Shown in pieces: positions 1 to 64,000 of a stretch of 64,000 nucleotides of DNA. The notes under the pieces were generated by a model. The model was not told the origin of the DNA and made no database searches. It worked only from the letters and a program-made list of their open reading frames with translations. The DNA is from Allacma fusca. Its lineage: Eukaryota; Arthropoda; Collembola; Symphypleona; Sminthuridae. Every line of letters begins with the position of its first letter. The stretch's first letter is position 1. The stretch lies in contig OX359246.1 in the NCBI GenBank assembly GCA_947179485.1, positions 52,865,632 to 52,929,631 of the forward strand. Direction: 5' to 3'. The position numbers were made by a program, and so were the translations under genes.

Positions 1-62
1 AAATGTTATAATTCATGCTGGATTAAATCAGATTATAAAGACAAATTTGAGGTCCATTTTAT

Positions 63-497
63 TCATCCAAATTCAAGTTCAATATCTCTGTAAGTTCTAC
101 TTTCGATGAATTTATCCAAGTACTGAAGACGAAATATTGCCTCTATGTCTCCAGGTTTGTTTTCACGTATTGGGGAAAATTCCTTCTGCAATGACTCGGT
201 CCTCCTTCTTTTCCATTTCGGTCGCCTGTCATCATCGCCAAAGAAATAAGCTAATTCCAGTGGACATTTCGCGGAGCATCCTCTTCGATATTTAATCTGT
301 CTATCGCTGATAAATCTGTCAGCCCGTCCATCGCAGTAGACACATGGTATTTCATCTGATTTCATGAAATAATATGCTTCAGCCAACGCCATGGGCGTGA
401 GCCATGGGGATATTTTTTTGAGTCTATGACTCATTGTAAAGGTCGATAGCCGCGGAGCAATATCCAGGTATCCTGGGTTACTTACATGAACTTCCAT
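63..497 (-). CDS. Unknown protein or exon, 144 codons
   Basis: I do not recognise this protein. It is an uninterrupted minus-strand frame with mixed composition, unlike the low-complexity repeat frames elsewhere. It has a CVYC motif near residue 52, a CSAKC motif near residue 75, a basic run (KWKRRR) near residue 95 and an acidic C-terminus. A GTAAGT donor-like hexamer occurs four codons after the first ATG, so the ATG may not be a real start and the frame may be part of a spliced gene. It lies just downstream of another minus-strand frame ending at 543, 45 bp away; the pair could be one disrupted gene. No transposon ends bracket it. Whether it is expressed cannot be seen. Confidence 0.33.
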   Translation of the reverse strand: MEVHVSNPGYLDIAPRLSTFTMSHRLKKISPWLTPMALAEAYYFMKSDEIPCVYCDGRADRFISDRQIKYRRGCSAKCPLELAYFFGDDDRRPKWKRRRTESLQKEFSPIRENKPGDIEAIFRLQYLDKFIESRTYRDIELEFG

Positions 498-542
498 CCC
501 GGTGTCGGTGCCTATACCAGGGTGTATTTTTGAGGTGCCCGT

Positions 543-878
543 TTATTCTTTAAAATTCATTCCTTGTTTCGTATCCGGAAGTGCAGCTTCGAATTTCAAG
601 CAAATCCGATCCCATTCCAGCTTGATATAGGCTAGTTCGTCACAACCGCAGAGGATTTCCATGCAAGGTTTCAATGAAAGACGCCAATCGACCCCACAGC
701 TGTGATTCACCATAATTTTCGCTACCCTGAGAGTGAAGTTATACATCGCAGTTTTTGCATCCCAGAATTTCTCTGATTTTTGAGCAATCCTTTCCTTTTT
801 CTCGTTGGAAATTTTGAGAAAATCAAAATCCTGGTGACACTTACAATTGGATCCATATTTTGAAAACTGTTTTTTCAA
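543..878 (-). CDS. Unknown protein or exon, 111 codons
   Basis: Unrecognised minus-strand frame. It is rich in Lys and Cys, with a CKC motif near residue 13, an amphipathic charged stretch (residues about 23-40) and clustered cysteines near residues 81-92 (PCMEILCGC). It ends at a stop 45 bp before the next minus-strand frame. A TCACCAG|GATTTTG acceptor-like site near its beginning suggests it could be an internal or terminal exon rather than a complete gene. Both frames hold cysteine pairs and a short ELAY stretch, so they may be related, but this is a weak resemblance seen by eye. Confidence 0.33.
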   Translation of the reverse strand: MKKQFSKYGSNCKCHQDFDFLKISNEKKERIAQKSEKFWDAKTAMYNFTLRVAKIMVNHSCGVDWRLSLKPCMEILCGCDELAYIKLEWDRICLKFEAALPDTKQGMNFKE

Positions 879-1267
879 TGAGTAAAAATGTGGAATGAAA
901 TGTTATATTTCTCTTGTAGTTGTACTCCTACAAATGAAACTTTGTGGAATGAGAATATGTGGTAGCAAAACAAACCCCTTTATAGGGGAAACAAACTATT
1001 TTTGTTTTTTTATACTTACCTTAATGGATGGGGTGACCATTTCCTGGAAACAAAGCACATATACATATAGGAGCTAGCATGGATTGAAGCCACTCACTGA
1101 TTATAATTTTACGCATCCCTAGCTACTCTGCCACGTACATTGGCATTGGTTTGTGTGTTTTAACTTTTACATATACTACTATAAATATAATCGATTGTCT
1201 AAAATGCATGTCCTGAAAACTCCCACTAGTTCAACAGTTATGACTATTTTTAAATAATATACTGATA

Positions 1268-1945
1268 AGAACCAATGTAAAGTGTGGATGCCTCTACATA
1301 TTGGTAAATGTCCATTATGAAAAGTGAAGGGAGGACCTATGCTTTAAGGGGGCATGCATAAATTGTATAACGCTTAGACGGTCGGTCGTGGTTTTTCTTA
1401 ACGTTACGCTAAAGTTACGCACAGTAGGTATTAACTGTGTACTCTTATACGTAACGCAATATTTGATTAGACCCGATTTTAACGCGTAGGCATTGTTGGC
1501 ATATTTAGTGAAAATATTTGTGTATAATGTGCCCTTTCACAGAATACGATGTAGCTATATTGGAATAAAAGTTGGATTAACACAATAAAGTTAATGGGAG
1601 TATTCCGATATAATTTTAGCACTAATTATTTAAGTTATGCATAAATTAATTATCATTGCGTTATTTATGATAGTGGTGGTTAGATGACAGCGTTACGTAT
1701 GCGTTACTTGGGGTCGGAGGTGGTCAAAAATGTGGCAAATTAGCGTTATATAATTTATGCACGCCCCCTAACAATGGGGAAAATGTCCACTGAAAATGTG
1801 AAGGGCACCCCAATGAGTAAAACATATGGAAATGTCCACAAAGAAAAGTGAAGGACACCCCTATGCTTTAACCATGTTGAAATGTCCACTGGAAAAAGTG
1901 AAGGGTGGCCCTATGCCTTAAGCATAGGGAAATGTTCAGTGGACA
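1268..1945. repeat. Tandem repeat, unit about 50 bp
   Basis: Imperfect units carry AAATGTCCACTGAAAA, then GTGAAGGG, then CCTATGCTTTAA. The AATGTCC anchor falls at 1307, 1782, 1831, 1881 and 1931, a spacing of 49-50 bp once the transposon at 1349-1768 is removed. The last unit ends in an inverted copy (TGTTCAGTGGACATTTC). Confidence 0.8.
1349..1768. mobile_element. PIF/Harbinger-like MITE, 420 bp
   Basis: Left end GGGGGCATGCATAAATT and right end AATTTATGCACGCCCCC are inverted repeats, continuing into TATAACGC. The flanks are TAA at 1346-1348 and TAA at 1769-1771. A 3-bp T(A)A duplication and G-rich termini fit the PIF/Harbinger superfamily. It sits inside a 50-bp tandem repeat whose other units keep the uninterrupted CTATGCTTTAACCATG site, so the empty site is visible. 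No coding capacity. Confidence 0.75.
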
Positions 1946-3375
1946 TTTCAGGCCGTCTCACAATAGACATACATCCTACTTATTTGTGTTGCATCTTTAC
2001 AATAATGTTTACTCGCGAAGTCTTAGAAGTATAAGTATACATCATAATGTATGCGAACGAGATCTTACAATAATATTAAACAAAATAAAATTGTTTTTCA
2101 TAAAATTGTCTAATTAAACATACTGTGTGGTGATTTAGTATGCAAAATTAGTAAATAGCATCGTACTCTTTTTAAGAGAAACCTTGCCAACTGGGCGACG
2201 AAGGCGGTGGCTACTCCGCTAGTGCGATCCATATATGGGCACCCTCACGAGGGAATGAGGGATGCCTCGCCATCATAAACTGAGAGGGTGATGGTGAGTG
2301 AGTACACGTTGGTGTTAGGCTCACTCATGAATATGAAGGAGAGGACCTATGGAGAGGAGGCAGAGTGCACAAATAAGCTCTCATGACGTTATCTTACCTT
2401 AACCATGCGAAAGTTATACATATATTGTTCTGTAGCAAGCCCAACTCCATAACCTTCAAATTCACTTACAGAAATATATGAAGAAACCGCAGTTCCAATC
2501 TCCAATTTGATATGATGATGCTTTATGCTAGCTTAAATACATGGTTTATGGTCCAGCGCAAAAATTAGAAGTTTTAATTTTTAAAAGTAAAAGGTCATCC
2601 TGTTTACCTTAAAATTTCTCATGTTAAACTCCACAATATATTTTAATTTTAGGATGTCGGGGAGACTTCGTAATTTGTAAACAAGGGCTCTACCTGCGTT
2701 TTATATTTTATTAATGCTGTTTTCATGCCCTAATATTGAATATTACTGGTCTGAGGTTACGGAACTACTTAATACTAACCTTTGTTATTCTGAGAAAACA
2801 GCCTTGATCAATAATAGTTATTTTCTGAGCTACTAAACCGATTGTAATGAAGAATCGTTGATAAAAATTGACGAAATTGTCGTTTATAAAAAATATTGTA
2901 GTTTTACTACTGAAATTTCCCCATTTTGCCGAAAACTAAAATACAAGGGAGATAGGCACTTTATAATATGGAAACGGAATTTTATATTCAATATTTAATT
3001 TATTTTCGGGGCCAAATCGAGAAAACATCAATTTTTTAAGTTTTTATACCTTTTAAAATTAATCCAACCATGAAACCTATTTTGTGGAACTGTTTAGACT
3101 GTATGACACCTTAGCTATTATTATCAATTCTTATTGTCTTATCAAATTTGTCTCTTAATGCTAATCAGTGCAATTTCTAGCTCAGACCTTGTCTACCTTC
3201 ACGGGTCATCGTTATCGTGGATCATTCCACGTAATTAGTGCACTTCTTTACTGACAATGCCCTTTTTAGTATTTAAATTTCATTATGATTACCATATATG
3301 TACGTGATATACCTTTCATCCCCCTTATATGATTGGTGTGTTTCTTCTAAGTTTACTATTATGTACCCTGCCCTA
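1946..3375. other. AT-rich stretch, nothing recognised
   Basis: I see no gene, no convincing inverted-repeat ends and no tandem structure here. Around 2180-2390 there is a slightly more GC-rich patch with no reading frame of note. Confidence 0.5.
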
Positions 3376-3383
3376 CTTACAAT

Positions 3384-5068
3384 CAGTAATGCGATCGGGT
3401 CAAGTAATTTCAAAACTTCACCATGAACTTGACCTGACCACGAAACTTCAAGTAATTTTCAAGACACAACCTGAACTTGATAATTTGCGTTCGTGTAATT
3501 ACTTGACTTGTCAAGTTCAAGTAATCAAGTAACTTTTGTAAGACCCGAACTTGATCAAGTAGTTAAAGTTCCAAACTTGACTTGAACTTGACTTGACCAT
3601 GACTTGAACGCGACTTGAACTTGATAATTAAAGTTAAGCATCACAAAAAATTAAACATGGTCACAATAACTTGTCGAACTTGCATCAGCAAATTATTTTC
3701 TTCGGATTGAAAACCGAAACGCATTCAGAAAACAATTTTACTACTACTTTTTATTTAAAACTATTCGACGACAACTTTGTGCGTATACGTATAGTAAAAG
3801 TTCGATATCAGGGACAATACAATTTATAAAGGAATTTTCCTTCATATAAAACGTCTAAAGGATTGTATAATGAAAGTTGGGGTCAAACAAATGCATACCT
3901 GATACCGATACTTTCCTTATAATATGAACCCTTATAACGGACTTTCGTTGTATATCTGACGAGTTTTACATGGTGTCAAGCTTTGTTTAATGTTCATATA
4001 TGCATATATACATATTGAGCATTACAGTACTCTTAATTTAAAATTTAATAAACTAGTATTTACTTATTTATTAAACACTTTTTGTAAATAGCCAACCAAA
4101 CTAATTTTATATTGGAATTTAATCACACAGTTGGAACTAATAATTCTAAGCAACAATATGAATTATCAAGATAATTCTTTCATTTCATTGAGAGGCAACT
4201 GCAACAACTAACAATGAGCAACGTCTGGTAAACAAGACCTTCATAAAACGACTCTGATTTTGAATTTTGTCCTTTGATTTACGGCATGTGCAAACAATAT
4301 ACCCTGGACACGACATGAAATTGGATTGTGATTTTGAAATTCCTTCCGTCTTATATGGCAATCTGAAATTACTTGAACTTGACCATGAAATCTCAAGTTC
4401 ATGGTCAAGTTTTTTCTTTCCATTACTTGACCCTGAACTTGACTTGAGATTCAAGTAAATTTCTCTTACTTGTGTCACATTGTAAGATTCATGTGAACGT
4501 CTCCTGAACCTTATTTACCTAAAGATAATATACACTAAGGAAATGTATGAATAATGTCATGAGAGAATGTCAAGAGAGACTCCAGAACTCGGGAGTCGAG
4601 GTAGAGAGCTTCAAGGGAGAACAAGTGATACTCAGAATAAAACTACGATTCTTAAATACATTGATAAGTACAAAATGTCCCATATCCCTCGACTCATTAC
4701 AAGCATTTAACGAAGTATCAGTTATCCTTCACCTAACTAGAATACCCGTGTCGGATTGACAGTCCCCTCATATAATCATAATCCTGAGTTTGTGAGGCAA
4801 CTCCTTGGTGCCATTAACCGCTAAGCGAACACTTACGATATTGTATTTAGGTAACATTATCATATACGAACATACACCATAGTGCACCAAAACAACACGT
4901 CTCACTTGTACTTCAACCTGACTTGCCTTAGAATGTCATAATCAAGCCGAGTACGTACTTCAACTTCACCCAAAAGATTCAAGTAAACAAATTTGCCTAC
5001 TTGAACTTGACCCGAACTTGAACTTGACTTGAAAACTCAAGTATTGCTTGAACTTGTCCGCAGCACTG
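3384..5068. mobile_element. hAT-type element, word AACTTGA
   Basis: Ends CAGTAATGCG and CGCAGCACTG are imperfect inverted repeats, flanked by identical 8-bp duplications CTTACAAT (3376-3383 and 5069-5076). Degenerate copies of CTTGAACTTGACTTGA fill 3390-3620, 4370-4470 and 4900-5050 in both orientations. The centre is AT-rich with no transposase frame. TSD length and CAGT-type termini fit hAT. Confidence 0.88.
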
Positions 5069-5076
5069 CTTACAAT

Positions 5077-5802
5077 TATATACCAATGTATAAGAAACGA
5101 CCTTTCTATTTTTATTTTTATTGTAAAATATTTCCCCTTAAAACATACAATCCAAGCTCTGGATAAAAGAAGAACGGGTCCTATGATCGGGACACACCAT
5201 GACCACCTTCCTTACAACCACTTGCTAAGCCCTTACAAAGGAAAGCAATTTTTTTCCAAAACCTATTACATCCTGCACATGTTTTCTAATCAACGTTTTA
5301 AATAAACAGTGCTTTTAGTTGCAGTGCTTAAACATAATTCCGAATCTGCTTGTCCTTTATTTTGCCTACGTTAAAATTTCCACTTCATAATTTTATCCAT
5401 CACTCCATAAATTCATCCATAAAGGAACTAACAGCTGCATAGGGAAATGTTTCATAACTTAGTTTACGTTCAGGTACAGGTATTTACTGAGTGTATACCT
5501 ATACATGATGGAAAATTTTCAGGAATCTGTTTGACATTTGAACCAGTACCCAAACCGGGTGGGTATAAAAAATGTGTTACCTAATACGCACCTGTACCTG
5601 TACCCAAATAACCGGGTAAAACCTCTACGAATAAAGGGCACTATTTTGAATACAGCAGTTTATTTCAACAACAAATTTTTTCTAAAATATTTTTGAACGT
5701 TAGGTTGTAGGAAATTTTATACACTTTTTAAGTTATCCAAAAGTTCCTTACGTTCAGAACTAAGGGTATGTACAGTAAGAACGGAGAGGGGAGAGCAAGA
5801 TT
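5077..5802. other. Gene-free DNA with a word-repeat scrap
   Basis: Between about 5470 and 5630 there are CAGGTACAGGTA and GTACCCAAACCGGG words resembling the ACCCGT family, without recognisable termini. The rest is AT-rich and unremarkable. Confidence 0.45.
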
Positions 5803-6174
5803 AAGAAAATCAGGTACTCCGGAATAAGGGGGGACAGAGGGGTCATTGCCACTAACAAAAAACGTCAGGGAGGGACATGCTATACTACAGCCCCCCCACT
5901 TTTCAAGAATCAAAGAAGCCTCTTATAGCCAATAAGCCTTTTTAGAAGCCTGGTATATTCTTACTTGTGGAGATCGGCTCATCTAGGTAACTACCAAATT
6001 AAGTAGTGACAGTTGTGGTTCATGACACTAGTCCGAAATATATTTTTTAAAGCTCATTTTATCCTTGATAATGATTTTGAACTTAAGTGATTTTATGTCA
6101 GTATTGCAATAAAGTTTCAGGGTTGAAATTGTGTGATAGGGTGATAATTTAAATAGTAACTTAGGAATTCAACG

Positions 6175-6669
6175 TAGTGTTTCTGAACGGTACCAAAACA
6201 TGGACTCGGCCCGACTCGTTTTCCCGAACCGAAAAAAATCCCAATTCTGTTCCCGAAACCGGAACCGATATTTTCGAGTCCGGGACATTTTTGACTTCCC
6301 GGAACCGATCCGGAAAATAAAAGCGGTCCCCGAACCGGTTCCGGTTCCTTTCCGAACCGACAGAAAATGTATATGATTCATTTTTATGGAAGTCAAAATT
6401 GTGTCGCCTTTTCAAATAATAGTTGACAAATGCTCGCCAAATGCAGGTTTCGCGTTTTCATCCAAAACAGCAGCTTTAACAAACCCTTCCCGAAAACTTT
6501 CGGTTTTGATTTTTGTACCCGAAACCGGGCCGAAATTTGACGGTTCATAAACCGATGACCCGAAACCGGACCGAAATGTAACGGTTCTTTAAAACGTTGA
6601 CCCGAAACCGGACCGGAACCGAAACCGAACCGGAACCTCGGGAATTCCCGATACCGAACAGAAACACTA
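6175..6669. mobile_element. hAT MITE, word TTCCGG, copy 1 (495 bp)
   Basis: Ends TAGTGTTTCTGAACGG and CCGAACAGAAACACTA are inverted; the 8-bp duplication is ATTCAACG (6167-6174, 6670-6677). The paralogous empty site (AATTCAACGCAACGCG) survives near 48055-48070 in the other copy of the host element. The interior is made almost wholly of GGTTCCGG, TTCGGTTCC and CCCGAAACC words. A second copy of identical length lies inverted at 54989-55483; I saw no difference in the parts compared, so the family moved recently. Confidence 0.95.
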
Positions 6670-6918
6670 ATTCAACGAAACGCGAGTCATCAAGGAATTA
6701 GAGGATATTTTTATATCCATCATTCTTTGCTATTGTCGACCTTTGTCGAACAATTTGACCTCCCCTTACCAGATAGATCCAGACCAAAATTTTGTTCTGG
6801 ATCAAAAGTTAATACCATTCCTGTATTAGGAGCATAACGGACAATTTGGTCGGAGCAAATTTTATACTCGATAGGTTTTTGGCGCTGATACTATTGAAAA
6901 GAATACAACGGTCTCTAT

Positions 6919-9564
6919 CAAAGCTGGGCGCATACCCTACATGTATGCCTACAAGTAGGCAAAATTGTAGGCTATGCTCAAATTTTCACATATTTTGTAG
7001 GCATTTGTATGTAGGCTGCTTATTTCGAGGGAAACATATATGAAATATATGTATGCTGGGAATAATCAGTACGTACCTACATAAAAAAAGGTAGGTACTT
7101 AAGCATGAAAATGTAGGTATGTATGTTCGAACCTTTCGTATTCCAAAGCGCTGAATAAAAGCCCCATGTAGATTTTCTTTCACATGTTTTTTTTTACTTT
7201 TGTTTACGTGCTGTAGTGCCAACGATTTCAATTCGTTTGCAGTAAGTCTATCCCCTTCGAAATAACGTGCAAAGTGAAAAGTTGATTCTACATGAGAATC
7301 AGTCAGTAAAATTATCTAAAATGTCCGTAAATACAATCTTAGAAATAAGAGCAACATAAATTGATTTTTAATAAGTAGCACACAAAACCTTGTTGAAACA
7401 ATATCTGAAACTTTTCGAAGGTAAATTTAAAAAATGTGAATTGAACAAGTATTTTCATTGCCAACTATGTATGTATTGTTTAGTTTTAAATTAAGAGCCT
7501 TGTAAATAACTTCAATGTATGCATGCATAATTTCATTTTAGTTTTGCAGGTATGATTCAATTTATGTATTTTTAGGTATGACAAAGAGGTATGCTGGTTG
7601 TAGGTAGGGACAGATCTCGGGAGTGATGTATGTAGGTTGTAGGTAGTGACAAATCTAGGGAGTGATGTATGTACATATGTAGGTTGTAGGTAGGGTCAAC
7701 TCTCGGGGAGGGATGTATGTAGGTTGTAGGTAGGGTCAAGTCTCGGGAGTGATTTATGTAGGCTAAAATGTAGGTTGTACGCAGTGCTCGGACTGGATAC
7801 AGAAACCGTGTACCCGTACCCATACCCGTACCCGAATATCGGGTACTACAAAATGCTGTACCTATACCCGTACCCATACCCGAGTACCCGGGTAAATTAT
7901 TTCAGTACCCGTACCCGTACCTGAAAATACAATGTAGTACCTGTACCCACAATTTACCCGTACCCGTAATGTACCCAAAACCTGTACCCGTACCCGAGTA
8001 TCTATTGTTTGTACCCGGGTATTACTCGGGTACTGGAAGTTTGGCCGATTTAAAATCCCCGACGACATTAGCCTGCCCAGCTGAAAAATTTCAAGTTGTC
8101 AATTTTTGACCTCCATTAAAAGTGTCCGGGATTTTGGGAATTTTCCCTAGGCGTTAAAGACATCCTATTTGAATTTTTTGAAAAAATTATTTAAGGCATT
8201 GTGTGATTTTTTTAATAAACACTGACGAAATTCAAATCCTACTACCCCAAAATAATAGCTTGCTGAATGAAATGAAATGTGTTCTCGCTAATTGGAATTG
8301 GGACGGATTCTTTAATACTAAACTCTCCATAACTTGCTTTTCAACTTGGAGAACAAGAAACAATTTTTTTTCCGGCTAATCGAACTCTGTGTATAGAAAA
8401 TGTTAAACGGAAAAATTGAGTTGACCATAATTTTTCCAAGTCAAATATTGCGGTTTCAGGAAATAAATGTGGGAGGCAATATTGAATATTCATTTTATAT
8501 TACAGCTTTATAAAACAAACATTCGTAAACTGTCTCTCACATTTATGAAGCCCGAGACGGAGATTTTCGAAAAATGCAGGCAAAATAGAACTAAAATGCA
8601 ACCCCATGGAAGTTTTGAACGCCAAGTTCAGATGTCTGTCAAGTTCTTTTAACATCAAAATTATCAAGATTAATCAAAGGGACTGAAATATAAATATTGC
8701 GTGCAAGGAATGATATTTTTCATTCTAAAATGTTATAAATATTCACCTCAATGAATACTCAAAGTTTCATAAATACCCAGAATTGAAAATGCTCAAATTG
8801 CCTGCATAAAATGCCTTGGCGTTTTCAAATGGACAACCCTGGGTACTTGTAACGTTAAGAAATGGATCTGCTAATAAATGTATATTTATTCCGATCTTAT
8901 CTCGTAATACGTCTTCAAATAATTGTAATGTTACGCTCCCAATGAAGATAATTAAATTGAATCCCAAGAACTTCCCTTTTGAAATTCTTCGTTGATGAGC
9001 TTGACTATTTAAGTCGATAAACAGATGATTTCACTGACTCTACGCTCTATTTCTTTATTAGATTCCTTGGATGAATTATTAGAAGCGTTAGATTGCAACT
9101 ACCACGTAATCATAAATGAGACGAAGCCACTTGGCTCTGTCACTAACACAAGTATCTGTATACTACGAAATAAGCAACTCCACGGTTGGTAGGTCTTATT
9201 GTTAGCCATAGTAAACCATTCCATCAGGAACCCTTGAAGTACCCAAAAATACTCGGGTACAGCACCCACGGGTACAGGTATTTTACATAGTGATACCCGT
9301 ACCCATTGGGTACTACCCGATTGTCACTGAGTGAGTACCCATACCCGTACCCGCACCTGTACCCACTTTATTGTCTAAAATCCAGAGTACCCGGGTAGTA
9401 CCCGCGTACTTGCGAGTACGCAACTTCTGTACCCGGGTAGTACCCATACCTGTACCCGTACCCATTTACCCGAGTATTACCCGTACCCAGTCCGAGCACT
9501 GGTTGTACGTAAGAATCTAAAAATATGTAGGTTTTAAGGTATGCGAATACTTTGCCCACCTTTG
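6919..9564. mobile_element. hAT-type element, word TGTAGGTA
   Basis: Ends CAAAGCTGGGCGCATACC and GCCCACCTTTG are inverted, flanked by identical GTCTCTAT (6911-6918, 9565-9572). TGTAGGTA/GTAGGTTGTAGG words cluster at 6940-7110 and 7540-7780 and again near 9520-9545. It is inserted in the element 5811-10091 and is itself interrupted by 7782-9501. Confidence 0.87.
7782..9501. mobile_element. hAT element, word ACCCGT, copy 1 (1720 bp)
   Basis: Ends CAGTGCTCGGACTGG and CCAGTCCGAGCACTG are perfect 15-bp inverted repeats; TSD GTTGTACG (7774-7781, 9502-9509) is exact. Both ends (about 7790-8030 and 9235-9490) are arrays of GTACCC/GGGTAC words in mixed orientation. The middle (8060-9230) is complex sequence shared with the inverted copy at 53190-55623, including a minus-strand frame at 8767-8967 that is also present in that copy at 53730-53942. 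Confidence 0.95.
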
Positions 9565-10099
9565 GTCTCTATTAAAACGTCCACTAAAGAAGTTTATTTC
9601 AGTATATTAATAATTGCCATCAAATATACGTTGTTTGGAGAAACATTTACTTCCAAGAATTCTACGCCTCCAAATTTGGTCCATTTGGTCTGGTACCAGT
9701 AAATCTACCGGAGAATGTTCCATGGACCAAGATTATGAAACAGATGTTGCTTGGACCTAACCAGACCAAAAGTCAAAGAACAGATCGAACCATTCCCGTA
9801 GCTGATTAACAATTAGTGCCTCTATTTGAAGTCCATAAAATTTTGCTAGTGTCTAGGGTATGTAAGAAAAGGTTTCTAATATGATATTTGTGTCTTATGT
9901 GCAAGCTAAAATTCGTTTTAAAAATTAGAGGATCTATAATTTGCATGATTATATGATTGGCTAACGAAAAATTATGTGTAACCTTATATGTAGTATGTAC
10001 ATACATACGTTTGTGTATTTTCACTAGCAAACAAACTAAAACTAATTAAAAATGTTGTCCACCCACTTTTTAGAACGTTCCGGAGTGCTTGAAGAAAAT

Positions 10100-10945
10100 A
10101 TGGCATCACAAGCAAAAAAAACAGTTCGGGAAGACATTCTGATTTGCCATTTTTTCACGGGGAGGGCTGAAGATTCACTTATGTATAATTATACAAATAA
10201 CGGCTATTTAACCTCCAGTTACAGCGAGATTGGCATGTAAAGTACTTGCAAATAATTCTAATGTTGCCACACACACAGTTGTCATATTTTGAATTGTTTT
10301 TCGTTGAAATGAAAAAAATTTCCGTATCTTACGAGGCATTGGCATGCAAAATCTCAGCTGTCAGGGCATATTCTGGGGTTACTGCTGCGTTGGAAAATAA
10401 AAATTTGAGAGATTGAGTCTTGCAGTAGCAGCTGAGATTATGGGAACTCAAGTGCAAAAATAAAAAAAATGAGTACATCATCACATGCGAATGAACCCCC
10501 TCGGTACAAACATTAGTTCGGGTATCAACATTGGGCCTAAGACCTGTCAGTACTTTTAGATTTTAATTTAACTAAAAAAACAGGAAGCGAAGTCAAAAAT
10601 GTCCACCAGTACTAAATAAACAATTATTTACTCTCTCGCCACTTAAAAATTATTTTGGAATTGCTTGTAGCAACTTGAATGGCCTTTTCAGAGAGCCATT
10701 TAATGCACTCCGAGATTGTGGACAGGACCAAACAAGACATGATGCAAATTGCAAGGCAAAGTTAAAGTAATTCTGCTTCAGAAGCGAAAATCAACAATGA
10801 GAACTCACACATTTTGAAGCTGTCATATTTTAACCAAGTAAATTGAACAGGGATTGTAGGAGTAGGTGGGTTTATTTACATGTAATATAAAATAACGAGA
10901 GCACTCATGATGGCGAGAGAGAGATGTGTATTTTTAAAGTAGTTC
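10100..10945. other. Gene-free stretch, nothing recognised
   Basis: AT-rich unique-looking sequence. The short plus-strand frame that crosses into it from 10052 begins inside the transposon end and is not a credible gene. Confidence 0.5.
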
Positions 10946-11460
10946 CTCACGAGTAGTGCTGTAATATTGTACTCGTTTAGTTTTGTACTTTTGTATTGTT
11001 TTTGTCTTTGGTACAAAACTAAACAAACAATATCCATTTTCGAGATACAAAACTAAAACAAAAACAAAACAGGAATTGAAAAAAACAATACAATCCAAAT
11101 TGTATTGTTTCAAGGTTCTAGAGACGCTAGAAATTTACTAAAGTGATTGTTGTAATAGATTTCTAGAACACATAGGAATTGATTTGTGTAATTGGAATCG
11201 TGAAAAAACACGTCAAAGCACAAAAACTGGGCATTGACTAATTCTTGGTAGATTCGCCTACTATCGCCCATATAAAATATACACTTACATTGAGTATGTC
11301 ATTCTAGTGTCATGTGACCATTAATGCGCCAATAAAGTCAATCATAGGTGATTTACTACTAGTTACTCACCAAGTTTCATTATAGGTCATGCGCCCCTTA
11401 AAACCGTAATCTGTCATGAGACTATTGGTGACCCAATAAGGTCAATTTGAGGTCACATGA

Positions 11461-11648
11461 CCTTACTGTGTCACTAGTAGTCACATGACCTCAGATTGAC
11501 CTTACTGTGTCACTAGTAGTCACATGACCTCAGATTGACCTTACTGTGTCACTAGTAGTCACATGACCTCAGATTGACCTTACTGTGTCACTAGTAGTCA
11601 CATGACCTCAGATTGACCTTACTGTGTCACTAATAGTCGCATGACTTT
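11461..11648. repeat. 39-bp tandem repeat, about 4.8 units
   Basis: Near-perfect units contain CTTACTGTGTCACTAGTAGT then CACATGACCTCAGATTGAC; the anchor CTTACTG recurs every 39 bases from 11462. Lies inside a transposon. Confidence 0.93.
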
Positions 11649-11714
11649 GACTGTTACCATATTGATTATTAAAGGTTGTAACGGTTGAGGCCACTATATC
11701 AACCAATAAAACCC

Positions 11715-11716
<2 letters not shown>

Positions 11717-11747
<31 letters not shown>
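11717..11747. repeat. (ATT)n microsatellite
   Basis: About ten TTA/ATT triplets follow AATAAAACCCTG. Such a signal-plus-triplet tail resembles the 3' end of some non-LTR elements, but no coding remnant is visible next to it. Confidence 0.85.
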
Positions 11748-11749
<2 letters not shown>

Positions 11750-12022
11750 TGATTATTAGACGCCACCGATAAGATGTACTAGTTGTAGGTTACATTTAAT
11801 GTGGATTAGTAAGACGTCATGAAAAAGGTCACGAATTAAATCAACACTGGCTAATGACAATTCAATGACATCAGATATGATGCCAATGAATCGGTACTGA
11901 TCAATAAAATTGGCTAACCGTATGGTTTAAATGTTGACCTGGATAAATCTAGTCTGTGTCTAACAAAGACAAAAGACCTAGTCTAACAAACGAACAATGC
12001 GATTTGTAAATGTAGTCCACGC

Positions 12023-13431
12023 CAGAGATGTTCAAATGATTTTCCCTTCCTTCAATCCTTCGAATGCAAAAAAAGAGATTCATTTCCTTCCTTCAGACCT
12101 CTTTAGATTGAAGGCTTGGAAACAAAATTACTTCCTTCACCCTTCCTTCGAAGTTGTTTTATTGAGATCCTTCCTGAAGCCTTCAGTAATATTCTTCCCT
12201 CACCAAATTTCGTCTTCCGTAATATTTTATTTTCATATATGATACAACAAAGTCAAGATACGAAAATTACAGTACCCGCCAGAAATCGTCCTTCCATCGT
12301 ATTATACAGTAAAACTTGTCTATAGTGGCCGGCTATATAGTGGTTTCCTCCTCATAGTGGCCCATATCACGTTTCCCCGTCATAAGTCCTATCTTTTAAC
12401 ATTACGTACACCCCGCATATAATAGCTTTTTATATAGTGGTCTCCCTTCAATTGTGGCCTGGGATTTTTGACCATTCGTATATAAATACATGCTTTTATC
12501 TCTGCATACAGTGGTCCGAATAAACATCAGTGAAATTTAAATCGCGCGTAGTTTGTCAACTTGAAAAAACGTCATGCACATTCCATACCAAGTTGTGGCT
12601 TGGAATGGTTACTTATGTATGTATGCTCGGTATGATTGGTTTTCGAAGTTATTTTAAAGAGAACTATGACGTTTTGGGGGAAATACAGACAATCTCTTCC
12701 AAGGGGAGAGAACGTTCCTTCCAAATAAGGGTAGAGGTTCATTTTTTAACACAAGGCTTATATTTTAACAGCCTCATATAAGAAAGTTGCAGAATATCTT
12801 AAAATGCCAAAATCATCGGTATAAAAAATACATTCGAATAAAATACAAATTTCGTGTGGACAACGCTCTTAGGGAAAAAACAGAACGTTAAATGTTTACA
12901 TTGTCCTTCAAGAATTTCTCGCACGGAACAATATTAAAAGTATAAAGCATTCAAAAATTAGTAATTACTTTAATAAAATGTAATTGTTAATAAAATATTG
13001 CATACCAAGCAAGCATTAATGCATTAATCGGGAGTGAGAATTATTTAATTTTACGTACTGTATATAGTGGTTAGGACCACTATATCCGGCACAATGGTCC
13101 CTGTTAATAGTGGTCAAATTGTCTTGCACCTAGAGAAACCACTATAGACAAGTTTTACTGTATGTATCCTGGTACGTTACATGTGAATGAAAGCGCGTAT
13201 TGACGGCAATAGAGTTAGTTATATTGAAAGGTACATTCGGCGCGCGAAGGGTGATTGGGAAGCACCCTTCCGTCAACTTCAATTTTTTCATTAATGCGAT
13301 GAAGCCTTACTTGTTCCTTCGTAATTTTTTTCACCCTTCCTTCCCTTCCCTCTATTTCTTTCGAAAGAAGCGCATCCTTCCCTGAAGGAAGGCTTCTTTG
13401 AAGGGTACCCGTCGACGGGTGAACATCTCTG
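12023..13431. mobile_element. hAT-type element, word CTTCCTTC, copy 1
   Basis: Ends CAGAGATGTTCA and TGAACATCTCTG are inverted and match the family copy at 32796-33355 (CAGAGATGCGCA). CCTTCCTTCA words occur at 12040-12190 and 13260-13400. The expected 8-bp duplication is not seen (GTCCACGC left, GTACATTT right), so one flank has changed or the copy is recombinant. Interrupted by the pogo-like element 12307-13160. Confidence 0.72.
12307..13160. mobile_element. pogo/Tigger-like MITE, 854 bp
   Basis: Ends CAGTAAAACTTGTCTATAGT and ACTATAGACAAGTTTTACTG are perfect inverted repeats flanked by TA on both sides (12305-12306, 13161-13162), as in Tc1/mariner-pogo elements. TATAGTGG words recur at both ends (12320-12440 and 13055-13150). 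No transposase frame. Confidence 0.9.
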
Positions 13432-14387
13432 GTACATTTCCATAGGACATTTCTACATCGATGAAATAGGTGGTAAAAGTCAACGGCTGAGCAAATCGAA
13501 AATATAGATATCAGAGCCCAAGCGTCTACTCTATCCATTCTAATTTTAAGCAATGGTAGTGAATATTGTTTATGAAATTATGTTCTTCTGGAAATTACAA
13601 TGTGGTTATTACAGGGATTATTCACAAATAGGTTGGTGCCACAGAATTGCACCCTTCAAAATTCGGCCGTCAACAGATTCAATGCATTTTATATGGGAGA
13701 TTCGTCAATGACTGGTTTTTTGATCTTTTACGTAATTTTTAAACAACTAAATTGCACAAATCAATGCCTACGAGCTCTTGAACTCAGATACAACTATCAC
13801 TTTAGCGTCTTCTAGAACCTTAGAACAATACAATACAGATTGTACAAAAACAAAAACAATCTGATAGAAGTACAAAACAAAAACAAAACTCGGAGTACAA
13901 AACAATATCTTAGTTGTACTACTTTTGTACTTTTCGCCAAAGTACAATACAATACTAAAAGGACAAATTACAGCACTATTCACGAGAGAGAGGACGAGGA
14001 CAATCTGTAAAGTGCCATTGGATTGATGAGGAGAGAGTGCGAGTAGGATATATTCCATCTGACTAGGACGTAAAGACAGCTCCTAGTTGCTCGAGTGGTA
14101 GCTCGGACTTAGAAAATTTTTGCTCTCCTCTGCTCTGTACTCTGCCTGCTTTTTACATTGCAAGTTGCTCCTCACAATGTTGCTTGCTTTACTCTATGGT
14201 ACTCCATCCATCTCTCACAGATTATGTAGACACTATACAAACTTGCACCTATGTACCCTCAGTACTTGCTACGGTTGTGTACTTAAATATTTATGGTCCT
14301 AAATACGACTTCAAGGACTCAGCTAACCCTTGCAGTTGCATTTTAGTACATATCAATCAAAGTATACTCAACTCATAAACAAGGATG

Positions 14388-14972
14388 TGAATCGGAATTA
14401 GATTTGAAAATTTGAGGATTTTAATTCATATTGGAATTCCAAATAATTCCCAGGAAGTATTTTAATTCAAAATCGCATTCAAAAACATTTTTGGAATCGG
14501 AATTGGCATTCAAATATTTTTTACTGAATTCCGATTAAAATAAAGTATTGTTTTTAATGATGTATTTCATCAAGTGTACATACTTAAATATAAATTTAAA
14601 ATTGTCGCAATGTTTTAGTTACAACTTAAAGTTAATCAAAGAGCATTGGCGAACTAAAAATGGGCCGAAAGAAAATTAGTAATGTTAGAGTTCAAATATC
14701 AGTTGAACGTGCTTTTTCAGCTCTTAAAATTTTACTTAATGACCTGCGGGGGAAACTAGCTTCCCAAAACATTGATGATATCTTGTTTCTAAGGTTGAAC
14801 TTTTTAAGTAATTCAATTCTTTGTATTTTCAGTATACTAGGAGTATTCAAATAAATATTCATATCGGAATTCATAATGAACTATTGCTCGAGGATATTTA
14901 AATCCGTATTAGAATTAATATTTTTCAGTATTGATATAGGTATTTTAAATCCGAATTCTTCGCCTTGAATAT
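14388..14972. mobile_element. Degraded hAT element, word GAATTCCGAT
   Basis: GGAATTCC/GAATCGGAATT words surround a short transposase remnant. Approximate ends are CAAGGATGTGAATCGGAATT and the inverse of CAAGGCGAAGAATTCGGA; no duplication of the flank remains. The same word family occurs at 35141-35470 and 52304-55670. Confidence 0.55.
14660..14854 (+). pseudogene. hAT transposase C-terminal (hATC) fragment
   Basis: The 64-codon frame contains SVERAFSALKILLNDLR followed by LASQNIDDILFLRLN. This is the pattern of the hAT-family dimerisation domain (SERxFSxxxxxxxxxRxxLxxxxxxxLxFLxxN), which hAT transposases use to form oligomers. Only this C-terminal block is left; the RNase-H-like catalytic core and the BED finger are absent. 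It lies inside an element whose ends carry GAATTCCG words, so it is the only direct tie between that word and a transposase in the window. Confidence 0.8.
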
Positions 14973-15054
14973 TTTTTTACAAAAAATGCCTCTAAGATTT
15001 TATTCTAGTCTACAGTGTGGGCAACGGTAAAATAAATGTTCTCCTACATATTAT

Positions 15055-15979
15055 TAGGGATTGTCGATTTGAAAATGCCATGGCATATTGGGCATCATGC
15101 CTGCCCAAAATGCCAGGGCATTTTGGGCATTTTCAACTTTGGGCAAACACGTTGATTTTGGGCATATTCGGCACGGACATTTTCGGCATTTTCATTCCTG
15201 GGCATATTCGGCATTTTGGGCATATTCAGTTCAAATTTTCGGGTCGATTACCTTTTCCAGACATTATTGGTCCCTGCTACTACTTCCACTTGCTACTACC
15301 GCAAACTACCCCGCTCAATCGGTATAACAAAACTATTACTCGACGGTTTTAGCACAGGTAAATAAATCTGGTCAGTATCCAATTGTAGGAGTTGTAGTTT
15401 TTAAACGTCTAACCATCAACCATTGTTACTACTGGACAAAACTCACATTTTGGAATGTAATAAACTATGCCAACCTCGAAGCACTGGTCATAAAATTTGA
15501 GAAGTTTTATTTACGCTGGAGGTGGATGAAAGTTATACAAATCAAAGCTCTGATGGGGAGGATTTGTTGATGACGTATTTATCACTTTTAGTCTTCTCAT
15601 TATTTTTATACAAAATCCAACAAAATTGTATTCGTCAATAATTCAATATAAATTGTCTGTATGAAACACAGCGAGTATCTTTTGAAATATAATACATTTA
15701 AACAAAATTGCCATGTACGCCTTTAATAGGATTTCATTTTAATAGTGACATTTATTATTTATGATGTCATTAATGATTTATTATTATAAATTTATGACAG
15801 AAATGCAGAATATTCCCGGCTGAAAATGCCTAAAATGTCGAATATGCCCAAAATGCCCAAATTCAGGGCATTTTCCCAATGTGCCAATATGCCCAAAAAT
15901 ATGGCACGTTGGCGGGCATATTGGGCGTATTCAGCTTGGCAGGCATATATGCAAGGGCATTTTCAATCGACATTCCCTA
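15055..15979. mobile_element. hAT MITE, word GGGCAT, copy 1 (925 bp)
   Basis: Ends TAGGGATTGTCGATTTG and CAATCGACATTCCCTA are inverted; the TSD CATATTAT (15047-15054, 15980-15987) is exact. Both ends are built of TTTGGGCATATTC/AAAATGCCC words. The second copy is at 45045-45990. Inserted inside the MULE 14062-17248. Confidence 0.94.
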
Positions 15980-15987
15980 CATATTAT

Positions 15988-17063
15988 TATATCTTCCCAT
16001 TTTGCAAAGCTGGAATATTCGAAAAATAAGGAAACAATCACGATTAAAATTAATCCTAAAGGGTTTTATTGTCAATTCAAATGTATTTGTTTCATAAACG
16101 TCAAAATTCCAATCCAATGTATTCAAAACATTTCTATAAATTTCAATATCATTCAAATACTTTAATTCCCTATTAATTCCCGGAGGTACTAGATTCCCAA
16201 AAAATATCGTACCTTTATATCAATTAAATCTTGTGTGATTAATTATTAATAGTAAAGTGTTTTTAAATAATTAAGTGTTGCGATAAATAAATGCTACATG
16301 GTACGTTTAAAACTGTCAAACTATTTAAGCTTATAAAATATTGGTTAGCCAGCCTTGCTTTGATATTGTCCTTGTTAATATGCATTATGCTGGACAACGT
16401 TACTACAATTATTAGACTTTGTCGCAAAATATTTGAATGAACTATGGACTCTTTGATTCTTGGACGCGTTTCAACATTTTATTTTAATTTATTATATGTC
16501 TGACATGTGTTGATGGATGATTTATCCAAAGTTATAATTTAATTGTGGAGGTTTTTCTACACACACAAACGCTGCTTCCTTCCTGGCATTTCGGGACCTC
16601 ATCCTTATATATTTTTTTTGTTACTGCAAACTCAAAAGCCACATAGAGCCACACCAGTGCTTATAGTGTGATAACATGCACATATTTTTACACACAGTGA
16701 ATAACAATTCCAGTCAACAGTTTCTTGGATTTTCTGATTAAAAAAAAGCTCCCAGTAATTCATTGAGTAAATAATACTTAGCATTTAACATGCAATAATA
16801 ATAATTATTATCCTCAGTATAATTTAAACCAAGAACGTCCTTGCATTTAAAAGATTCATAATGTAATTAACTTTGAAGAATTTGTAGTTGTTGTTGTCTG
16901 GATTGACTACCTCTACTCAATTATTGTTATTGCTCATACATGCCATAAGAAGGGGAGGAATAATAATAAAATTCCATGTTTTACGATCCACATGAATTAT
17001 GTTATATTTGTACGGACCCAAAGGTAAGGTGTGTAAGTAAGTGTGGAAGTTGCATTTGGAGGT
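15988..17063. other. Interior of MULE, no gene seen
   Basis: AT-rich sequence with short A/T homopolymers and scattered AAT triplets (16790-16815). No transposase motif found in any frame. Confidence 0.5.
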
Positions 17064-17315
17064 TCAAGTTTGTATAGTGTCTACATAATCTGTGAGAGAT
17101 GGATGGAGTACCATAGAGTAAAGCAAGCAACATTGTGAGGAGCAACTTGCAATGTAAAAAGCAGGCAGAGTACAGAGCAGAGGAGAGCAAATATTTTCTA
17201 AGTCCGAGCTACCACTCGAGCAACTAGGAGCTGTCTTTACGTCCTAGTTTCCATCTGTCGCACAAAAAGGCACAGGGAGAGAAAACCGCCCATCTATGGT
17301 GCGAGCATAAAACAG

Positions 17316-17404
17316 CCATTGGATTCGCCAATGGAAAGTATAACTATACCGCATAAAAGCCGCCTATTAGCCTTAGTGGTAATTGATACTCGCAAACCAA
17401 TAGG
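17316..17404 (+). promoter_or_regulatory. Possible USP48 promoter, CCAAT boxes
   Basis: Three NF-Y-type pentamers lie close together: CCATTGG at 17316, CCAATGG at 17328 (forming an inverted pair) and CCAATAGG at 17397. They sit 550-635 bp upstream of the USP48 start codon in a stretch free of transposon ends and somewhat richer in GC than its surroundings. No TATA box can be assigned with confidence, and the transcription start is not visible. Inference from motif clustering and position only. Confidence 0.35.
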
Positions 17405-17950
17405 AGCACGCGTTTAGGAGGGAGAGCGAAGATTTAAAAACATCCTCGAATCGTTGTCAAATTATGATATTTAGACTAGCAGCAGCCCTGTGCTTCACAG
17501 GAACAATTACTTGGAGGGGTGGTAGTGTGAGTGTAGAGGCTTAATCGCTTACAAATCAAGCCCAGTCGTGGAGACTTACTGGATGCCTAAATCTTGCGCG
17601 CTGATCTTAAGAGTAGAGCGCGAAATTTTAATAGCCACAAACTCCATTCCTAGGCCATTAATTTATAAGGATAGATTTAGATGTTCGTTTTGACTGAAGG
17701 TGGTAAAGGGGAATTGTTTTGAAAAGGAAGTGGTAATGATTGTACGTATTATAGACTTACTAGTGGTGGTTAGGTAATACATAGTTACAAGATAGTAGTT
17801 CTAGCATTGCACAACCCCTGTCATGCTTGGAGAGTTGAAATGGAAGTGAATTAATTATGTATAGAAGCATTTTGTTAGATTTCCATACTTAAAAATTTAG
17901 TTTCTTCTAGGACATGCGATTTATTGTGTTGGTAGGAACAAGTTTTAGTA

Positions 17951-18087
17951 ATGGCTCCGACTAAAACTGATATTTCTCCATGGAAGTGGGTTGCGATGAC
18001 TAAACCCGAAGAAGTTACTATAGAGGAGGTTTACCTGTCTTACCGTTTGAAGGGACCTGGTGTACCCAAGTGCTCTTTTAGATGCTT
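17951..18087 (+). CDS. USP48: USP48 exon 1 (start codon)
   Basis: Starts ATGGCTCCG (MAP, as in vertebrate USP48) and encodes residues 1-45 plus two bases. It contains WKWV and KPEEV, which match the conserved N-terminal WxW/PEEV block. Donor is CTT|GTAAGA. Phase 2. Intron 1 is 123 bp. Confidence 0.9.
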
Positions 18088-18210
18088 GTAAGACGTTACT
18101 GTATCCTTTTATGAAATCTATTTTATGAAAATCTATAGCCAAAAGGTTCTGCCAAAAATTTCAAAACAAAAAATTCCTAAAATTTAAAGCCTACTGAATG
18201 CTTTCTGCAG

Positions 18211-18528
18211 GAGAAACTGTCGAAAGAACCCGTATTGTTTGTGGGGACTTGGCGAAAAAGCTTGGATTTTATGTGGAACCGAGGATAATTCTGATGAAGA
18301 TAATAATCCAGAATTTCGAAAAGAAGATTCGTTTGTAGGAATAATTAACTTGGGAACTACCTGTTATGTAAATGCTCTCTTGCAGTTGTGGTTTCACAAT
18401 CCAATCATTCGTCCTGCTATTTTGAGTTGGCGTCCGTCATACGTTACAGAGGAGGGGAAATATCAACCACTCTGTTTGATGGGCCACCTTCAAGCGATGT
18501 TTGCAAGAATGAAAGTTTCAAAAAGAAG
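18211..18528 (+). CDS. USP48: USP48 exon 2 (catalytic Cys box)
   Basis: Acceptor CTTTCTGCAG. Encodes residues 46-151, starting RNCRKNPYC, the conserved Cys-rich pre-catalytic segment, then DSFVGIINLGTTCYVN with catalytic Cys97 and the LLQLWF helix. An acidic patch (EDNSDEDNN) precedes the Cys box. Donor AAG|GTAAAT, phase 2. Intron 2 is 87 bp. Confidence 0.95.
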
Positions 18529-18615
18529 GTAAATAATTATGGTTTCTAACACAATTACTGCTGAGATAATTTTGATTAAAATGAAACTTTCATGAATACT
18601 ATGTTGCTTGTTTAG

Positions 18616-19032
18616 TGCAATTGATCCGACAACGTTAATCGAATATTTAAACTTAAATACCGGGGAGCAGCAAGATGCTCAAGAGTTCGCAAAGCTTTTC
18701 ATGTCAGTTTTATCAACTTTAGCTCAGGAAGACAACGTGAGTAAAGAATTAAACCGGGCTTTCGAAGGGACTTCGATGTTTGAGATGGAGTGCAAAGCGT
18801 GCCATTCAAAATATGGCACTGAGGAGAAATTTACTGAGCTGGACTTGTGTGTTAAAGACGTCAAGGATACCACGGCTTCATTTCTAAAGCTTTTTACTGA
18901 AGAGGAATTAAGTGGTGATAATCAGTACCTTTGTCCGAGCTGCTGTGGAAAAACAGATGCTATACGACGTTTCCAACTTTTGAACCTTCCACCTGTACTT
19001 AACATTCAGCTTCTTCGGTTTATCTATGACAA
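18616..19032 (+). CDS. USP48: USP48 exon 3 (QQDAQEF and zinc ribbon)
   Basis: Acceptor TTGTTTAG. Encodes residues 152-290: IDPTTLIEYLNL, then TGEQQDAQEFAKLFMSVL (USP box 2), CKAC and CPSC zinc-binding pairs of the fingers subdomain, and the LPPVLNIQLLRF strand before the palm. Donor ACAA|GTAACA, phase 2. Intron 3 is 113 bp. Confidence 0.95.
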
Positions 19033-19145
19033 GTAACAAAATCATCTTCGAATTTACGACTTAATAATTACACTTGAATGCCTTGAAATTGTAATGGCTA
19101 ATGACAAGTTTATGTTTACGCATATATGTATTCATTATTACACAG

Positions 19146-20440
19146 GGACAGTCGGAGAAAAAAGAAAGTATCGACTCCTTACTATTTTCCCGAGATTCTC
19201 GATATGAAACATTATGTTCAGTGTAACAGTTCCAAAACTATTGACGACCGTCAGTACGTTTACCAACTTACCGGATATCTTGTTCATAATGGAATTAGCG
19301 CTTCCTCTGGTCACTATGTAGCTCATATACGAGACATTCGAACGGGTGCATGGTTAATTTTCAACGACGAAGCCGTTTCTGAGCAAAAATCGTCAGCAAA
19401 AAGCAAAATTGAAGAAGATTTTACTTCTAAATCTGAGAAAACAGGGGAATACAAGTCAACCGGAGCGTATATGCTTGTCTATACTCACCGCAGCCTCAGT
19501 ACGTCACCCCCAGCTGATCCGGAAATTCCTTCTTACTTGAAGCAGTTGATTATGGATGAAGATTCTTTGTTTGAATCCGAATTCAAAACCACCAAAACCG
19601 AAAGGGACTTAAAGGCGCAATATTTTGAGGAAAGGAAAAACTGTATAGACAAATTGTACAATCTTTTAGTGCCAGAGAAGCAACCAGTGGCTGGTAGTAC
19701 CGACAAAGATATTCAGGTATCAGATGTTGCTTTAGCCAGCAAAGCTCTTGATAAAGAAAGTAGTTATAAAAAAGTGAAGGGCAAAGAAAATCAGGACACT
19801 AATTTGGGTCGAAAAAACAAGGAAAAATCAAAGGATTTTAAATTGTCGAGTTCGCAGTTGGCAGTAAACAAGGCAAAAGTTTATGAAGATTGTTATACTA
19901 TTGATTTAATGGATTTTATTCCGTGCACCTGGATGTTGTCTTGGCTAAGCCCTAAAACTGAAACGGTTCCATTTCTGTCAACACAAGACATACGCTGCAT
20001 TCATGAAAAGCTTCTTCTTCCGTTAGGATTAACAAGTTCGGTTTACAAAGCTATTCCTAGTGATGTAGCCGATATTCTTTACGCTAAATATGGTGAAGAC
20101 AGTAGTCGTTTATCTGGAACGGACGCCCTATGCTTACAATGTGTTGAGACTCAATGTCGTATTCAACGAACAATAAATGATTTAGATTTTCATGCGAAGC
20201 AGGTGCATGAGTTATCTAATGCGTGCTTAAAAAATTACGACAGATACAGAAAATGCACAGATACAGTCATCTACACAGACACTTTCTGGGAAGGCAAATA
20301 TTGGGTGTCGAAAAATTCTTTGCGTAAGTGGAAAGGCTGGGCTAGATCATCCATTTTGCCTGAAAGTTTGGATTCAGAAAATACTTTGAGTCAAGAACAC
20401 GTTAGGCAACTCTTCAATGACGATATCAAATGCTTTCACG
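19146..20440 (+). CDS. USP48: USP48 exon 4 (His box, linker, first DUSP)
   Basis: Acceptor TTACACAG. Residues 291-722. Holds FPEILDM, LVHNGISASSGHYVAHI with catalytic His347, WLIFNDEAV with the third catalytic residue, a variable Lys/Glu-rich linker (about residues 430-490) and a DUSP-type block with CTWMLSWL, CIHEKL and ALCLQCVETQC. Ends FNDDIKCFHG, the beginning of the second DUSP. The donor CACG|GTAAAT is inferred: the frame stays open 42 bases past it, but the alignment with USP48 resumes only in exon 5. Confidence 0.92.
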
Positions 20441-21167
20441 GTAAATTTTATCGTATTTGTCACAGCATGTTTTTAATTGACTAATTAACAATCCAGTGTA
20501 TTTCTAATATACTGATTATGCATGAGCACATCGAGACAGCAAATCGAGATTCTCGATATTCTCGATCTTTTTTTACCATCGAGACTAATCGAGACATCTC
20601 GATAATTTATCGAGAATCTTGTTAATTTTTCGTCTCGATAAAATGCGCATACGCGTCAAAAAAGCGGATACTCTGTATAAGAATGCTAAACTCATAGAGT
20701 CTGAACAATGGTGGAAAATGTTTTACTGAATTCGGATGTTAACTCTTCAATGAAAAAAATATTGCTGCAGTTTATTTAAAAATATTTCGGTGGAGAAAAT
20801 TAATTTCACATCACATCCAAGAGGATCAGGAGAAAATTATATCGAGAGAACTACATTAATATTATAGTTTTAAATAAGTTGTGGTTTTAATGAATACGGG
20901 GACTTGCAAAATTAACCACAATGTACATTTTTGTCCCCTTATTCAATAATTTTGGGCTGTCTCGATTGTCTCGATATGAATGTGTTCTCGATGTCTCGAT
21001 TTATAAAATTCTCGATCTCGATATTTTGTTCTAAAACAAGAACAAGACTATCGAGAATTTTAAATGATTCTAGACACTCATGCCTAATACTGATAGCTCA
21101 ATCCTTTATCGTTTTGGATGTATTATGCTCGTATTATGACAATATTTGAATGAAGTTTTTTGTTTAG
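20441..21167 (+). other. USP48 intron 4, mostly one transposon
   Basis: 727 bp, of which 578 bp is a hAT MITE plus its duplicated 8 bp. Without it the intron would be about 149 bp, in line with introns 1-3, 5 and 7. Confidence 0.9.
20517..21086. mobile_element. hAT MITE, word TCGAGA, copy 1 (570 bp)
   Basis: Ends TATGCATGAGCACATCGAGA (first bases mutated from TAGG) and GACACTCATGCCTA; the TSD ATACTGAT (20509-20516, 21087-21094) is exact. TCTCGATA/TATCGAGA words fill both ends. An about 99% identical, equally long copy in the same orientation is at 59438-60007; I count roughly five or six differences. Confidence 0.95.
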
Positions 21168-21295
21168 GGAACCTATCATTAGATGAATCGCTTCGTCGTC
21201 CAGTGTGCATTGAGACTTGGAGTATTCTAGACAAATATTTTCCACAGTGCTTTACAGCTAGTGCTCAAGGTAGCCCACCATGTAAAGTGTGCGAG
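21168..21295 (+). CDS. USP48: USP48 exon 5 (second DUSP)
   Basis: Acceptor TTTGTTTAG. Encodes residues 723-765: NLSLDESLRRPVCIETWSIL, DKYFP, then CKVCE. It aligns with the DUSP segment of USP48 that ends in a CxxC-like pair. Donor GAG|GTAATT, phase 0. Intron 5 is 173 bp. Confidence 0.9.
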
Positions 21296-21468
21296 GTAAT
21301 TTACGCAAATATATTCAGTGGTTAAGTTATGAATTAATTACTGATCACTTTTGAAAAGTTTTCGCCATGCCAATCAGGCTCCTCTGTACTCTCGAGATGC
21401 CTGATTCAATAATACTTTAAAGCAATAATTTTTCAAATTATTAACTGGACTGTATTATTTCCTGTCAG

Positions 21469-21641
21469 GATATGAAAGCGCAGAACGTAAGTGTTGTGAT
21501 GGAGAACAAACGATTCGCGGAGAAAATTAAAGATGCGTTGAGTGATCTCGTAAGAAATAAGAATCGACCTAATCCCGGCTCACCTGGTGTATTCTATTTT
21601 ATTAGCGAAGAATTTGTTCGTCGTATTGCTTCATTTCTCAG
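21469..21641 (+). CDS. USP48: USP48 exon 6
   Basis: Acceptor TTTCCTGTCAG. Encodes residues 766-822: a charged helix (NKRFAEKIKDAL), then NKNRPNPGSPGVFYFISEEF, matching the conserved KNRP...YIVSxxF stretch of USP48. Donor CTCAG|GTAAAC, phase 2. It is followed by the very large intron 6. Confidence 0.92.
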
Positions 21642-21771
21642 GTAAACGAATTGTTAAAATCGTTTTCATTCCTCTGCGTACTGCTTTTTCTTCTTCTTTC
21701 ATAATGATTTTGGAATTGTGTATCCAGTCTAGGGTATTCTCCCCTATTATCATAGGGGGAAACCCTGGTAT

Positions 21772-22345
21772 GCCAGAACAATTCGAGACCCCTCTGGAGA
21801 AAGGGCCAGAAGTGAGACCCATGGCCGGCCGGAGGCCGGACATGGGTCTCATTTCTGACCACGGGTGCCCCGACAGACCCCAGCGTTTCCAGGGTGTCCG
21901 GACAAGGGTCTCATTTCAGACCCAGTGTCCCGAACGACCCCAGCTTTCCTACGATGTCCGGAGAAGGACCTTGGGTGTCCCGAAAGAGACACCAGCTCTC
22001 TTGCAGTGTCCGGTCAGACGCCGTTGACCCTGGGGTGTCCGGACAGACCCCAGTTGACACTGGGTGTCCGGACAGGGACATGGGGTGTCCCGAAAGAGAC
22101 CCCAGCTCTCCCACGGTGTCCTGACACACCCCAGTTGACCCAGGGTGTCCGGACAGACCCCAGCAATCCTATAGTGTCTGAATATGATCCTAGCTCTCAC
22201 AGGGTCTCCGGACAGACCCCAGTTGACCTGGGTCTCACTGTTACAACTTCTCCAGGGGTCTGAAAAGACCTGACACATGCATTCGAACAGACCCCATGTG
22301 TCCTAGGGTGTCCGGGCAGACCCCAGTTGACCTAGGGTGTCAGGA
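21772..22345. repeat. Minisatellite, word GTGTCCGGACAGACCCC
   Basis: Degenerate units of GGGTGTCCGGACAGACCCCA with spacers such as GTTGACC and GCTCTCC, spaced about 45-60 bp. The core GTCCGGAC is palindromic. Frames are open on both strands, which is a by-product of the composition and not coding. GC-rich, in sharp contrast with the flanks. Starts about 130 bp into intron 6. Confidence 0.85.
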
Positions 22346-24488
22346 CGTGACCTTGTTTTACGGTTAAAGCTGTTAGCAGTTTATGAGTTTATTTTCAAAG
22401 AAATGACTATTAAAATTATTAATAATTCTACGATCGCTTTAAAACTGCCAAATGTGAGGTTAGATAAGATATTTTAAATACAAGAATAAATCTTGCGATG
22501 AAAATTAGGGAGCCTAGCATTTTTCTCGTCAGGATCTGGCTGGTTTGGAAAAAGTTCCAAATACCCGACTAAAAAAAAATGGGACTTCCCCGACTCAAAC
22601 ACGAAACCATTTTCAAAATTTTTCCGACTTCATCGAGTTTTCCCGACGACCCTGCCAGGAAAAATTCCAAAAATTTCCTGACTTCATCGAGTTTTCCCGA
22701 CGACCCCGCCAGGGAAAATTCCAAAAATTTCCTGACTTCATCGAGTTTTCCCGACGACCCCGCCATCCAAATTCCCAAAAAAAAACCGACTTATCGAGTT
22801 TTCCCGACGACCCCGCCAGGAAAAATTCCAAAAATTTCCTGACTGCGTCGATTTTTCCCGACAACCCCGCCATCCAAATTCCCAAAAAAATCCGACTTAT
22901 CGAGTTTTCCCGACGACCCCGCCAGGGAAAATTCCAAAAATTTCCTGACTTCATCGAGTTTTCCCGACGACCCCGCCAGGGAAAATTCCAAAAATTTCCT
23001 GATTGCGTCGATTTTTCCCGACGACCCCGCCATCCAAATTCCCAAAAAAATCCGACTTATCGAGTTTTCCCGACGACCCCGCCAGGGAAAATTCCAAAAA
23101 TTTCCTGACTGCGTCGATTTTTCCCGACGACCCCGCCATCCAAATTCCCAAAAAAAACCCGACTTATCGAGTTTTCCCGACGACCCCGCCAGGAAAAATT
23201 CCTAAAATTTCCTGACTGCGTCGATTTTTCCCGACGACCCCGCCATCCAAATTCCCAAAAAAATCCGACTTATCGAGTTTTCCCGACGACCCCGCCAGGG
23301 AAAATTCCAAAAATTTCCTGACTGCGTCGATTTTTCCCGACAACCCCGCCATCCAAATTCCCAAAAAAATCCGACTTATCGAGTTTTCCCGACGACCCCG
23401 CCAGGGAAAATTCCAAAAATTTCCTGACTGCGTCGATTTTCCGCGCCGACCCCGCCATCCAAATTCCCAAAAAAAAACCCGACTTATCGAGTTTTCCCGA
23501 CGACCCCGCCAGGAAAAATTCCTAAAATTTCCTGACTGCGTCGATTTTTCCCGACGACCCCGCCATCCAAATTCCCAAAAAAAAACCGACTTATCGAGTT
23601 TTCCCGACGACCCCGCCAGGAAAAATTCCTAAAATTTCCTGACTGCGTCGATTTTTCCCGACGAACCCGCCATCCAAATTCCCAAAAAAAACCGACTTAT
23701 CGAGTTTTCCCGACGACCCCGCCAGGAAAAATTCCTAAAATTTCCTGACTGCGTCGATTTTTCCCGACGACCCCGCCATCCAAATTCCCAAAAAAATCCG
23801 ACTTATCGAGTTTTCCCGACGACCCCGCCAGGGAAAATTCCAAAAATTTCCTGACTGCGTCGATTTTTCCCGACAACCCCGCCATCCAAATTCCCAAAAA
23901 AATCCGACTTATCGAGTTTTCCCGACGACCCCGCCAGGGAAAATTCCAAAAATTTCCTGACTTCATCGAGTTTTCCCGATGACCCCGCCAGGGAAAATTC
24001 CTAAAATTTCCTGACTGCGTCGATTTTTCCCGACGACCCCGCCATCCAAATTCCCAAAAAAAAACCGACTTATCGAGTTTTCCCGACGACCCCGCCAGGA
24101 AAAATTCCTAAAATTTCCTGACTGCGTCGATTTTTCCCGACGACCCCGCCATCCAAATTCCCAAAAAAATCCGACTTATCGAGTTTTCCCGACGACCCCG
24201 CCAGGGAAAATTCCAAAAATTTCCTGACTGCGTCGATTTTTCCCGACGACCCCGCCATCCAAATTCCCAAAAAAATCCGACTTATCGAGTTTTCCCGACG
24301 ACCCCGCCAGGGAAAATTCCAAAAATTTCCTGACTGCGTCGATTTTTCCCGACGACCCCGCCATCCAAATTCCCAAAAAAAACCCGACTTATCGAGTTTT
24401 CCCGACGACCCCGCCAGGAAAAATTCCTAAAATTTCCTGACTGCGTCGATTTTTCCCGACGACCTCGCCGTCCAAATTCCCAAAAAAA

Positions 24489-26250
24489 TCCGACTTATCG
24501 AGTTTTCCCGACGACCCCGCCAGGAAAAATTCCTAAAATTTCCTGACTGCGTCGATTTTTCCCGACGACCCCGCCATCCAAATTCCCAAAAAAATCCGAC
24601 TTATCGAGTTTTCCCGACGACCCCGCCAGGGAAAATTCCAAAAAAATCCGACTTCATCGAGTTTTCCCGACGACCCCGCCAGGAAAAATTCCAAAAAAAT
24701 CCGACTTCGAGTTTTCCCGACGACCCCGCCATCCAAATTCCCAAAAAAACCGACTTATCGAGTTTTCCCGACGACCCCGCCAGGGAAAATTCCAAAAAAA
24801 TCCGACTTCATCGAGTTTTCCCGACGACCCCGCCAGGGAAAATTCCAAAAATTTCCTGATTGCGTCGATTTTTCCCGACGACCCCGCCATCCAAATTCCC
24901 AAAAAAATCCGACTTATCGAGTTTTCCCGACGACCCCGCCAGGGAAAATTCCAAAAATTTCCTGACTGCGTCGATTTTTCCCGACAACCCCGCCATCCAA
25001 ATTCCCAAAAAAATCCGACTTATCGAGTTTTCCCGACGACCCCGCCAGGGAAAATTCCAAAAATTTCCTGACTGCGTCGATTTTTCCCGACGACCCCGCC
25101 ATCCAAATTCCCAAAAAAAACCCGACTTATCGAGTTTTCCCGACGACCCCGCCAGGAAAAATTCCTAAAATTTCCTGACTGCGTCGATTTTTCCCGACGA
25201 CCCCGCCATCCAAATTCCCAAAAAAATCCGACTTATCGAGTTTTCCCGACGACCCCGCCAGGGAAAATTCCAAAAATTTCCTGACTGCGTCGATTTTTCC
25301 CGACGACCCCGCCATCCAAATTCCCAAAAAAAACCCGACTTATCGAGTTTTCCCGACGACCCCGCCAGGAAAAATTCCTAAAATTTCCTGACTGCGTCGA
25401 TTTTTCCCGACGACCCCGCCATCCAAATTCCCAAAAAAATCCGACTTATCGAGTTTTCCCGACGACCCCGCCAGGGAAAATTCCAAAAATTTCCTGACTG
25501 CGTCGATTTTTCCCGACGACCCCGCCATCCAAATTCCCAAAAAAAACCCGACTTATCGAGTTTTCCCGACGACCCCGCCAGGAAAAATTCCTAAAATTTC
25601 CTGACTGCGTCGATTTTTCCCGACGACCCCGCCATCCAAATTCCCAAAAAAAACCCGACTTATCGAGTTTTCCCGACGACCTCGCCAGGAAAAATTCCTA
25701 AAATTTCCTGACTGCGTCGATTTTTCCCGACGACCCCGCCATCCAAATTCCCAAAAAAATCCGACTTATCGAGTTTTCCCGACGACCCCGCCAGGGAAAA
25801 TTCCAAAAAAATCCGACTTCATCGAGTTTTCCCGACGACCCCGCCATCCAAATTCCCAAAAAAATCCGACTTATCGAGTTTTCCCGACGACCCCGCCAGG
25901 GAAAATTCCAAAAAAATCCGACTTCATCGAGTTTTCCCGACGACCCCGCCAGGAAAAATTCCAAAAAAATCAGACTTCGAGTTTTCCCGACGACCCCGCC
26001 ATCCAAATTACCAAAATTTTTCCGACTTCGTCGAGTTTTCCCGGCTACCCCAACATCCAAATTCCCAAAAAAATCCGGCTTAGTCGAGTTTTCCCGGCTA
26101 CCCCGCCATCCAAATTCCCAAAAAAATCCGACTTCATCGGGTTTTCCCGACGACCCGAGTTTTCCCGGCTACCCCAATATCCAAATTCCCAAAAAAAACC
26201 GGCTTAGTCGAGTTTTCCCGGCTGCCCCAACATCCAAATTCCCCAAAAAA
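24489..26250. repeat. 1762-bp tandem duplication, first copy
   Basis: Starts TCCGACTTATCGAG and ends ATTCCCCAAAAAA. All local variants (AAATCAGACTTCGAG, CCTCGCCAGG, the CCCAATATCC variant) recur 1762 bases later in the same order. Stretches compared by eye are identical. Confidence 0.92.
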
Positions 26251-28012
26251 TCCGACTTATCGAGTTTTCCCGACGACCCCGCCAGGAAAAATTCCTAAAA
26301 TTTCCTGACTGCGTCGATTTTTCCCGACGACCCCGCCATCCAAATTCCCAAAAAAATCCGACTTATCGAGTTTTCCCGACGACCCCGCCAGGGAAAATTC
26401 CAAAAAAATCCGACTTCATCGAGTTTTCCCGACGACCCCGCCAGGAAAAATTCCAAAAAAATCCGACTTCGAGTTTTCCCGACGACCCCGCCATCCAAAT
26501 TCCCAAAAAAACCGACTTATCGAGTTTTCCCGACGACCCCGCCAGGGAAAATTCCAAAAAAATCCGACTTCATCGAGTTTTCCCGACGACCCCGCCAGGG
26601 AAAATTCCAAAAATTTCCTGATTGCGTCGATTTTTCCCGACGACCCCGCCATCCAAATTCCCAAAAAAATCCGACTTATCGAGTTTTCCCGACGACCCCG
26701 CCAGGGAAAATTCCAAAAATTTCCTGACTGCGTCGATTTTTCCCGACAACCCCGCCATCCAAATTCCCAAAAAAATCCGACTTATCGAGTTTTCCCGACG
26801 ACCCCGCCAGGGAAAATTCCAAAAATTTCCTGACTGCGTCGATTTTTCCCGACGACCCCGCCATCCAAATTCCCAAAAAAAACCCGACTTATCGAGTTTT
26901 CCCGACGACCCCGCCAGGAAAAATTCCTAAAATTTCCTGACTGCGTCGATTTTTCCCGACGACCCCGCCATCCAAATTCCCAAAAAAATCCGACTTATCG
27001 AGTTTTCCCGACGACCCCGCCAGGGAAAATTCCAAAAATTTCCTGACTGCGTCGATTTTTCCCGACGACCCCGCCATCCAAATTCCCAAAAAAAACCCGA
27101 CTTATCGAGTTTTCCCGACGACCCCGCCAGGAAAAATTCCTAAAATTTCCTGACTGCGTCGATTTTTCCCGACGACCCCGCCATCCAAATTCCCAAAAAA
27201 ATCCGACTTATCGAGTTTTCCCGACGACCCCGCCAGGGAAAATTCCAAAAATTTCCTGACTGCGTCGATTTTTCCCGACGACCCCGCCATCCAAATTCCC
27301 AAAAAAAACCCGACTTATCGAGTTTTCCCGACGACCCCGCCAGGAAAAATTCCTAAAATTTCCTGACTGCGTCGATTTTTCCCGACGACCCCGCCATCCA
27401 AATTCCCAAAAAAAACCCGACTTATCGAGTTTTCCCGACGACCTCGCCAGGAAAAATTCCTAAAATTTCCTGACTGCGTCGATTTTTCCCGACGACCCCG
27501 CCATCCAAATTCCCAAAAAAATCCGACTTATCGAGTTTTCCCGACGACCCCGCCAGGGAAAATTCCAAAAAAATCCGACTTCATCGAGTTTTCCCGACGA
27601 CCCCGCCATCCAAATTCCCAAAAAAATCCGACTTATCGAGTTTTCCCGACGACCCCGCCAGGGAAAATTCCAAAAAAATCCGACTTCATCGAGTTTTCCC
27701 GACGACCCCGCCAGGAAAAATTCCAAAAAAATCAGACTTCGAGTTTTCCCGACGACCCCGCCATCCAAATTACCAAAATTTTTCCGACTTCGTCGAGTTT
27801 TCCCGGCTACCCCAACATCCAAATTCCCAAAAAAATCCGGCTTAGTCGAGTTTTCCCGGCTACCCCGCCATCCAAATTCCCAAAAAAATCCGACTTCATC
27901 GGGTTTTCCCGACGACCCGAGTTTTCCCGGCTACCCCAATATCCAAATTCCCAAAAAAAACCGGCTTAGTCGAGTTTTCCCGGCTGCCCCAACATCCAAA
28001 TTCCCCAAAAAA
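26251..28012. repeat. 1762-bp tandem duplication, second copy
   Basis: Immediately adjacent to the first copy and head-to-tail, with no spacer. The junction between the AAAAAA run and TCCGACTT is homology-rich. Either a very recent unequal exchange or an assembly duplication. Confidence 0.92.
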
Positions 28013-28080
28013 TCCGGCTTAGTCGAGTTTTCCCGGCCACCCCGCCACCCACATTTTCGGAAATCTTCCGACTGCGTCAC

Positions 28081-28584
28081 TTTTTCACGGCGACCCCGCT
28101 GGCCAAATTTCCGAAAATTTTATTACTTCCCCGATATCTAAAATCTCCGACTATGACGGATCACTTCCCCGACTAACCGGGTTCGCAGGTTAGAGAACTT
28201 TTTTTAGACCCGGATCTGGGAGCTTTGTATAATAATGACCTGACCGTACTATATTTTGACACCCCACACACGGTGACTCTTTTTGGTACATTGAGATCCC
28301 CCTGTGGACAGCTTCGGTTTCCCCCTATGCCTATTATTTTACTATTCTGAACAATTTTTCGATAAACTAACAAAGCTTTACCTTTTGTATTGAGTGCATC
28401 TTGTGTTACCTGTACGAACGGGACCCACGACCAACCAGTTCTACGAACTGCCGTTTCAATTGACAATAGGCTCAACATTCTCGTAATCCTGATTTTCATT
28501 GACATCGCTACAATTGCGACCGCATTCACTTTTTGTGATGAACTCAAGTTTTTTGAATGATTTTATGCATTCAAACATGGCCAG
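28081..28584. other. Satellite edge and unassigned sequence
   Basis: Up to about 28190 degenerate CCCGACT words continue. A GATCCGGG...AAAAAAAGTTC motif near 28200-28222 is a weak inverse of GATCTGG...AAAAAGTTC near 22530-22560. The minus-strand frame over 28173-28547 is not recognised and is not supported as a gene. Confidence 0.4.
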
Positions 28585-29027
28585 TAGGGATGCCAAATAC
28601 GATAATGTCGAGACGATATTCTCGGAAATATCGCCATTTTACCACCGATATAACTTGCGATAAAAATCGCCAAATGTGTCGAGAATATCGGTGTCTCGCA
28701 AATATCATTTTCCATACATTGGGCCTGTTTTTAATGTGCCTTCGGTTTGGGTAGCGCGGTTAAATGAGAATAATGCGAAGGGATTCATCTAAATGGCATA
28801 CAAGTATTACTGGCTTAAACAGCGCTGCCGTACAAGCCTTACTCCTTCACTAGAAACATTCTTTGTATGCAAATTTCATGTATATAGTATGCACAACTGC
28901 ACACATGTATTACCGCCATCAACAATAATTGTGCATGCAGTCGTCCTCATTTCATTTCTCTCCGACGCATTTTCGGTTTAATAATGTATTTTAATATAAT
29001 AATAATTGTTTATAATAGTTAGTGAAG

Positions 29028-29280
29028 ATGAGCCGAATCGATGGAGGGGGTAAAAGAAAGAATTAAAAAACTAGAGACAGATCTTATGAACCAAGATTAT
29101 GACTCGAAGGATTGCATAAGACATAGCTCAGGTTTGGGAATATTTTCTGCTAAGAAAAGATTAATTAAGGTTTTGTGTAAACTGCGTGAAACAGATCCAG
29201 CACTTATATCAACTACGGAAAATAACACTTCCGGTATGAAATACCAACTCAAAGCAGTGCGTAATGTCAAATTAGTTTAA
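29028..29280 (+). pseudogene. BED zinc-finger remnant of hAT transposase
   Basis: Read together with the paralogue at 62736-62918, it encodes MSxIxGGGK, then VWEYFLLRKD, a CKL half of the metal-binding pair, and SGMKYQLKAVRNVKL. W/Y-F spacing, CxxC and a later HxxxxH are the BED finger pattern, the DNA-binding N-terminus of many hAT transposases. Here the second Cys reads Arg and both His positions read Gln and Arg, and the frame is broken near the start and again in VWEYFLL. Dead. Confidence 0.6.
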
Positions 29281-29294
29281 GAGTCACTGAATTC

Positions 29295-30839
29295 GTGTCC
29301 AGAGCTAATCCCGCCTCGACAATCCCGCCAGTGATAACTCCGCCGAAGCAACCCCGATGATTTAATCCCGATCTCAATAGTATTTAATCCCGCCAACCAT
29401 AACCCCGCGGACGATATTCCCGAACCAAGTTTTATTGTATTAACTTCAGTAAACAATAAATGTATGCTCCTGTTATTTAATAGTATCCATCTCCTTGACA
29501 ACAAGCTGTGTACTGTTGACAGACTGGCTGTTTTGATATGTACCTATATTGTGAATTGTGACATGTGTATGTAGCTGCTCCGCTACACCATGTTCATAAT
29601 AAAAGTGAAGACACATGCATGCATTTAAGGTTCTGCACGGATAGGATAAATTCATTATCCTATCCGTATCCTATCCTATCCGAAAATTTGACGATAATTA
29701 CTGGTAGTATCCTTTCCTATCCGAAATGTCGGATGAAGAAAATATTTTATCCGAAACTTATCCGACACTTTTCGGATCGGATAGAATGGCTATCCGAAAA
29801 TGTCGGATAAAAATCGTCCATTATCCGATCCTATCCGTGGATATCCGATTATCCGAAAAAACAAATAACTTTGTGTCAGGTTATGCACGGATAGGACAAA
29901 TTAATTATCCTAGTTGTATACTATCGGAAAATCCGGTGATCATCTATTTAGCTTTTTAATTTCTTCAATTCTGGTTTACCGGAACATGTGCTGGTAAAAT
30001 ACCTCCATAGTTTCATGCAAATTTACTTTTCGGTTTCCATTTTTCCGAAAACTAATCACTTCACAAGAATTTACAATATTGTACATCAGAGGTATTTTTC
30101 GTGTCATCGTGTCAAACATCGTGGTAATACATATGTAATCTGGTTATATGGTGCATTTTCATTGGTCCACCAAGCGACTGAGTTTCAATAATACGCATAT
30201 ATACATACATCAGGATCTTATTGTTAGTCAGAACCACAAGTCTTGCAAGAGCAAAATTTGGTCTTAGTAATAGTTTGCATCAACAGATGGCCGGCGTCGG
30301 ATATCCGCGGATAACAGACGGGTTATCCGAATAATTCACACTGTTTATCCTATCCGATCGGATAATCGCAATGCTGTATTCCTATCCTATCCGTCAGTTT
30401 TCCTCGGATAAAAAATTGGTATCCGGTCCGTCGGATAAGTTTCGGATCGTTAAATCCTTGAATTTATCCTATCCGTATCCTATCCGATCCGTATCCGATC
30501 GGATATATCCGATCCGATGCAGAACCTTACATGCATTGACTTGAAGACTGCCGTTCTCGTTGTAGCATTGTAACCAATGAATTTTGCTTCTGCTTGAATT
30601 TATGAATGCATAACTTTATTACTTTTGATAATGAGTGATAAACTGTTGTATTTTCACGGGTTGTTATAGCAACATTAATTTATATTCATTAAATTCTGTT
30701 TGATTGTATGGCGGGATTATCTCATTAGTTGTCGGGATTATCGTGAGCGGGATTATATATGTCGGTCAAATTGACAGCGGAATACTGTTCGCGGGAATAA
30801 TACCATCGGGATTGTCGCGGCGGGATTAGCTCTGAACTC
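29295..30839. mobile_element. Element with 10-bp TSD, word AATCCCGCC
   Basis: Ends GTGTCCAGAGCTAATCCCGC and GCGGGATTAGCTCTGAACTC are inverted, with homology continuing through CGACAATCCCG. Flanks repeat CACTGAATTC (29285-29294, 30840-30849). The paralogous empty site is GCCACCGAATTCGG at 63010-63023. A 9-11 bp duplication points to a Mutator-like element rather than hAT. AATCCCG/CGGGATTA words are present at both ends. Interrupted by 29626-30529. Confidence 0.85.
29626..30529. mobile_element. hAT MITE, word TATCCG (904 bp)
   Basis: Ends TAAGGTTCTGCACGGAT and ATCCGATGCAGAACCTTA; the TSD CATGCATT (29618-29625, 30530-30537) is exact. TATCCTATCCG/CGGATAGG words run over 29640-29960 and 30290-30515. 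A second GTTATGCACGGATAGGACAA start-like motif at 29880 suggests an internal tandem of end sequence. Confidence 0.94.
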
Positions 30840-30862
30840 CACTGAATTCGGTTGTTCAAGAT

Positions 30863-30967
30863 TTGTACGTGTCAGAAGATAACGACTTGGATGACAACGC
30901 TAGCTTCGTCACCGCACAATCTGACTTGGAGGATTGCCCGGATTTGTTCTTTGATGCAGAGGATTAA
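30863..30967 (+). pseudogene. Acidic C-terminal tail of the BED element
   Basis: 34 codons ending in TAA: LYVSEDNDLDDNASFVTA then QSDLEDCPDLFFDAED. The same peptide, with five substitutions and no frameshift, occurs at 63035-63139. It is probably the transposase C-terminus left after loss of the catalytic middle. I do not recognise the motif. Confidence 0.5.
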
Positions 30968-31254
30968 TTTGTTACTTTATATGAAAGTAACCTTTCATAA
31001 GCTTGCAGTAAGCTTTCTTATAGCCTGCAGTTTTCGTTAATTTATTTCTAACTGTATTGTTCTGATTTATTATTATAAATTTAGTGGAATTACTTTGAAA
31101 TTATTGAGTTATAAATATCCCCAGTCTATCAAATTTTAATAAAGGTAAGGTCCGATATACCGCCGAAAGGTGATATATCGTAAAATCGGATTTACCCGAG
31201 AACGATAAATGCGATATAAGATGAATGGCGATAACTGGCATCCCTAATGGCCAG

Positions 31255-32249
31255 GTCACTGCCGAAGTTATTACTTCTCGTCAGATGCAATCATGCAGCT
31301 GGAGCAACAAAGCATGATGGTTATTAATTGACTTTAAAATGATACCTTGGAAGTTACTACACCCGTCAATTATTAACTGGAAGGATTCAGTTATTTTGTC
31401 AATATTAAACTCTTGAAAGACCCCACTGACCTTTTCTCGCTCCATTTCAGTAACCACTAGTTACTGAACTCCTGATAATCATTTTTACCACACTTAGGTT
31501 AGGTACAATACTACTTGGATATGGGAACGGGATCGGGAACACAAGCTGTGGGAACAGGTACCTAAAATAATGTTCTCACGATTACGAGAACGGGTCCGGT
31601 TACGGGAACACTTTAACGGAGTACCCATTAAGTTGGAAGTTGGAACAGTAACGGGAACGGGGACATACTTTTTGTACCCATGACGACCACTGACCAATAG
31701 TGGTTTATTAGTTGGTTCGTAGTATTTGAACCTTAGAACTACGTATGAATATGAATGCATGCCATAAATGCGCATTCATCATATCTAATATAGCATCGAC
31801 TTTCGTAATCTCAGCACACTCCCGTACCCTATTATCTGTAGTATCCGATGCTATGCAGAACCTTATTCAAGGTGATCAATACGAATTAATTAAATTCTGC
31901 TTTGTTTATTTCGTTAAGTGTTAAGTTTAAGCATTTGCATAGACAAACGTGGATCTGTGATCTCACAATCAGAAATTCTAGTCGTTACTGTAGTGGAATG
32001 AGAAAAGGTCATAGGGGTTATTGAAGATCTTAATATTGACAAAATAACTGAATCCTTCAAGCAAATAATTGACGGATGTGCAGCAAGATCAAAAATAAAA
32101 ATTATTTTCGTTTGAGAATACAGTAAACACATTCCAATTTTCAGACGTAAAATACGTCAATAAAAAGGGAAACAAAACAGTTGAATCGTCTACTAGAGCT
32201 GATTTGATATACTACCGCTGATTTCTAAATATCAGAAAAAAGTGATCGT
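31255..32249. other. Gene-free DNA with a GGGAACGG word scrap
   Basis: At 31520-31690 GGGAACGG words end in CATGACGACCACTG (31678-31691), the inverse of a CAGTGGTCG hAT end; no left end or TSD was found, so it is a truncated element. The rest is AT-rich and unassigned. Confidence 0.5.
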
Positions 32250-32795
32250 ATTCGTTTCAGTGCTCGCCACGGGTACAAAAAATCGGTACCCGTACCCGTA
32301 TCTGTCGTCGAATTGCGGGTATTGCAATGTCTGGTATCTATACCCGTACCCATACCCGAGTATCCGGGTACAAATTTTTCATACCCGCAATGTAATCTCA
32401 AACCATGTACCTGCACCCGCATTGTACCCGTACCCGGGTATCGCAGTGTCATAACCGTACTCGTACTCGGGTACTTTATCCAGATTTGTCTAAATGTAGT
32501 ACATAGTACGTTATGTGTAATAATGCATGACACCTTACAATTAGTGTATAATTTTGACTAGCTAGAGCGGTATTTTATATTGTATATTTTCATTGAAGAG
32601 TAGAAAAACTAGAAACGTTTTTGATTAGAAATAAAATTAACTTGCATACTTGCAGATTCATCAAAATATTAAAAACCGTACAAACTTGCTGAAACCTATT
32701 CTCCACTTCTATTTTGCTATAATTCCTCGTCTGTGTTTATTTATCTTTACTTCCTAAAACATGTTACCCCTAAAACATATTTTAGCTACACAGTC

Positions 32796-33355
32796 CAGAG
32801 ATGCGCAAAAGAAATAGCCTTCCTTCAAGCCTTCGCAGGCGAAAATTCAGTAAAAATTTCCCCTTCAACATATCTTGGAATAAAGCCCTCTAAAAAATCT
32901 GCCTTCCTTCACCCTTCCTTCCAAAATATTTACACTCGTGTTTGCCTTCAGCCTTCTTTTAAAAAATAGCCTTCCTTCAATTTTAAACTACAACCCGCTT
33001 AAAAACTTTTTGCACCAGCAGGATTCAGTGCAGTGAAGAGTTCGAGCACACATTGTCAGTTGAGAGTTCACGAATTGACTGCATTGTTGCGCAAGCAGCA
33101 AAAACGCGTTTCAAATGCTATGTTTACACGTTATAGATATGTCGTGTACCTGGAAGCCTTCACGGCCTTAGGGGGCTAATATTTAGGAAGCCTTCCTTCA
33201 CAATCCTTCATTGCTAGTTTTTGTGAAGGCTTCCTTCAGCCTTCAGAAAAAAGTATCCCCATCCTTCCATTCCTTCTGCAACGTTAAGAAAGTTACCTTT
33301 CCGCCTTCAAGTAAGCCTTCTTGGAAGGCTAGCCTTCGAAGGCTGCGCATCTCTG
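32796..33355. mobile_element. hAT MITE, word CTTCCTTC, copy 2 (560 bp)
   Basis: Ends CAGAGATGCGCA and TGCGCATCTCTG are perfect inverted repeats; the TSD ACACAGTC (32788-32795, 33356-33363) is exact. CCTTCCTTCA/GAAGGC words fill both ends. Confidence 0.95.
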
Positions 33356-33390
33356 ACACAGTCTACAATAAATTTAGTGTATGTTGTAAG

Positions 33391-34163
33391 TAGTGGTCGG
33401 ACTGGTTCAGTTTGGTTCAAAAAAATCAATTCAATTCAGTTTACACGCTGAATTGAATTGAACGAGAGTGGTTCAATTCAGTTCGGTTTTACTCGACGAA
33501 CTGAATTGAACCATGAACCATTCAGTTCACGCGGGAAAAGCAGAATTCCAATGAGTTTGCGTTCGATCACGTTTGGTTTGGTCACGGTAACGCTTTTAAT
33601 AATCTTTTAAAATTTTCAAAAGTGGACCTTGGATATCATTCTCATTGTCCAAAACAGGACCCTTCAGAGATTTTTTATTTCACCGGTTTTAACAAGTTAT
33701 CTTGTCATAATTATATGAACAAAAATCTAGCATTCAAGTGAAATAATCTTTCTTTCTTGCTCAGTATGTATTTAATTTTTCTCTTCATGCATATTTTCCT
33801 CTGAACTAAAGTGGTTCGCAGATTCAGGTTCTTCCATTATATAATTTGGGGTACACGATATTTTGTGCTCCATTATGAATTCTGAAATATGATTCCCCAA
33901 TCAATAATATTTATTAACAAATTATTGCTTAGAAATTCCTACAACGGCTACTAATATTTTTACTAGCATGTTTATGAAAATTGATGAGACAAACTGTTTG
34001 AACTGCATTTCACACCCTGCAGTTCAGTTCAATTCACGCAGGTGAACTAAACCGCCCAGTTCAATTCATCAAGTAAACTGAATTGAAATAAGATTGAACC
34101 AAACTGAACCGAATTGAATTGATTTGAAAATTTCGGTTCTGAACTGAATTGGTCCGACCACTA
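33391..34163. mobile_element. hAT MITE, word AATTCAGTTC (773 bp)
   Basis: Ends TAGTGGTCGGACTGGTTCAG and TGAATTGGTCCGACCACTA; the TSD GTTGTAAG (33383-33390, 34164-34171) is exact. GGTTCAATTCAGTT words fill the first 150 bp and the last 150 bp. The outer TIR is nearly that of the ACCCGT family (CAGTGCTCGGACTGG), while the internal word is unrelated. Confidence 0.95.
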
Positions 34164-34542
34164 GTTGTAAGGTATTAAAAATAGGCTATATGTATTCAGA
34201 AACACTAAAAATACCGACAGAAGTTTCCCACGTACGGGCATGATGGCATAAAATTCATCAAAATGTCTCAGTTCTCAACGTAACCAAATACTCGGGTACA
34301 ATGGTCGTGGGTACGAGTAAATGACCAAATTATACCCGTACCCAGTGGGTATATACCCATATTGAAATCCTTGTACCCGTACCCATACCCGTATCCGTAC
34401 CCGAAATATTGAGCCGAACAAAGTGTACCCGGGTAGTGGGTAGTACCCGAAAACAATCGGGTACACAAAATCGGTACCCGAGTAGTACCCGTACCCATTT
34501 ACCCGAGTATTACCCATACACGTGCCGAGCACTGATTCGTTT

Positions 34543-35132
34543 TAAGGAATCCCGTGAGAAATCAGCCGTTTCAAAAATATTTAAACGTAAAGTGTTGGAC
34601 AATAATATTAACACGAATTGTATGCTGTAACAACTGTGTACTACCACCCGAGGTGTGGATTATTTTGAAATATTGTATTTGAAAAAGTATTTGAAATACA
34701 TTTAGTATTTAATATTTGGTATTTTTCTAGCTTGAAATTGTTTAAGGTATTTTGTATTTCGTATTTTGTCAATACTAACATGTCTACTGAATTTTGTATT
34801 TCGTATTTTGAAGATTACGAACGTGATAGTATTTTGTATTTATTTATCTTGTAAAATTTACCCACCCCGTATTTCAAATACAAAATATAGTTTTAAAATA
34901 CATAACTCTGGCAATTGCTAAGGTCGTTTCTAAAACATGTTGAAATATATATTTTAAAGGTAAAAGCACTAATTTAAAACATTTTGAAACCAGTTTTAGA
35001 AACATGTTGGGCGGGTTTGAAAAACTTTCTTACTGGATAAATACGTAAAATTCAATGTATCTGATGACTATAAAGTTAGCTAAATTAGTGACGCGAATAT
35101 AAATACTTTATCCAGGAGTTATAAGATTATTT
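34543..35132. repeat. TATTTTGTATTT word region
   Basis: Degenerate GTATTTTGTATTTCGTATTT strings at 34655-34915, resuming at 35570-35730 beyond a later insertion. Probably another word-type element, but I could not find its termini. Confidence 0.45.
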
Positions 35133-35140
35133 GTTTAAAA

Positions 35141-35470
35141 CAGGGCTGGATATCGGAATTCGAATTGCACATTGCCCCGAAAACTTTGACCCTCGTTTGT
35201 ATTCAAATGGTCATTTTCCATGAGTAATTGTGAGCATGGAAAAATAGATCACTGATAGTAGAATCGGAATCCAAAAGGAATTTTTGAATTCCGTTGCTCA
35301 CAATAGCTGTAAATCGGGTTTTTAAAAAAGAATTCGAATCGGAATTGGTATTCAAAAAATCCTCTCCAAAATCGAAAGTTTGTCTCATGAATACCTAGCT
35401 TTGTGTCAAATTTTTCCGTCGTATCTCAATAATTAAAAAAGTATCGGTATTTAGGCCCGTGACAGCCCTG
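35141..35470. mobile_element. hAT MITE, word GAATTCCGAT (330 bp)
   Basis: Ends CAGGGCTGGATATCGGAATT and CCGTGACAGCCCTG; the TSD GTTTAAAA (35133-35140, 35471-35478) is exact. GGAATTC and GAATCGGAATT words inside. Shares its word with 52304-55670 and 14388-14972. Confidence 0.93.
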
Positions 35471-35748
35471 GTTTAAAAGAAAAATATTCTAGGGCCATGT
35501 CAATTTACTTTGATACATACAAATGCACAAATCTAAAGACATAAAACATGCAGTTGCCTTACGTTAGCGGATTCATTTTGAAATATCGTATTGTATTATT
35601 TGGATGATTTATACAAAATACTTTGAGAGAATAAACTTTAGATACATCTCAGATATGTACTTTGAGATAAATTTGAGGTTATTTTCAATATGTATTTCGT
35701 ATTTGAAATACGGTATTTTGATTTCATATTTTATGTTTTTGTTGGAAG

Positions 35749-37639
35749 CAGGGTTGCTGATTTTTTTGATTTTTTTTTGAAAAAAATCGGATTTATTTGA
35801 TTTTATTCGGATTTTTTTGATTTAAATCAATATTTTCTGATTTAAATTCAAAATATCATTGTACGATATAATTAACATAAAAATTTTTTGATTTTAATTT
35901 TCCTAATAATATTGTACAGTGTTAGCACTAATGAAACTTGAACAATTAGTAAAACATGTTGTGAGAATGTTACAAAGGAAAATCAACTAATATGAAATAA
36001 AAAGCTGGTTAAAGGCTAATTCCAAATATCAACACTATTTTTTTAAAACTAACAAATTCGAATTGAGTTTTGTCTTAGAAGCCAAACACTGTAGGACAAT
36101 TACGAGCTGTCACATTTGGATTTTTTTGTTGCTATATATAAATACACAGATTATGCACGTTATGTATATAAATATACATGATTATATAAAATGTGTAAAA
36201 TTTGTAAAATGTGTAAAATGTGTGCATGTGCATACAGTATATAGTGTTTCGGGACAGGTTGATAGGGTATGTCGGGACATAAATATTATTTGCAAATTGG
36301 GAATTTTAAGTTTAAACAAGTGTGAATATCTCTCCGTTCGACAATATAACATTTAAAAATGATGCACTCCCGCAGTAAAATCTTACCACTCTAAATAGTA
36401 CTCTCTTAGAAGGATTGGATGTTGGGATTTCTGGTAGGAACGAGACAATTTCGCGACTAGGCATGTTCATATCGTTCGATTTTAAAATATCGTTCATATC
36501 GTTATCGTTCTCTGAAAAATTACCGATAACGATATCGAGGAACGATATAACGATATATCACTTTGTGGCTTCTGGCTTTATTTAATGAAAATTAATGAAA
36601 CTTTAATTTCGTGTACAAGCTAATTATTATTACTAAGGCTCCTTCAGAACCAAATTTTTAACTAAAATTAGCACAGATTACATTTTATTCCAAATACATG
36701 AGTCAAAAAGGCATTGAGTTGAAAATATATACAACTTGAAGCATTTCAAAGATAATAATGCAAGGCAGCATCAGTAAGAAAACAATAAAACTGCACATAA
36801 TAATTACACCCTAGAATTTATGTTCATTATTACACTGACAACAGACGCCCGAATTCGGATAACCTTATTTGGGAACTTAAGTCATTCAAGTTTCTAATTT
36901 TTTTGAAGTTTTCAAACTACAATCAACTTAGCGAAAATCCAAAATTATAGTTGCACATCTTTATCCGGAAAAATGTTAAATCCTGTGTATTAGAATAACG
37001 GCCAGTTCATTAATTTCAACTGTTAAATGGATCAGGCATAAAATAAAAAATATATATTCAATATTTTTAGCCCGAATTTGGTGCGGTATGACTTTATCCC
37101 CAAGTTTTGTTAGCATTTTTGTGCGAGCAACATGTGACGATATATCGTCGGGTATAAATAACGTGGTATATCGTTTCTAAAAAATGTACGATATGGACGA
37201 TAATATCGTATCGGTATATCGTTATGAACATGCCTATTCGCGACATAAATATTTCCCCCGTGTTATTTCGGGAAGGGATCGGAATACATACTTATTTTTG
37301 CCACTGGATTTCGAAACGAAACGGAATCTTTGTGGTATACAACAATGGTCCCCAGCAGAAGCAAATATAGAAGAGTATAGAGAATATACAAAAGTTCAAA
37401 AAGCTCATTTCCAAATTTTATGGGACCGTGACAGCTTGACAGATATTTAATATGCAACGCACTCAAATTATCCTGAAAATTATCAAAGTCCAAAATGGTC
37501 TCATGCCCAAAATTCATAAAAACACAAATATGCACGTTTTACAACGTTTCGAGACGTAAAATTACATGTTACCTAAATTGTGATTTAAATCAATGATTTA
37601 TTTGAAAAAAATCAACGTGATTTAAATCAAGCCACCCTG
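35749..37639. mobile_element. hAT-type element, word GATTTAAATC
   Basis: Ends CAGGGTTGCTGATTTTTTTG and ATTTAAATCAAGCCACCCTG are inverted. GATTTAAATCA and TTTTTTGATTT words run over 35755-35900 and 37580-37630. The flanks (GTTGGAAG, GGAGCCGG) do not match, so the TSD is lost or one end is recombinant. Contains 36458-37236. Confidence 0.65.
36458..37236. mobile_element. hAT MITE, word CGATAT, copy 1 (779 bp)
   Basis: Ends TAGGCATGTTCATATCG and CGTTATGAACATGCCTA; the TSD TTCGCGAC (36450-36457, 37237-37244) is exact. Both ends are dense in ATATCGTTATCG words. The copy at 39876-40714 lies in the opposite orientation. Confidence 0.95.
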
Positions 37640-38530
37640 GGAGCCGGCCATCTCTACTAAATATAAAAGCGATAATTACAAAATATGATTTTTTTGTGAA
37701 AAAATGTTTTTTAATATTTAGTTCTATTCCAGAAACATGAATGTAGCATAATTCGGATTCAGATGAATAGTCCAGATTGTCCGTAGAGTAAATAACAGCT
37801 TCAAAAGTTAAACTGCATATATAGAAAAAAACTATTGTATAAAAAACCAGGCCATCTTTGGGGGCCCGGCTATCTTTAGAGGCCGGCTATCTCTATATGT
37901 ATGGGGTAAAACCAGGGTTGGTTTGGTTTAAACCAAATGATTTAAACCATGGTTTAAACCACGGTTTAAACCAAACGGTTTTTTATAAAAACCAATGGTT
38001 TAAACCAAACACCTGAAATTTTAATATTTTCAATCCAAAATGCTTATATTTCGTCGTGCACAAAACTTGTGCAGTTACTGTGATATTGTGTAGTTAAACT
38101 TTAGTGAAGTAAATAATACTATTAGCTTTTAGTCTTGTACATTTAGAAATTCGGAATCGTTTGTAGAATGAAAATGCCAAACTTGTGTTTATGCTGCAAA
38201 GTTATCGTTAAAATTAAATCTAAATTATTAAGTATTTAATGCTTTGTGATACTTAATGAGTTTGGGAAATAAGTTAATTTGTTCAAATTCACATGTTTTT
38301 GCATATTAATGAATATTTTGGATTGAAAATTTGTTTAAACCAAAAAAACCTGGTTTAAACCAAAAAAACCCGGTTTAAACCAAAACAAACCTGGTTGTTT
38401 GGTTTTTTTGAAAAAAACCAAAAAAAACCCAACCCTGGGTAAAACCCAGGCTGTCTTTAGGGTCCCGGCCACCTTTGGAGGCCCTGTCATGTTTAGGGTT
38501 TTTACGGTATGTGGGGTACGTGAAACAAAT
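37640..38530. mobile_element. pogo-like fragment with CCGGCTATCT words
   Basis: GGCCGGCTATCTCTA and GGCCCTGTCATGTTTAGGG words, ending near CATGTTTAGGGTTTTTACGG, resemble the TATAGTGGCC ends of pogo/Tigger MITEs. Only one end is recognisable. Interrupted by 37913-38437. Confidence 0.35.
37913..38437. mobile_element. hAT MITE, word GGTTTAAACC (525 bp)
   Basis: Ends CAGGGTTGGTTTGGTTTAAA and AAAACCCAACCCTG; the TSD GGTAAAAC (37905-37912, 38438-38445) is exact. The word is itself a palindrome and repeats with CCATGG and CACGG spacers at both ends. Confidence 0.94.
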
Positions 38531-39867
38531 CATTATTAAATATTGTTGTTGCAATAGAATTTAATATAATGATTTGAATAAAATGAATTATGTAAGAATA
38601 CAGTAATTACTCTCCGTTTACCAGAAAAGAGTACATGTACATACAGAAGAATAAAATAGGTGCATTCCCGGAACTTCGAAACTGTGTAAAATAAAATTCA
38701 TTCAGATTCCGTTCCACCAAGTATCATTAACATCAATAAAACAGCTTTTAAAGTAAATTTTAATCAAGTAATGAAAAATTTTGAAATTGATTTTTGCTGC
38801 ATAATTTAATAAGCTTTCGAGTTTATCGGTGATTTTTATTAAATCATGATACTTGATTGTCGTGATTATTTTTCTTATAATTTGTATTATTTGTTGCATC
38901 AAAATGAAAAATCTCGGAAGGACATGGGGTCAAGTCCAGGTACAGCAAGGTACCTGTACTCGTGGGTTCAATTTATGATTACGTTTTGATACAGGTTCAC
39001 TTCAGGTACGGGTGCCATGATGTAAAATCGAGATCAGGTACAAAACATTTGAACGTGTTAATCTTGGTTCATGTACGAGTAAAAACGTACAAAATTTGAA
39101 AATACCAATTATGTGAGTCCAGGAAAAGGTCCAGGTACAGGTACAGTATATTCGTATCCACGGGGAGCACTAATTTAGTGCAGGACATTATGTTTTTTTC
39201 TGTAGGTAATTAAGTGGTTACTCTATGTAACTTGGTAATTCTCTGATATATTGCATTAGTTTGTAGTTTGTTTGTTGTATCAGTCGTTTTGTACCCCCCC
39301 CCCCCAGTAAAATAAATCGATGGTTGAGAGCCTGAAGCTTTAGGAAGCGGATATGTGAAACAAGGCAGTAAAAATTTGATTCTGCAGTTGCTAAAAATCT
39401 TTTCAGCTGTGTAAGATCTGCAGATGAAGCGAAGATACGATGGAGGGAAACCGTGGGAATTTGACTTGGACTGTCAGTAGAAGATTTTTCATGTTTCAGA
39501 TCCATTAAGTATGAGAAGGCTGGTGTTGTCCATTTGTTGTGTGCACGCTCTTGTGTAGCATCATACAGTTAATTGCATCGTTAAGTGTTATGTCTTGCAT
39601 CTTCTAAAGTATAGGATTTTTCACCCTTCTTGTCCTTGTTTTATCCCCATCACACTTACAAAGCAGCATCTTCAATTTTCCGTCGCTTCAGTAGCAATCC
39701 TTTTTATGTTAGTGTAGAGCCTTATTTTGGAGATGATAGACGTAACGCGTTTATTACTATTCACCACATTTACCAGTCAGTTTACAACTACATACATAGC
39801 TCGAATGTTTTGAAAGCTTTAAGCGTGCATCTCTTACTTCGAATTGCGGGGTTCACGGTTCGAACGG
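38446..39867. other. Gene-free DNA with CAGGTACAGG words
   Basis: 38935-39170 carries CAGGTACAGGTA words and ends GGGGAGCACTA, like a hAT right end, without a matching left end. A run of about 13 C lies near 39293-39305. No gene recognised in the remainder. Confidence 0.45.
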
Positions 39868-39875
39868 GTATTCAC

Positions 39876-40714
39876 TAGGCATGTTCATAACGATAAACCA
39901 ATACGATATTATCGTTCATATCGTACATTTTTTAGAAACGATATAGCACGATATTTATCGGGGTTTCCCGACGATATATCGTCACAATATTATATCGTAC
40001 ATTCGCGAGTAATAACAAGAATTATCCATTTTTTTGACAAAAATGCGAGCAAAACTTGGGGACAAAATCATCTTACGACTTTGGAATTTCATACCACACC
40101 AAATTCGGTCTAAAAATATTGAAGATATTTTTTATTTATGTCTGATCGATCTATTTAACGGTCGCCATTAATGAACTGGCCGTCATTCTAATACACAGGA
40201 TTTCGCATTTTTCCGAATAAAGATGCGCAACTATAATTTTGGATTTTCGCTGTTTTGTTGACTTTAGTTTGAAAACTTTGAAAAAGTTAGAAACTTTAAT
40301 GACTTAAGTTCCCTAATAACGTTTTCCGAATTCGGGCGTCAGTTGTAAATGTAATGATGAACAGAAATTCTTCGGTGAATAGTTTTAATGTTTTCTTACT
40401 GACGCTGATGCTTTGCATTATTATCTTTGAAATGCTTCAAGTTGTACATATTTTCATCTCAATGCCTTTTTGACTCATGTATTTGGAATAAAATGTCATC
40501 CGTGCTAATTTGGGTTGAAAATTTGGTTCTTAAGGAGCCTTAGTAATAATAATTAGCTTGTACACGAAATTAAAGTTCCGTTAATTTTCGTTAAATAATG
40601 CAGGCACAACATGATATATCGTTATATCGTTCCTCGATATCGTTATCGGTAATTTTTCATAGAACGATAACGATATGAACGATATTTTAAAATCGAACGA
40701 TATGAACATGCCTA
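39876..40714. mobile_element. hAT MITE, word CGATAT, copy 2 (839 bp)
   Basis: Ends TAGGCATGTTCATAACGATA and CGATATGAACATGCCTA; the TSD GTATTCAC (39868-39875, 40715-40722) is exact. The middle matches the copy at 36458-37236 in reverse (for example the AAGCATTTCAAAGATAATAA stretch). Confidence 0.95.
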
Positions 40715-41065
40715 GTATTCACCCTCATTTGAAGTTAGTGTAATTTGGAGAAGACACATGGTTTTCCCTTTTGCCCTTCCTGTTAAAACCTTAGCGAATA
40801 TAAGATTCTCCTTGATAGGATCAAGCCACCGCCTGCTTCGGAGTATAACCCCATTTCCCAATAACAACACAGTCTAGCTGCTTGATCCGCTAGTATTAAA
40901 ATCCGGTGATTATAATCTAATATTACAGAACTGCTTTAAATACGCAATTACTTGTATAGGTTCCTTCACCTTTCTGCAGGTCATTTACAATTATCAAATA
41001 TTTTTTTTGACTTACGTCTCGAAAATACAATATACAGTTGACCATGTAAAAAGGTAGGCATCGAA

Positions 41066-41858
41066 TAGTGATGGCAAATATCGCCACATTGCTCATATCG
41101 GAAATATCGCTATAGTCAAAAACAGTTTTGGCGATATATCGCATATCGCCGATATATCGCCAAGTTTATACCCCATTCAATATCAATCAAGTTATCCCAT
41201 GCAAAGACCATTTTTTCGTAAAATATTTGTAAATGTAACAGATCGGTAAAGATTAATGCGAATATTTTGAGTACTTTCCTTACAGTAGTTGCACTTTGCT
41301 TTCAACAAATCTTTTAGTCTCAAAAAGTAATTTCAAACAACTGCCCGTCGCCCTGCCCTTCCACTGTATTCAATACATTTACTGTTGTGAATACTTTGTC
41401 CATATTTGTGGTGTCAATCTTTTTTGGTCGAATTAGTTTTTTAATTTTATTCATTTTAAACGAATATTAAAAGGACTACTTCAAAGTTCAAATATAATCT
41501 GCCCACCGTTAATCCGCAATACCTGCTACCCACCATATTAATAATGTAACAATGAGGATTGATGTAGTAAGTAATAGTAGGTAGTAGGTATGCTCAAAGG
41601 TTGCATTGAATGGTCGAAAAGAAATATACATGGTACAAAACTCTTTAATAATTAAAAAAGAGTTTTTACCATTTTTAAAGAGCTTGTAACTATTATTCAC
41701 ACTTTTGCAGAAAAGTCGTGAGCTATTTAACCGTAGTAATTGTGCGGTAAGCCGATATTATCGATAAACTTGGCGAGATTTATCGCCTTAAATATCGCCA
41801 CTCGTTGTGGCGATATTTTCGATATATCGTATCGCCGTATCGCCATTTGCCATCACTA
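41066..41858. mobile_element. hAT-type MITE, word CGATAT/GGCGATA
   Basis: Ends TAGTGATGGCAAATATCG and CGCCATTTGCCATCACTA are inverted. Flanks GCATCGAA and ATAGCTAT do not match. ATATCGCC words fill both ends. Its right flank AATAGCTATAT is the same as that of 44064-44945. Confidence 0.75.
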
Positions 41859-42118
41859 ATAGCTATATACATGCCGTGTTCTCAATTCGCTCAATGAGCT
41901 TGAAACCATCCAGTTATTGTAAATGTTTAAAAAACAAGTGAATAATTTCTCAGAACTATACAATTACGTGTAAAAATAAATGTAGGTTGTGCGTGTAGAA
42001 CAGGGATGGGAACGGATATCCTAATAAAGTCAACTCTCTCCATACGGGAGTACTATAAGGGAAAACTCACTATAAGGGACATAATTGGTTGGTCCCGGCA
42101 AAATGCCCATATAACTAC

Positions 42119-42932
42119 TAGGCATGAGCGGAACGATATAACGATACGATATATCGGTCCATATCGTACATTTTTAAGCAACGATATGTCACGATATTTC
42201 TCGCAATTTTAAAGCGATATATCGGTTAATTTTAATATCGTACATAGGAAGTTTAATTTTTAAAAATGCCACCCTGTGCCCCTCTTACTACTTGTTTTTT
42301 AAGTAAAGCTATTAAGTAATGTGAAACGTTACAAATGTCACTGAAAAAGTCTGGGCAAAACGGATAAAGCTCGAGCATTTTAAAAATACTTGTCTGAATT
42401 CGAAGTTAGAACTGTAGTAATACAAAAAAACAAAATGCTTTTTGTAGTAAAAAAGCATTTTCAAACTTAGTTTGTTTGAGCTGGCCGATGCCGATAGTGC
42501 TCGGACCAATTCAATTCTGAGTCGGAAAATTTCGATTCAATTCAAAACGAAACTGAACCGATTGGTTCAGTTTGAATTGGACGGAATCATTTTACTTAAA
42601 TTATTGAAGTTCAAACGATCCAACGTTTACCAGCTCTCCAGTTCCTAATATGAAAAAATCCAGGGCATGTCATAAGTGAAAGTATTACAGGTCTTAAAGT
42701 TCAATCTTTCAAGGAATTTGATTTTACAGGCTGTTTTAAGGAGAATAAATTACAAATATTGAATATTCTGCAAAGATACGTTAAATCTGATAGAGTTTCA
42801 TCAAAATTAGTATATTGTTTTAAATTTAATCAAATACAGATATATCGCTCATGGATATCGGTATCGTGATTTTTCTTGTTAACGATACCGATATTAACGA
42901 TATTTTAAAATTGAACGATACGCTCATGCCTC
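42119..42932. mobile_element. hAT MITE, TIR TAGGCATGAGC, word CGATAT
   Basis: Ends TAGGCATGAGCGGAACGATA and ATACGCTCATGCCTC (last A changed to C); the TSD ATAACTAC (42111-42118, 42933-42940) is exact. Its TIR resembles the TCGAGA family (TAGGCATGAGCACATCG), but its words are CGATAT as in 36458-37236. A scrap of the AATTCAGTTC family (TAGTGCTCGGACC) lies at 42495-42590. Confidence 0.93.
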
Positions 42933-43454
42933 ATAACTACATGTATAAGACTCGGCTTATAAGGGATATGTTTATAAGGGAAAACTCCCTATAAGGGAAC
43001 ATATTTCAAGGTACAGTGGAGTGGTACACACATTCTATAACGGATTTTCAAAAAATAATTGGTTTTTTCTGCAGTCGCTTCCACCAGAATTTGGAAACAA
43101 AATGTGCAAACTACTAATCTTATTTTTACACTTCAGTTTGCCTCATGCTTGAGTAACCACGATGTCTCGGGAGAGTGAATGTGAACTTTAACCGACAATA
43201 TTGTATAAATTTATTATTATTTATTGATCACTAATTAAAATCAATAAATACGTGACTTTAAAATGTCCAAATGTAGAGCACTTAACGTAAAACCTTGAAT
43301 AATTTTTGAAATACAATCAAGCAAATAGGAGAGTAAAGTGTAGTGAGAAAAGATTTTGTCAAGTTCAACTGTCAATAGTATTTTGCAAACTCGTGATCAG
43401 CTTTAAATAATCATAATAAGGTTAATCCGAACCTTATTTAAGGTTCGTGCATGT

Positions 43455-43611
43455 GATTTTACTTCAATCGACGAAGGGTTTATTAAATGGTACGACCGCC
43501 TAAGACAACAAAATGTACCTCTCAGTCGAACCATCTTAAGAGCCGAGGCGAAGAAATTTTCAGAACAAAAATAAGCGATTTCAAAGCAAGTGAAGGTTGG
43601 TTCTCATCTTG
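43455..43611 (+). pseudogene. Tigger transposase, CENP-B HTH fragment
   Basis: Frame 43455-43574 reads DFTSIDEGFIKWYDRLRQQN then VPLSRTILRAEAKKFSEQ, the second helix-turn-helix of CENP-B/Tigger proteins (ExxLxxWxxxxRxxGxPxSxxxLxxKAxxF). After a stop a shifted frame gives DFKASEGWF, the next conserved block. The first HTH and the DDE catalytic core are missing. It lies inside TA-flanked Tigger-type ends, which supports the assignment. Confidence 0.72.
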
Positions 43612-44063
43612 AAGAATTAGAGAGGACTCATTTTAAATGGAACAGCAACGCATTCCTTGCAAGAAATCAAACGTGGTATCTGGGTGGTAACAACCGTTCA
43701 ACAGATTTTTGGAGTTGGATTTCAAGAATTGAAGTGGTTGCATACCAAAAATTAACAAATATACCAACTATATGTATTTTTTAGTGATTTTTCAATTTTT
43801 TATAAGCATGTGTAGTTACTTTTTGGATAAGTTAGTGTGCTTTCTTTATAGTGGATTTAATTCCATTATAGCCTATAAGGGACAAAATATGTCAGTCCCC
43901 AGAGTATCGGTTATAGAGAGAGTTGACTGTACTATAATTTGAAGCAACGTCTAGCCTACTCTTTAATGTTTAGAGCCCCAAATAGTCAAGTCAAGTGAAG
44001 TCAGCTGCATGTTTAAGTATCAATAGTCAAGTCTAGTCCTAGTCTTGATTCTACAGTTGGTAC

Positions 44064-44945
44064 TAGGGATGGCAAATACGATATTGGCGAGACGATAATA
44101 TCGCAAATATCGTCAAATTTACTTGCGATACTGATGGCGATAATTATCGCAAACGTCATCGATAATATCGGCATATCGGTATCGCGTTTATATCCGAATG
44201 GGGCTCATGGCAACAACTTGAAGGTACTTTAGTAAGCTCAGGAGGCAAAGGATGTTTCAAGGAGTGTTCCCTGCTGTAACATTTTATAATCAACTAGTGC
44301 CATTTTATTACCTATCGTAGTCTGCGCAATGATTTCATCTAGCTTTTTCGCATTGTAATTTATGAGCTACGTTCTGTCTTCAGCCATACCTTTACAGTCT
44401 AAGCGCATAAGGAATTTATAACCGCAAAAACTGGAAGTGACATTTATTATAGATTTTAATTGCGTCTGCAATTCAACTTGTTTGACATAATAATAATATA
44501 TCTCTCTCACAAAATTAATTCCAATCTAATCCGGAACTTCCTTAATAGTAACTGATATCTTTGGGCGTGGGTTGCCCTGTAATTAATTAGTTATTAGTTT
44601 CTAGCTGGATAATTGTCATTCAGAATTTGGATATTCGACACGGGTTAATTAAACAAGCTTAAATTTCTGAAACATTTGTTCTATCAGGAAATTAGCTATA
44701 AGACATTTTTCGCCGGATTTATTAATCAACCATTGTTTGCATATAATTTCAATCATAAATTAGTGCTACTGTCATCATGTTTTCAAAATAAATATGGTTG
44801 GCTATTTTCAAGTTCTTTGTGATATAATTCAAGTGCTAGCTAGAATATTGGCGATATATCGGCGATATACGATATATCGCCAATTGCAATTTTACCAATA
44901 CCGATATTTGCGATATAAGTCAAGTGGCGATATTTGCCATCCCTA
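44064..44945. mobile_element. hAT-type MITE (TAGGGATGGCAAAT)
   Basis: Ends TAGGGATGGCAAATACGATA and CGATATTTGCCATCCCTA are inverted, with CGATATATCGCC words near both ends. Flanks GTTGGTAC and ATAGCTAT do not match. Closely related to 41066-41858 and to the BED family. Confidence 0.77.
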
Positions 44946-45044
44946 ATAGCTATATGATGCGTATTTGGTGGAAGGTGTCATTCTTATTTAGAATTACTGA
45001 CAATGAGCCCAGGACCTGCCTTGTAATATGTTCATAACGACAAT

Positions 45045-45990
45045 TAGGGATTGTCGATTTGAAAATGCCGTGGCATATTGGGCATCATGCCTGCCCAAAA
45101 TGCCAGGGCATTTTGGGCATTTTCAACTTTGGGCAAATACGTAGATTTTGGGCATATTCGGCACGGGCATTTTGGGCATTTTCATTCCTGGGCATATTCG
45201 GCATTTTGGGCATATTCAGCTCAAATTTTCGGGTCGATTACCTTTTCTAGACGTTATTTTTCGCCGCTACTACTTCCATTTGCTACTATCTGTACTGCAC
45301 ACTACCCCGCTCACACCGTTATAACTAAAAACGATTACTCGACAGTTTTAGCACACAGGTAAATAAATATGGTCAGTAGACAATTGTAGGAGTTGTAGTT
45401 TTTAAAACGTCTAACCATTGTTAATACTGGACAAAACTCACATTTTGGAATGCAATAAACTATGCCAACCTCAAAGCACTGGTCAGAAAATTTGAGAAAT
45501 TTTATTTACGCTGGTGGCGGAGCAACGTCTACAGAGGGTGAAAGTCATACAAATCAAAGTTCTGATGGGGAGGATTTGTTGATGGCGTATTTACCATTCG
45601 AGTCTTCTGATTAACTTTATACAAAATGCAACAAAATTGCATTCTTCAATAATTCAATATAAAGTGTCTATATGATACACAGCGAGTATCTTTTGAAATA
45701 TAATACATTTGCACCGAATGTCCATGTACGCCTTTAATATGATTTCATTTTAATAGTGAATAGTGGCATTTTTGACTCGATTCTATTACTGAGTTTTACC
45801 TGCCAGAAATGCCATATATTCCCGGCTGAAAATGCCCAAAATGCCGAATATGCCCAGCCGAAAATGCCCAAATTCAGGGCATTTTCCCAATGTGCCAATA
45901 TGCCCAAAAATATGGCACGTTGGCGGGCATTTTGGGCATATTCAGCTTGGCAGGCATATATGCAAGGGCATTTTCAATCGACATTCCCTA
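45045..45990. mobile_element. hAT MITE, word GGGCAT, copy 2 (946 bp)
   Basis: Ends TAGGGATTGTCGATTTG and CAATCGACATTCCCTA; the TSD ACGACAAT (45037-45044, 45991-45998) is exact. Nearly collinear with 15055-15979 in the same orientation. Confidence 0.95.
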
Positions 45991-45998
45991 ACGACAAT

Positions 45999-46685
45999 AA
46001 CAAATGGTATATACCAGGCACCATGTATTTACTCCTCGATGATCATGTGAATGTGGTGGTTAGCCGTGACGGGAAAAATTTAATGACTATTTTACGGTTA
46101 TCATCTGCTGAGTACAAGTAGTAGCTACTGGGATACTTTTCAGGTGTATCCTGATCGTGTCAGTTGTTTCTTTGGGTAAATACTTTTTAAATTCTTGCAG
46201 TCTTTCTTAAGCGTACTTTTCCCATCCTTGCGGTATATTATTCAGTTTTTTTATTTTGCGATGGCAATCAAGTCATCCACCAAGTTGGATGGGGAATCTG
46301 CAGACCTGTTCAAAATACATACTCAGCAAATACAAACTACTAACTACAAGATACAAATGCATCTAAACCAAAATACAGACTACATTATACTTTCCCGCAA
46401 TCAAAATACAAAAAACTTTAGTGCAGCTCATTTTGCCAAAATACAAACTGCAAAATATTTTATTGCAGCACATTTTTCCAAGATACGAACTGCAAAATAT
46501 TTTATTTCAGCACATTTTTCCAAGATGTAAACTGCAAAATACTTGTGTTCTGTTCAGAAATCAAAAATATAAACTATAAAATACAAAAACGTGACAGAGA
46601 AAAAAAAAACAACTTTCCAAAAATGTATTTTATTATGTCATTAAAATAAATTTTAAGAAGACAATGTGTATGAATAATAAATACG
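45999..46685. other. Gene-free DNA, CAAAATACAAAC words
   Basis: 46300-46600 carries degenerate AAATACAAACTAC and GCAAAATATTTTAT strings, possibly another word-type element without visible ends. Confidence 0.4.
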
Positions 46686-46946
46686 TAATCCTCTCTACTA
46701 ATTTGAAAGAGTGGGTCGTCTTGGTCTTCGTCTTGGTGTAATACGAATTTGAGATTCAAATTTGAGATTTCCGCGCGCTTTTTTATTGGCTGAGCCAGCA
46801 ATAACTGGCTAAATAAATATTTAAAATTATTTTTTAAATTAAAATAAAATATTAAAGCATTATACAATAGCAAGGGCGGCGACATTGCCACGGGCATCCA
46901 TCTACCACCAAGACGGCTCACTCTTTCAAATTAGAAGACAGAATTA
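46686..46946. mobile_element. Short MITE with 28-bp subterminal inverted repeat
   Basis: CTAATTTGAAAGAGTGGGTC GTCTTGGT (46698-46725) returns inverted at 46907-46934 with 2 mismatches. Homology weakens outward; no clear TSD. Holds GCCAGCAATAACTGGC, a near palindrome also seen at 47080 and 60934. Superfamily unknown. Confidence 0.6.
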
Positions 46947-47079
46947 TTTTAAAAAATTATTAAAGTAAAATTAAATTTAAAAATCGTTTTACCATATGTT
47001 AGTCTACACTTTTACCAGGGTTGTGCTATTATTATGCTACAACTATTTACTGCCTTCCCTATTTACATTTGTCTCGCTG

Positions 47080-47209
47080 AGCCAGCAATTGCTGGCTGTG
47101 CAGTACTCGTAATAAATACATTCAAGAAGGCTTACTAAGCATAGAAAATACAGTCCGCATACACAAAATGTCATCCCGTGAAAATATGCGGACTGTATTT
47201 TCTATGCTT
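47080..47209. repeat. Palindrome and long perfect hairpin
   Basis: AGCCAGCAATTGCTGGCT at 47080-47097 is a perfect 18-bp palindrome. Then 25-bp arms (AAGCATAGAAAATACAGTCC plus GCATA, 47137-47161) are perfectly inverted at 47185-47209 around a 23-base loop. No promoter or known hairpin family can be assigned. Confidence 0.9.
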
Positions 47210-47610
47210 TGTAAGCATATTTGGTTATGCTTTCTCATCAAATTTCGGGAGGGATTCATTCATTCGATTGTATCGAAGTTTGCAATTATCGAAAAATTAA
47301 AACGGTGAATTCGTAACGTTGTACCACAACCTGCTTAACTTGTGCTAACTCTGATTCCAATAGTCGCAGAACTAGGATTCTTGGCCAGGTTATGAAAAAT
47401 TTAATTGGAAATCATGAAGATACAACAGTTGTCATATTACCTAAACAGCTAAAAACAAGGCTACCTAACCCCGCAACTACAAACTTTTTCGCGAAAAATG
47501 AGTTCGTAACGTGCATTAATTTTTTTTCTACAATGAAAATGTATAACCAACTGCAGTAAAATTGTACATAATGGATTTCCTAGGGACGCCAAAATTTGAC
47601 CACTATAGAC

Positions 47611-49008
47611 CAGGCACTCCGGAACAAGGGGGGACAGGAGGGACGTTGACCCTCCAAAAAATCGTCAGGGAGGGACAGGCTGTACTACTGTCCCCCCCCA
47701 CTTTTCAAGAATCAAGTTAACCTTTTCTTAACTTTTTGCTGTCAAAACTCCTATTCAATTTTTTAAAAATCCTTCACAAACTGCTGTTAGTTGTGTTTAA
47801 AAAACTCGAAAGAAACTATTTCTACTAAACAAAAATGTTTACACAAATTGTAAAATATTTTTTCATCCGTTCATCTAGGTAACTACCAGAATTGAGTAGT
47901 GAAAGTAGTGGGTCATAAAACTGCAGTCCGAAATATATTTTTAAATCTACCGGTTTCATCCTTGATAATGATTTTTAACTTACGTTATTTTATGCCAGTA
48001 CTGCAATAAACATTGTGGGTTGAAATTGTGGGATTGTTCAAATAGTAGCTTAGGAATTCAACGCAACGCGGCCCGTCAAGAAATTAAAGGATATTTTGCT
48101 ATCCATCATTCTTTCCTATTGTTAAATTTGGAATATTATTTCCCGCTACGTTTGCCGAACATATTGACCTCCCCTTGCCAGATTGATCCAGGCCAAAATC
48201 TTGGTCTGGATCAAAAATTTGAACAATTTGAAACTTTTGCTTTAAATTTCGTTCCAAACTCATACCAGATCAATAAATCTATTCCAAAATGTCGGACCAG
48301 ACAATTAATACCATTCCTGTATTACGAGTTTAACGAACAATTTGCTAGGAGCAGTTTATATACTCGATAGATTTTAGCACTCCAATGTTACTGAAAAGAA
48401 TACAACTGAGTATTAAAACGTCACCTATGGAGTTTATTTCAGGATATTAATAATTGGATGATAATAATAATAATTAATGAAATATTGTTGTTGGGGAAAA
48501 CATTTACATCAAAAAATTTACTGACACAAAATTTGGTCTGTTCCAACGGATGGAAAAGACCATGCACTTTTAAACCAGTAAATCTACTGGAGAATGTTCC
48601 TTGGACGAAAATTGTGCAACAAATCTTGTGGAAAGGTTCTAAACTTGGACCAGACCAAAAATCCAAGAACAGATTGAACCATTCCAGGAACTTGATCGCC
48701 AATCAATGCAAGGATTCTTTGAAACCTCTATTTGAAATCCATAAAATTTTGATAGTATTTACTGTGTGTAAGTAATGTTCTAATATATGAGATTGAGTTG
48801 GTGTGTTCTATGAAAGCTTCTTCTTTTAAAAACAATCTTGGAATAAAAATTAATAGATCTATATTTTGCATGCTTATATGAGCAAATTAACGAAAAATAT
48901 TGTGTAACCTTACACATACATACGTTTGTATGTGGTCAGTAGCCAAGTAACGAAAACTAATTTTGAATTGTTGTCCCCCCCACTTTTTTGGACGTTCCGG
49001 AGTGCCTG
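47611..49008. mobile_element. hAT-type element (CAGGYACTCCGG), copy 2
   Basis: Ends CAGGCACTCCGGAACAAGG and ACGTTCCGGAGTGCCTG; the TSD CTATAGAC (47603-47610, 49009-49016) is exact. CCAGACCAA/TTGGTCTGG words inside, G and C runs near the ends (GGGGGGACA, TGTCCCCCCC). It holds the uninserted version of the site where copy 1 received the TTCCGG MITE. Confidence 0.94.
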
Positions 49009-49016
49009 CTATAGAC

Positions 49017-50050
49017 AGGGACCACACTGCATTTATAAGTATACAGTGGTCAGATGTTACTATTTCAACACATGCAAATATATGTATGTATACATATCAG
49101 CACGAATCCGACGAAGTTTTGATTGCCAACTTTATTTAAAATCGGTAATTTGACTTTTTTTAAATAATCGGTAATTATATTGTTTTCCGCTTCAAACTTC
49201 GAATGTTCATCTTAGCAAGAAAAACTTGTAAGTAATTGATGAACACTGCAAAGACTCAGATCACTCCATGTCTTATCATCCGTAGAGAAATTTGGTTAAA
49301 ATATTTTTCGACCTCTTGATTTGTTGGAATTCATCTTCAAGAGAACTAAATTATCTGAGTTCTTACAAAGCAACTAATAATTATTTTAAGATGAATAATT
49401 AAAGCAACTAAATACAAAGAATACAATAAATTAGCATTGGATTTAGTACATACGTGCATATACAATACTAAACCGCTGCAAATAGAAACGTCGTCTACAT
49501 GTCTTTAATTTAACTAAACTCAAGCAGCTGTGTCATTGGTTCAGGTTTGCGCGAGTTGTATTTATTTGTTCAGTTGATTGAGAGTTGATTACATCAAGTA
49601 CGGTTCCTATATATATGTTTTTTAGACTTACTTATTTTTTGTTACGCTTAAAATTTATTTAATCAGTATTAAAAACAGCTTACATAGGGACTCCTACAAT
49701 TAATGATGAGTTCAAATAAACGAAAAGAATAATGTTTTTCGTTTGCATGTTAATTTAAATAATTTATGATTTATCAAGTAATTTATTTACCACAGCCGTG
49801 ACTTTGGCTTTAAAGAATTTGTCCGTTTTCAAATTTAAGCCAGCCTTTAAGATTTGAATATTTGGATTATTGTAGATATCACGCCTCTTTTGGGCATGTC
49901 CGTGCCCATGCTATACTTACATACATTCTGCAGGAACCCGGTTGCTCAAAACAAAGAGAAATTAACTCTTCAATTAAGAGTAGTCTGTTTTTTAAAAACG
50001 GCCACCCGTGTAGGTCCCTATTTTATAAAATATTTTTATAGGGCCCATCA
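49017..50050. other. Gene-free DNA, nothing recognised
   Basis: AT-rich sequence beginning with what looks like the rest of a pogo-type repeat (ATAGACAGGGACCACACTGC). No gene or complete element found. Confidence 0.45.
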
Positions 50051-50055
50051 GATAT

Positions 50056-51066
50056 TATTATTATTATTAGTCTTTATTGCAAGTGTCAAAAAGAATCAAT
50101 ACACAGGTATTGGTTTTCATCCCAGACACACATATACCACATTGAGATTGAAAAGCAAACATTAATACAGGCCAGGTCATAATCAGAAATTCCCATTTTA
50201 AGTACAGTATCCTTACGTTTCAAGATTTGTTTAATTAACATTCCCAGAAATCCATTCAAATACCATTGTGTGCACGTAGTTCACTTGGCAACGAGTTCCA
50301 AAGCTTTACGCAATTATAGATAATATTCGTTTGGGTGATGCTACATTTAACAACTGGATGGTAGAGAGTAATGCTAGAAGCAGAACGAAGGCTGGAGAGA
50401 CAAAGCTGAGCAACAAACACACCATTAAAGTAGTCAACACAGTGGCCATAATGAGACAGTATAAATATGAACTTATTGATATACAGACTTATACGCTCGT
50501 ATACATTCAAAACACATTTCTCATACATGTAGGGTAAAGTATTGGAAAACCTGAGCTTCCTGGAACCGGAGTGTAGCAGATGTAGGAATTTATCAAGTTT
50601 ATGCTGCAATAGATCGAGTTTTGTTTTACAGACTGAGGACCAAATCAGTATACAGTAGTCAATATGCGATAACACAAATGAGTTAATTACAAGTCTCATA
50701 GCACCCTCATTAAGGTATCTTCTGGCCCGAATAATTGCGCCCATGGATTTTGTTACCTTTTTAGTCACAGAGTCACAGTGTTCCTTAAAGTTAAGTTTAT
50801 CGTCAATAATTATGCCCAACTATTTGAAAGATCATACCCTATGAATCTCCACATTGTTAACAAAATGCTTATAATCAGTCAGAATATTTGAATTTGATTT
50901 GTGGTATACTACATATATGGTTTTGTCGGTGCTTATAGAAAAAGCGTTGTCACTCATCCACCTATAAATGTAATCAGCCACAACTGCATGTTAGAAAATA
51001 AGTTACTTAAACATGTATCATACATAAAGATGACAAGATCGTCAGCATCGGCCATATAGTCTATCG
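50056..51066 (-). pseudogene. Non-LTR retrotransposon (LINE) RT, 5'-truncated
   Basis: On the minus strand, from 51060 downwards, MADADDLVIF is the (Y/F)ADD catalytic motif of LINE reverse transcriptase with Tyr replaced by Asp. Then WMSDNAFSISTDKTIYVVYH, and in the frame at 50256-50819 LGIIIDDKLNFKEH, RRYLNEGAMRLVINSFVLSHIDYC and KLWNSLPSELR, which is the thumb/C-terminal region typical of Jockey/CR1-type elements. Frameshifts separate the blocks. The 3' end has GCAATAAAGAC followed by an (AAT)n tail at 50056-50069. The 5' part is cut off where the MITE 51067-51699 starts. Dead copy. Confidence 0.82.
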
Positions 51067-51699
51067 CAGTGGTCGGACTGTACTGTACTTTTTAGTACAG
51101 TATTGATAAAAGTACAGCATTGGTACAGTAACGCATCATCATTATGTTTCGTCAATAAAGCAGAGTACAGTATCTACATCTATTCATAACATGAACTATT
51201 GACACAGTATTGAAAAGCCGCTATAGCAATAAAAACAAGTAAAGCAAAGCAACGAATTGTTATAAATAATACAAATTCATATAAAGTACAGCAAATTATT
51301 GATACACGCAAAGGACCCCATCTAGTAAATTTACGGAGGAACTACTTACGTTAGACATTTACCATACGACATTAAAACGACAAACGAAAGCAGAATGAAC
51401 GGGCGATATTTGTGATTATACAATATTGACGATTATATACGTACTTCTATGGGTAAAGCACAGTATTGATAACTATTTATGTATAACTAGTAGAGTAAAG
51501 TAAAGTATTGATGACTATTTTTGCATAACTAGTGCAGTAAAGCAGAGTATTGAAACATATTTCGATGTGCTTTTAAAAGTAAAGCATTGTATTGAAACAA
51601 TTATCATATCCAGACTATAGTAAAGCACAGTACAGGTAAAGGCAACTGTACAAAAATAGCACTAGAGTATTGTATTGATGAATCAAAGTCCGACCACTG
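51067..51699. mobile_element. hAT-type MITE, word TACAGTATTGA
   Basis: Ends CAGTGGTCGGACT and AGTCCGACCACTG are perfect inverted repeats. Flanks GTCTATCG and TATATACC do not match. GTACAGTATTGATAA and GTAAAGCA words throughout. It stands at the junction between LINE sequence (left) and a pogo-like repeat (right). Confidence 0.78.
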
Positions 51700-51815
51700 T
51701 ATATACCACCGATTTGCTTGGCTATATAGTGAAATAATATAGTACATAGCGGCTTGCTATATAGTGAAATGAGCCGCGAAGGCTTGAATTGTAAAGCCAA
51801 GGCCGGTAAAGTTTA
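51700..51815. repeat. pogo-like repeat, paralogue of 61391-61479
   Basis: CTATATAGTGAAATAATATA, CATAGCGGCTTGCTATATAG and GAGCCGCGAAGGCTTGAATT occur here and, reversed, at 61391-61479 and 63370-63402. This copy preserves the site without the two hAT insertions found there. Confidence 0.8.
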
Positions 51816-52295
51816 AATCAACGGACAGGAAGTGGTCAATAATAATATAAGATTGGGGCCAATATTAGTTATTAATTTTTACAGCAGTTTTAGCCTCAGA
51901 ATGGTCAGTATTGGTCACGATTAGTTTTGTAGCCTCCGATGCGTCAATACTTTTCACAGGATTTTTGGCTAATAAACCGCTATAAGCAACTTCTCTATAT
52001 AGTCGTAGAATAATTTGGCCCGGTAATTCTCCCGTATACTTTAACGTTCAATAATTTTCGAATAGTAAACTTTCCAATAGTCATAACCTCTCTATTGTCC
52101 AGCATATTTTCTGTCCCCAGGATTCTACAACTCACCACATAGTCAAATTATTTAAAAAATCCGGGCCAAGGCGCGATCATAATTCCAATATTAACGAGCA
52201 ATATACATATTCAAACCTTACTATGCACATACGATTTGCCCAAAACCCTTCCCGGCGGGTATTTTTCAGGTACTACCTGATACCTCTCTGGGTAT
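51816..52295. other. Gene-free DNA, nothing recognised
   Basis: AT-rich. Short CTATATAGTCG strings suggest old pogo-type debris. Confidence 0.4.
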
Positions 52296-53189
52296 GCTAT
52301 TTCCAGGGTTGAAAATCGGAATCAAAAAAGAATCCGAAAATTTAAAGTAATAGAATCGGAATCGGAATTAAAAATGTAAAATTAGGTATTGGAATTCTAA
52401 TCAGAATTGGATAAAAAGTATGGGTATTTGTATTAGAATTTAATGATATTCCGATGAATTCCGATTCCATTTCTGACATTGCATTATACAGGCATAAAGA
52501 GGCCTTTAGAATCTTTTACATAGAACCTTTACCTTCTACCCTTTACACTTCTACATGGTTTTTGCGCAAATAGTTCTTTATGGTGGTAAAACAAATGGTA
52601 AGTAAGGCAGATTCATTTGTTCATGATTACTACGACTACAATAGAAATTTAGAAATACAAAAAAATAAAGACATGTTCCAAAGTATTCTGAAAAGAACTA
52701 TGGACCGCACAAGGGACAAATGAAACAATGTGTTTACGTGGTTGAATGATTCAGAGTTTTCAGAAATTCTTCAGCAAGTAACATTTGTAATTTTGACCAT
52801 TCCAGTAACTTAGGTTACTGTGGGAAGACATTTCTCTGCATTACGTTTAATTTAAAACTATAATCTAGGTCGACTACCGGAGGATTCCCTGTAAAACATG
52901 TCGTTTGTTCAAGTAAACAATAGTTTGGTCAACAACTGGTCGAATGACTTAAAACTGACAAAAATAACAATAAATTATAGGTTACATGCACGGAATTGAA
53001 ATCGAAATTATTTAAGTATTTGAATTAATTGGTATCGGAATTCAAAATTAATGATTTGGATACGTGGGAATTGGAATCGGAATTATTTAAAAGTGTTTGA
53101 ATTAATTGGTATCGGAATTCAAAATTAATGATTTGGATAAGTTGGAATCGGAATCTAAATCGAAGTTAAATTTAGGTAGGTATTTGAAT

Positions 53190-55623
53190 CAGTGCTCGGA
53201 CTGGGTACGGGTAATACTCGGGTAAATGGGTACGGGTACTGGTATGGGTACTACCCGGGTACAGAAGTGGCGTACTCGCAAGTACGCGGATACTACCCGG
53301 GTACTCTGGATTTTAGACAATAAAGTGGGTACATTTACGGGTACGGGTATGGGTACTCACTCAGTGGCAATCGGGTAGTACCCAATGGGTACGGGTATCA
53401 CTATGTAAAATGCCTGTACCCGTGGGTGCTGTACCCGAGTATTTTTGGGTACTTCAAGGATTCCTGATGGGATGGATTACTATGGCTAACAATAAGACCT
53501 ACCAACCGTGGAGTTGCTTATTTCGTAGTATACAGATACTTGCGTTAGTGACAGAGCCAAGTGGCTTCGTCTCATTTATGATTACGTGGTAGTTGCAATC
53601 TAACGCTTCTAATAATTCTTCCGAGGGATCTAATAAAGAAAAAAGCGTAGAGTCAGGAGTCAGTAAAATCTCCTGTTTATGGACTTACGCAGTGAAGCTC
53701 TTTAAAGAAGAATTTCAAGGGGCAGGTTCTTGAGATTCAGTTTAATGAGCTTCATTGGGAGCGTAACATTGCAATCATTTAAAGAAGTATTACGAGATAA
53801 GTTCGGAATAAATATACATTTATTAGCTTCGACCCAGATCCGTTTCTTAATGCTACAACCCCAGCGTTGCCCACTTGAAAATGCCAAGGCCAAGGCCAAA
53901 TGTACAGGCAATTTGAGTATTTTCAATCCTGGGCATTTATGACACTGAGTATTTATTATATACAGTGAATATTTTTACAATTTTAGAATTGAAAATATCA
54001 TTCCTTGCAGGCAATATTTATATTTCAGTCCCTTTGATTATTGTTGATAATTTTGATGTTAAAATAAGAGGCATCTGAACTCGGCTTTCAAAATTTTCAT
54101 GGGGCTGCATTTGAGTATTATTTCGCCTGCATTGTTCCAAAATTTGCGTCCCGGGGTCCATAAATGTGAGAGACAGTTTACGAATGTTTGTTCTATAAAG
54201 CTGTAATATAAATCGAATATTTAATCTTGCCTCCCACATTTATTTCCTGAAACCGCAATATTTGACTTGGAAAAATTATGATCAACTCAAAATTTTCCGT
54301 ATAACATTTTCTATAGTGTTCAAATATATTGTTTTGTGAATACGTTATATCGTTGATGGAAAACTGGCATGATCAGGAAATTCTACTTTCCTCCTATACT
54401 TTACTAACCTTGCGTCCTATTTGTAAGGTAATGTCAACAGTTCTTAACGACTTGTGTTAAAAGATTTTTGAGAAAACGATTTGTCACAAACAAAATTGTT
54501 TCATGTTCTCGAAGTTGAAAAGCAAGTTATAGAGAGTTTAGTATTAAAGAATTCGTCCCAATTGTTTATCCTTACACCATACAAGAATTGTTCAATAAGC
54601 AATTCGCGAGAACACATTTCATTCAGCAAGTTATTATTTTGGGGTACTAGCATTTGAATTTCATCAGTGATCATTAAAATAAATCATAAAAGGCCTTAAA
54701 TTTTAAGATTTTAAAGATTAAAAAAAAATTAAATAGGATACCCTTAACGCCTATGGAAAATTCCCAAAATCCCGGGCATTTTTAATGGAGGTCAAAAAAT
54801 TGATAAATTAAAAATGTTCAGCTAGGCAGGCATATGTCGTCGGGGATTTTAAATCGGCCAAACTTCCAGTACCCGAGTAATACCCGGGTACAAACAATAG
54901 GTACTCGGGTACGGGTACAGATTTTGGGTACATTACGGGTACGGGTAAATTGTGGGTACAGGTACTACTTTGTAGTCTCAGGTACGGGTAGTGTTTCTGT
55001 TCGGTATCGGGAATTCCCGAGGTTCCGGTTCGGTTTCGGTTCCGGTCCGGTTTCGGGTCAACGTTTTAAAGAACCGTTACATTTCGGTCCGGTTTCGGGT
55101 CATCGGTTTATGAACCGTCAAATTTCGGCCCGGTTTCGGGTACAAAAATCAAAACCGAAAGTTTTCGGGAAGGGTTTGTTAAAGCTGCTGTTTTGGATGA
55201 AAACGCGAAACCTGCATTTGGCGAGCATTTGTCAACTATTATTTGAAAAGGCGACACAATTTTGACTTCCATAAAAATGAATCATATACATTTTCTGTCG
55301 GTTCGGAAAGGAACCGGAACCGGTTCGGGGACCGCTTTTATTTTCCGGATCGGTTCCGGGAAGTCAAAAATGTCCCGGACTCGAAAATATCGGTTCCGGT
55401 TTCGGGAACAGAATTGGGATTTTTTTCGGTTCGGGAAAACGAGTCGGGCCGAGTCCATGTTTTGGTACCGTTCAGAAACACTAGGTACGGGTACGGGTAC
55501 TGAAATAATTTACCCGGGTACTCGGGTATGGGTACGGGTATAGGTACAGCATTTTGTCGTACCCGATATTCGGGTACGGGTATGGGTACGGGTACACGGT
55601 TTCGGTACCCAGTCCGAGCACTG
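53190..55623. mobile_element. hAT element, word ACCCGT, copy 2
   Basis: Ends CAGTGCTCGGACTGG and CCAGTCCGAGCACTG; the TSD ATTTGAAT (53182-53189, 55624-55631) is exact. Collinear with 7782-9501 in reverse orientation, lengthened by the 495-bp MITE 54989-55483. A plus-strand frame at 53730-53942 (SFIGSVTLQ, LRDKFGINIHLLA, CPLENAK) matches the frame at 8767-8967 of copy 1; it could be a transposase remnant but I do not recognise it. Confidence 0.95.
54989..55483. mobile_element. hAT MITE, word TTCCGG, copy 2 (495 bp)
   Basis: Ends TAGTGTTTCTGTTCGG and CCGTTCAGAAACACTA; the TSD GGTACGGG (54981-54988, 55484-55491) is exact. Copy 1 of the host element keeps the empty site (CAGGTACGGGTACGGGTACTG, reverse of 7888-7922 region). 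Same length as 6175-6669. Confidence 0.95.
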
Positions 55624-55678
55624 ATTTGAATTGGAATTGGAATTTTTATTTTTCCGATATTTCATCCCTGACTATTTC

Positions 55679-57569
55679 TGTCTCTTTGAACCTCTTCAAT
55701 GGGGATTAATTAATTCTCCTTGGGTTTACTGAAAGTGGTATCCAGTTGCGTAAGTATGGACCGTGCTCATCAGTTAATATGTACATAATAGGTTTTAGAT
55801 ATTCCTAAAGATTTAGTATTTGCTCGTTAGAGAATGGCGAGTTAAAAAGTTGAATCTAAACTGACTTGATGTGAGAATGCTACTGTTTGATTGGTAATAA
55901 GAACTTGAATCTAATTGCTTTTTATGCCATTACCCTTATGTTGCTTCATCAACATCATTGTTGATACTTGCGCCTCTGCGCCTCAAGACTCGAATTACTT
56001 GTTGGTTCGACGTTGTTACTGTCGGCCTAAGGACTAGAATCAAGCTGACTTGAGTTTATTTCATCATGTTGTGTGCATCCATCTAGTTTCCAGACGCCAG
56101 AAGCATTTATTCAATAAAAATATTCTCATGTGCATTATAGTTTACATCCGTGTGAGTTCTCCTGTCTCCACTCAGTTGGACATTGATTTTTTCCGTCAAT
56201 CTATATGAACTTGTGAAAAACGTTGTCCATTGTATGTTAGTAATCTCTCGCTCGTCTCTAGTCTACCTCATTCCCCAATGTATCCGTTAAGTTGCAACCT
56301 AAATTATAAAAACACCATACTTAAAAACATATCTATATGTACCATGTTTTGGCCAAATTATACTACCAGAATATGAACAAGTTTAATTTCTTGCCATTTG
56401 ATTGTTAATGCTGTATGAATTCTTTAGCAATAATCAATGTACATACATATATGCTAAAAAGTGAAGACAGGTGTAGTATTTATAAATTTTTACAACCAGT
56501 TTGAAAAATTGAGGCATGGAGTAAAGACAATGAGGAGAGAACCTTGTAGGGAATGTGAGGAACGCTGTGTGACATTTACTTTTGGTAATAATGCCATTTT
56601 TTCTAAGGTCTAGGTTGACTCCTTAAATGTTAGTCTATGGCGTGTTTTTTCCTCGGGAAGAGACTTGCTGGTTTTGTGGTCTCCTGTCATTGTCACGTTG
56701 TTAGATTTTGATTTTGATCCATGGTTTTCTTCCACTGAAGTCACAACGCAAGTGGCACATATTGGTTGTTGGAAGTTTACAAGCTTTTTCTCCTCTTCTG
56801 CTAGTAGACCTTTTTATTTTGGAAGTTCCACTCGACCATATTTTAAGCTACGTTATAACGGCATCTTCTACAAGAAGAAGTAGTAGATATTGTCAACTGG
56901 TTTTATTGAAGTTATTTTCAAGATGTTATGGAATGGTGCGCACCTATCTTGTAAGAGATTCCAGATCATGTTGCAAGCATGCAAGTACACTTGTAGAAGT
57001 CGATTTGAGGGTGATGCGTATAGTGTTGTTGATATCAGTTTCCTCCCGCTGGTCTGTATAAGGGAGCCGACCCGTCAAATTTTTGAATCCTTGTAATTTT
57101 AAGTTTACCTCCAGATTTACTGAAATTATTTAAATTGATTATTATCGATACGAAAAATCTTCATGCAGCAATTTTCTATATTTGATTTAAACCTTTTTTT
57201 CAGGAATTATTAAAACAATGTTTTATCATTTTATGTATTTGGCTACTGAACTGCAGGAGAAACCATTGTTAGTTGAGGTAGACAGGTAAAACGTAGCCAG
57301 CCTGGAAGAGTAATAATTAGTTATATTTTGTTTATTCTACCTTTAACAGTTTTGTTCCAGAATTTGCGTTTACACGTGTTTGCTGAACACAGTTTGTTTT
57401 GATGATATATATTACAGCAAAACGTTTTGTTTGTTTTTTAAATTCTCAGAAAATCTGTTCTAAACTGTTGACGTATGTATATATCGGTATAAATACTTTA
57501 AAATGCTCTAAATAAAAATTTGCTACAAGATTTGGAGCTGTAAAATTTCAACGAGTCATTTCAATATTT
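55679..57569. other. Gene-free intronic DNA, no repeats seen
   Basis: The longest stretch of intron 6 in which I see no transposon ends. Overlapping plus-strand frames at 56665-57096 have no recognisable domain and are not supported as genes. Confidence 0.45.
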
Positions 57570-57577
57570 GAGTAACT

Positions 57578-57918
57578 CAGGGATCGGATTTCTGTGGGAA
57601 GATTCTTCCCAGGGAAAAAATATTTCTGGCAGGGAAAATCTCAAAGTGAAGGGATTATTTTTTGTGAACATGAATTTTTTGATCTTTTTTTTTGCAGGGT
57701 TTTTCAAATTTGTTGGCATGTTGCAGCAAAATTTGTTATGCAAACAGGGATTTTTAGATTGGTCGTCCTAATTTGACAGGAATTTTACGTCTTGTTGCGA
57801 AATAATTTTTGCCAACAGGGATTTTTGAAATCCTTGAGGACCTCCCTGCAGGGACATAAGATTCAGCAGGGAAATTCAAAAATGATCTTTCAGGGAGATT
57901 TACAAAAATCCGATCCTG
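57578..57918. mobile_element. hAT MITE, word CAGGGAAAATC (341 bp)
   Basis: Ends CAGGGATCGGATTTCTGT and CAAAAATCCGATCCTG; the TSD GAGTAACT (57570-57577, 57919-57926) is exact. GGCAGGGAAAATC and CAGGGATTTTTG words inside. Confidence 0.92.
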
Positions 57919-57926
57919 GAGTAACT

Positions 57927-58937
57927 TAGGACAAACGATTCGAGCCACACTGCAGTACGTGGCAGAGAACTTGTTCTGTAGAAGGAAAGAAGCGGAATCT
58001 TGTCGGTGCTAGACACCTTGTGTTCCTTTTCTTTGTAGAAGTAATAAGGAAGGTTCTCTTGGATTCGGTTGGTGACTGCTCTGGCTGAGCTTTTAATATT
58101 TCTTGAGATATGACCGACTCATAAATCACGGGATTGCTGCACTGTCGGGACAGACGACGGACATCCGAATTTTCTTTTTTCTACTTCCTAAACTCCCCAC
58201 TGTCCAACTTTTTTCACTAGATTCTCTATGAGCTCCGTCTTTTCATGTGTAAATGCAATGTTATTATGAATTTTCATTGGAATCCGTAAAAATGTCTTGT
58301 TTCTTGCTATGCAGAGCAGACTGATTGTGAGACTTTTCTTTATAGAATGTCCATGGGAAACTAAGCTATTGTTGTATATAAAATTCCAGCTGGTTTACAG
58401 TAATTATATCCTCGCCTTAGTCCAGGCTCCAGGCCAAGGCCAAAGCTTGAGTTGGGCCCAAAAAAAGCTCACTCACATTAACGCCCTTCGGGAAATTAAT
58501 TCTAAAATAAAAATAACTAAATTCAAATGCAATTTGTTATATCCAAAAATAAATACTATTACTACACTGAATACTATGTTGGAAAGTTTCAAATCATTAT
58601 TGTTCTGTAATTACCAATTATATTAAAATCATGGAAGGGAATTTGAATTGGAATTATATTTTTAAAATTGGCGGATCCGAAACCATATTGGGATTGCAAA
58701 GAATGTTCCAAAGTAGATATAAACAAATATTACCATTGGTGTTGAAATATTTATACATTTAAACAACTAAGTTACAAATATCCTCTTAACTTTTCAATTA
58801 CATTATTTCATAGGTAACAATTACTGGGTCTGTTTTTTTTCAATACAGCCATTCTCATAGTGAAATATTTTTTGTTTTTATGTACATATAATGTACCCAG
58901 CTAGCACTGGAAGAACATAATGATTTCAGAATAAGTG
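57927..58937. other. Gene-free intronic DNA
   Basis: A GAATTTGAATTGGAATT scrap near 58640 recalls the GAATTCCG word family. Nothing else recognised. Confidence 0.4.
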
Positions 58938-59032
58938 ACGATATATCGCCGATAGGCGATATATCGTAAAATGTGATTTGCCCGAGAACGATAATTGCGA
59001 TATGAGATCAATGGCGATAACTGGCATCCCTA
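58938..59032. mobile_element. Right-end fragment of the BED hAT family
   Basis: GACGATATATCGCCGATAGG, CCCGAGAACGATAATTGCGA and ATAACTGGCATCCCTA match the right end of 28585-31246. The left side is absent. Confidence 0.8.
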
Positions 59033-59437
59033 GTAAGTAGGTTAAGTAACAATATTTGTATACAAGGTGTAGTTGAAGTTCGAATTGTGGTCAAGTGCAG
59101 TAGTTCGCCCAAGCTGTCGAGTTTTCAATGTACTCAATATTACAACTTTAAATTTGGAAGAGGTTCCAGTGCATTTCAAGGCGAGATGGAACAAACGTTT
59201 CGATCTTGATATGAGCATAAAACATACAATCTGCAAGTACCAGGCATAGATTAATTTTGATTTTACCCGTTCTGTATGCCTTTAAGTGAAAATGATATCC
59301 TTCAGTATCTGGCAGCCTTACACATATGTGGGATGGCTTGACCCGATTTTATGGGATGATGGCTTGAAATTTTCGCGTCACTGATGGTTTTTACGGGTGA
59401 AGCGTTCCGAATTTCCCCATTGGGATTATTTTGATAT

Positions 59438-60007
59438 TAGGCATGAGCACATCGAGACAGCAAATCGAGATTCTCGATATTCTCGATCTTTTTTTACCAT
59501 CGAGACTAATCGAGACATCTCGATAATTTATCGAGAATCTTGTTAATTTTTCGTCTCGATAAAATGCGCATACGCGTCAAAAAAGCGGATACTCTGTATA
59601 AGAATGCTAAACTCATAGAGTCTGAACAATGGTGGAAAATGTTTTACTGAATTCGGATGTTAACTCTTCAATGAAAAAAATATTGCTGCAGTGAATTTAA
59701 AAATATTTCGGTGGAGAAAATTAATTTCACATCACATCCAAGAGGATCAGGAGAAAATTATATCGAGAGAACTACATTAATATTATAGTTTTAAATAAGT
59801 TGTGGTTTTAATGAATACGGGGACTTGCAAAATTAACCACTATGTACATTTTTGTCCCCTTATTCAATAATTTTGGGCTGTCTCGATTGTCTCGATATGA
59901 ATGTGTTCTCGATGTCTCGATTTATAAAATTCTCGATCTCGATATTTTGTTCTAAAACATGAACAAGACTATCGAGAATTTTAAATGATTCGAGACACTC
60001 ATGCCTA
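59438..60007. mobile_element. hAT MITE, word TCGAGA, copy 2 (570 bp)
   Basis: Ends TAGGCATGAGCACATCGAGA and TTCGAGACACTCATGCCTA; flanks TTTGATAT (59430-59437) and CTTGATAT (60008-60015) match at 7 of 8. About 99% identical to the copy in intron 4, same orientation. Its own termini are intact, unlike the TATGC start of copy 1. Confidence 0.94.
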
Positions 60008-60346
60008 CTTGATATATGCGTGTCCGTCATCTCGATAACTGCCGCACCATTGTCACCAGGCAATTCAATAGTTTCAAGAGCGAAGTGACACTAAGGTGCC
60101 CATTGTGATCGTTCTGTCGTCCAAACCTTGAATATCCATTATGAGATCATTATTCCACGCATTTGAAATTTAAGTGCGTTCCATGTATCCTACAATTCCT
60201 ACATTAGTTACTCTATTCTATGTTTTACTTTTGAGTATGAAATATAACATTTAACCCATCTGTGATTTTACACTTTACTGATATAATGTTTTATTTATAC
60301 AGTCCTTATACTTGACGTGAGTTAATGTTTTGTGGTTTTGTTGTAG

Positions 60347-60502
60347 AAATCCTGAGAAGTGTGAGAAACCAAGCTCGGTGGGGAACGTGGATTTATTGTG
60401 CCAGCATAAAATGTTCAAATATCCAATTCATTTGATGGAAGGACTGAGAAATATTCGCAAACGGGTCTCTTCTTTTACTTTTGAAGACAGTAAGGTCTGC
60501 AA
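60347..60502 (+). CDS. USP48: USP48 exon 7 (third DUSP start)
   Basis: Acceptor GTTTTGTTGTAG. Encodes residues 823-874: RNPEKCEKPSSVGNVDLLCQ then HKMFKYPIHLMEGL and a basic RNIRKRV. SSVGNxxLLCxH is a conserved USP48 block, which ties this exon to exon 6 across 38.7 kb. Donor GCAA|GTGAGT, phase 2. Intron 7 is 98 bp. Confidence 0.92.
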
Positions 60503-60600
60503 GTGAGTGTCATTCCAACTATCAAATTATTTTGCATATAATCTAATTAGATTATTTAGATGAACTGAAGAAGTTTTAAACTACTCTGATCTTTAATCAG

Positions 60601-60722
60601 GTGGTTACTAGTAAAACAAGAGGAGTGGGCTTTCATTCAAGATCTATTTTCTGTTGACTTTGATATTAAAATCACTGTTGCGGCAAACATTGGGCACGAT
60701 TGTGATTATGTATATTTCCCGG
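60601..60722 (+). CDS. USP48: USP48 exon 8 (third DUSP)
   Basis: Acceptor ATCTTTAATCAG. Encodes residues 875-915: KWLLVKQEEWAFIQDLFSVD then FDIKITVAANIGHDCDYVY, matching the WxxEWxxIQxLFxVDxxIKI block of USP48. Proposed donor CCCG|GTATGA (ends with G at 60722, phase 1); the frame would otherwise stop 24 bases later. No later exon with the CPEC-type or ubiquitin-like part was found before 64000. Confidence 0.88.
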
Positions 60723-61390
60723 GTATGATACAAGTTACACTAATGTAAAATTACAACTTTTCGTCTGCCTCGTTCGTGAATGTTTTTTTCACACGGCTTC
60801 CCCCCGTGAAAAGTGGACTCTCATAGGCGCGAAATATATACATACATGTACGTTGCAAAACAATCATAGGTGGGCCATTTTGTCTCTCTCAACCTTTTTG
60901 TGTGGGTTACACAATACTAACACTGTACAGCCAACTATTGTTGGCTAGTAAGTTGAGATGACAGCAAATAGTACATGCAATAGCTAGCTGCGCAGTGCTA
61001 TGGTCGTGGACGCATCAAGAGCGCGCAAATATTTGATTCTTACCATCACGAAGACTATCCACTCGTTCAACTTACAATTAGAAGAGAGGATAATCTACTC
61101 GGAATCTTCCTCGTCACCAATCAAGCGACACGTTACGAATTAATCTGGCCCTAACCCTCGTCAGGGGTTTTTTACGGGCGAAGCTAAGCTGATTGTCCGT
61201 AATGCGAATGTCGCGTCGGGACCTGCTTGTCTGTCACCACGATGACTGCCGACTGCCGAGACAATGACACCAGGCAATTCAAATTTCTTGTAGTATAGAT
61301 TGGGTCAAAAGCATAGCTGTTCACGAGCTCCCCAAGTCCAGTCTATCCTTATTACTATTGACCACTTTCTCTGATTTAAACTTTCGCGGC
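60723..61390 (+). other. USP48 intron 8, start; possible MITE debris
   Basis: CAGCCAACTATTGTTGGCT (60931-60949) is a near palindrome like those at 46790 and 47080, and ACAATTAGAAGAGAGGATAA near 61074 resembles the outer end of the MITE at 46686-46946. No coding sequence recognised. Confidence 0.4.
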
Positions 61391-61479
61391 CTTGGCTTTA
61401 CAATTCAAACCTTCGCGGCTTTGGCTTTACAATTCAAACCTTCGCGGCTCATTTCCCTATATAGCAACCCGCTATGTAC
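61391..61479. repeat. pogo-like repeat with 30-bp tandem duplication
   Basis: TTGGCTTTACAATTCAAACC then TTCGCGGC is present twice in tandem (61391-61450), then GCTCATTTCCCTATATAGCA leads to CTATGTAC. Reverse paralogue at 51740-51815, where the 30-bp unit is single. Confidence 0.85.
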
Positions 61480-62315
61480 TAGTGTTGGCAAGTGCGATAC
61501 GATATTATCGCAAATATCGCCAAAAATATGTGCGATATTAGTGGCGATACTTATCGCCAATCATGTCGAGAATATCGGGTATCGCCAATGGAAACTATTT
61601 TAAACTCCAAGTACTTTCTGGCATATTTCTTTCGCGCGAGTCAAGTAAAAGGGTGCATAAGCAAGCATGCCGTCGCTGAAGAGGCAAAATGGAGTATGTG
61701 CGCATGCTTTTGTACAGCACTTAGACCATTTTGCCTCTTCATCGACGAAATCCTCTACCTTTTGTTTTTACAACAATACAATTCGATAACTTGTAGCAGG
61801 AAAAACTTTTGAATGGTTCAATTAAAAATTTTTAAACAAGCGTAGAATGTCTCATATAAACCCTGGATGTGCAACTTGAGTTTATAATTTAAAATGTTCA
61901 CAATTTTGAAAAATTCGGAATTTTAAAAAAACATTTAAAATTTAAAACTCATATATTAGATGCCATACAACCACATTTTTGAAAAGCTTCCAGAAAAGTA
62001 GAAAGTATTTTTAAAATTTCAGTAACAGCACATGACAGCCACAATGGTTGTCTTAGATGTAATATAGGTATAAAATTCAATATTTTGCATGCTAGCTTCG
62101 CTCTCCATGTAATCGCCCAGTGATTACAACATTCAGATTTTTCATATATAATGACAACGCTAATAGCTAGTTCTGTTGATGTTAACTCTATATTTCATGT
62201 TCTAATTCGCTTATCGTATCGGCGATACCTGATATTATCGCAAATATCGCAAAATTGCATTCTACCGATACCGATATTCCTAATACTGCCAAACTGGCGA
62301 TACTTGCCAACCCTA
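61480..62315. mobile_element. hAT MITE (TAGTGTTGGCAAG), word CGATAT
   Basis: Ends TAGTGTTGGCAAGTGCGATA and CGATACTTGCCAACCCTA; the TSD CTATGTAC (61472-61479, 62316-62323) is exact. CGATATTATCGC words at both ends. Confidence 0.95.
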
Positions 62316-62735
62316 CTATGTACTAGGGATGCCAAATACGATAACGCCGAGACGATATTCTCGGAAATATCGCCACTTTACCACCGATAAAACTTGCGAT
62401 AAAAATCGCCAAATGTGCCGAGAATATCGGTGTCTCGCAAATATCAATTTCCATACTTGGGCCTGTTTTTAATGCGCCTTCGCTAGCGCGGTTAAATGAT
62501 AATAATACAAAAGGATTCACCTAAATGGCATACACGCATTACTGGCTTAAAAAGTGCTGCTGTACAGCTCCTTCACTAGAAACATTTCACGTATACAGTA
62601 CGCACAACTGCACACATGTATTGCCACCGTCAACAATAATTGTACTCGCAGTCTCCATCTCATTTCTATCCGACGCATTTCCGGTTTAATAATGTATTTT
62701 AATGAAACAACAATCGTTTATAATAATTAGTGAAA

Positions 62736-62918
62736 ATGAGCGGAATCAACGGAGGGGGTAAAATACATAGAATTAAAAATTTAAATGCAGATCTCATGAA
62801 CAAAGTTTATAACTCGAAGGATTACGCCAAATATCGTGGAAAATATGGAAACAGAGCTCAGGTTTGGGAATATTTTCTGCTAAGAAAAGATTGTTTTAAG
62901 GCATTGTGTAAACTGTAA
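62736..62918 (+). pseudogene. BED zinc-finger remnant, copy 2
   Basis: 60 codons from MSGINGGGK to CFKALCKL then stop, with intact VWEYFLLRKD and the first Cys of CxxC. The stop replaces the second Cys. Beyond it the frame gives MTYYLKSVRSVKL, where the two His positions read Tyr and Arg. Better preserved at the N-terminus than the copy at 29028-29280. Confidence 0.6.
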
Positions 62919-63034
62919 AACAGATCCAGTATTTATACCAACTACGGAAAATAATACTCGATATGACATACTATCTCAAATCAGTGCGTAGTGTCAAGTT
63001 AGGTGAAGAGCCACCGAATTCGGTTGTTTAAGAA

Positions 63035-63139
63035 TTGTACGTGCCAGAAGATGCTGACTTGGATGACAACACTAGTTTCGTCACCGCACAATCTGACTTG
63101 GAGGATTGCTCGGATCTGTTCTTTGACGCAGAGAATTAA
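63035..63139 (+). pseudogene. Acidic C-terminal tail, copy 2
   Basis: LYVPEDADLDDNTSFVTA then QSDLEDCSDLFFDAEN and stop; 29 of 34 residues match the copy at 30863-30967, with no indel. Confidence 0.5.
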
Positions 63140-63363
63140 TTTGTTACGTTATATGAAGATAGCTTTTCATAAGCTTGCAGTAAGCTTCCTTATAACCTGC
63201 AGTTTTCGTTAATTTATTGACAACTGCTTTGTTTTGATATAAATTTAATTGAATCGCTTTGGAATTATTACGTTATAAATTTCCCCAGCATATCTAATTT
63301 CAATGAAGACAGGGTCTAAAATGTGATTTGCCCGAGAACGATAACTGCGATATGAGATGAATG

Positions 63364-64000
63364 ATATGAATATATAGCAAAGCAAGTCGGGGGTATATAC
63401 AGCAAGCCGAGAAGCACAGCGGGCTGAAAGGCTGAAACTCTGTGGCAGAGGAGAGCTTTTTCAGCTCGCTCTGCTTCTCGACTAAATACCAACTGCTTGC
63501 AGCCTAATGGATCGACTGGAAGTTCAGCACAGCGTACAATATTACACAATTTTAGATTGTCACTTAAAAGCGCTAATCATAATTATTACAAACATTAGAC
63601 ATAAATCATCGAATTTGGATTAAAGTAAGTCTGGTACATAGTGAGAAAAACTACGTTCGGTTACAGCACTGAAAAATTTGATGAGGAGAATTTTAATAAC
63701 TGAACTTTGAACACATAAGTGTGGGATTCTTATTATAAAAAAATTAATGGAATTGAACGAACTTATTGCAACACTTTTTATATTTAACGTCAGATAAGTT
63801 CTCAGAATTTGTAATGCTGAAGTTATTTGCTCACTATTTTCTAATTACAAGCCTTAACATCCATACATTTGATCTTTATATCCCCCACAAATATCATTAG
63901 GAACATACATGTACAAAGGGCATACCAAGGTTATTTTTGACCCCCTTTGGAAAATCAAAAAAATCCTAGACCCCCGGGCCTGGCCGGAGGGTCATGACGT
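63364..64000. other. pogo-like repeat remnant, then unassigned
   Basis: 63370-63402 continues the repeat seen at 51700-51735 (GTATATACAGC). 63405-63490 has AGCAGAGCGAGCTG-type partial inverted symmetry. The last 60 bases become GC-rich (CCCCCGGGCCTGGCCGGAGG) and may begin another element. Confidence 0.4.

Follow-up and report, generated by a model that had tools for sequence, protein, structure and literature searches.

In Hermes, a hAT element of Musca domestica, the BED domain binds repeated subterminal AAGT sites, with cooperative binding at an inverted pair, and the two ends carry 17 and 14 candidate sites (PMC10368747). The Ac/Ds elements of maize have an 11-bp TIR and an 8-bp duplication, and both of their ends carry AAACGG hexamers; apart from the ends, Ds1 and Ds-l4 have little in common with Ac (PMC3260210). 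BED proteins that derive from hATs have many distinct 8-mer preferences (at least 8 in coelacanth), and the motifs of four hAT proteins correspond to sequence in their own subterminal regions (PMC8097297). Kat1 of Kluyveromyces lactis has a hexameric subterminal repeat (AATTCA/TGAATT) that is conserved in three species (PMC4763223).

The window analyzed here is a stretch of 64,000 nucleotides from the collembolan Allacma fusca. An earlier note on this DNA had counted at least 26 delimited hAT elements, and we reproduced 26 (Table 1; elements are referred to by their start positions). As in other hATs, they have TIRs and an 8-bp target site duplication, which, in agreement with the note's count, is exact for 23 elements and has one mismatch for three (10954, 52304, and 59438). 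An independent scan of the window (TIRs matching at 7 or more of 10 bases and an exact 8-bp repeat, with a large tandem array left out) gave 20 matches; 30 shuffles averaged 0.27 and never exceeded 2. One scan match, at 1617-1748, was judged to be due to chance. With other repeat lengths, the same scan gave 24 matches at 5 bp and 11 at 6 bp (short repeats match easily by chance), three at 7 bp, and none at 9, 10, or 11 bp. Four of the 23 exact elements (5811, 20517, 42119, and 57578) lie outside of the scan; 57578 was first spotted by eye and then checked, and its TIR requires a one-base gap. As a class, one-mismatch repeats were not above chance (five with TIRs matching at 8 or more of 10 bases in the window, versus a shuffle mean of 3.0 and a maximum of 6), so the three one-mismatch elements rest on their TIRs (10/10 for 10954, 9/10 for 52304, and 10/10 for 59438), and 59438 rests also on its identity to 20517.

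The TIRs of hATs typically start with (C/T)A(G/A) and have a G at the fifth base. In this set, 24 of 26 elements have CA or TA at both ends and A or G as the third base; in 20517, one side has T as its third base, and in 42119, one side has G as its first. The fifth base is sometimes not G, as in the TAGGCATG families, which have C. Short repeated motifs internal to the TIRs, which are also found in hATs, are present in the 23 of 26 elements to which we assigned a 6-mer “word.” MITEs are short and non-coding (coding capacity was checked here on 20 ORFs) and come in several copies with common ends. Copy groups of this kind in the window are 6175/54989, 20517/59438, 15055/45045, 36458/39876/42119, 7782/53190/32258, and 5811/47611. 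A search for the TIR patterns in viral contigs and prokaryote genomes gave no matches.

Table 1. Elements and partly delimited ends in the window. TSD, target site duplication.
Feature	Position	Observations
hAT-like element, word ACTTGA	3384..5068	32 copies, 8 in a mid-element cluster; TSD CTTACAAT exact, TIR 8/10
hAT-like element CAGGTACTCCGG/CAAGCACTCCGG, with nested elements inside	5811..10091	TSD AAGAAAAT exact; no cross-validated word
hAT-like MITE, word CGGTTC	6175..6669	TSD ATTCAACG; 100% identity to 54989-55483, inverted
hAT-like element, word CCTACA, interrupted by nested 7782-9501	6919..9564	TSD GTCTCTAT; words near ends 17/17
hAT-like element CAGTGCTCGG, word CGGGTA	7782..9501 (1720 bp)	TSD GTTGTACG; 31/31 words within 250 bp of ends
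hAT-like element TAGTGCTGTAAT, weak end word GTACAA	10954..13978	TSD one mismatch; 10/10 words near ends; half-to-half test failed
hAT-like MITE TAGGGATTGTCG, word GGGCAT	15055..15979	TSD CATATTAT
hAT-like MITE TA(G/T)GCATGAG, word TCGAGA	20517..21086	TSD ATACTGAT; word switch partner
hAT-like element TAGGGATGCCA, CGATA-type words, with nested elements inside	28585..31246	TSD ATGGCCAG
hAT-like MITE TAAGGTTCTGCA, word CGGATA	29626..30529	TSD CATGCATT; 28/29 words near ends
hAT-like element CAGTGCTCG, word CGGGTA	32258..34534	TSD ATTCGTTT; matches 7782, 53190 at ends only
hAT-like MITE CAGAGATGCGCA, word GAAGGC	32796..33355	TSD ACACAGTC
hAT-like MITE TAGTGGTCGGAC, word CAATTC(AGTTC)	33391..34163	TSD GTTGTAAG
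hAT-like MITE CAGGGCTG, few GAATTC words (weak)	35141..35470	TSD GTTTAAAA; no cross-validated word
hAT-like MITE TAGGCATGTTCA, word ACGATA	36458..37236	TSD TTCGCGAC
hAT-like MITE CAGGGTTGG, palindromic word GGTTTAAACC, 6 copies	37913..38437	TSD GGTAAAAC
hAT-like MITE TAGGCATGTTCA, word ACGATA	39876..40714	TSD GTATTCAC; word switch partner
hAT-like MITE TAGGCATGAGCG, word ACGATA	42119..42932	TSD ATAACTAC; matches 36458, 39876 at ends only
hAT-like MITE TAGGGATTGTCG, word GGGCAT	45045..45990	TSD ACGACAAT
hAT-like element CAGGCACTCCGG, without word	47611..49008	TSD CTATAGAC
hAT-like element CAGGG(T/A)TG, word ATCGGA(ATT), encloses nested 53190-55623	52304..55670	TSD one mismatch; 10/10 words near ends
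hAT-like element CAGTGCTCGG, word CGGGTA, encloses nested 54989-55483	53190..55623	TSD ATTTGAAT; 30/30 words near ends
hAT-like MITE TAGTGTTTCTG, word CGGTTC, inside CGGGTA array	54989..55483	TSD GGTACGGG
hAT-like MITE CAGG(G)ATCGGATTT, word CAGGGA	57578..57918	TSD GAGTAACT exact; TIR with one-base gap
hAT-like MITE TAGGCATGAG, word TCGAGA	59438..60007	TSD one mismatch; 98.9% identity to 20517-21086
hAT-like MITE TAG(T/G)GTTGGCAAG, word GCGATA	61480..62315	TSD CTATGTAC
Two ends with GATTTAAATC words (CAGGGTTGC / CAGGGTGGC)	35749..37639	Left end resembles right end of 37913-38437; pairing uncertain, as no 8-bp duplication was found there
Relative of 32796 family (CAGAGATG ends), within 10954-13978	12023..13431	Flanks do not match
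CAGTGGTCGGAC ends with GTACAG words	51067..51699	Flanks do not match
Single end TAGTGCTCCCC, CAGGTA words	38813..39172 (-)	360 bp: CAGGTA 6, CGGGTA 0

We tested each element for a word by removing the TIRs, choosing the best 6-mer in one half, and counting it in the other half. At p < 0.01, 22 of 26 elements passed in at least one direction and 20 in both; 5811, 10954, 35141, and 47611 failed. The earlier statement that nearly all of the elements carry word arrays is thus fair, except that 5811 and 47611 have no word and two more are weak. On the strength of this test and the shuffles, we rejected chance. The choice of word was not blind: in 10954, the top 6-mer (AGGTCA) was set aside because a 39-bp tandem repeat (11458-11645) accounts for it, and in 28585, CGGGAT was set aside because it is located in a nested piece (29300-30834). 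In 20517, 59438, 37913, and 52304, we took the second-ranked 6-mer, and the words of 3384 and 57578 were chosen separately.

The words are not equally dense elsewhere: each word's own elements have 3 to 32 per kb, and the background has 0 to 1.5 per kb (using the earlier note's words, several of them shortened, plus GCGATA, which we added). Most of the 800-bp background chunks that served as controls scored low, and six reached a -log10 p of 7 to 14. Two of these six overlap the later-delimited elements 3384 and 57578, and the others (starting at 34535, 35335, 38438, and 51409) are arrays without clean boundaries.

Elements had been described as built from their words, but the words are placed at the ends: among the 23 elements with a word (all except 5811, 35141, and 47611), 365 of the 374 exact copies fall in the outermost 250 bp of either end. 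For the 11 elements of over 900 bp, in which 250 bp per end makes up 26-55% of the length, 206 of 215 copies are near the ends. Nor do the counts bear out a massive amplification of the sites, as there are 4 to 32 exact copies per element, compared to the 17 and 14 candidate sites of Hermes (PMC10368747).

The sequences around the copies of a word are mostly unrelated, with 0 to 0.14 bits of information at 5 or more bases from the word (22 elements; 28585 had too few copies). The words are also kept while the spacers diverge. Between subfamilies that are alike at the ends only, identity is 0.88-0.96 in the words versus 0.65-0.73 in the spacers (the p values for this comparison are too small, as each column was counted from both copies). 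In diverged subfamilies, exact words were intact in 13/21, 12/20, 9/15, and 9/14 cases, versus 12/142, 13/149, 9/71, and 9/81 for word-free 6-mers (counted from one copy, with overlapping 6-mers). The GGGCAT pair (15055/45045) shows no extra conservation of words (0.98 versus 0.96 for spacers, p = 0.74), perhaps because the copies are too alike. Given the end placement, the unrelated flanks, and the conservation, the proposal that the words correspond to the subterminal sites of hATs holds up.

The window probably contains a nested, layered set of non-autonomous hATs, in which each family's word is a candidate binding site for a transposase that acts in trans. What the sequence shows is the 8-bp duplications and TIRs, the end-confined arrays, the mostly unrelated spacers, the words that outlast their diverging spacers, and the different words at matching sites in two families with like TIRs. 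A transposase acting in trans would bind its family's word, most likely through its N-terminal BED zinc finger, and numerous sites at both ends would give a multimeric transposase sufficient grip.

Of 226 ORFs of at least 70 amino acids listed in the window, we compared 20 to Pfam, and none of the 20 had a transposase or BED domain; specifically, there was no match to the BED finger, the RNase H-like core, or the hAT dimerisation domain. This is expected for non-autonomous copies, and it means that these 20 ORFs include no autonomous partner and offer no protein proof of hAT membership. In the same ORFs, the Pfam matches above the curated cut-off were a gene for a ubiquitin-specific protease and a BIR domain; a few weak matches fell below it. 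When the protease ORF was used as the query of a protein search, two relatives came up; the identity is 52% for one and 27% for the other, which is from Ladona fulva.

The ACGATA and TCGAGA families have like TIRs (10 or 11 of 12 bases agree) and common site positions and orientations. In the first 80 bp, all six sites of 39876 and 59438 coincide (five for 36458 and five for 42119), and at the shared sites, the same two bases differ each time. Beyond 80 bp, the sites stop coinciding, so that to 125 bp there are still six in common, of nine and nine; a seventh TCGAGA site is at 81-86, just past the 80-bp comparison. At the right end, three sites are shared, of seven and seven. ACGATA is absent from the TCGAGA family, and TCGAGA from the ACGATA family. 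We compared 1102 pairs of ends whose words differ, and only these two families have more than three positions in common.

The spacers of these families are moderately alike. In the first 80 bp, the spacers of 39876 and 59438 are identical at 16/32 positions (57 other ends: 8.0 ± 2.2, maximum 14), and at the other end, to base 62, at 15/26 (controls: 6.8 ± 2.2, maximum 13). To base 80 of the right end, 39876 has 17/32, which only ties the best control; 36458, at 14/32, only equals the best of the 57 other ends; and 42119, at 12/27, is below its best control end (13). Blastn found no general alignment between the families, and their ends without the TIR gave no end score of 20 or more.

We read the ACGATA and TCGAGA sites as those of one transposase whose specificity shifted, with the sites following. 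This switch is one event, seen in five copies, and is the clear case among the word swaps that the window suggests. A second swap, GGTTT/GATTT, is probable; it is A/T-rich, and most of its changes are G to A or C to T. For CGGGTA/CAGGTA there is a hint, with CAATTC and GTACAG words also found on like TIRs. The word switch at matching sites lends indirect support to the earlier suggestion of co-evolution between word and BED finger.

Both layouts may descend from one ancestor, and the reader of the word would be the transposase, whose BED finger changed its specificity. The sites may have been replaced one after another in an autonomous lineage, from which new MITEs were then derived. We propose, tentatively and at slightly less than an even chance, that hAT lineages use the word as a password and change it: the TIR and the layout are inherited, and the word is exchanged at all of the sites together with the BED finger. 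A change of password would release the new autonomous lineage from the MITEs parasitising its predecessor, and a genome with many hATs would fill with families that differ mainly by password. We hold our confidence down, and give more weight to a requirement for fixed distances, because the switch families are not linked by alignment and the likeness of their spacers is moderate.

Under that alternative, the two layouts are not homologous beyond the TIR, and the transpososome demands sites at fixed distances from the tip. In Hermes, three sites close to the tip are contacted (PMC10368747). However, at both ends the spacer likeness between 39876 and 59438 is about double that of unrelated ends, the TIRs agree at 10 or 11 of 12 bases, and no other word family among the tested pairs uses this layout, so we consider fixed distances unlikely. 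It is also quite unlikely that the words are sites for host proteins (a domesticated BED protein, a CGG-binding protein, or another transcription factor) that open chromatin or aid excision. A changed host reader would yield the same conservation and switching, and hAT-derived host proteins bind a comparable range of motifs (PMC8097297), but about 15 words in 64 kb would need about 15 host readers, each tied to one TIR group, whereas one transposase per family would account directly for the tie between word and TIR.

Could the arrays instead be mutational by-products, with a short unit spreading in MITEs by slippage or tandem duplication and the word itself unselected? Some arrays do include true tandem repeats (7589-7762, 11458-11645, and 38333-38396). 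But word flanks share almost nothing at 5 or more bases away, on which ground we rejected a tandem-duplication origin of the words; furthermore, the words are confined to the ends of long elements and are kept more than the spacers, and slippage would not place two different words at the same six positions. We view this explanation as very improbable. Least probable of all is that the words serve DNA secondary structure, with inverted copies pairing as hairpins that aid MITE amplification and with concerted change keeping the pairing. Exact half-site palindromes are present in 10 of 17 representative elements, as hairpins would have it, but three families have nearly one-way arrays (CCTACA, 3 versus 14; CAGGGA, 8 versus 1; and GAAGGC, 3 versus 12) that could hardly pair with themselves.

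Recognition of DNA by a protein at many sites is hard to change because all of the sites must shift together. A pair of families separated by such a change, whose sites still line up, would give a handle on how binding specificity shifts. If the switch is general, then it would account for how many hAT families coexist in one genome without cross-mobilising, and MITE sequence alone would be enough to read the specificity of a BED finger.

Published work already covers the binding of subterminal repeats by BED fingers and the diversity of BED specificities, and the varied 8-mer preferences of hAT BED proteins (PMC8097297) weaken the earlier claim that a range of words like this one is undescribed. 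A word switch on a fixed layout may be new: we found no report of hAT subterminal words changing in concert, judging by titles and the starts of abstracts, with subscription literature thinly covered. The work on CGGBP and hAT-19 BED proteins resembles ours in its diverse hAT-derived specificities, with motifs that match their own subterminal regions; it approaches them from the protein side and, in the part considered, without a comparison of matching sites across a switch, whereas we read them from the DNA sites (PMC8097297). The Kat1 repeat is close to the AATTCAGTTC word of 33391-34163, which may be a chance likeness, and Kat1 is a domesticated single locus, unlike the multi-family set here. 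As Ds1 and Ds-l4 do with Ac, 32258 and 42119 match their relatives at the ends only; unlike Ac/Ds, which has one word in one family, this short stretch has many words. The arrays are most like Hermes in their many short sites per end, their asymmetry between ends, and their inverted pairs; in Hermes, an octameric transposase reads the sites with its BED finger (PMC10368747). In place of AAGT, the window has 15 other 6-mers, known from DNA alone, with as many as 31 exact copies in the outer 250 bp at the two ends, and, unlike in Hermes as described there, the word switches between families with like TIRs.

We scanned the window for terminal inverted repeats (TIRs) with at least 7 of 10 matching bases and an exact flanking 8-bp repeat, leaving out of the scans a tandem array at 22623-27918 and using 30 dinucleotide-preserving shuffles as the control. 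There were 20 matches, whereas the shuffles averaged 0.27 and never gave more than 2; one of the 20 (1617-1748) looks like chance and was rejected as an element. With other repeat lengths, the same scan gave 3 matches at 7 bp and none at 9, 10, or 11 bp, while 5 and 6 bp gave 24 and 11 matches, as expected of repeats so short that they easily match by chance. Wider scans added three exact elements (5811, 20517, and 42119, named by their start coordinates), and another (57578), whose TIR has a one-base gap, was found by eye. As a class, one-mismatch 8-bp repeats were not above chance (5 in the window; the shuffles averaged 3.0 and reached 6), so the three such elements rest on their TIRs, which match at 9 or 10 of 10 bases; 59438 is additionally supported by its near identity to 20517. 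Several elements lie within others. The final table reproduces exactly the earlier note's count of 26 elements (23 with exact duplications and three with one mismatch).

Other repeats were seen along the way. The tandem array has about 50 copies of a 106-bp unit with strong strand bias (GC skew of -0.40 at 24001-28000) and is adjoined by a repeat of about 110 bp (21836-22178) that is rich in GTCCGGACA/AGACCCC. Further ends of the TAG(G/T)GATG type, carrying TATCGCC words, are present at 41066-41858, 44064-44945, and 59032; for those known from both ends, the 8-bp flanks do not match, and ATAGCTATAT follows both 41858 and 44945. The inverted ends CAGAGCTAATCCCG of 29300-30834 have flanks that share CACTGAATTCG a few bases farther out, which is not an 8-bp duplication at the tip, and this is possibly another type of transposon. 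A piece of the 33391 family (whose word is CAATTC) lies at 42495-42545, within 42119-42932.

In most of the 23 elements analyzed, one 6-mer and its overlaps dominates, with -log10 p of up to 50 against background; for 5811 and 47611, the best 6-mer reached only 6. Background chunks of 800 bp were mostly low. Six of them reached 7 to 14: two overlap elements that were delimited later, and four are arrays without delimitable boundaries. To avoid circularity, a further test, with the TIRs removed, chose the top 6-mer from one half of an element and scored its copies in the opposite half. By this test, 22 of 26 elements reached p < 0.01 one way or both ways, and 20 of 26 did so both ways; 5811, 10954, 35141, and 47611 failed. 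(AAATAC/GTATTT arrays at 34640-35720 flank element 35141-35470 on both sides and have no recognizable hAT ends.) Using the words of the earlier note (some of them shortened) and GCGATA, which we added, we found 3 to 32 copies per kb in the elements to which a word belongs; the density was 0 to 1.4 elsewhere among the elements and 0 to 1.5 in background. Words just as dense in unrelated DNA, which would have counted against the note's reading, were thus not seen.

A word was assigned in 23 elements, which together have 374 exact copies; 365 of these are within 250 bp of an end. This is trivial in short elements; in the eleven elements of over 900 bp, the count is 206 of 215. For example, 7782 (1720 bp) has all 31 of its words close to the ends (p = 2e-17). 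Of the copies that lie farther in, eight form a cluster in the middle of 3384 and the other is in 29626. The leftmost word begins at base 12 to 19 in 14 of the 23 elements. This placement is the layout of hAT subterminal repeats. The description of each element as built from its own word is accurate for the ends but not for the interiors, so as a title it overstates.

When word copies are aligned, flanking positions at least 5 bases away average 0 to 0.14 bits (22 elements), and this near-zero information makes tandem duplication a very unlikely origin of the arrays. Nearer positions carry up to 0.93 bits, which means that certain words extend beyond six bases. Exact inverted pairs of words are found in 10 of 17 representative elements, such as TACCCGGGTA (4), GGTTTAAACC (6), and CGGATATCCG. 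In some families, most copies have the same direction along the element at both ends: the minus strand holds 13/17 and 10/14 words at the two ends of 7782, and 4/7 and 10/10 in 6919 (CCTACA). Elements 36458, 61480, and others show no word direction.

Words also differ from spacers in how well they are conserved. In blastn, 7782/53190 match 32258 (all CGGGTA), and 36458/39876 match 42119 (all ACGATA), only at the ends. Within these matches, identity is 88-96% for word bases and 65-73% for spacers (p of 4e-4 to 1e-9, which is overstated, as each column entered the count twice, once from either copy). Exact words were intact in 13/21, 12/20, 9/15, and 9/14 cases, versus 12/142, 13/149, 9/71, and 9/81 for word-free 6-mers; these four comparisons have copies in common. 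Identities for the close pairs were 1.00 and 0.99 (words) versus 0.94 and 0.94 (spacers) for 7782/53190, and 1.00 and 0.99 versus 0.86 and 0.85 for 36458/39876. There was no difference for 15055/45045 (GGGCAT; 0.98 versus 0.96, twice). These alignments suggest that the words are under selection in subfamilies that are alike only at their ends.

Two families appear to have switched words: 36458/39876/42119 use ACGATA and 20517/59438 use TCGAGA, and neither contains any copy of the other's word. Their TIRs (TAGGCATG) are alike, agreeing at 10 or 11 of 12 bases. Elements 39876 and 59438 each have six exact words in the first 80 bp, and every one coincides, gap-free, in position and orientation (see table); compared with 59438, 36458 shares 5/5 sites and 42119 shares 5/6. 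At every shared site, the same two columns differ and the other four agree. The layouts diverge farther in (6 shared of 9 and 9 over 125 bp), and at the opposite end, 3 sites are shared of 7 and 7. When 1102 pairs of ends carrying different words were compared, six pairs shared at least 5 positions, all of them between these two families; none shared 4, and six shared 3. In a randomized control, 4 was reached once in 5510.

Word sites shared by elements 39876 and 59438 in the first 80 bp (exact words)
Base	Strand	Word in 39876	Word in 59438
15	+	ACGATA	TCGAGA
28	+	ACGATA	TCGAGA
35	-	ACGATA	TCGAGA
44	-	ACGATA	TCGAGA
63	+	ACGATA	TCGAGA
73	+	ACGATA	TCGAGA

The spacers of 39876 and 59438 are alike as well: 16/32 identical on the left to base 80, versus 8.0 +- 2.2 (maximum 14) for 57 ends of other families, and 15/26 at the other end to base 62, versus 6.8 +- 2.2 (maximum 13). 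On the left, 36458 equals the control maximum (14/32) and 42119 is below it (12/27; maximum 13). At the right end to base 80, 39876, 36458, and 42119 reach 17, 16, and 19, versus maxima of 17, 17, and 18. Neither blastn nor a score-based comparison of ends with the TIRs left out links the two families, because the words themselves differ. The tie between word and TIR is not strict: 42119 has ACGATA words, yet its TIR (TAGGCATGAGCG) is more like the one found in the TCGAGA family. The switch is one evolutionary event, not five.

Other potential switches are weaker. The right end of 37913-38437 (GGTTT) resembles an end at 35749 (GATTT), with a score of 37 versus a null maximum of 19 (n = 600); the 35749 element has no clean duplication. 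None of the 11 GGTTT/AAACC sites in the alignment is kept, and six are exactly GATTT/AAATC. Mutation bias could also account for this difference: the sequence is A/T-rich, and G-to-A and C-to-T changes make up 11 of the 29 mismatches in 118 columns, against 3 for the reverse changes. TIRs of the type (C/T)AGTG(C/G)TCGGAC carry three words, namely CGGGTA (7782 and 53190), CAATTC (33391), and GTACAG (51067-51699, which has no clean duplication). Element 32258 has a variant of this TIR with CGGGTA words, and a lone end at 39172 (TAGTGCTCCCC) has six CAGGTA and zero CGGGTA.

There are signs of recent movement. Elements 6175-6669 and 54989-55483 (CGGTTC) are identical over 495 bp and their duplications differ (ATTCAACG and GGTACGGG), which makes them two insertions, of which one or both are recent; the genome probably had a transposase source not long ago. 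The MITE at 54989-55483 sits in the word array of 53190-55623, and its duplication (GGTACGGG) belongs to that array. A search of 20 of the 226 ORFs listed for the window gave no transposase domain. A 187-amino-acid ORF at 50256-50819 (minus strand) has no Pfam match up to E = 0.1 and may be a fragment of a reverse transcriptase. The window also contains a host gene for a ubiquitin-specific protease (18188-20481; UCH domain across three ORFs, two protein relatives found) and, at 63-539 on the minus strand, an ORF with a BIR (inhibitor of apoptosis) domain that is barely over the Pfam cut-off.

Near the tips of Hermes, its BED finger recognizes repeated AAGT, with cooperativity at an inverted pair, and the octamer engages several fingers simultaneously (PMC10368747). 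The sites are antisense on the left and sense on the right, which we read as one-way if both ends are numbered inward. Ac reads AAACGG repeats (PMC3260210), and for four BED proteins encoded by hATs, the motif matches the subterminal regions of the protein's own element (PMC8097297). Given these precedents, each word is most likely the site of its own family's BED finger. A word switch would then mean that the finger's specificity changed and the sites were replaced, presumably in an autonomous lineage from which new MITEs later arose.

The observation in the earlier note was right, and its basic explanation (subterminal sites) is established hAT biology. Diversity of BED specificity has already been reported: in PMC8097297, host proteins related to hAT BED proteins prefer many differing 8-mers. 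Our literature search found nothing on different hAT words at one shared site layout. What seems to be new is the number of words in a small stretch (15 6-mers in delimited elements) and, above all, the presence of different words on a common layout of sites.
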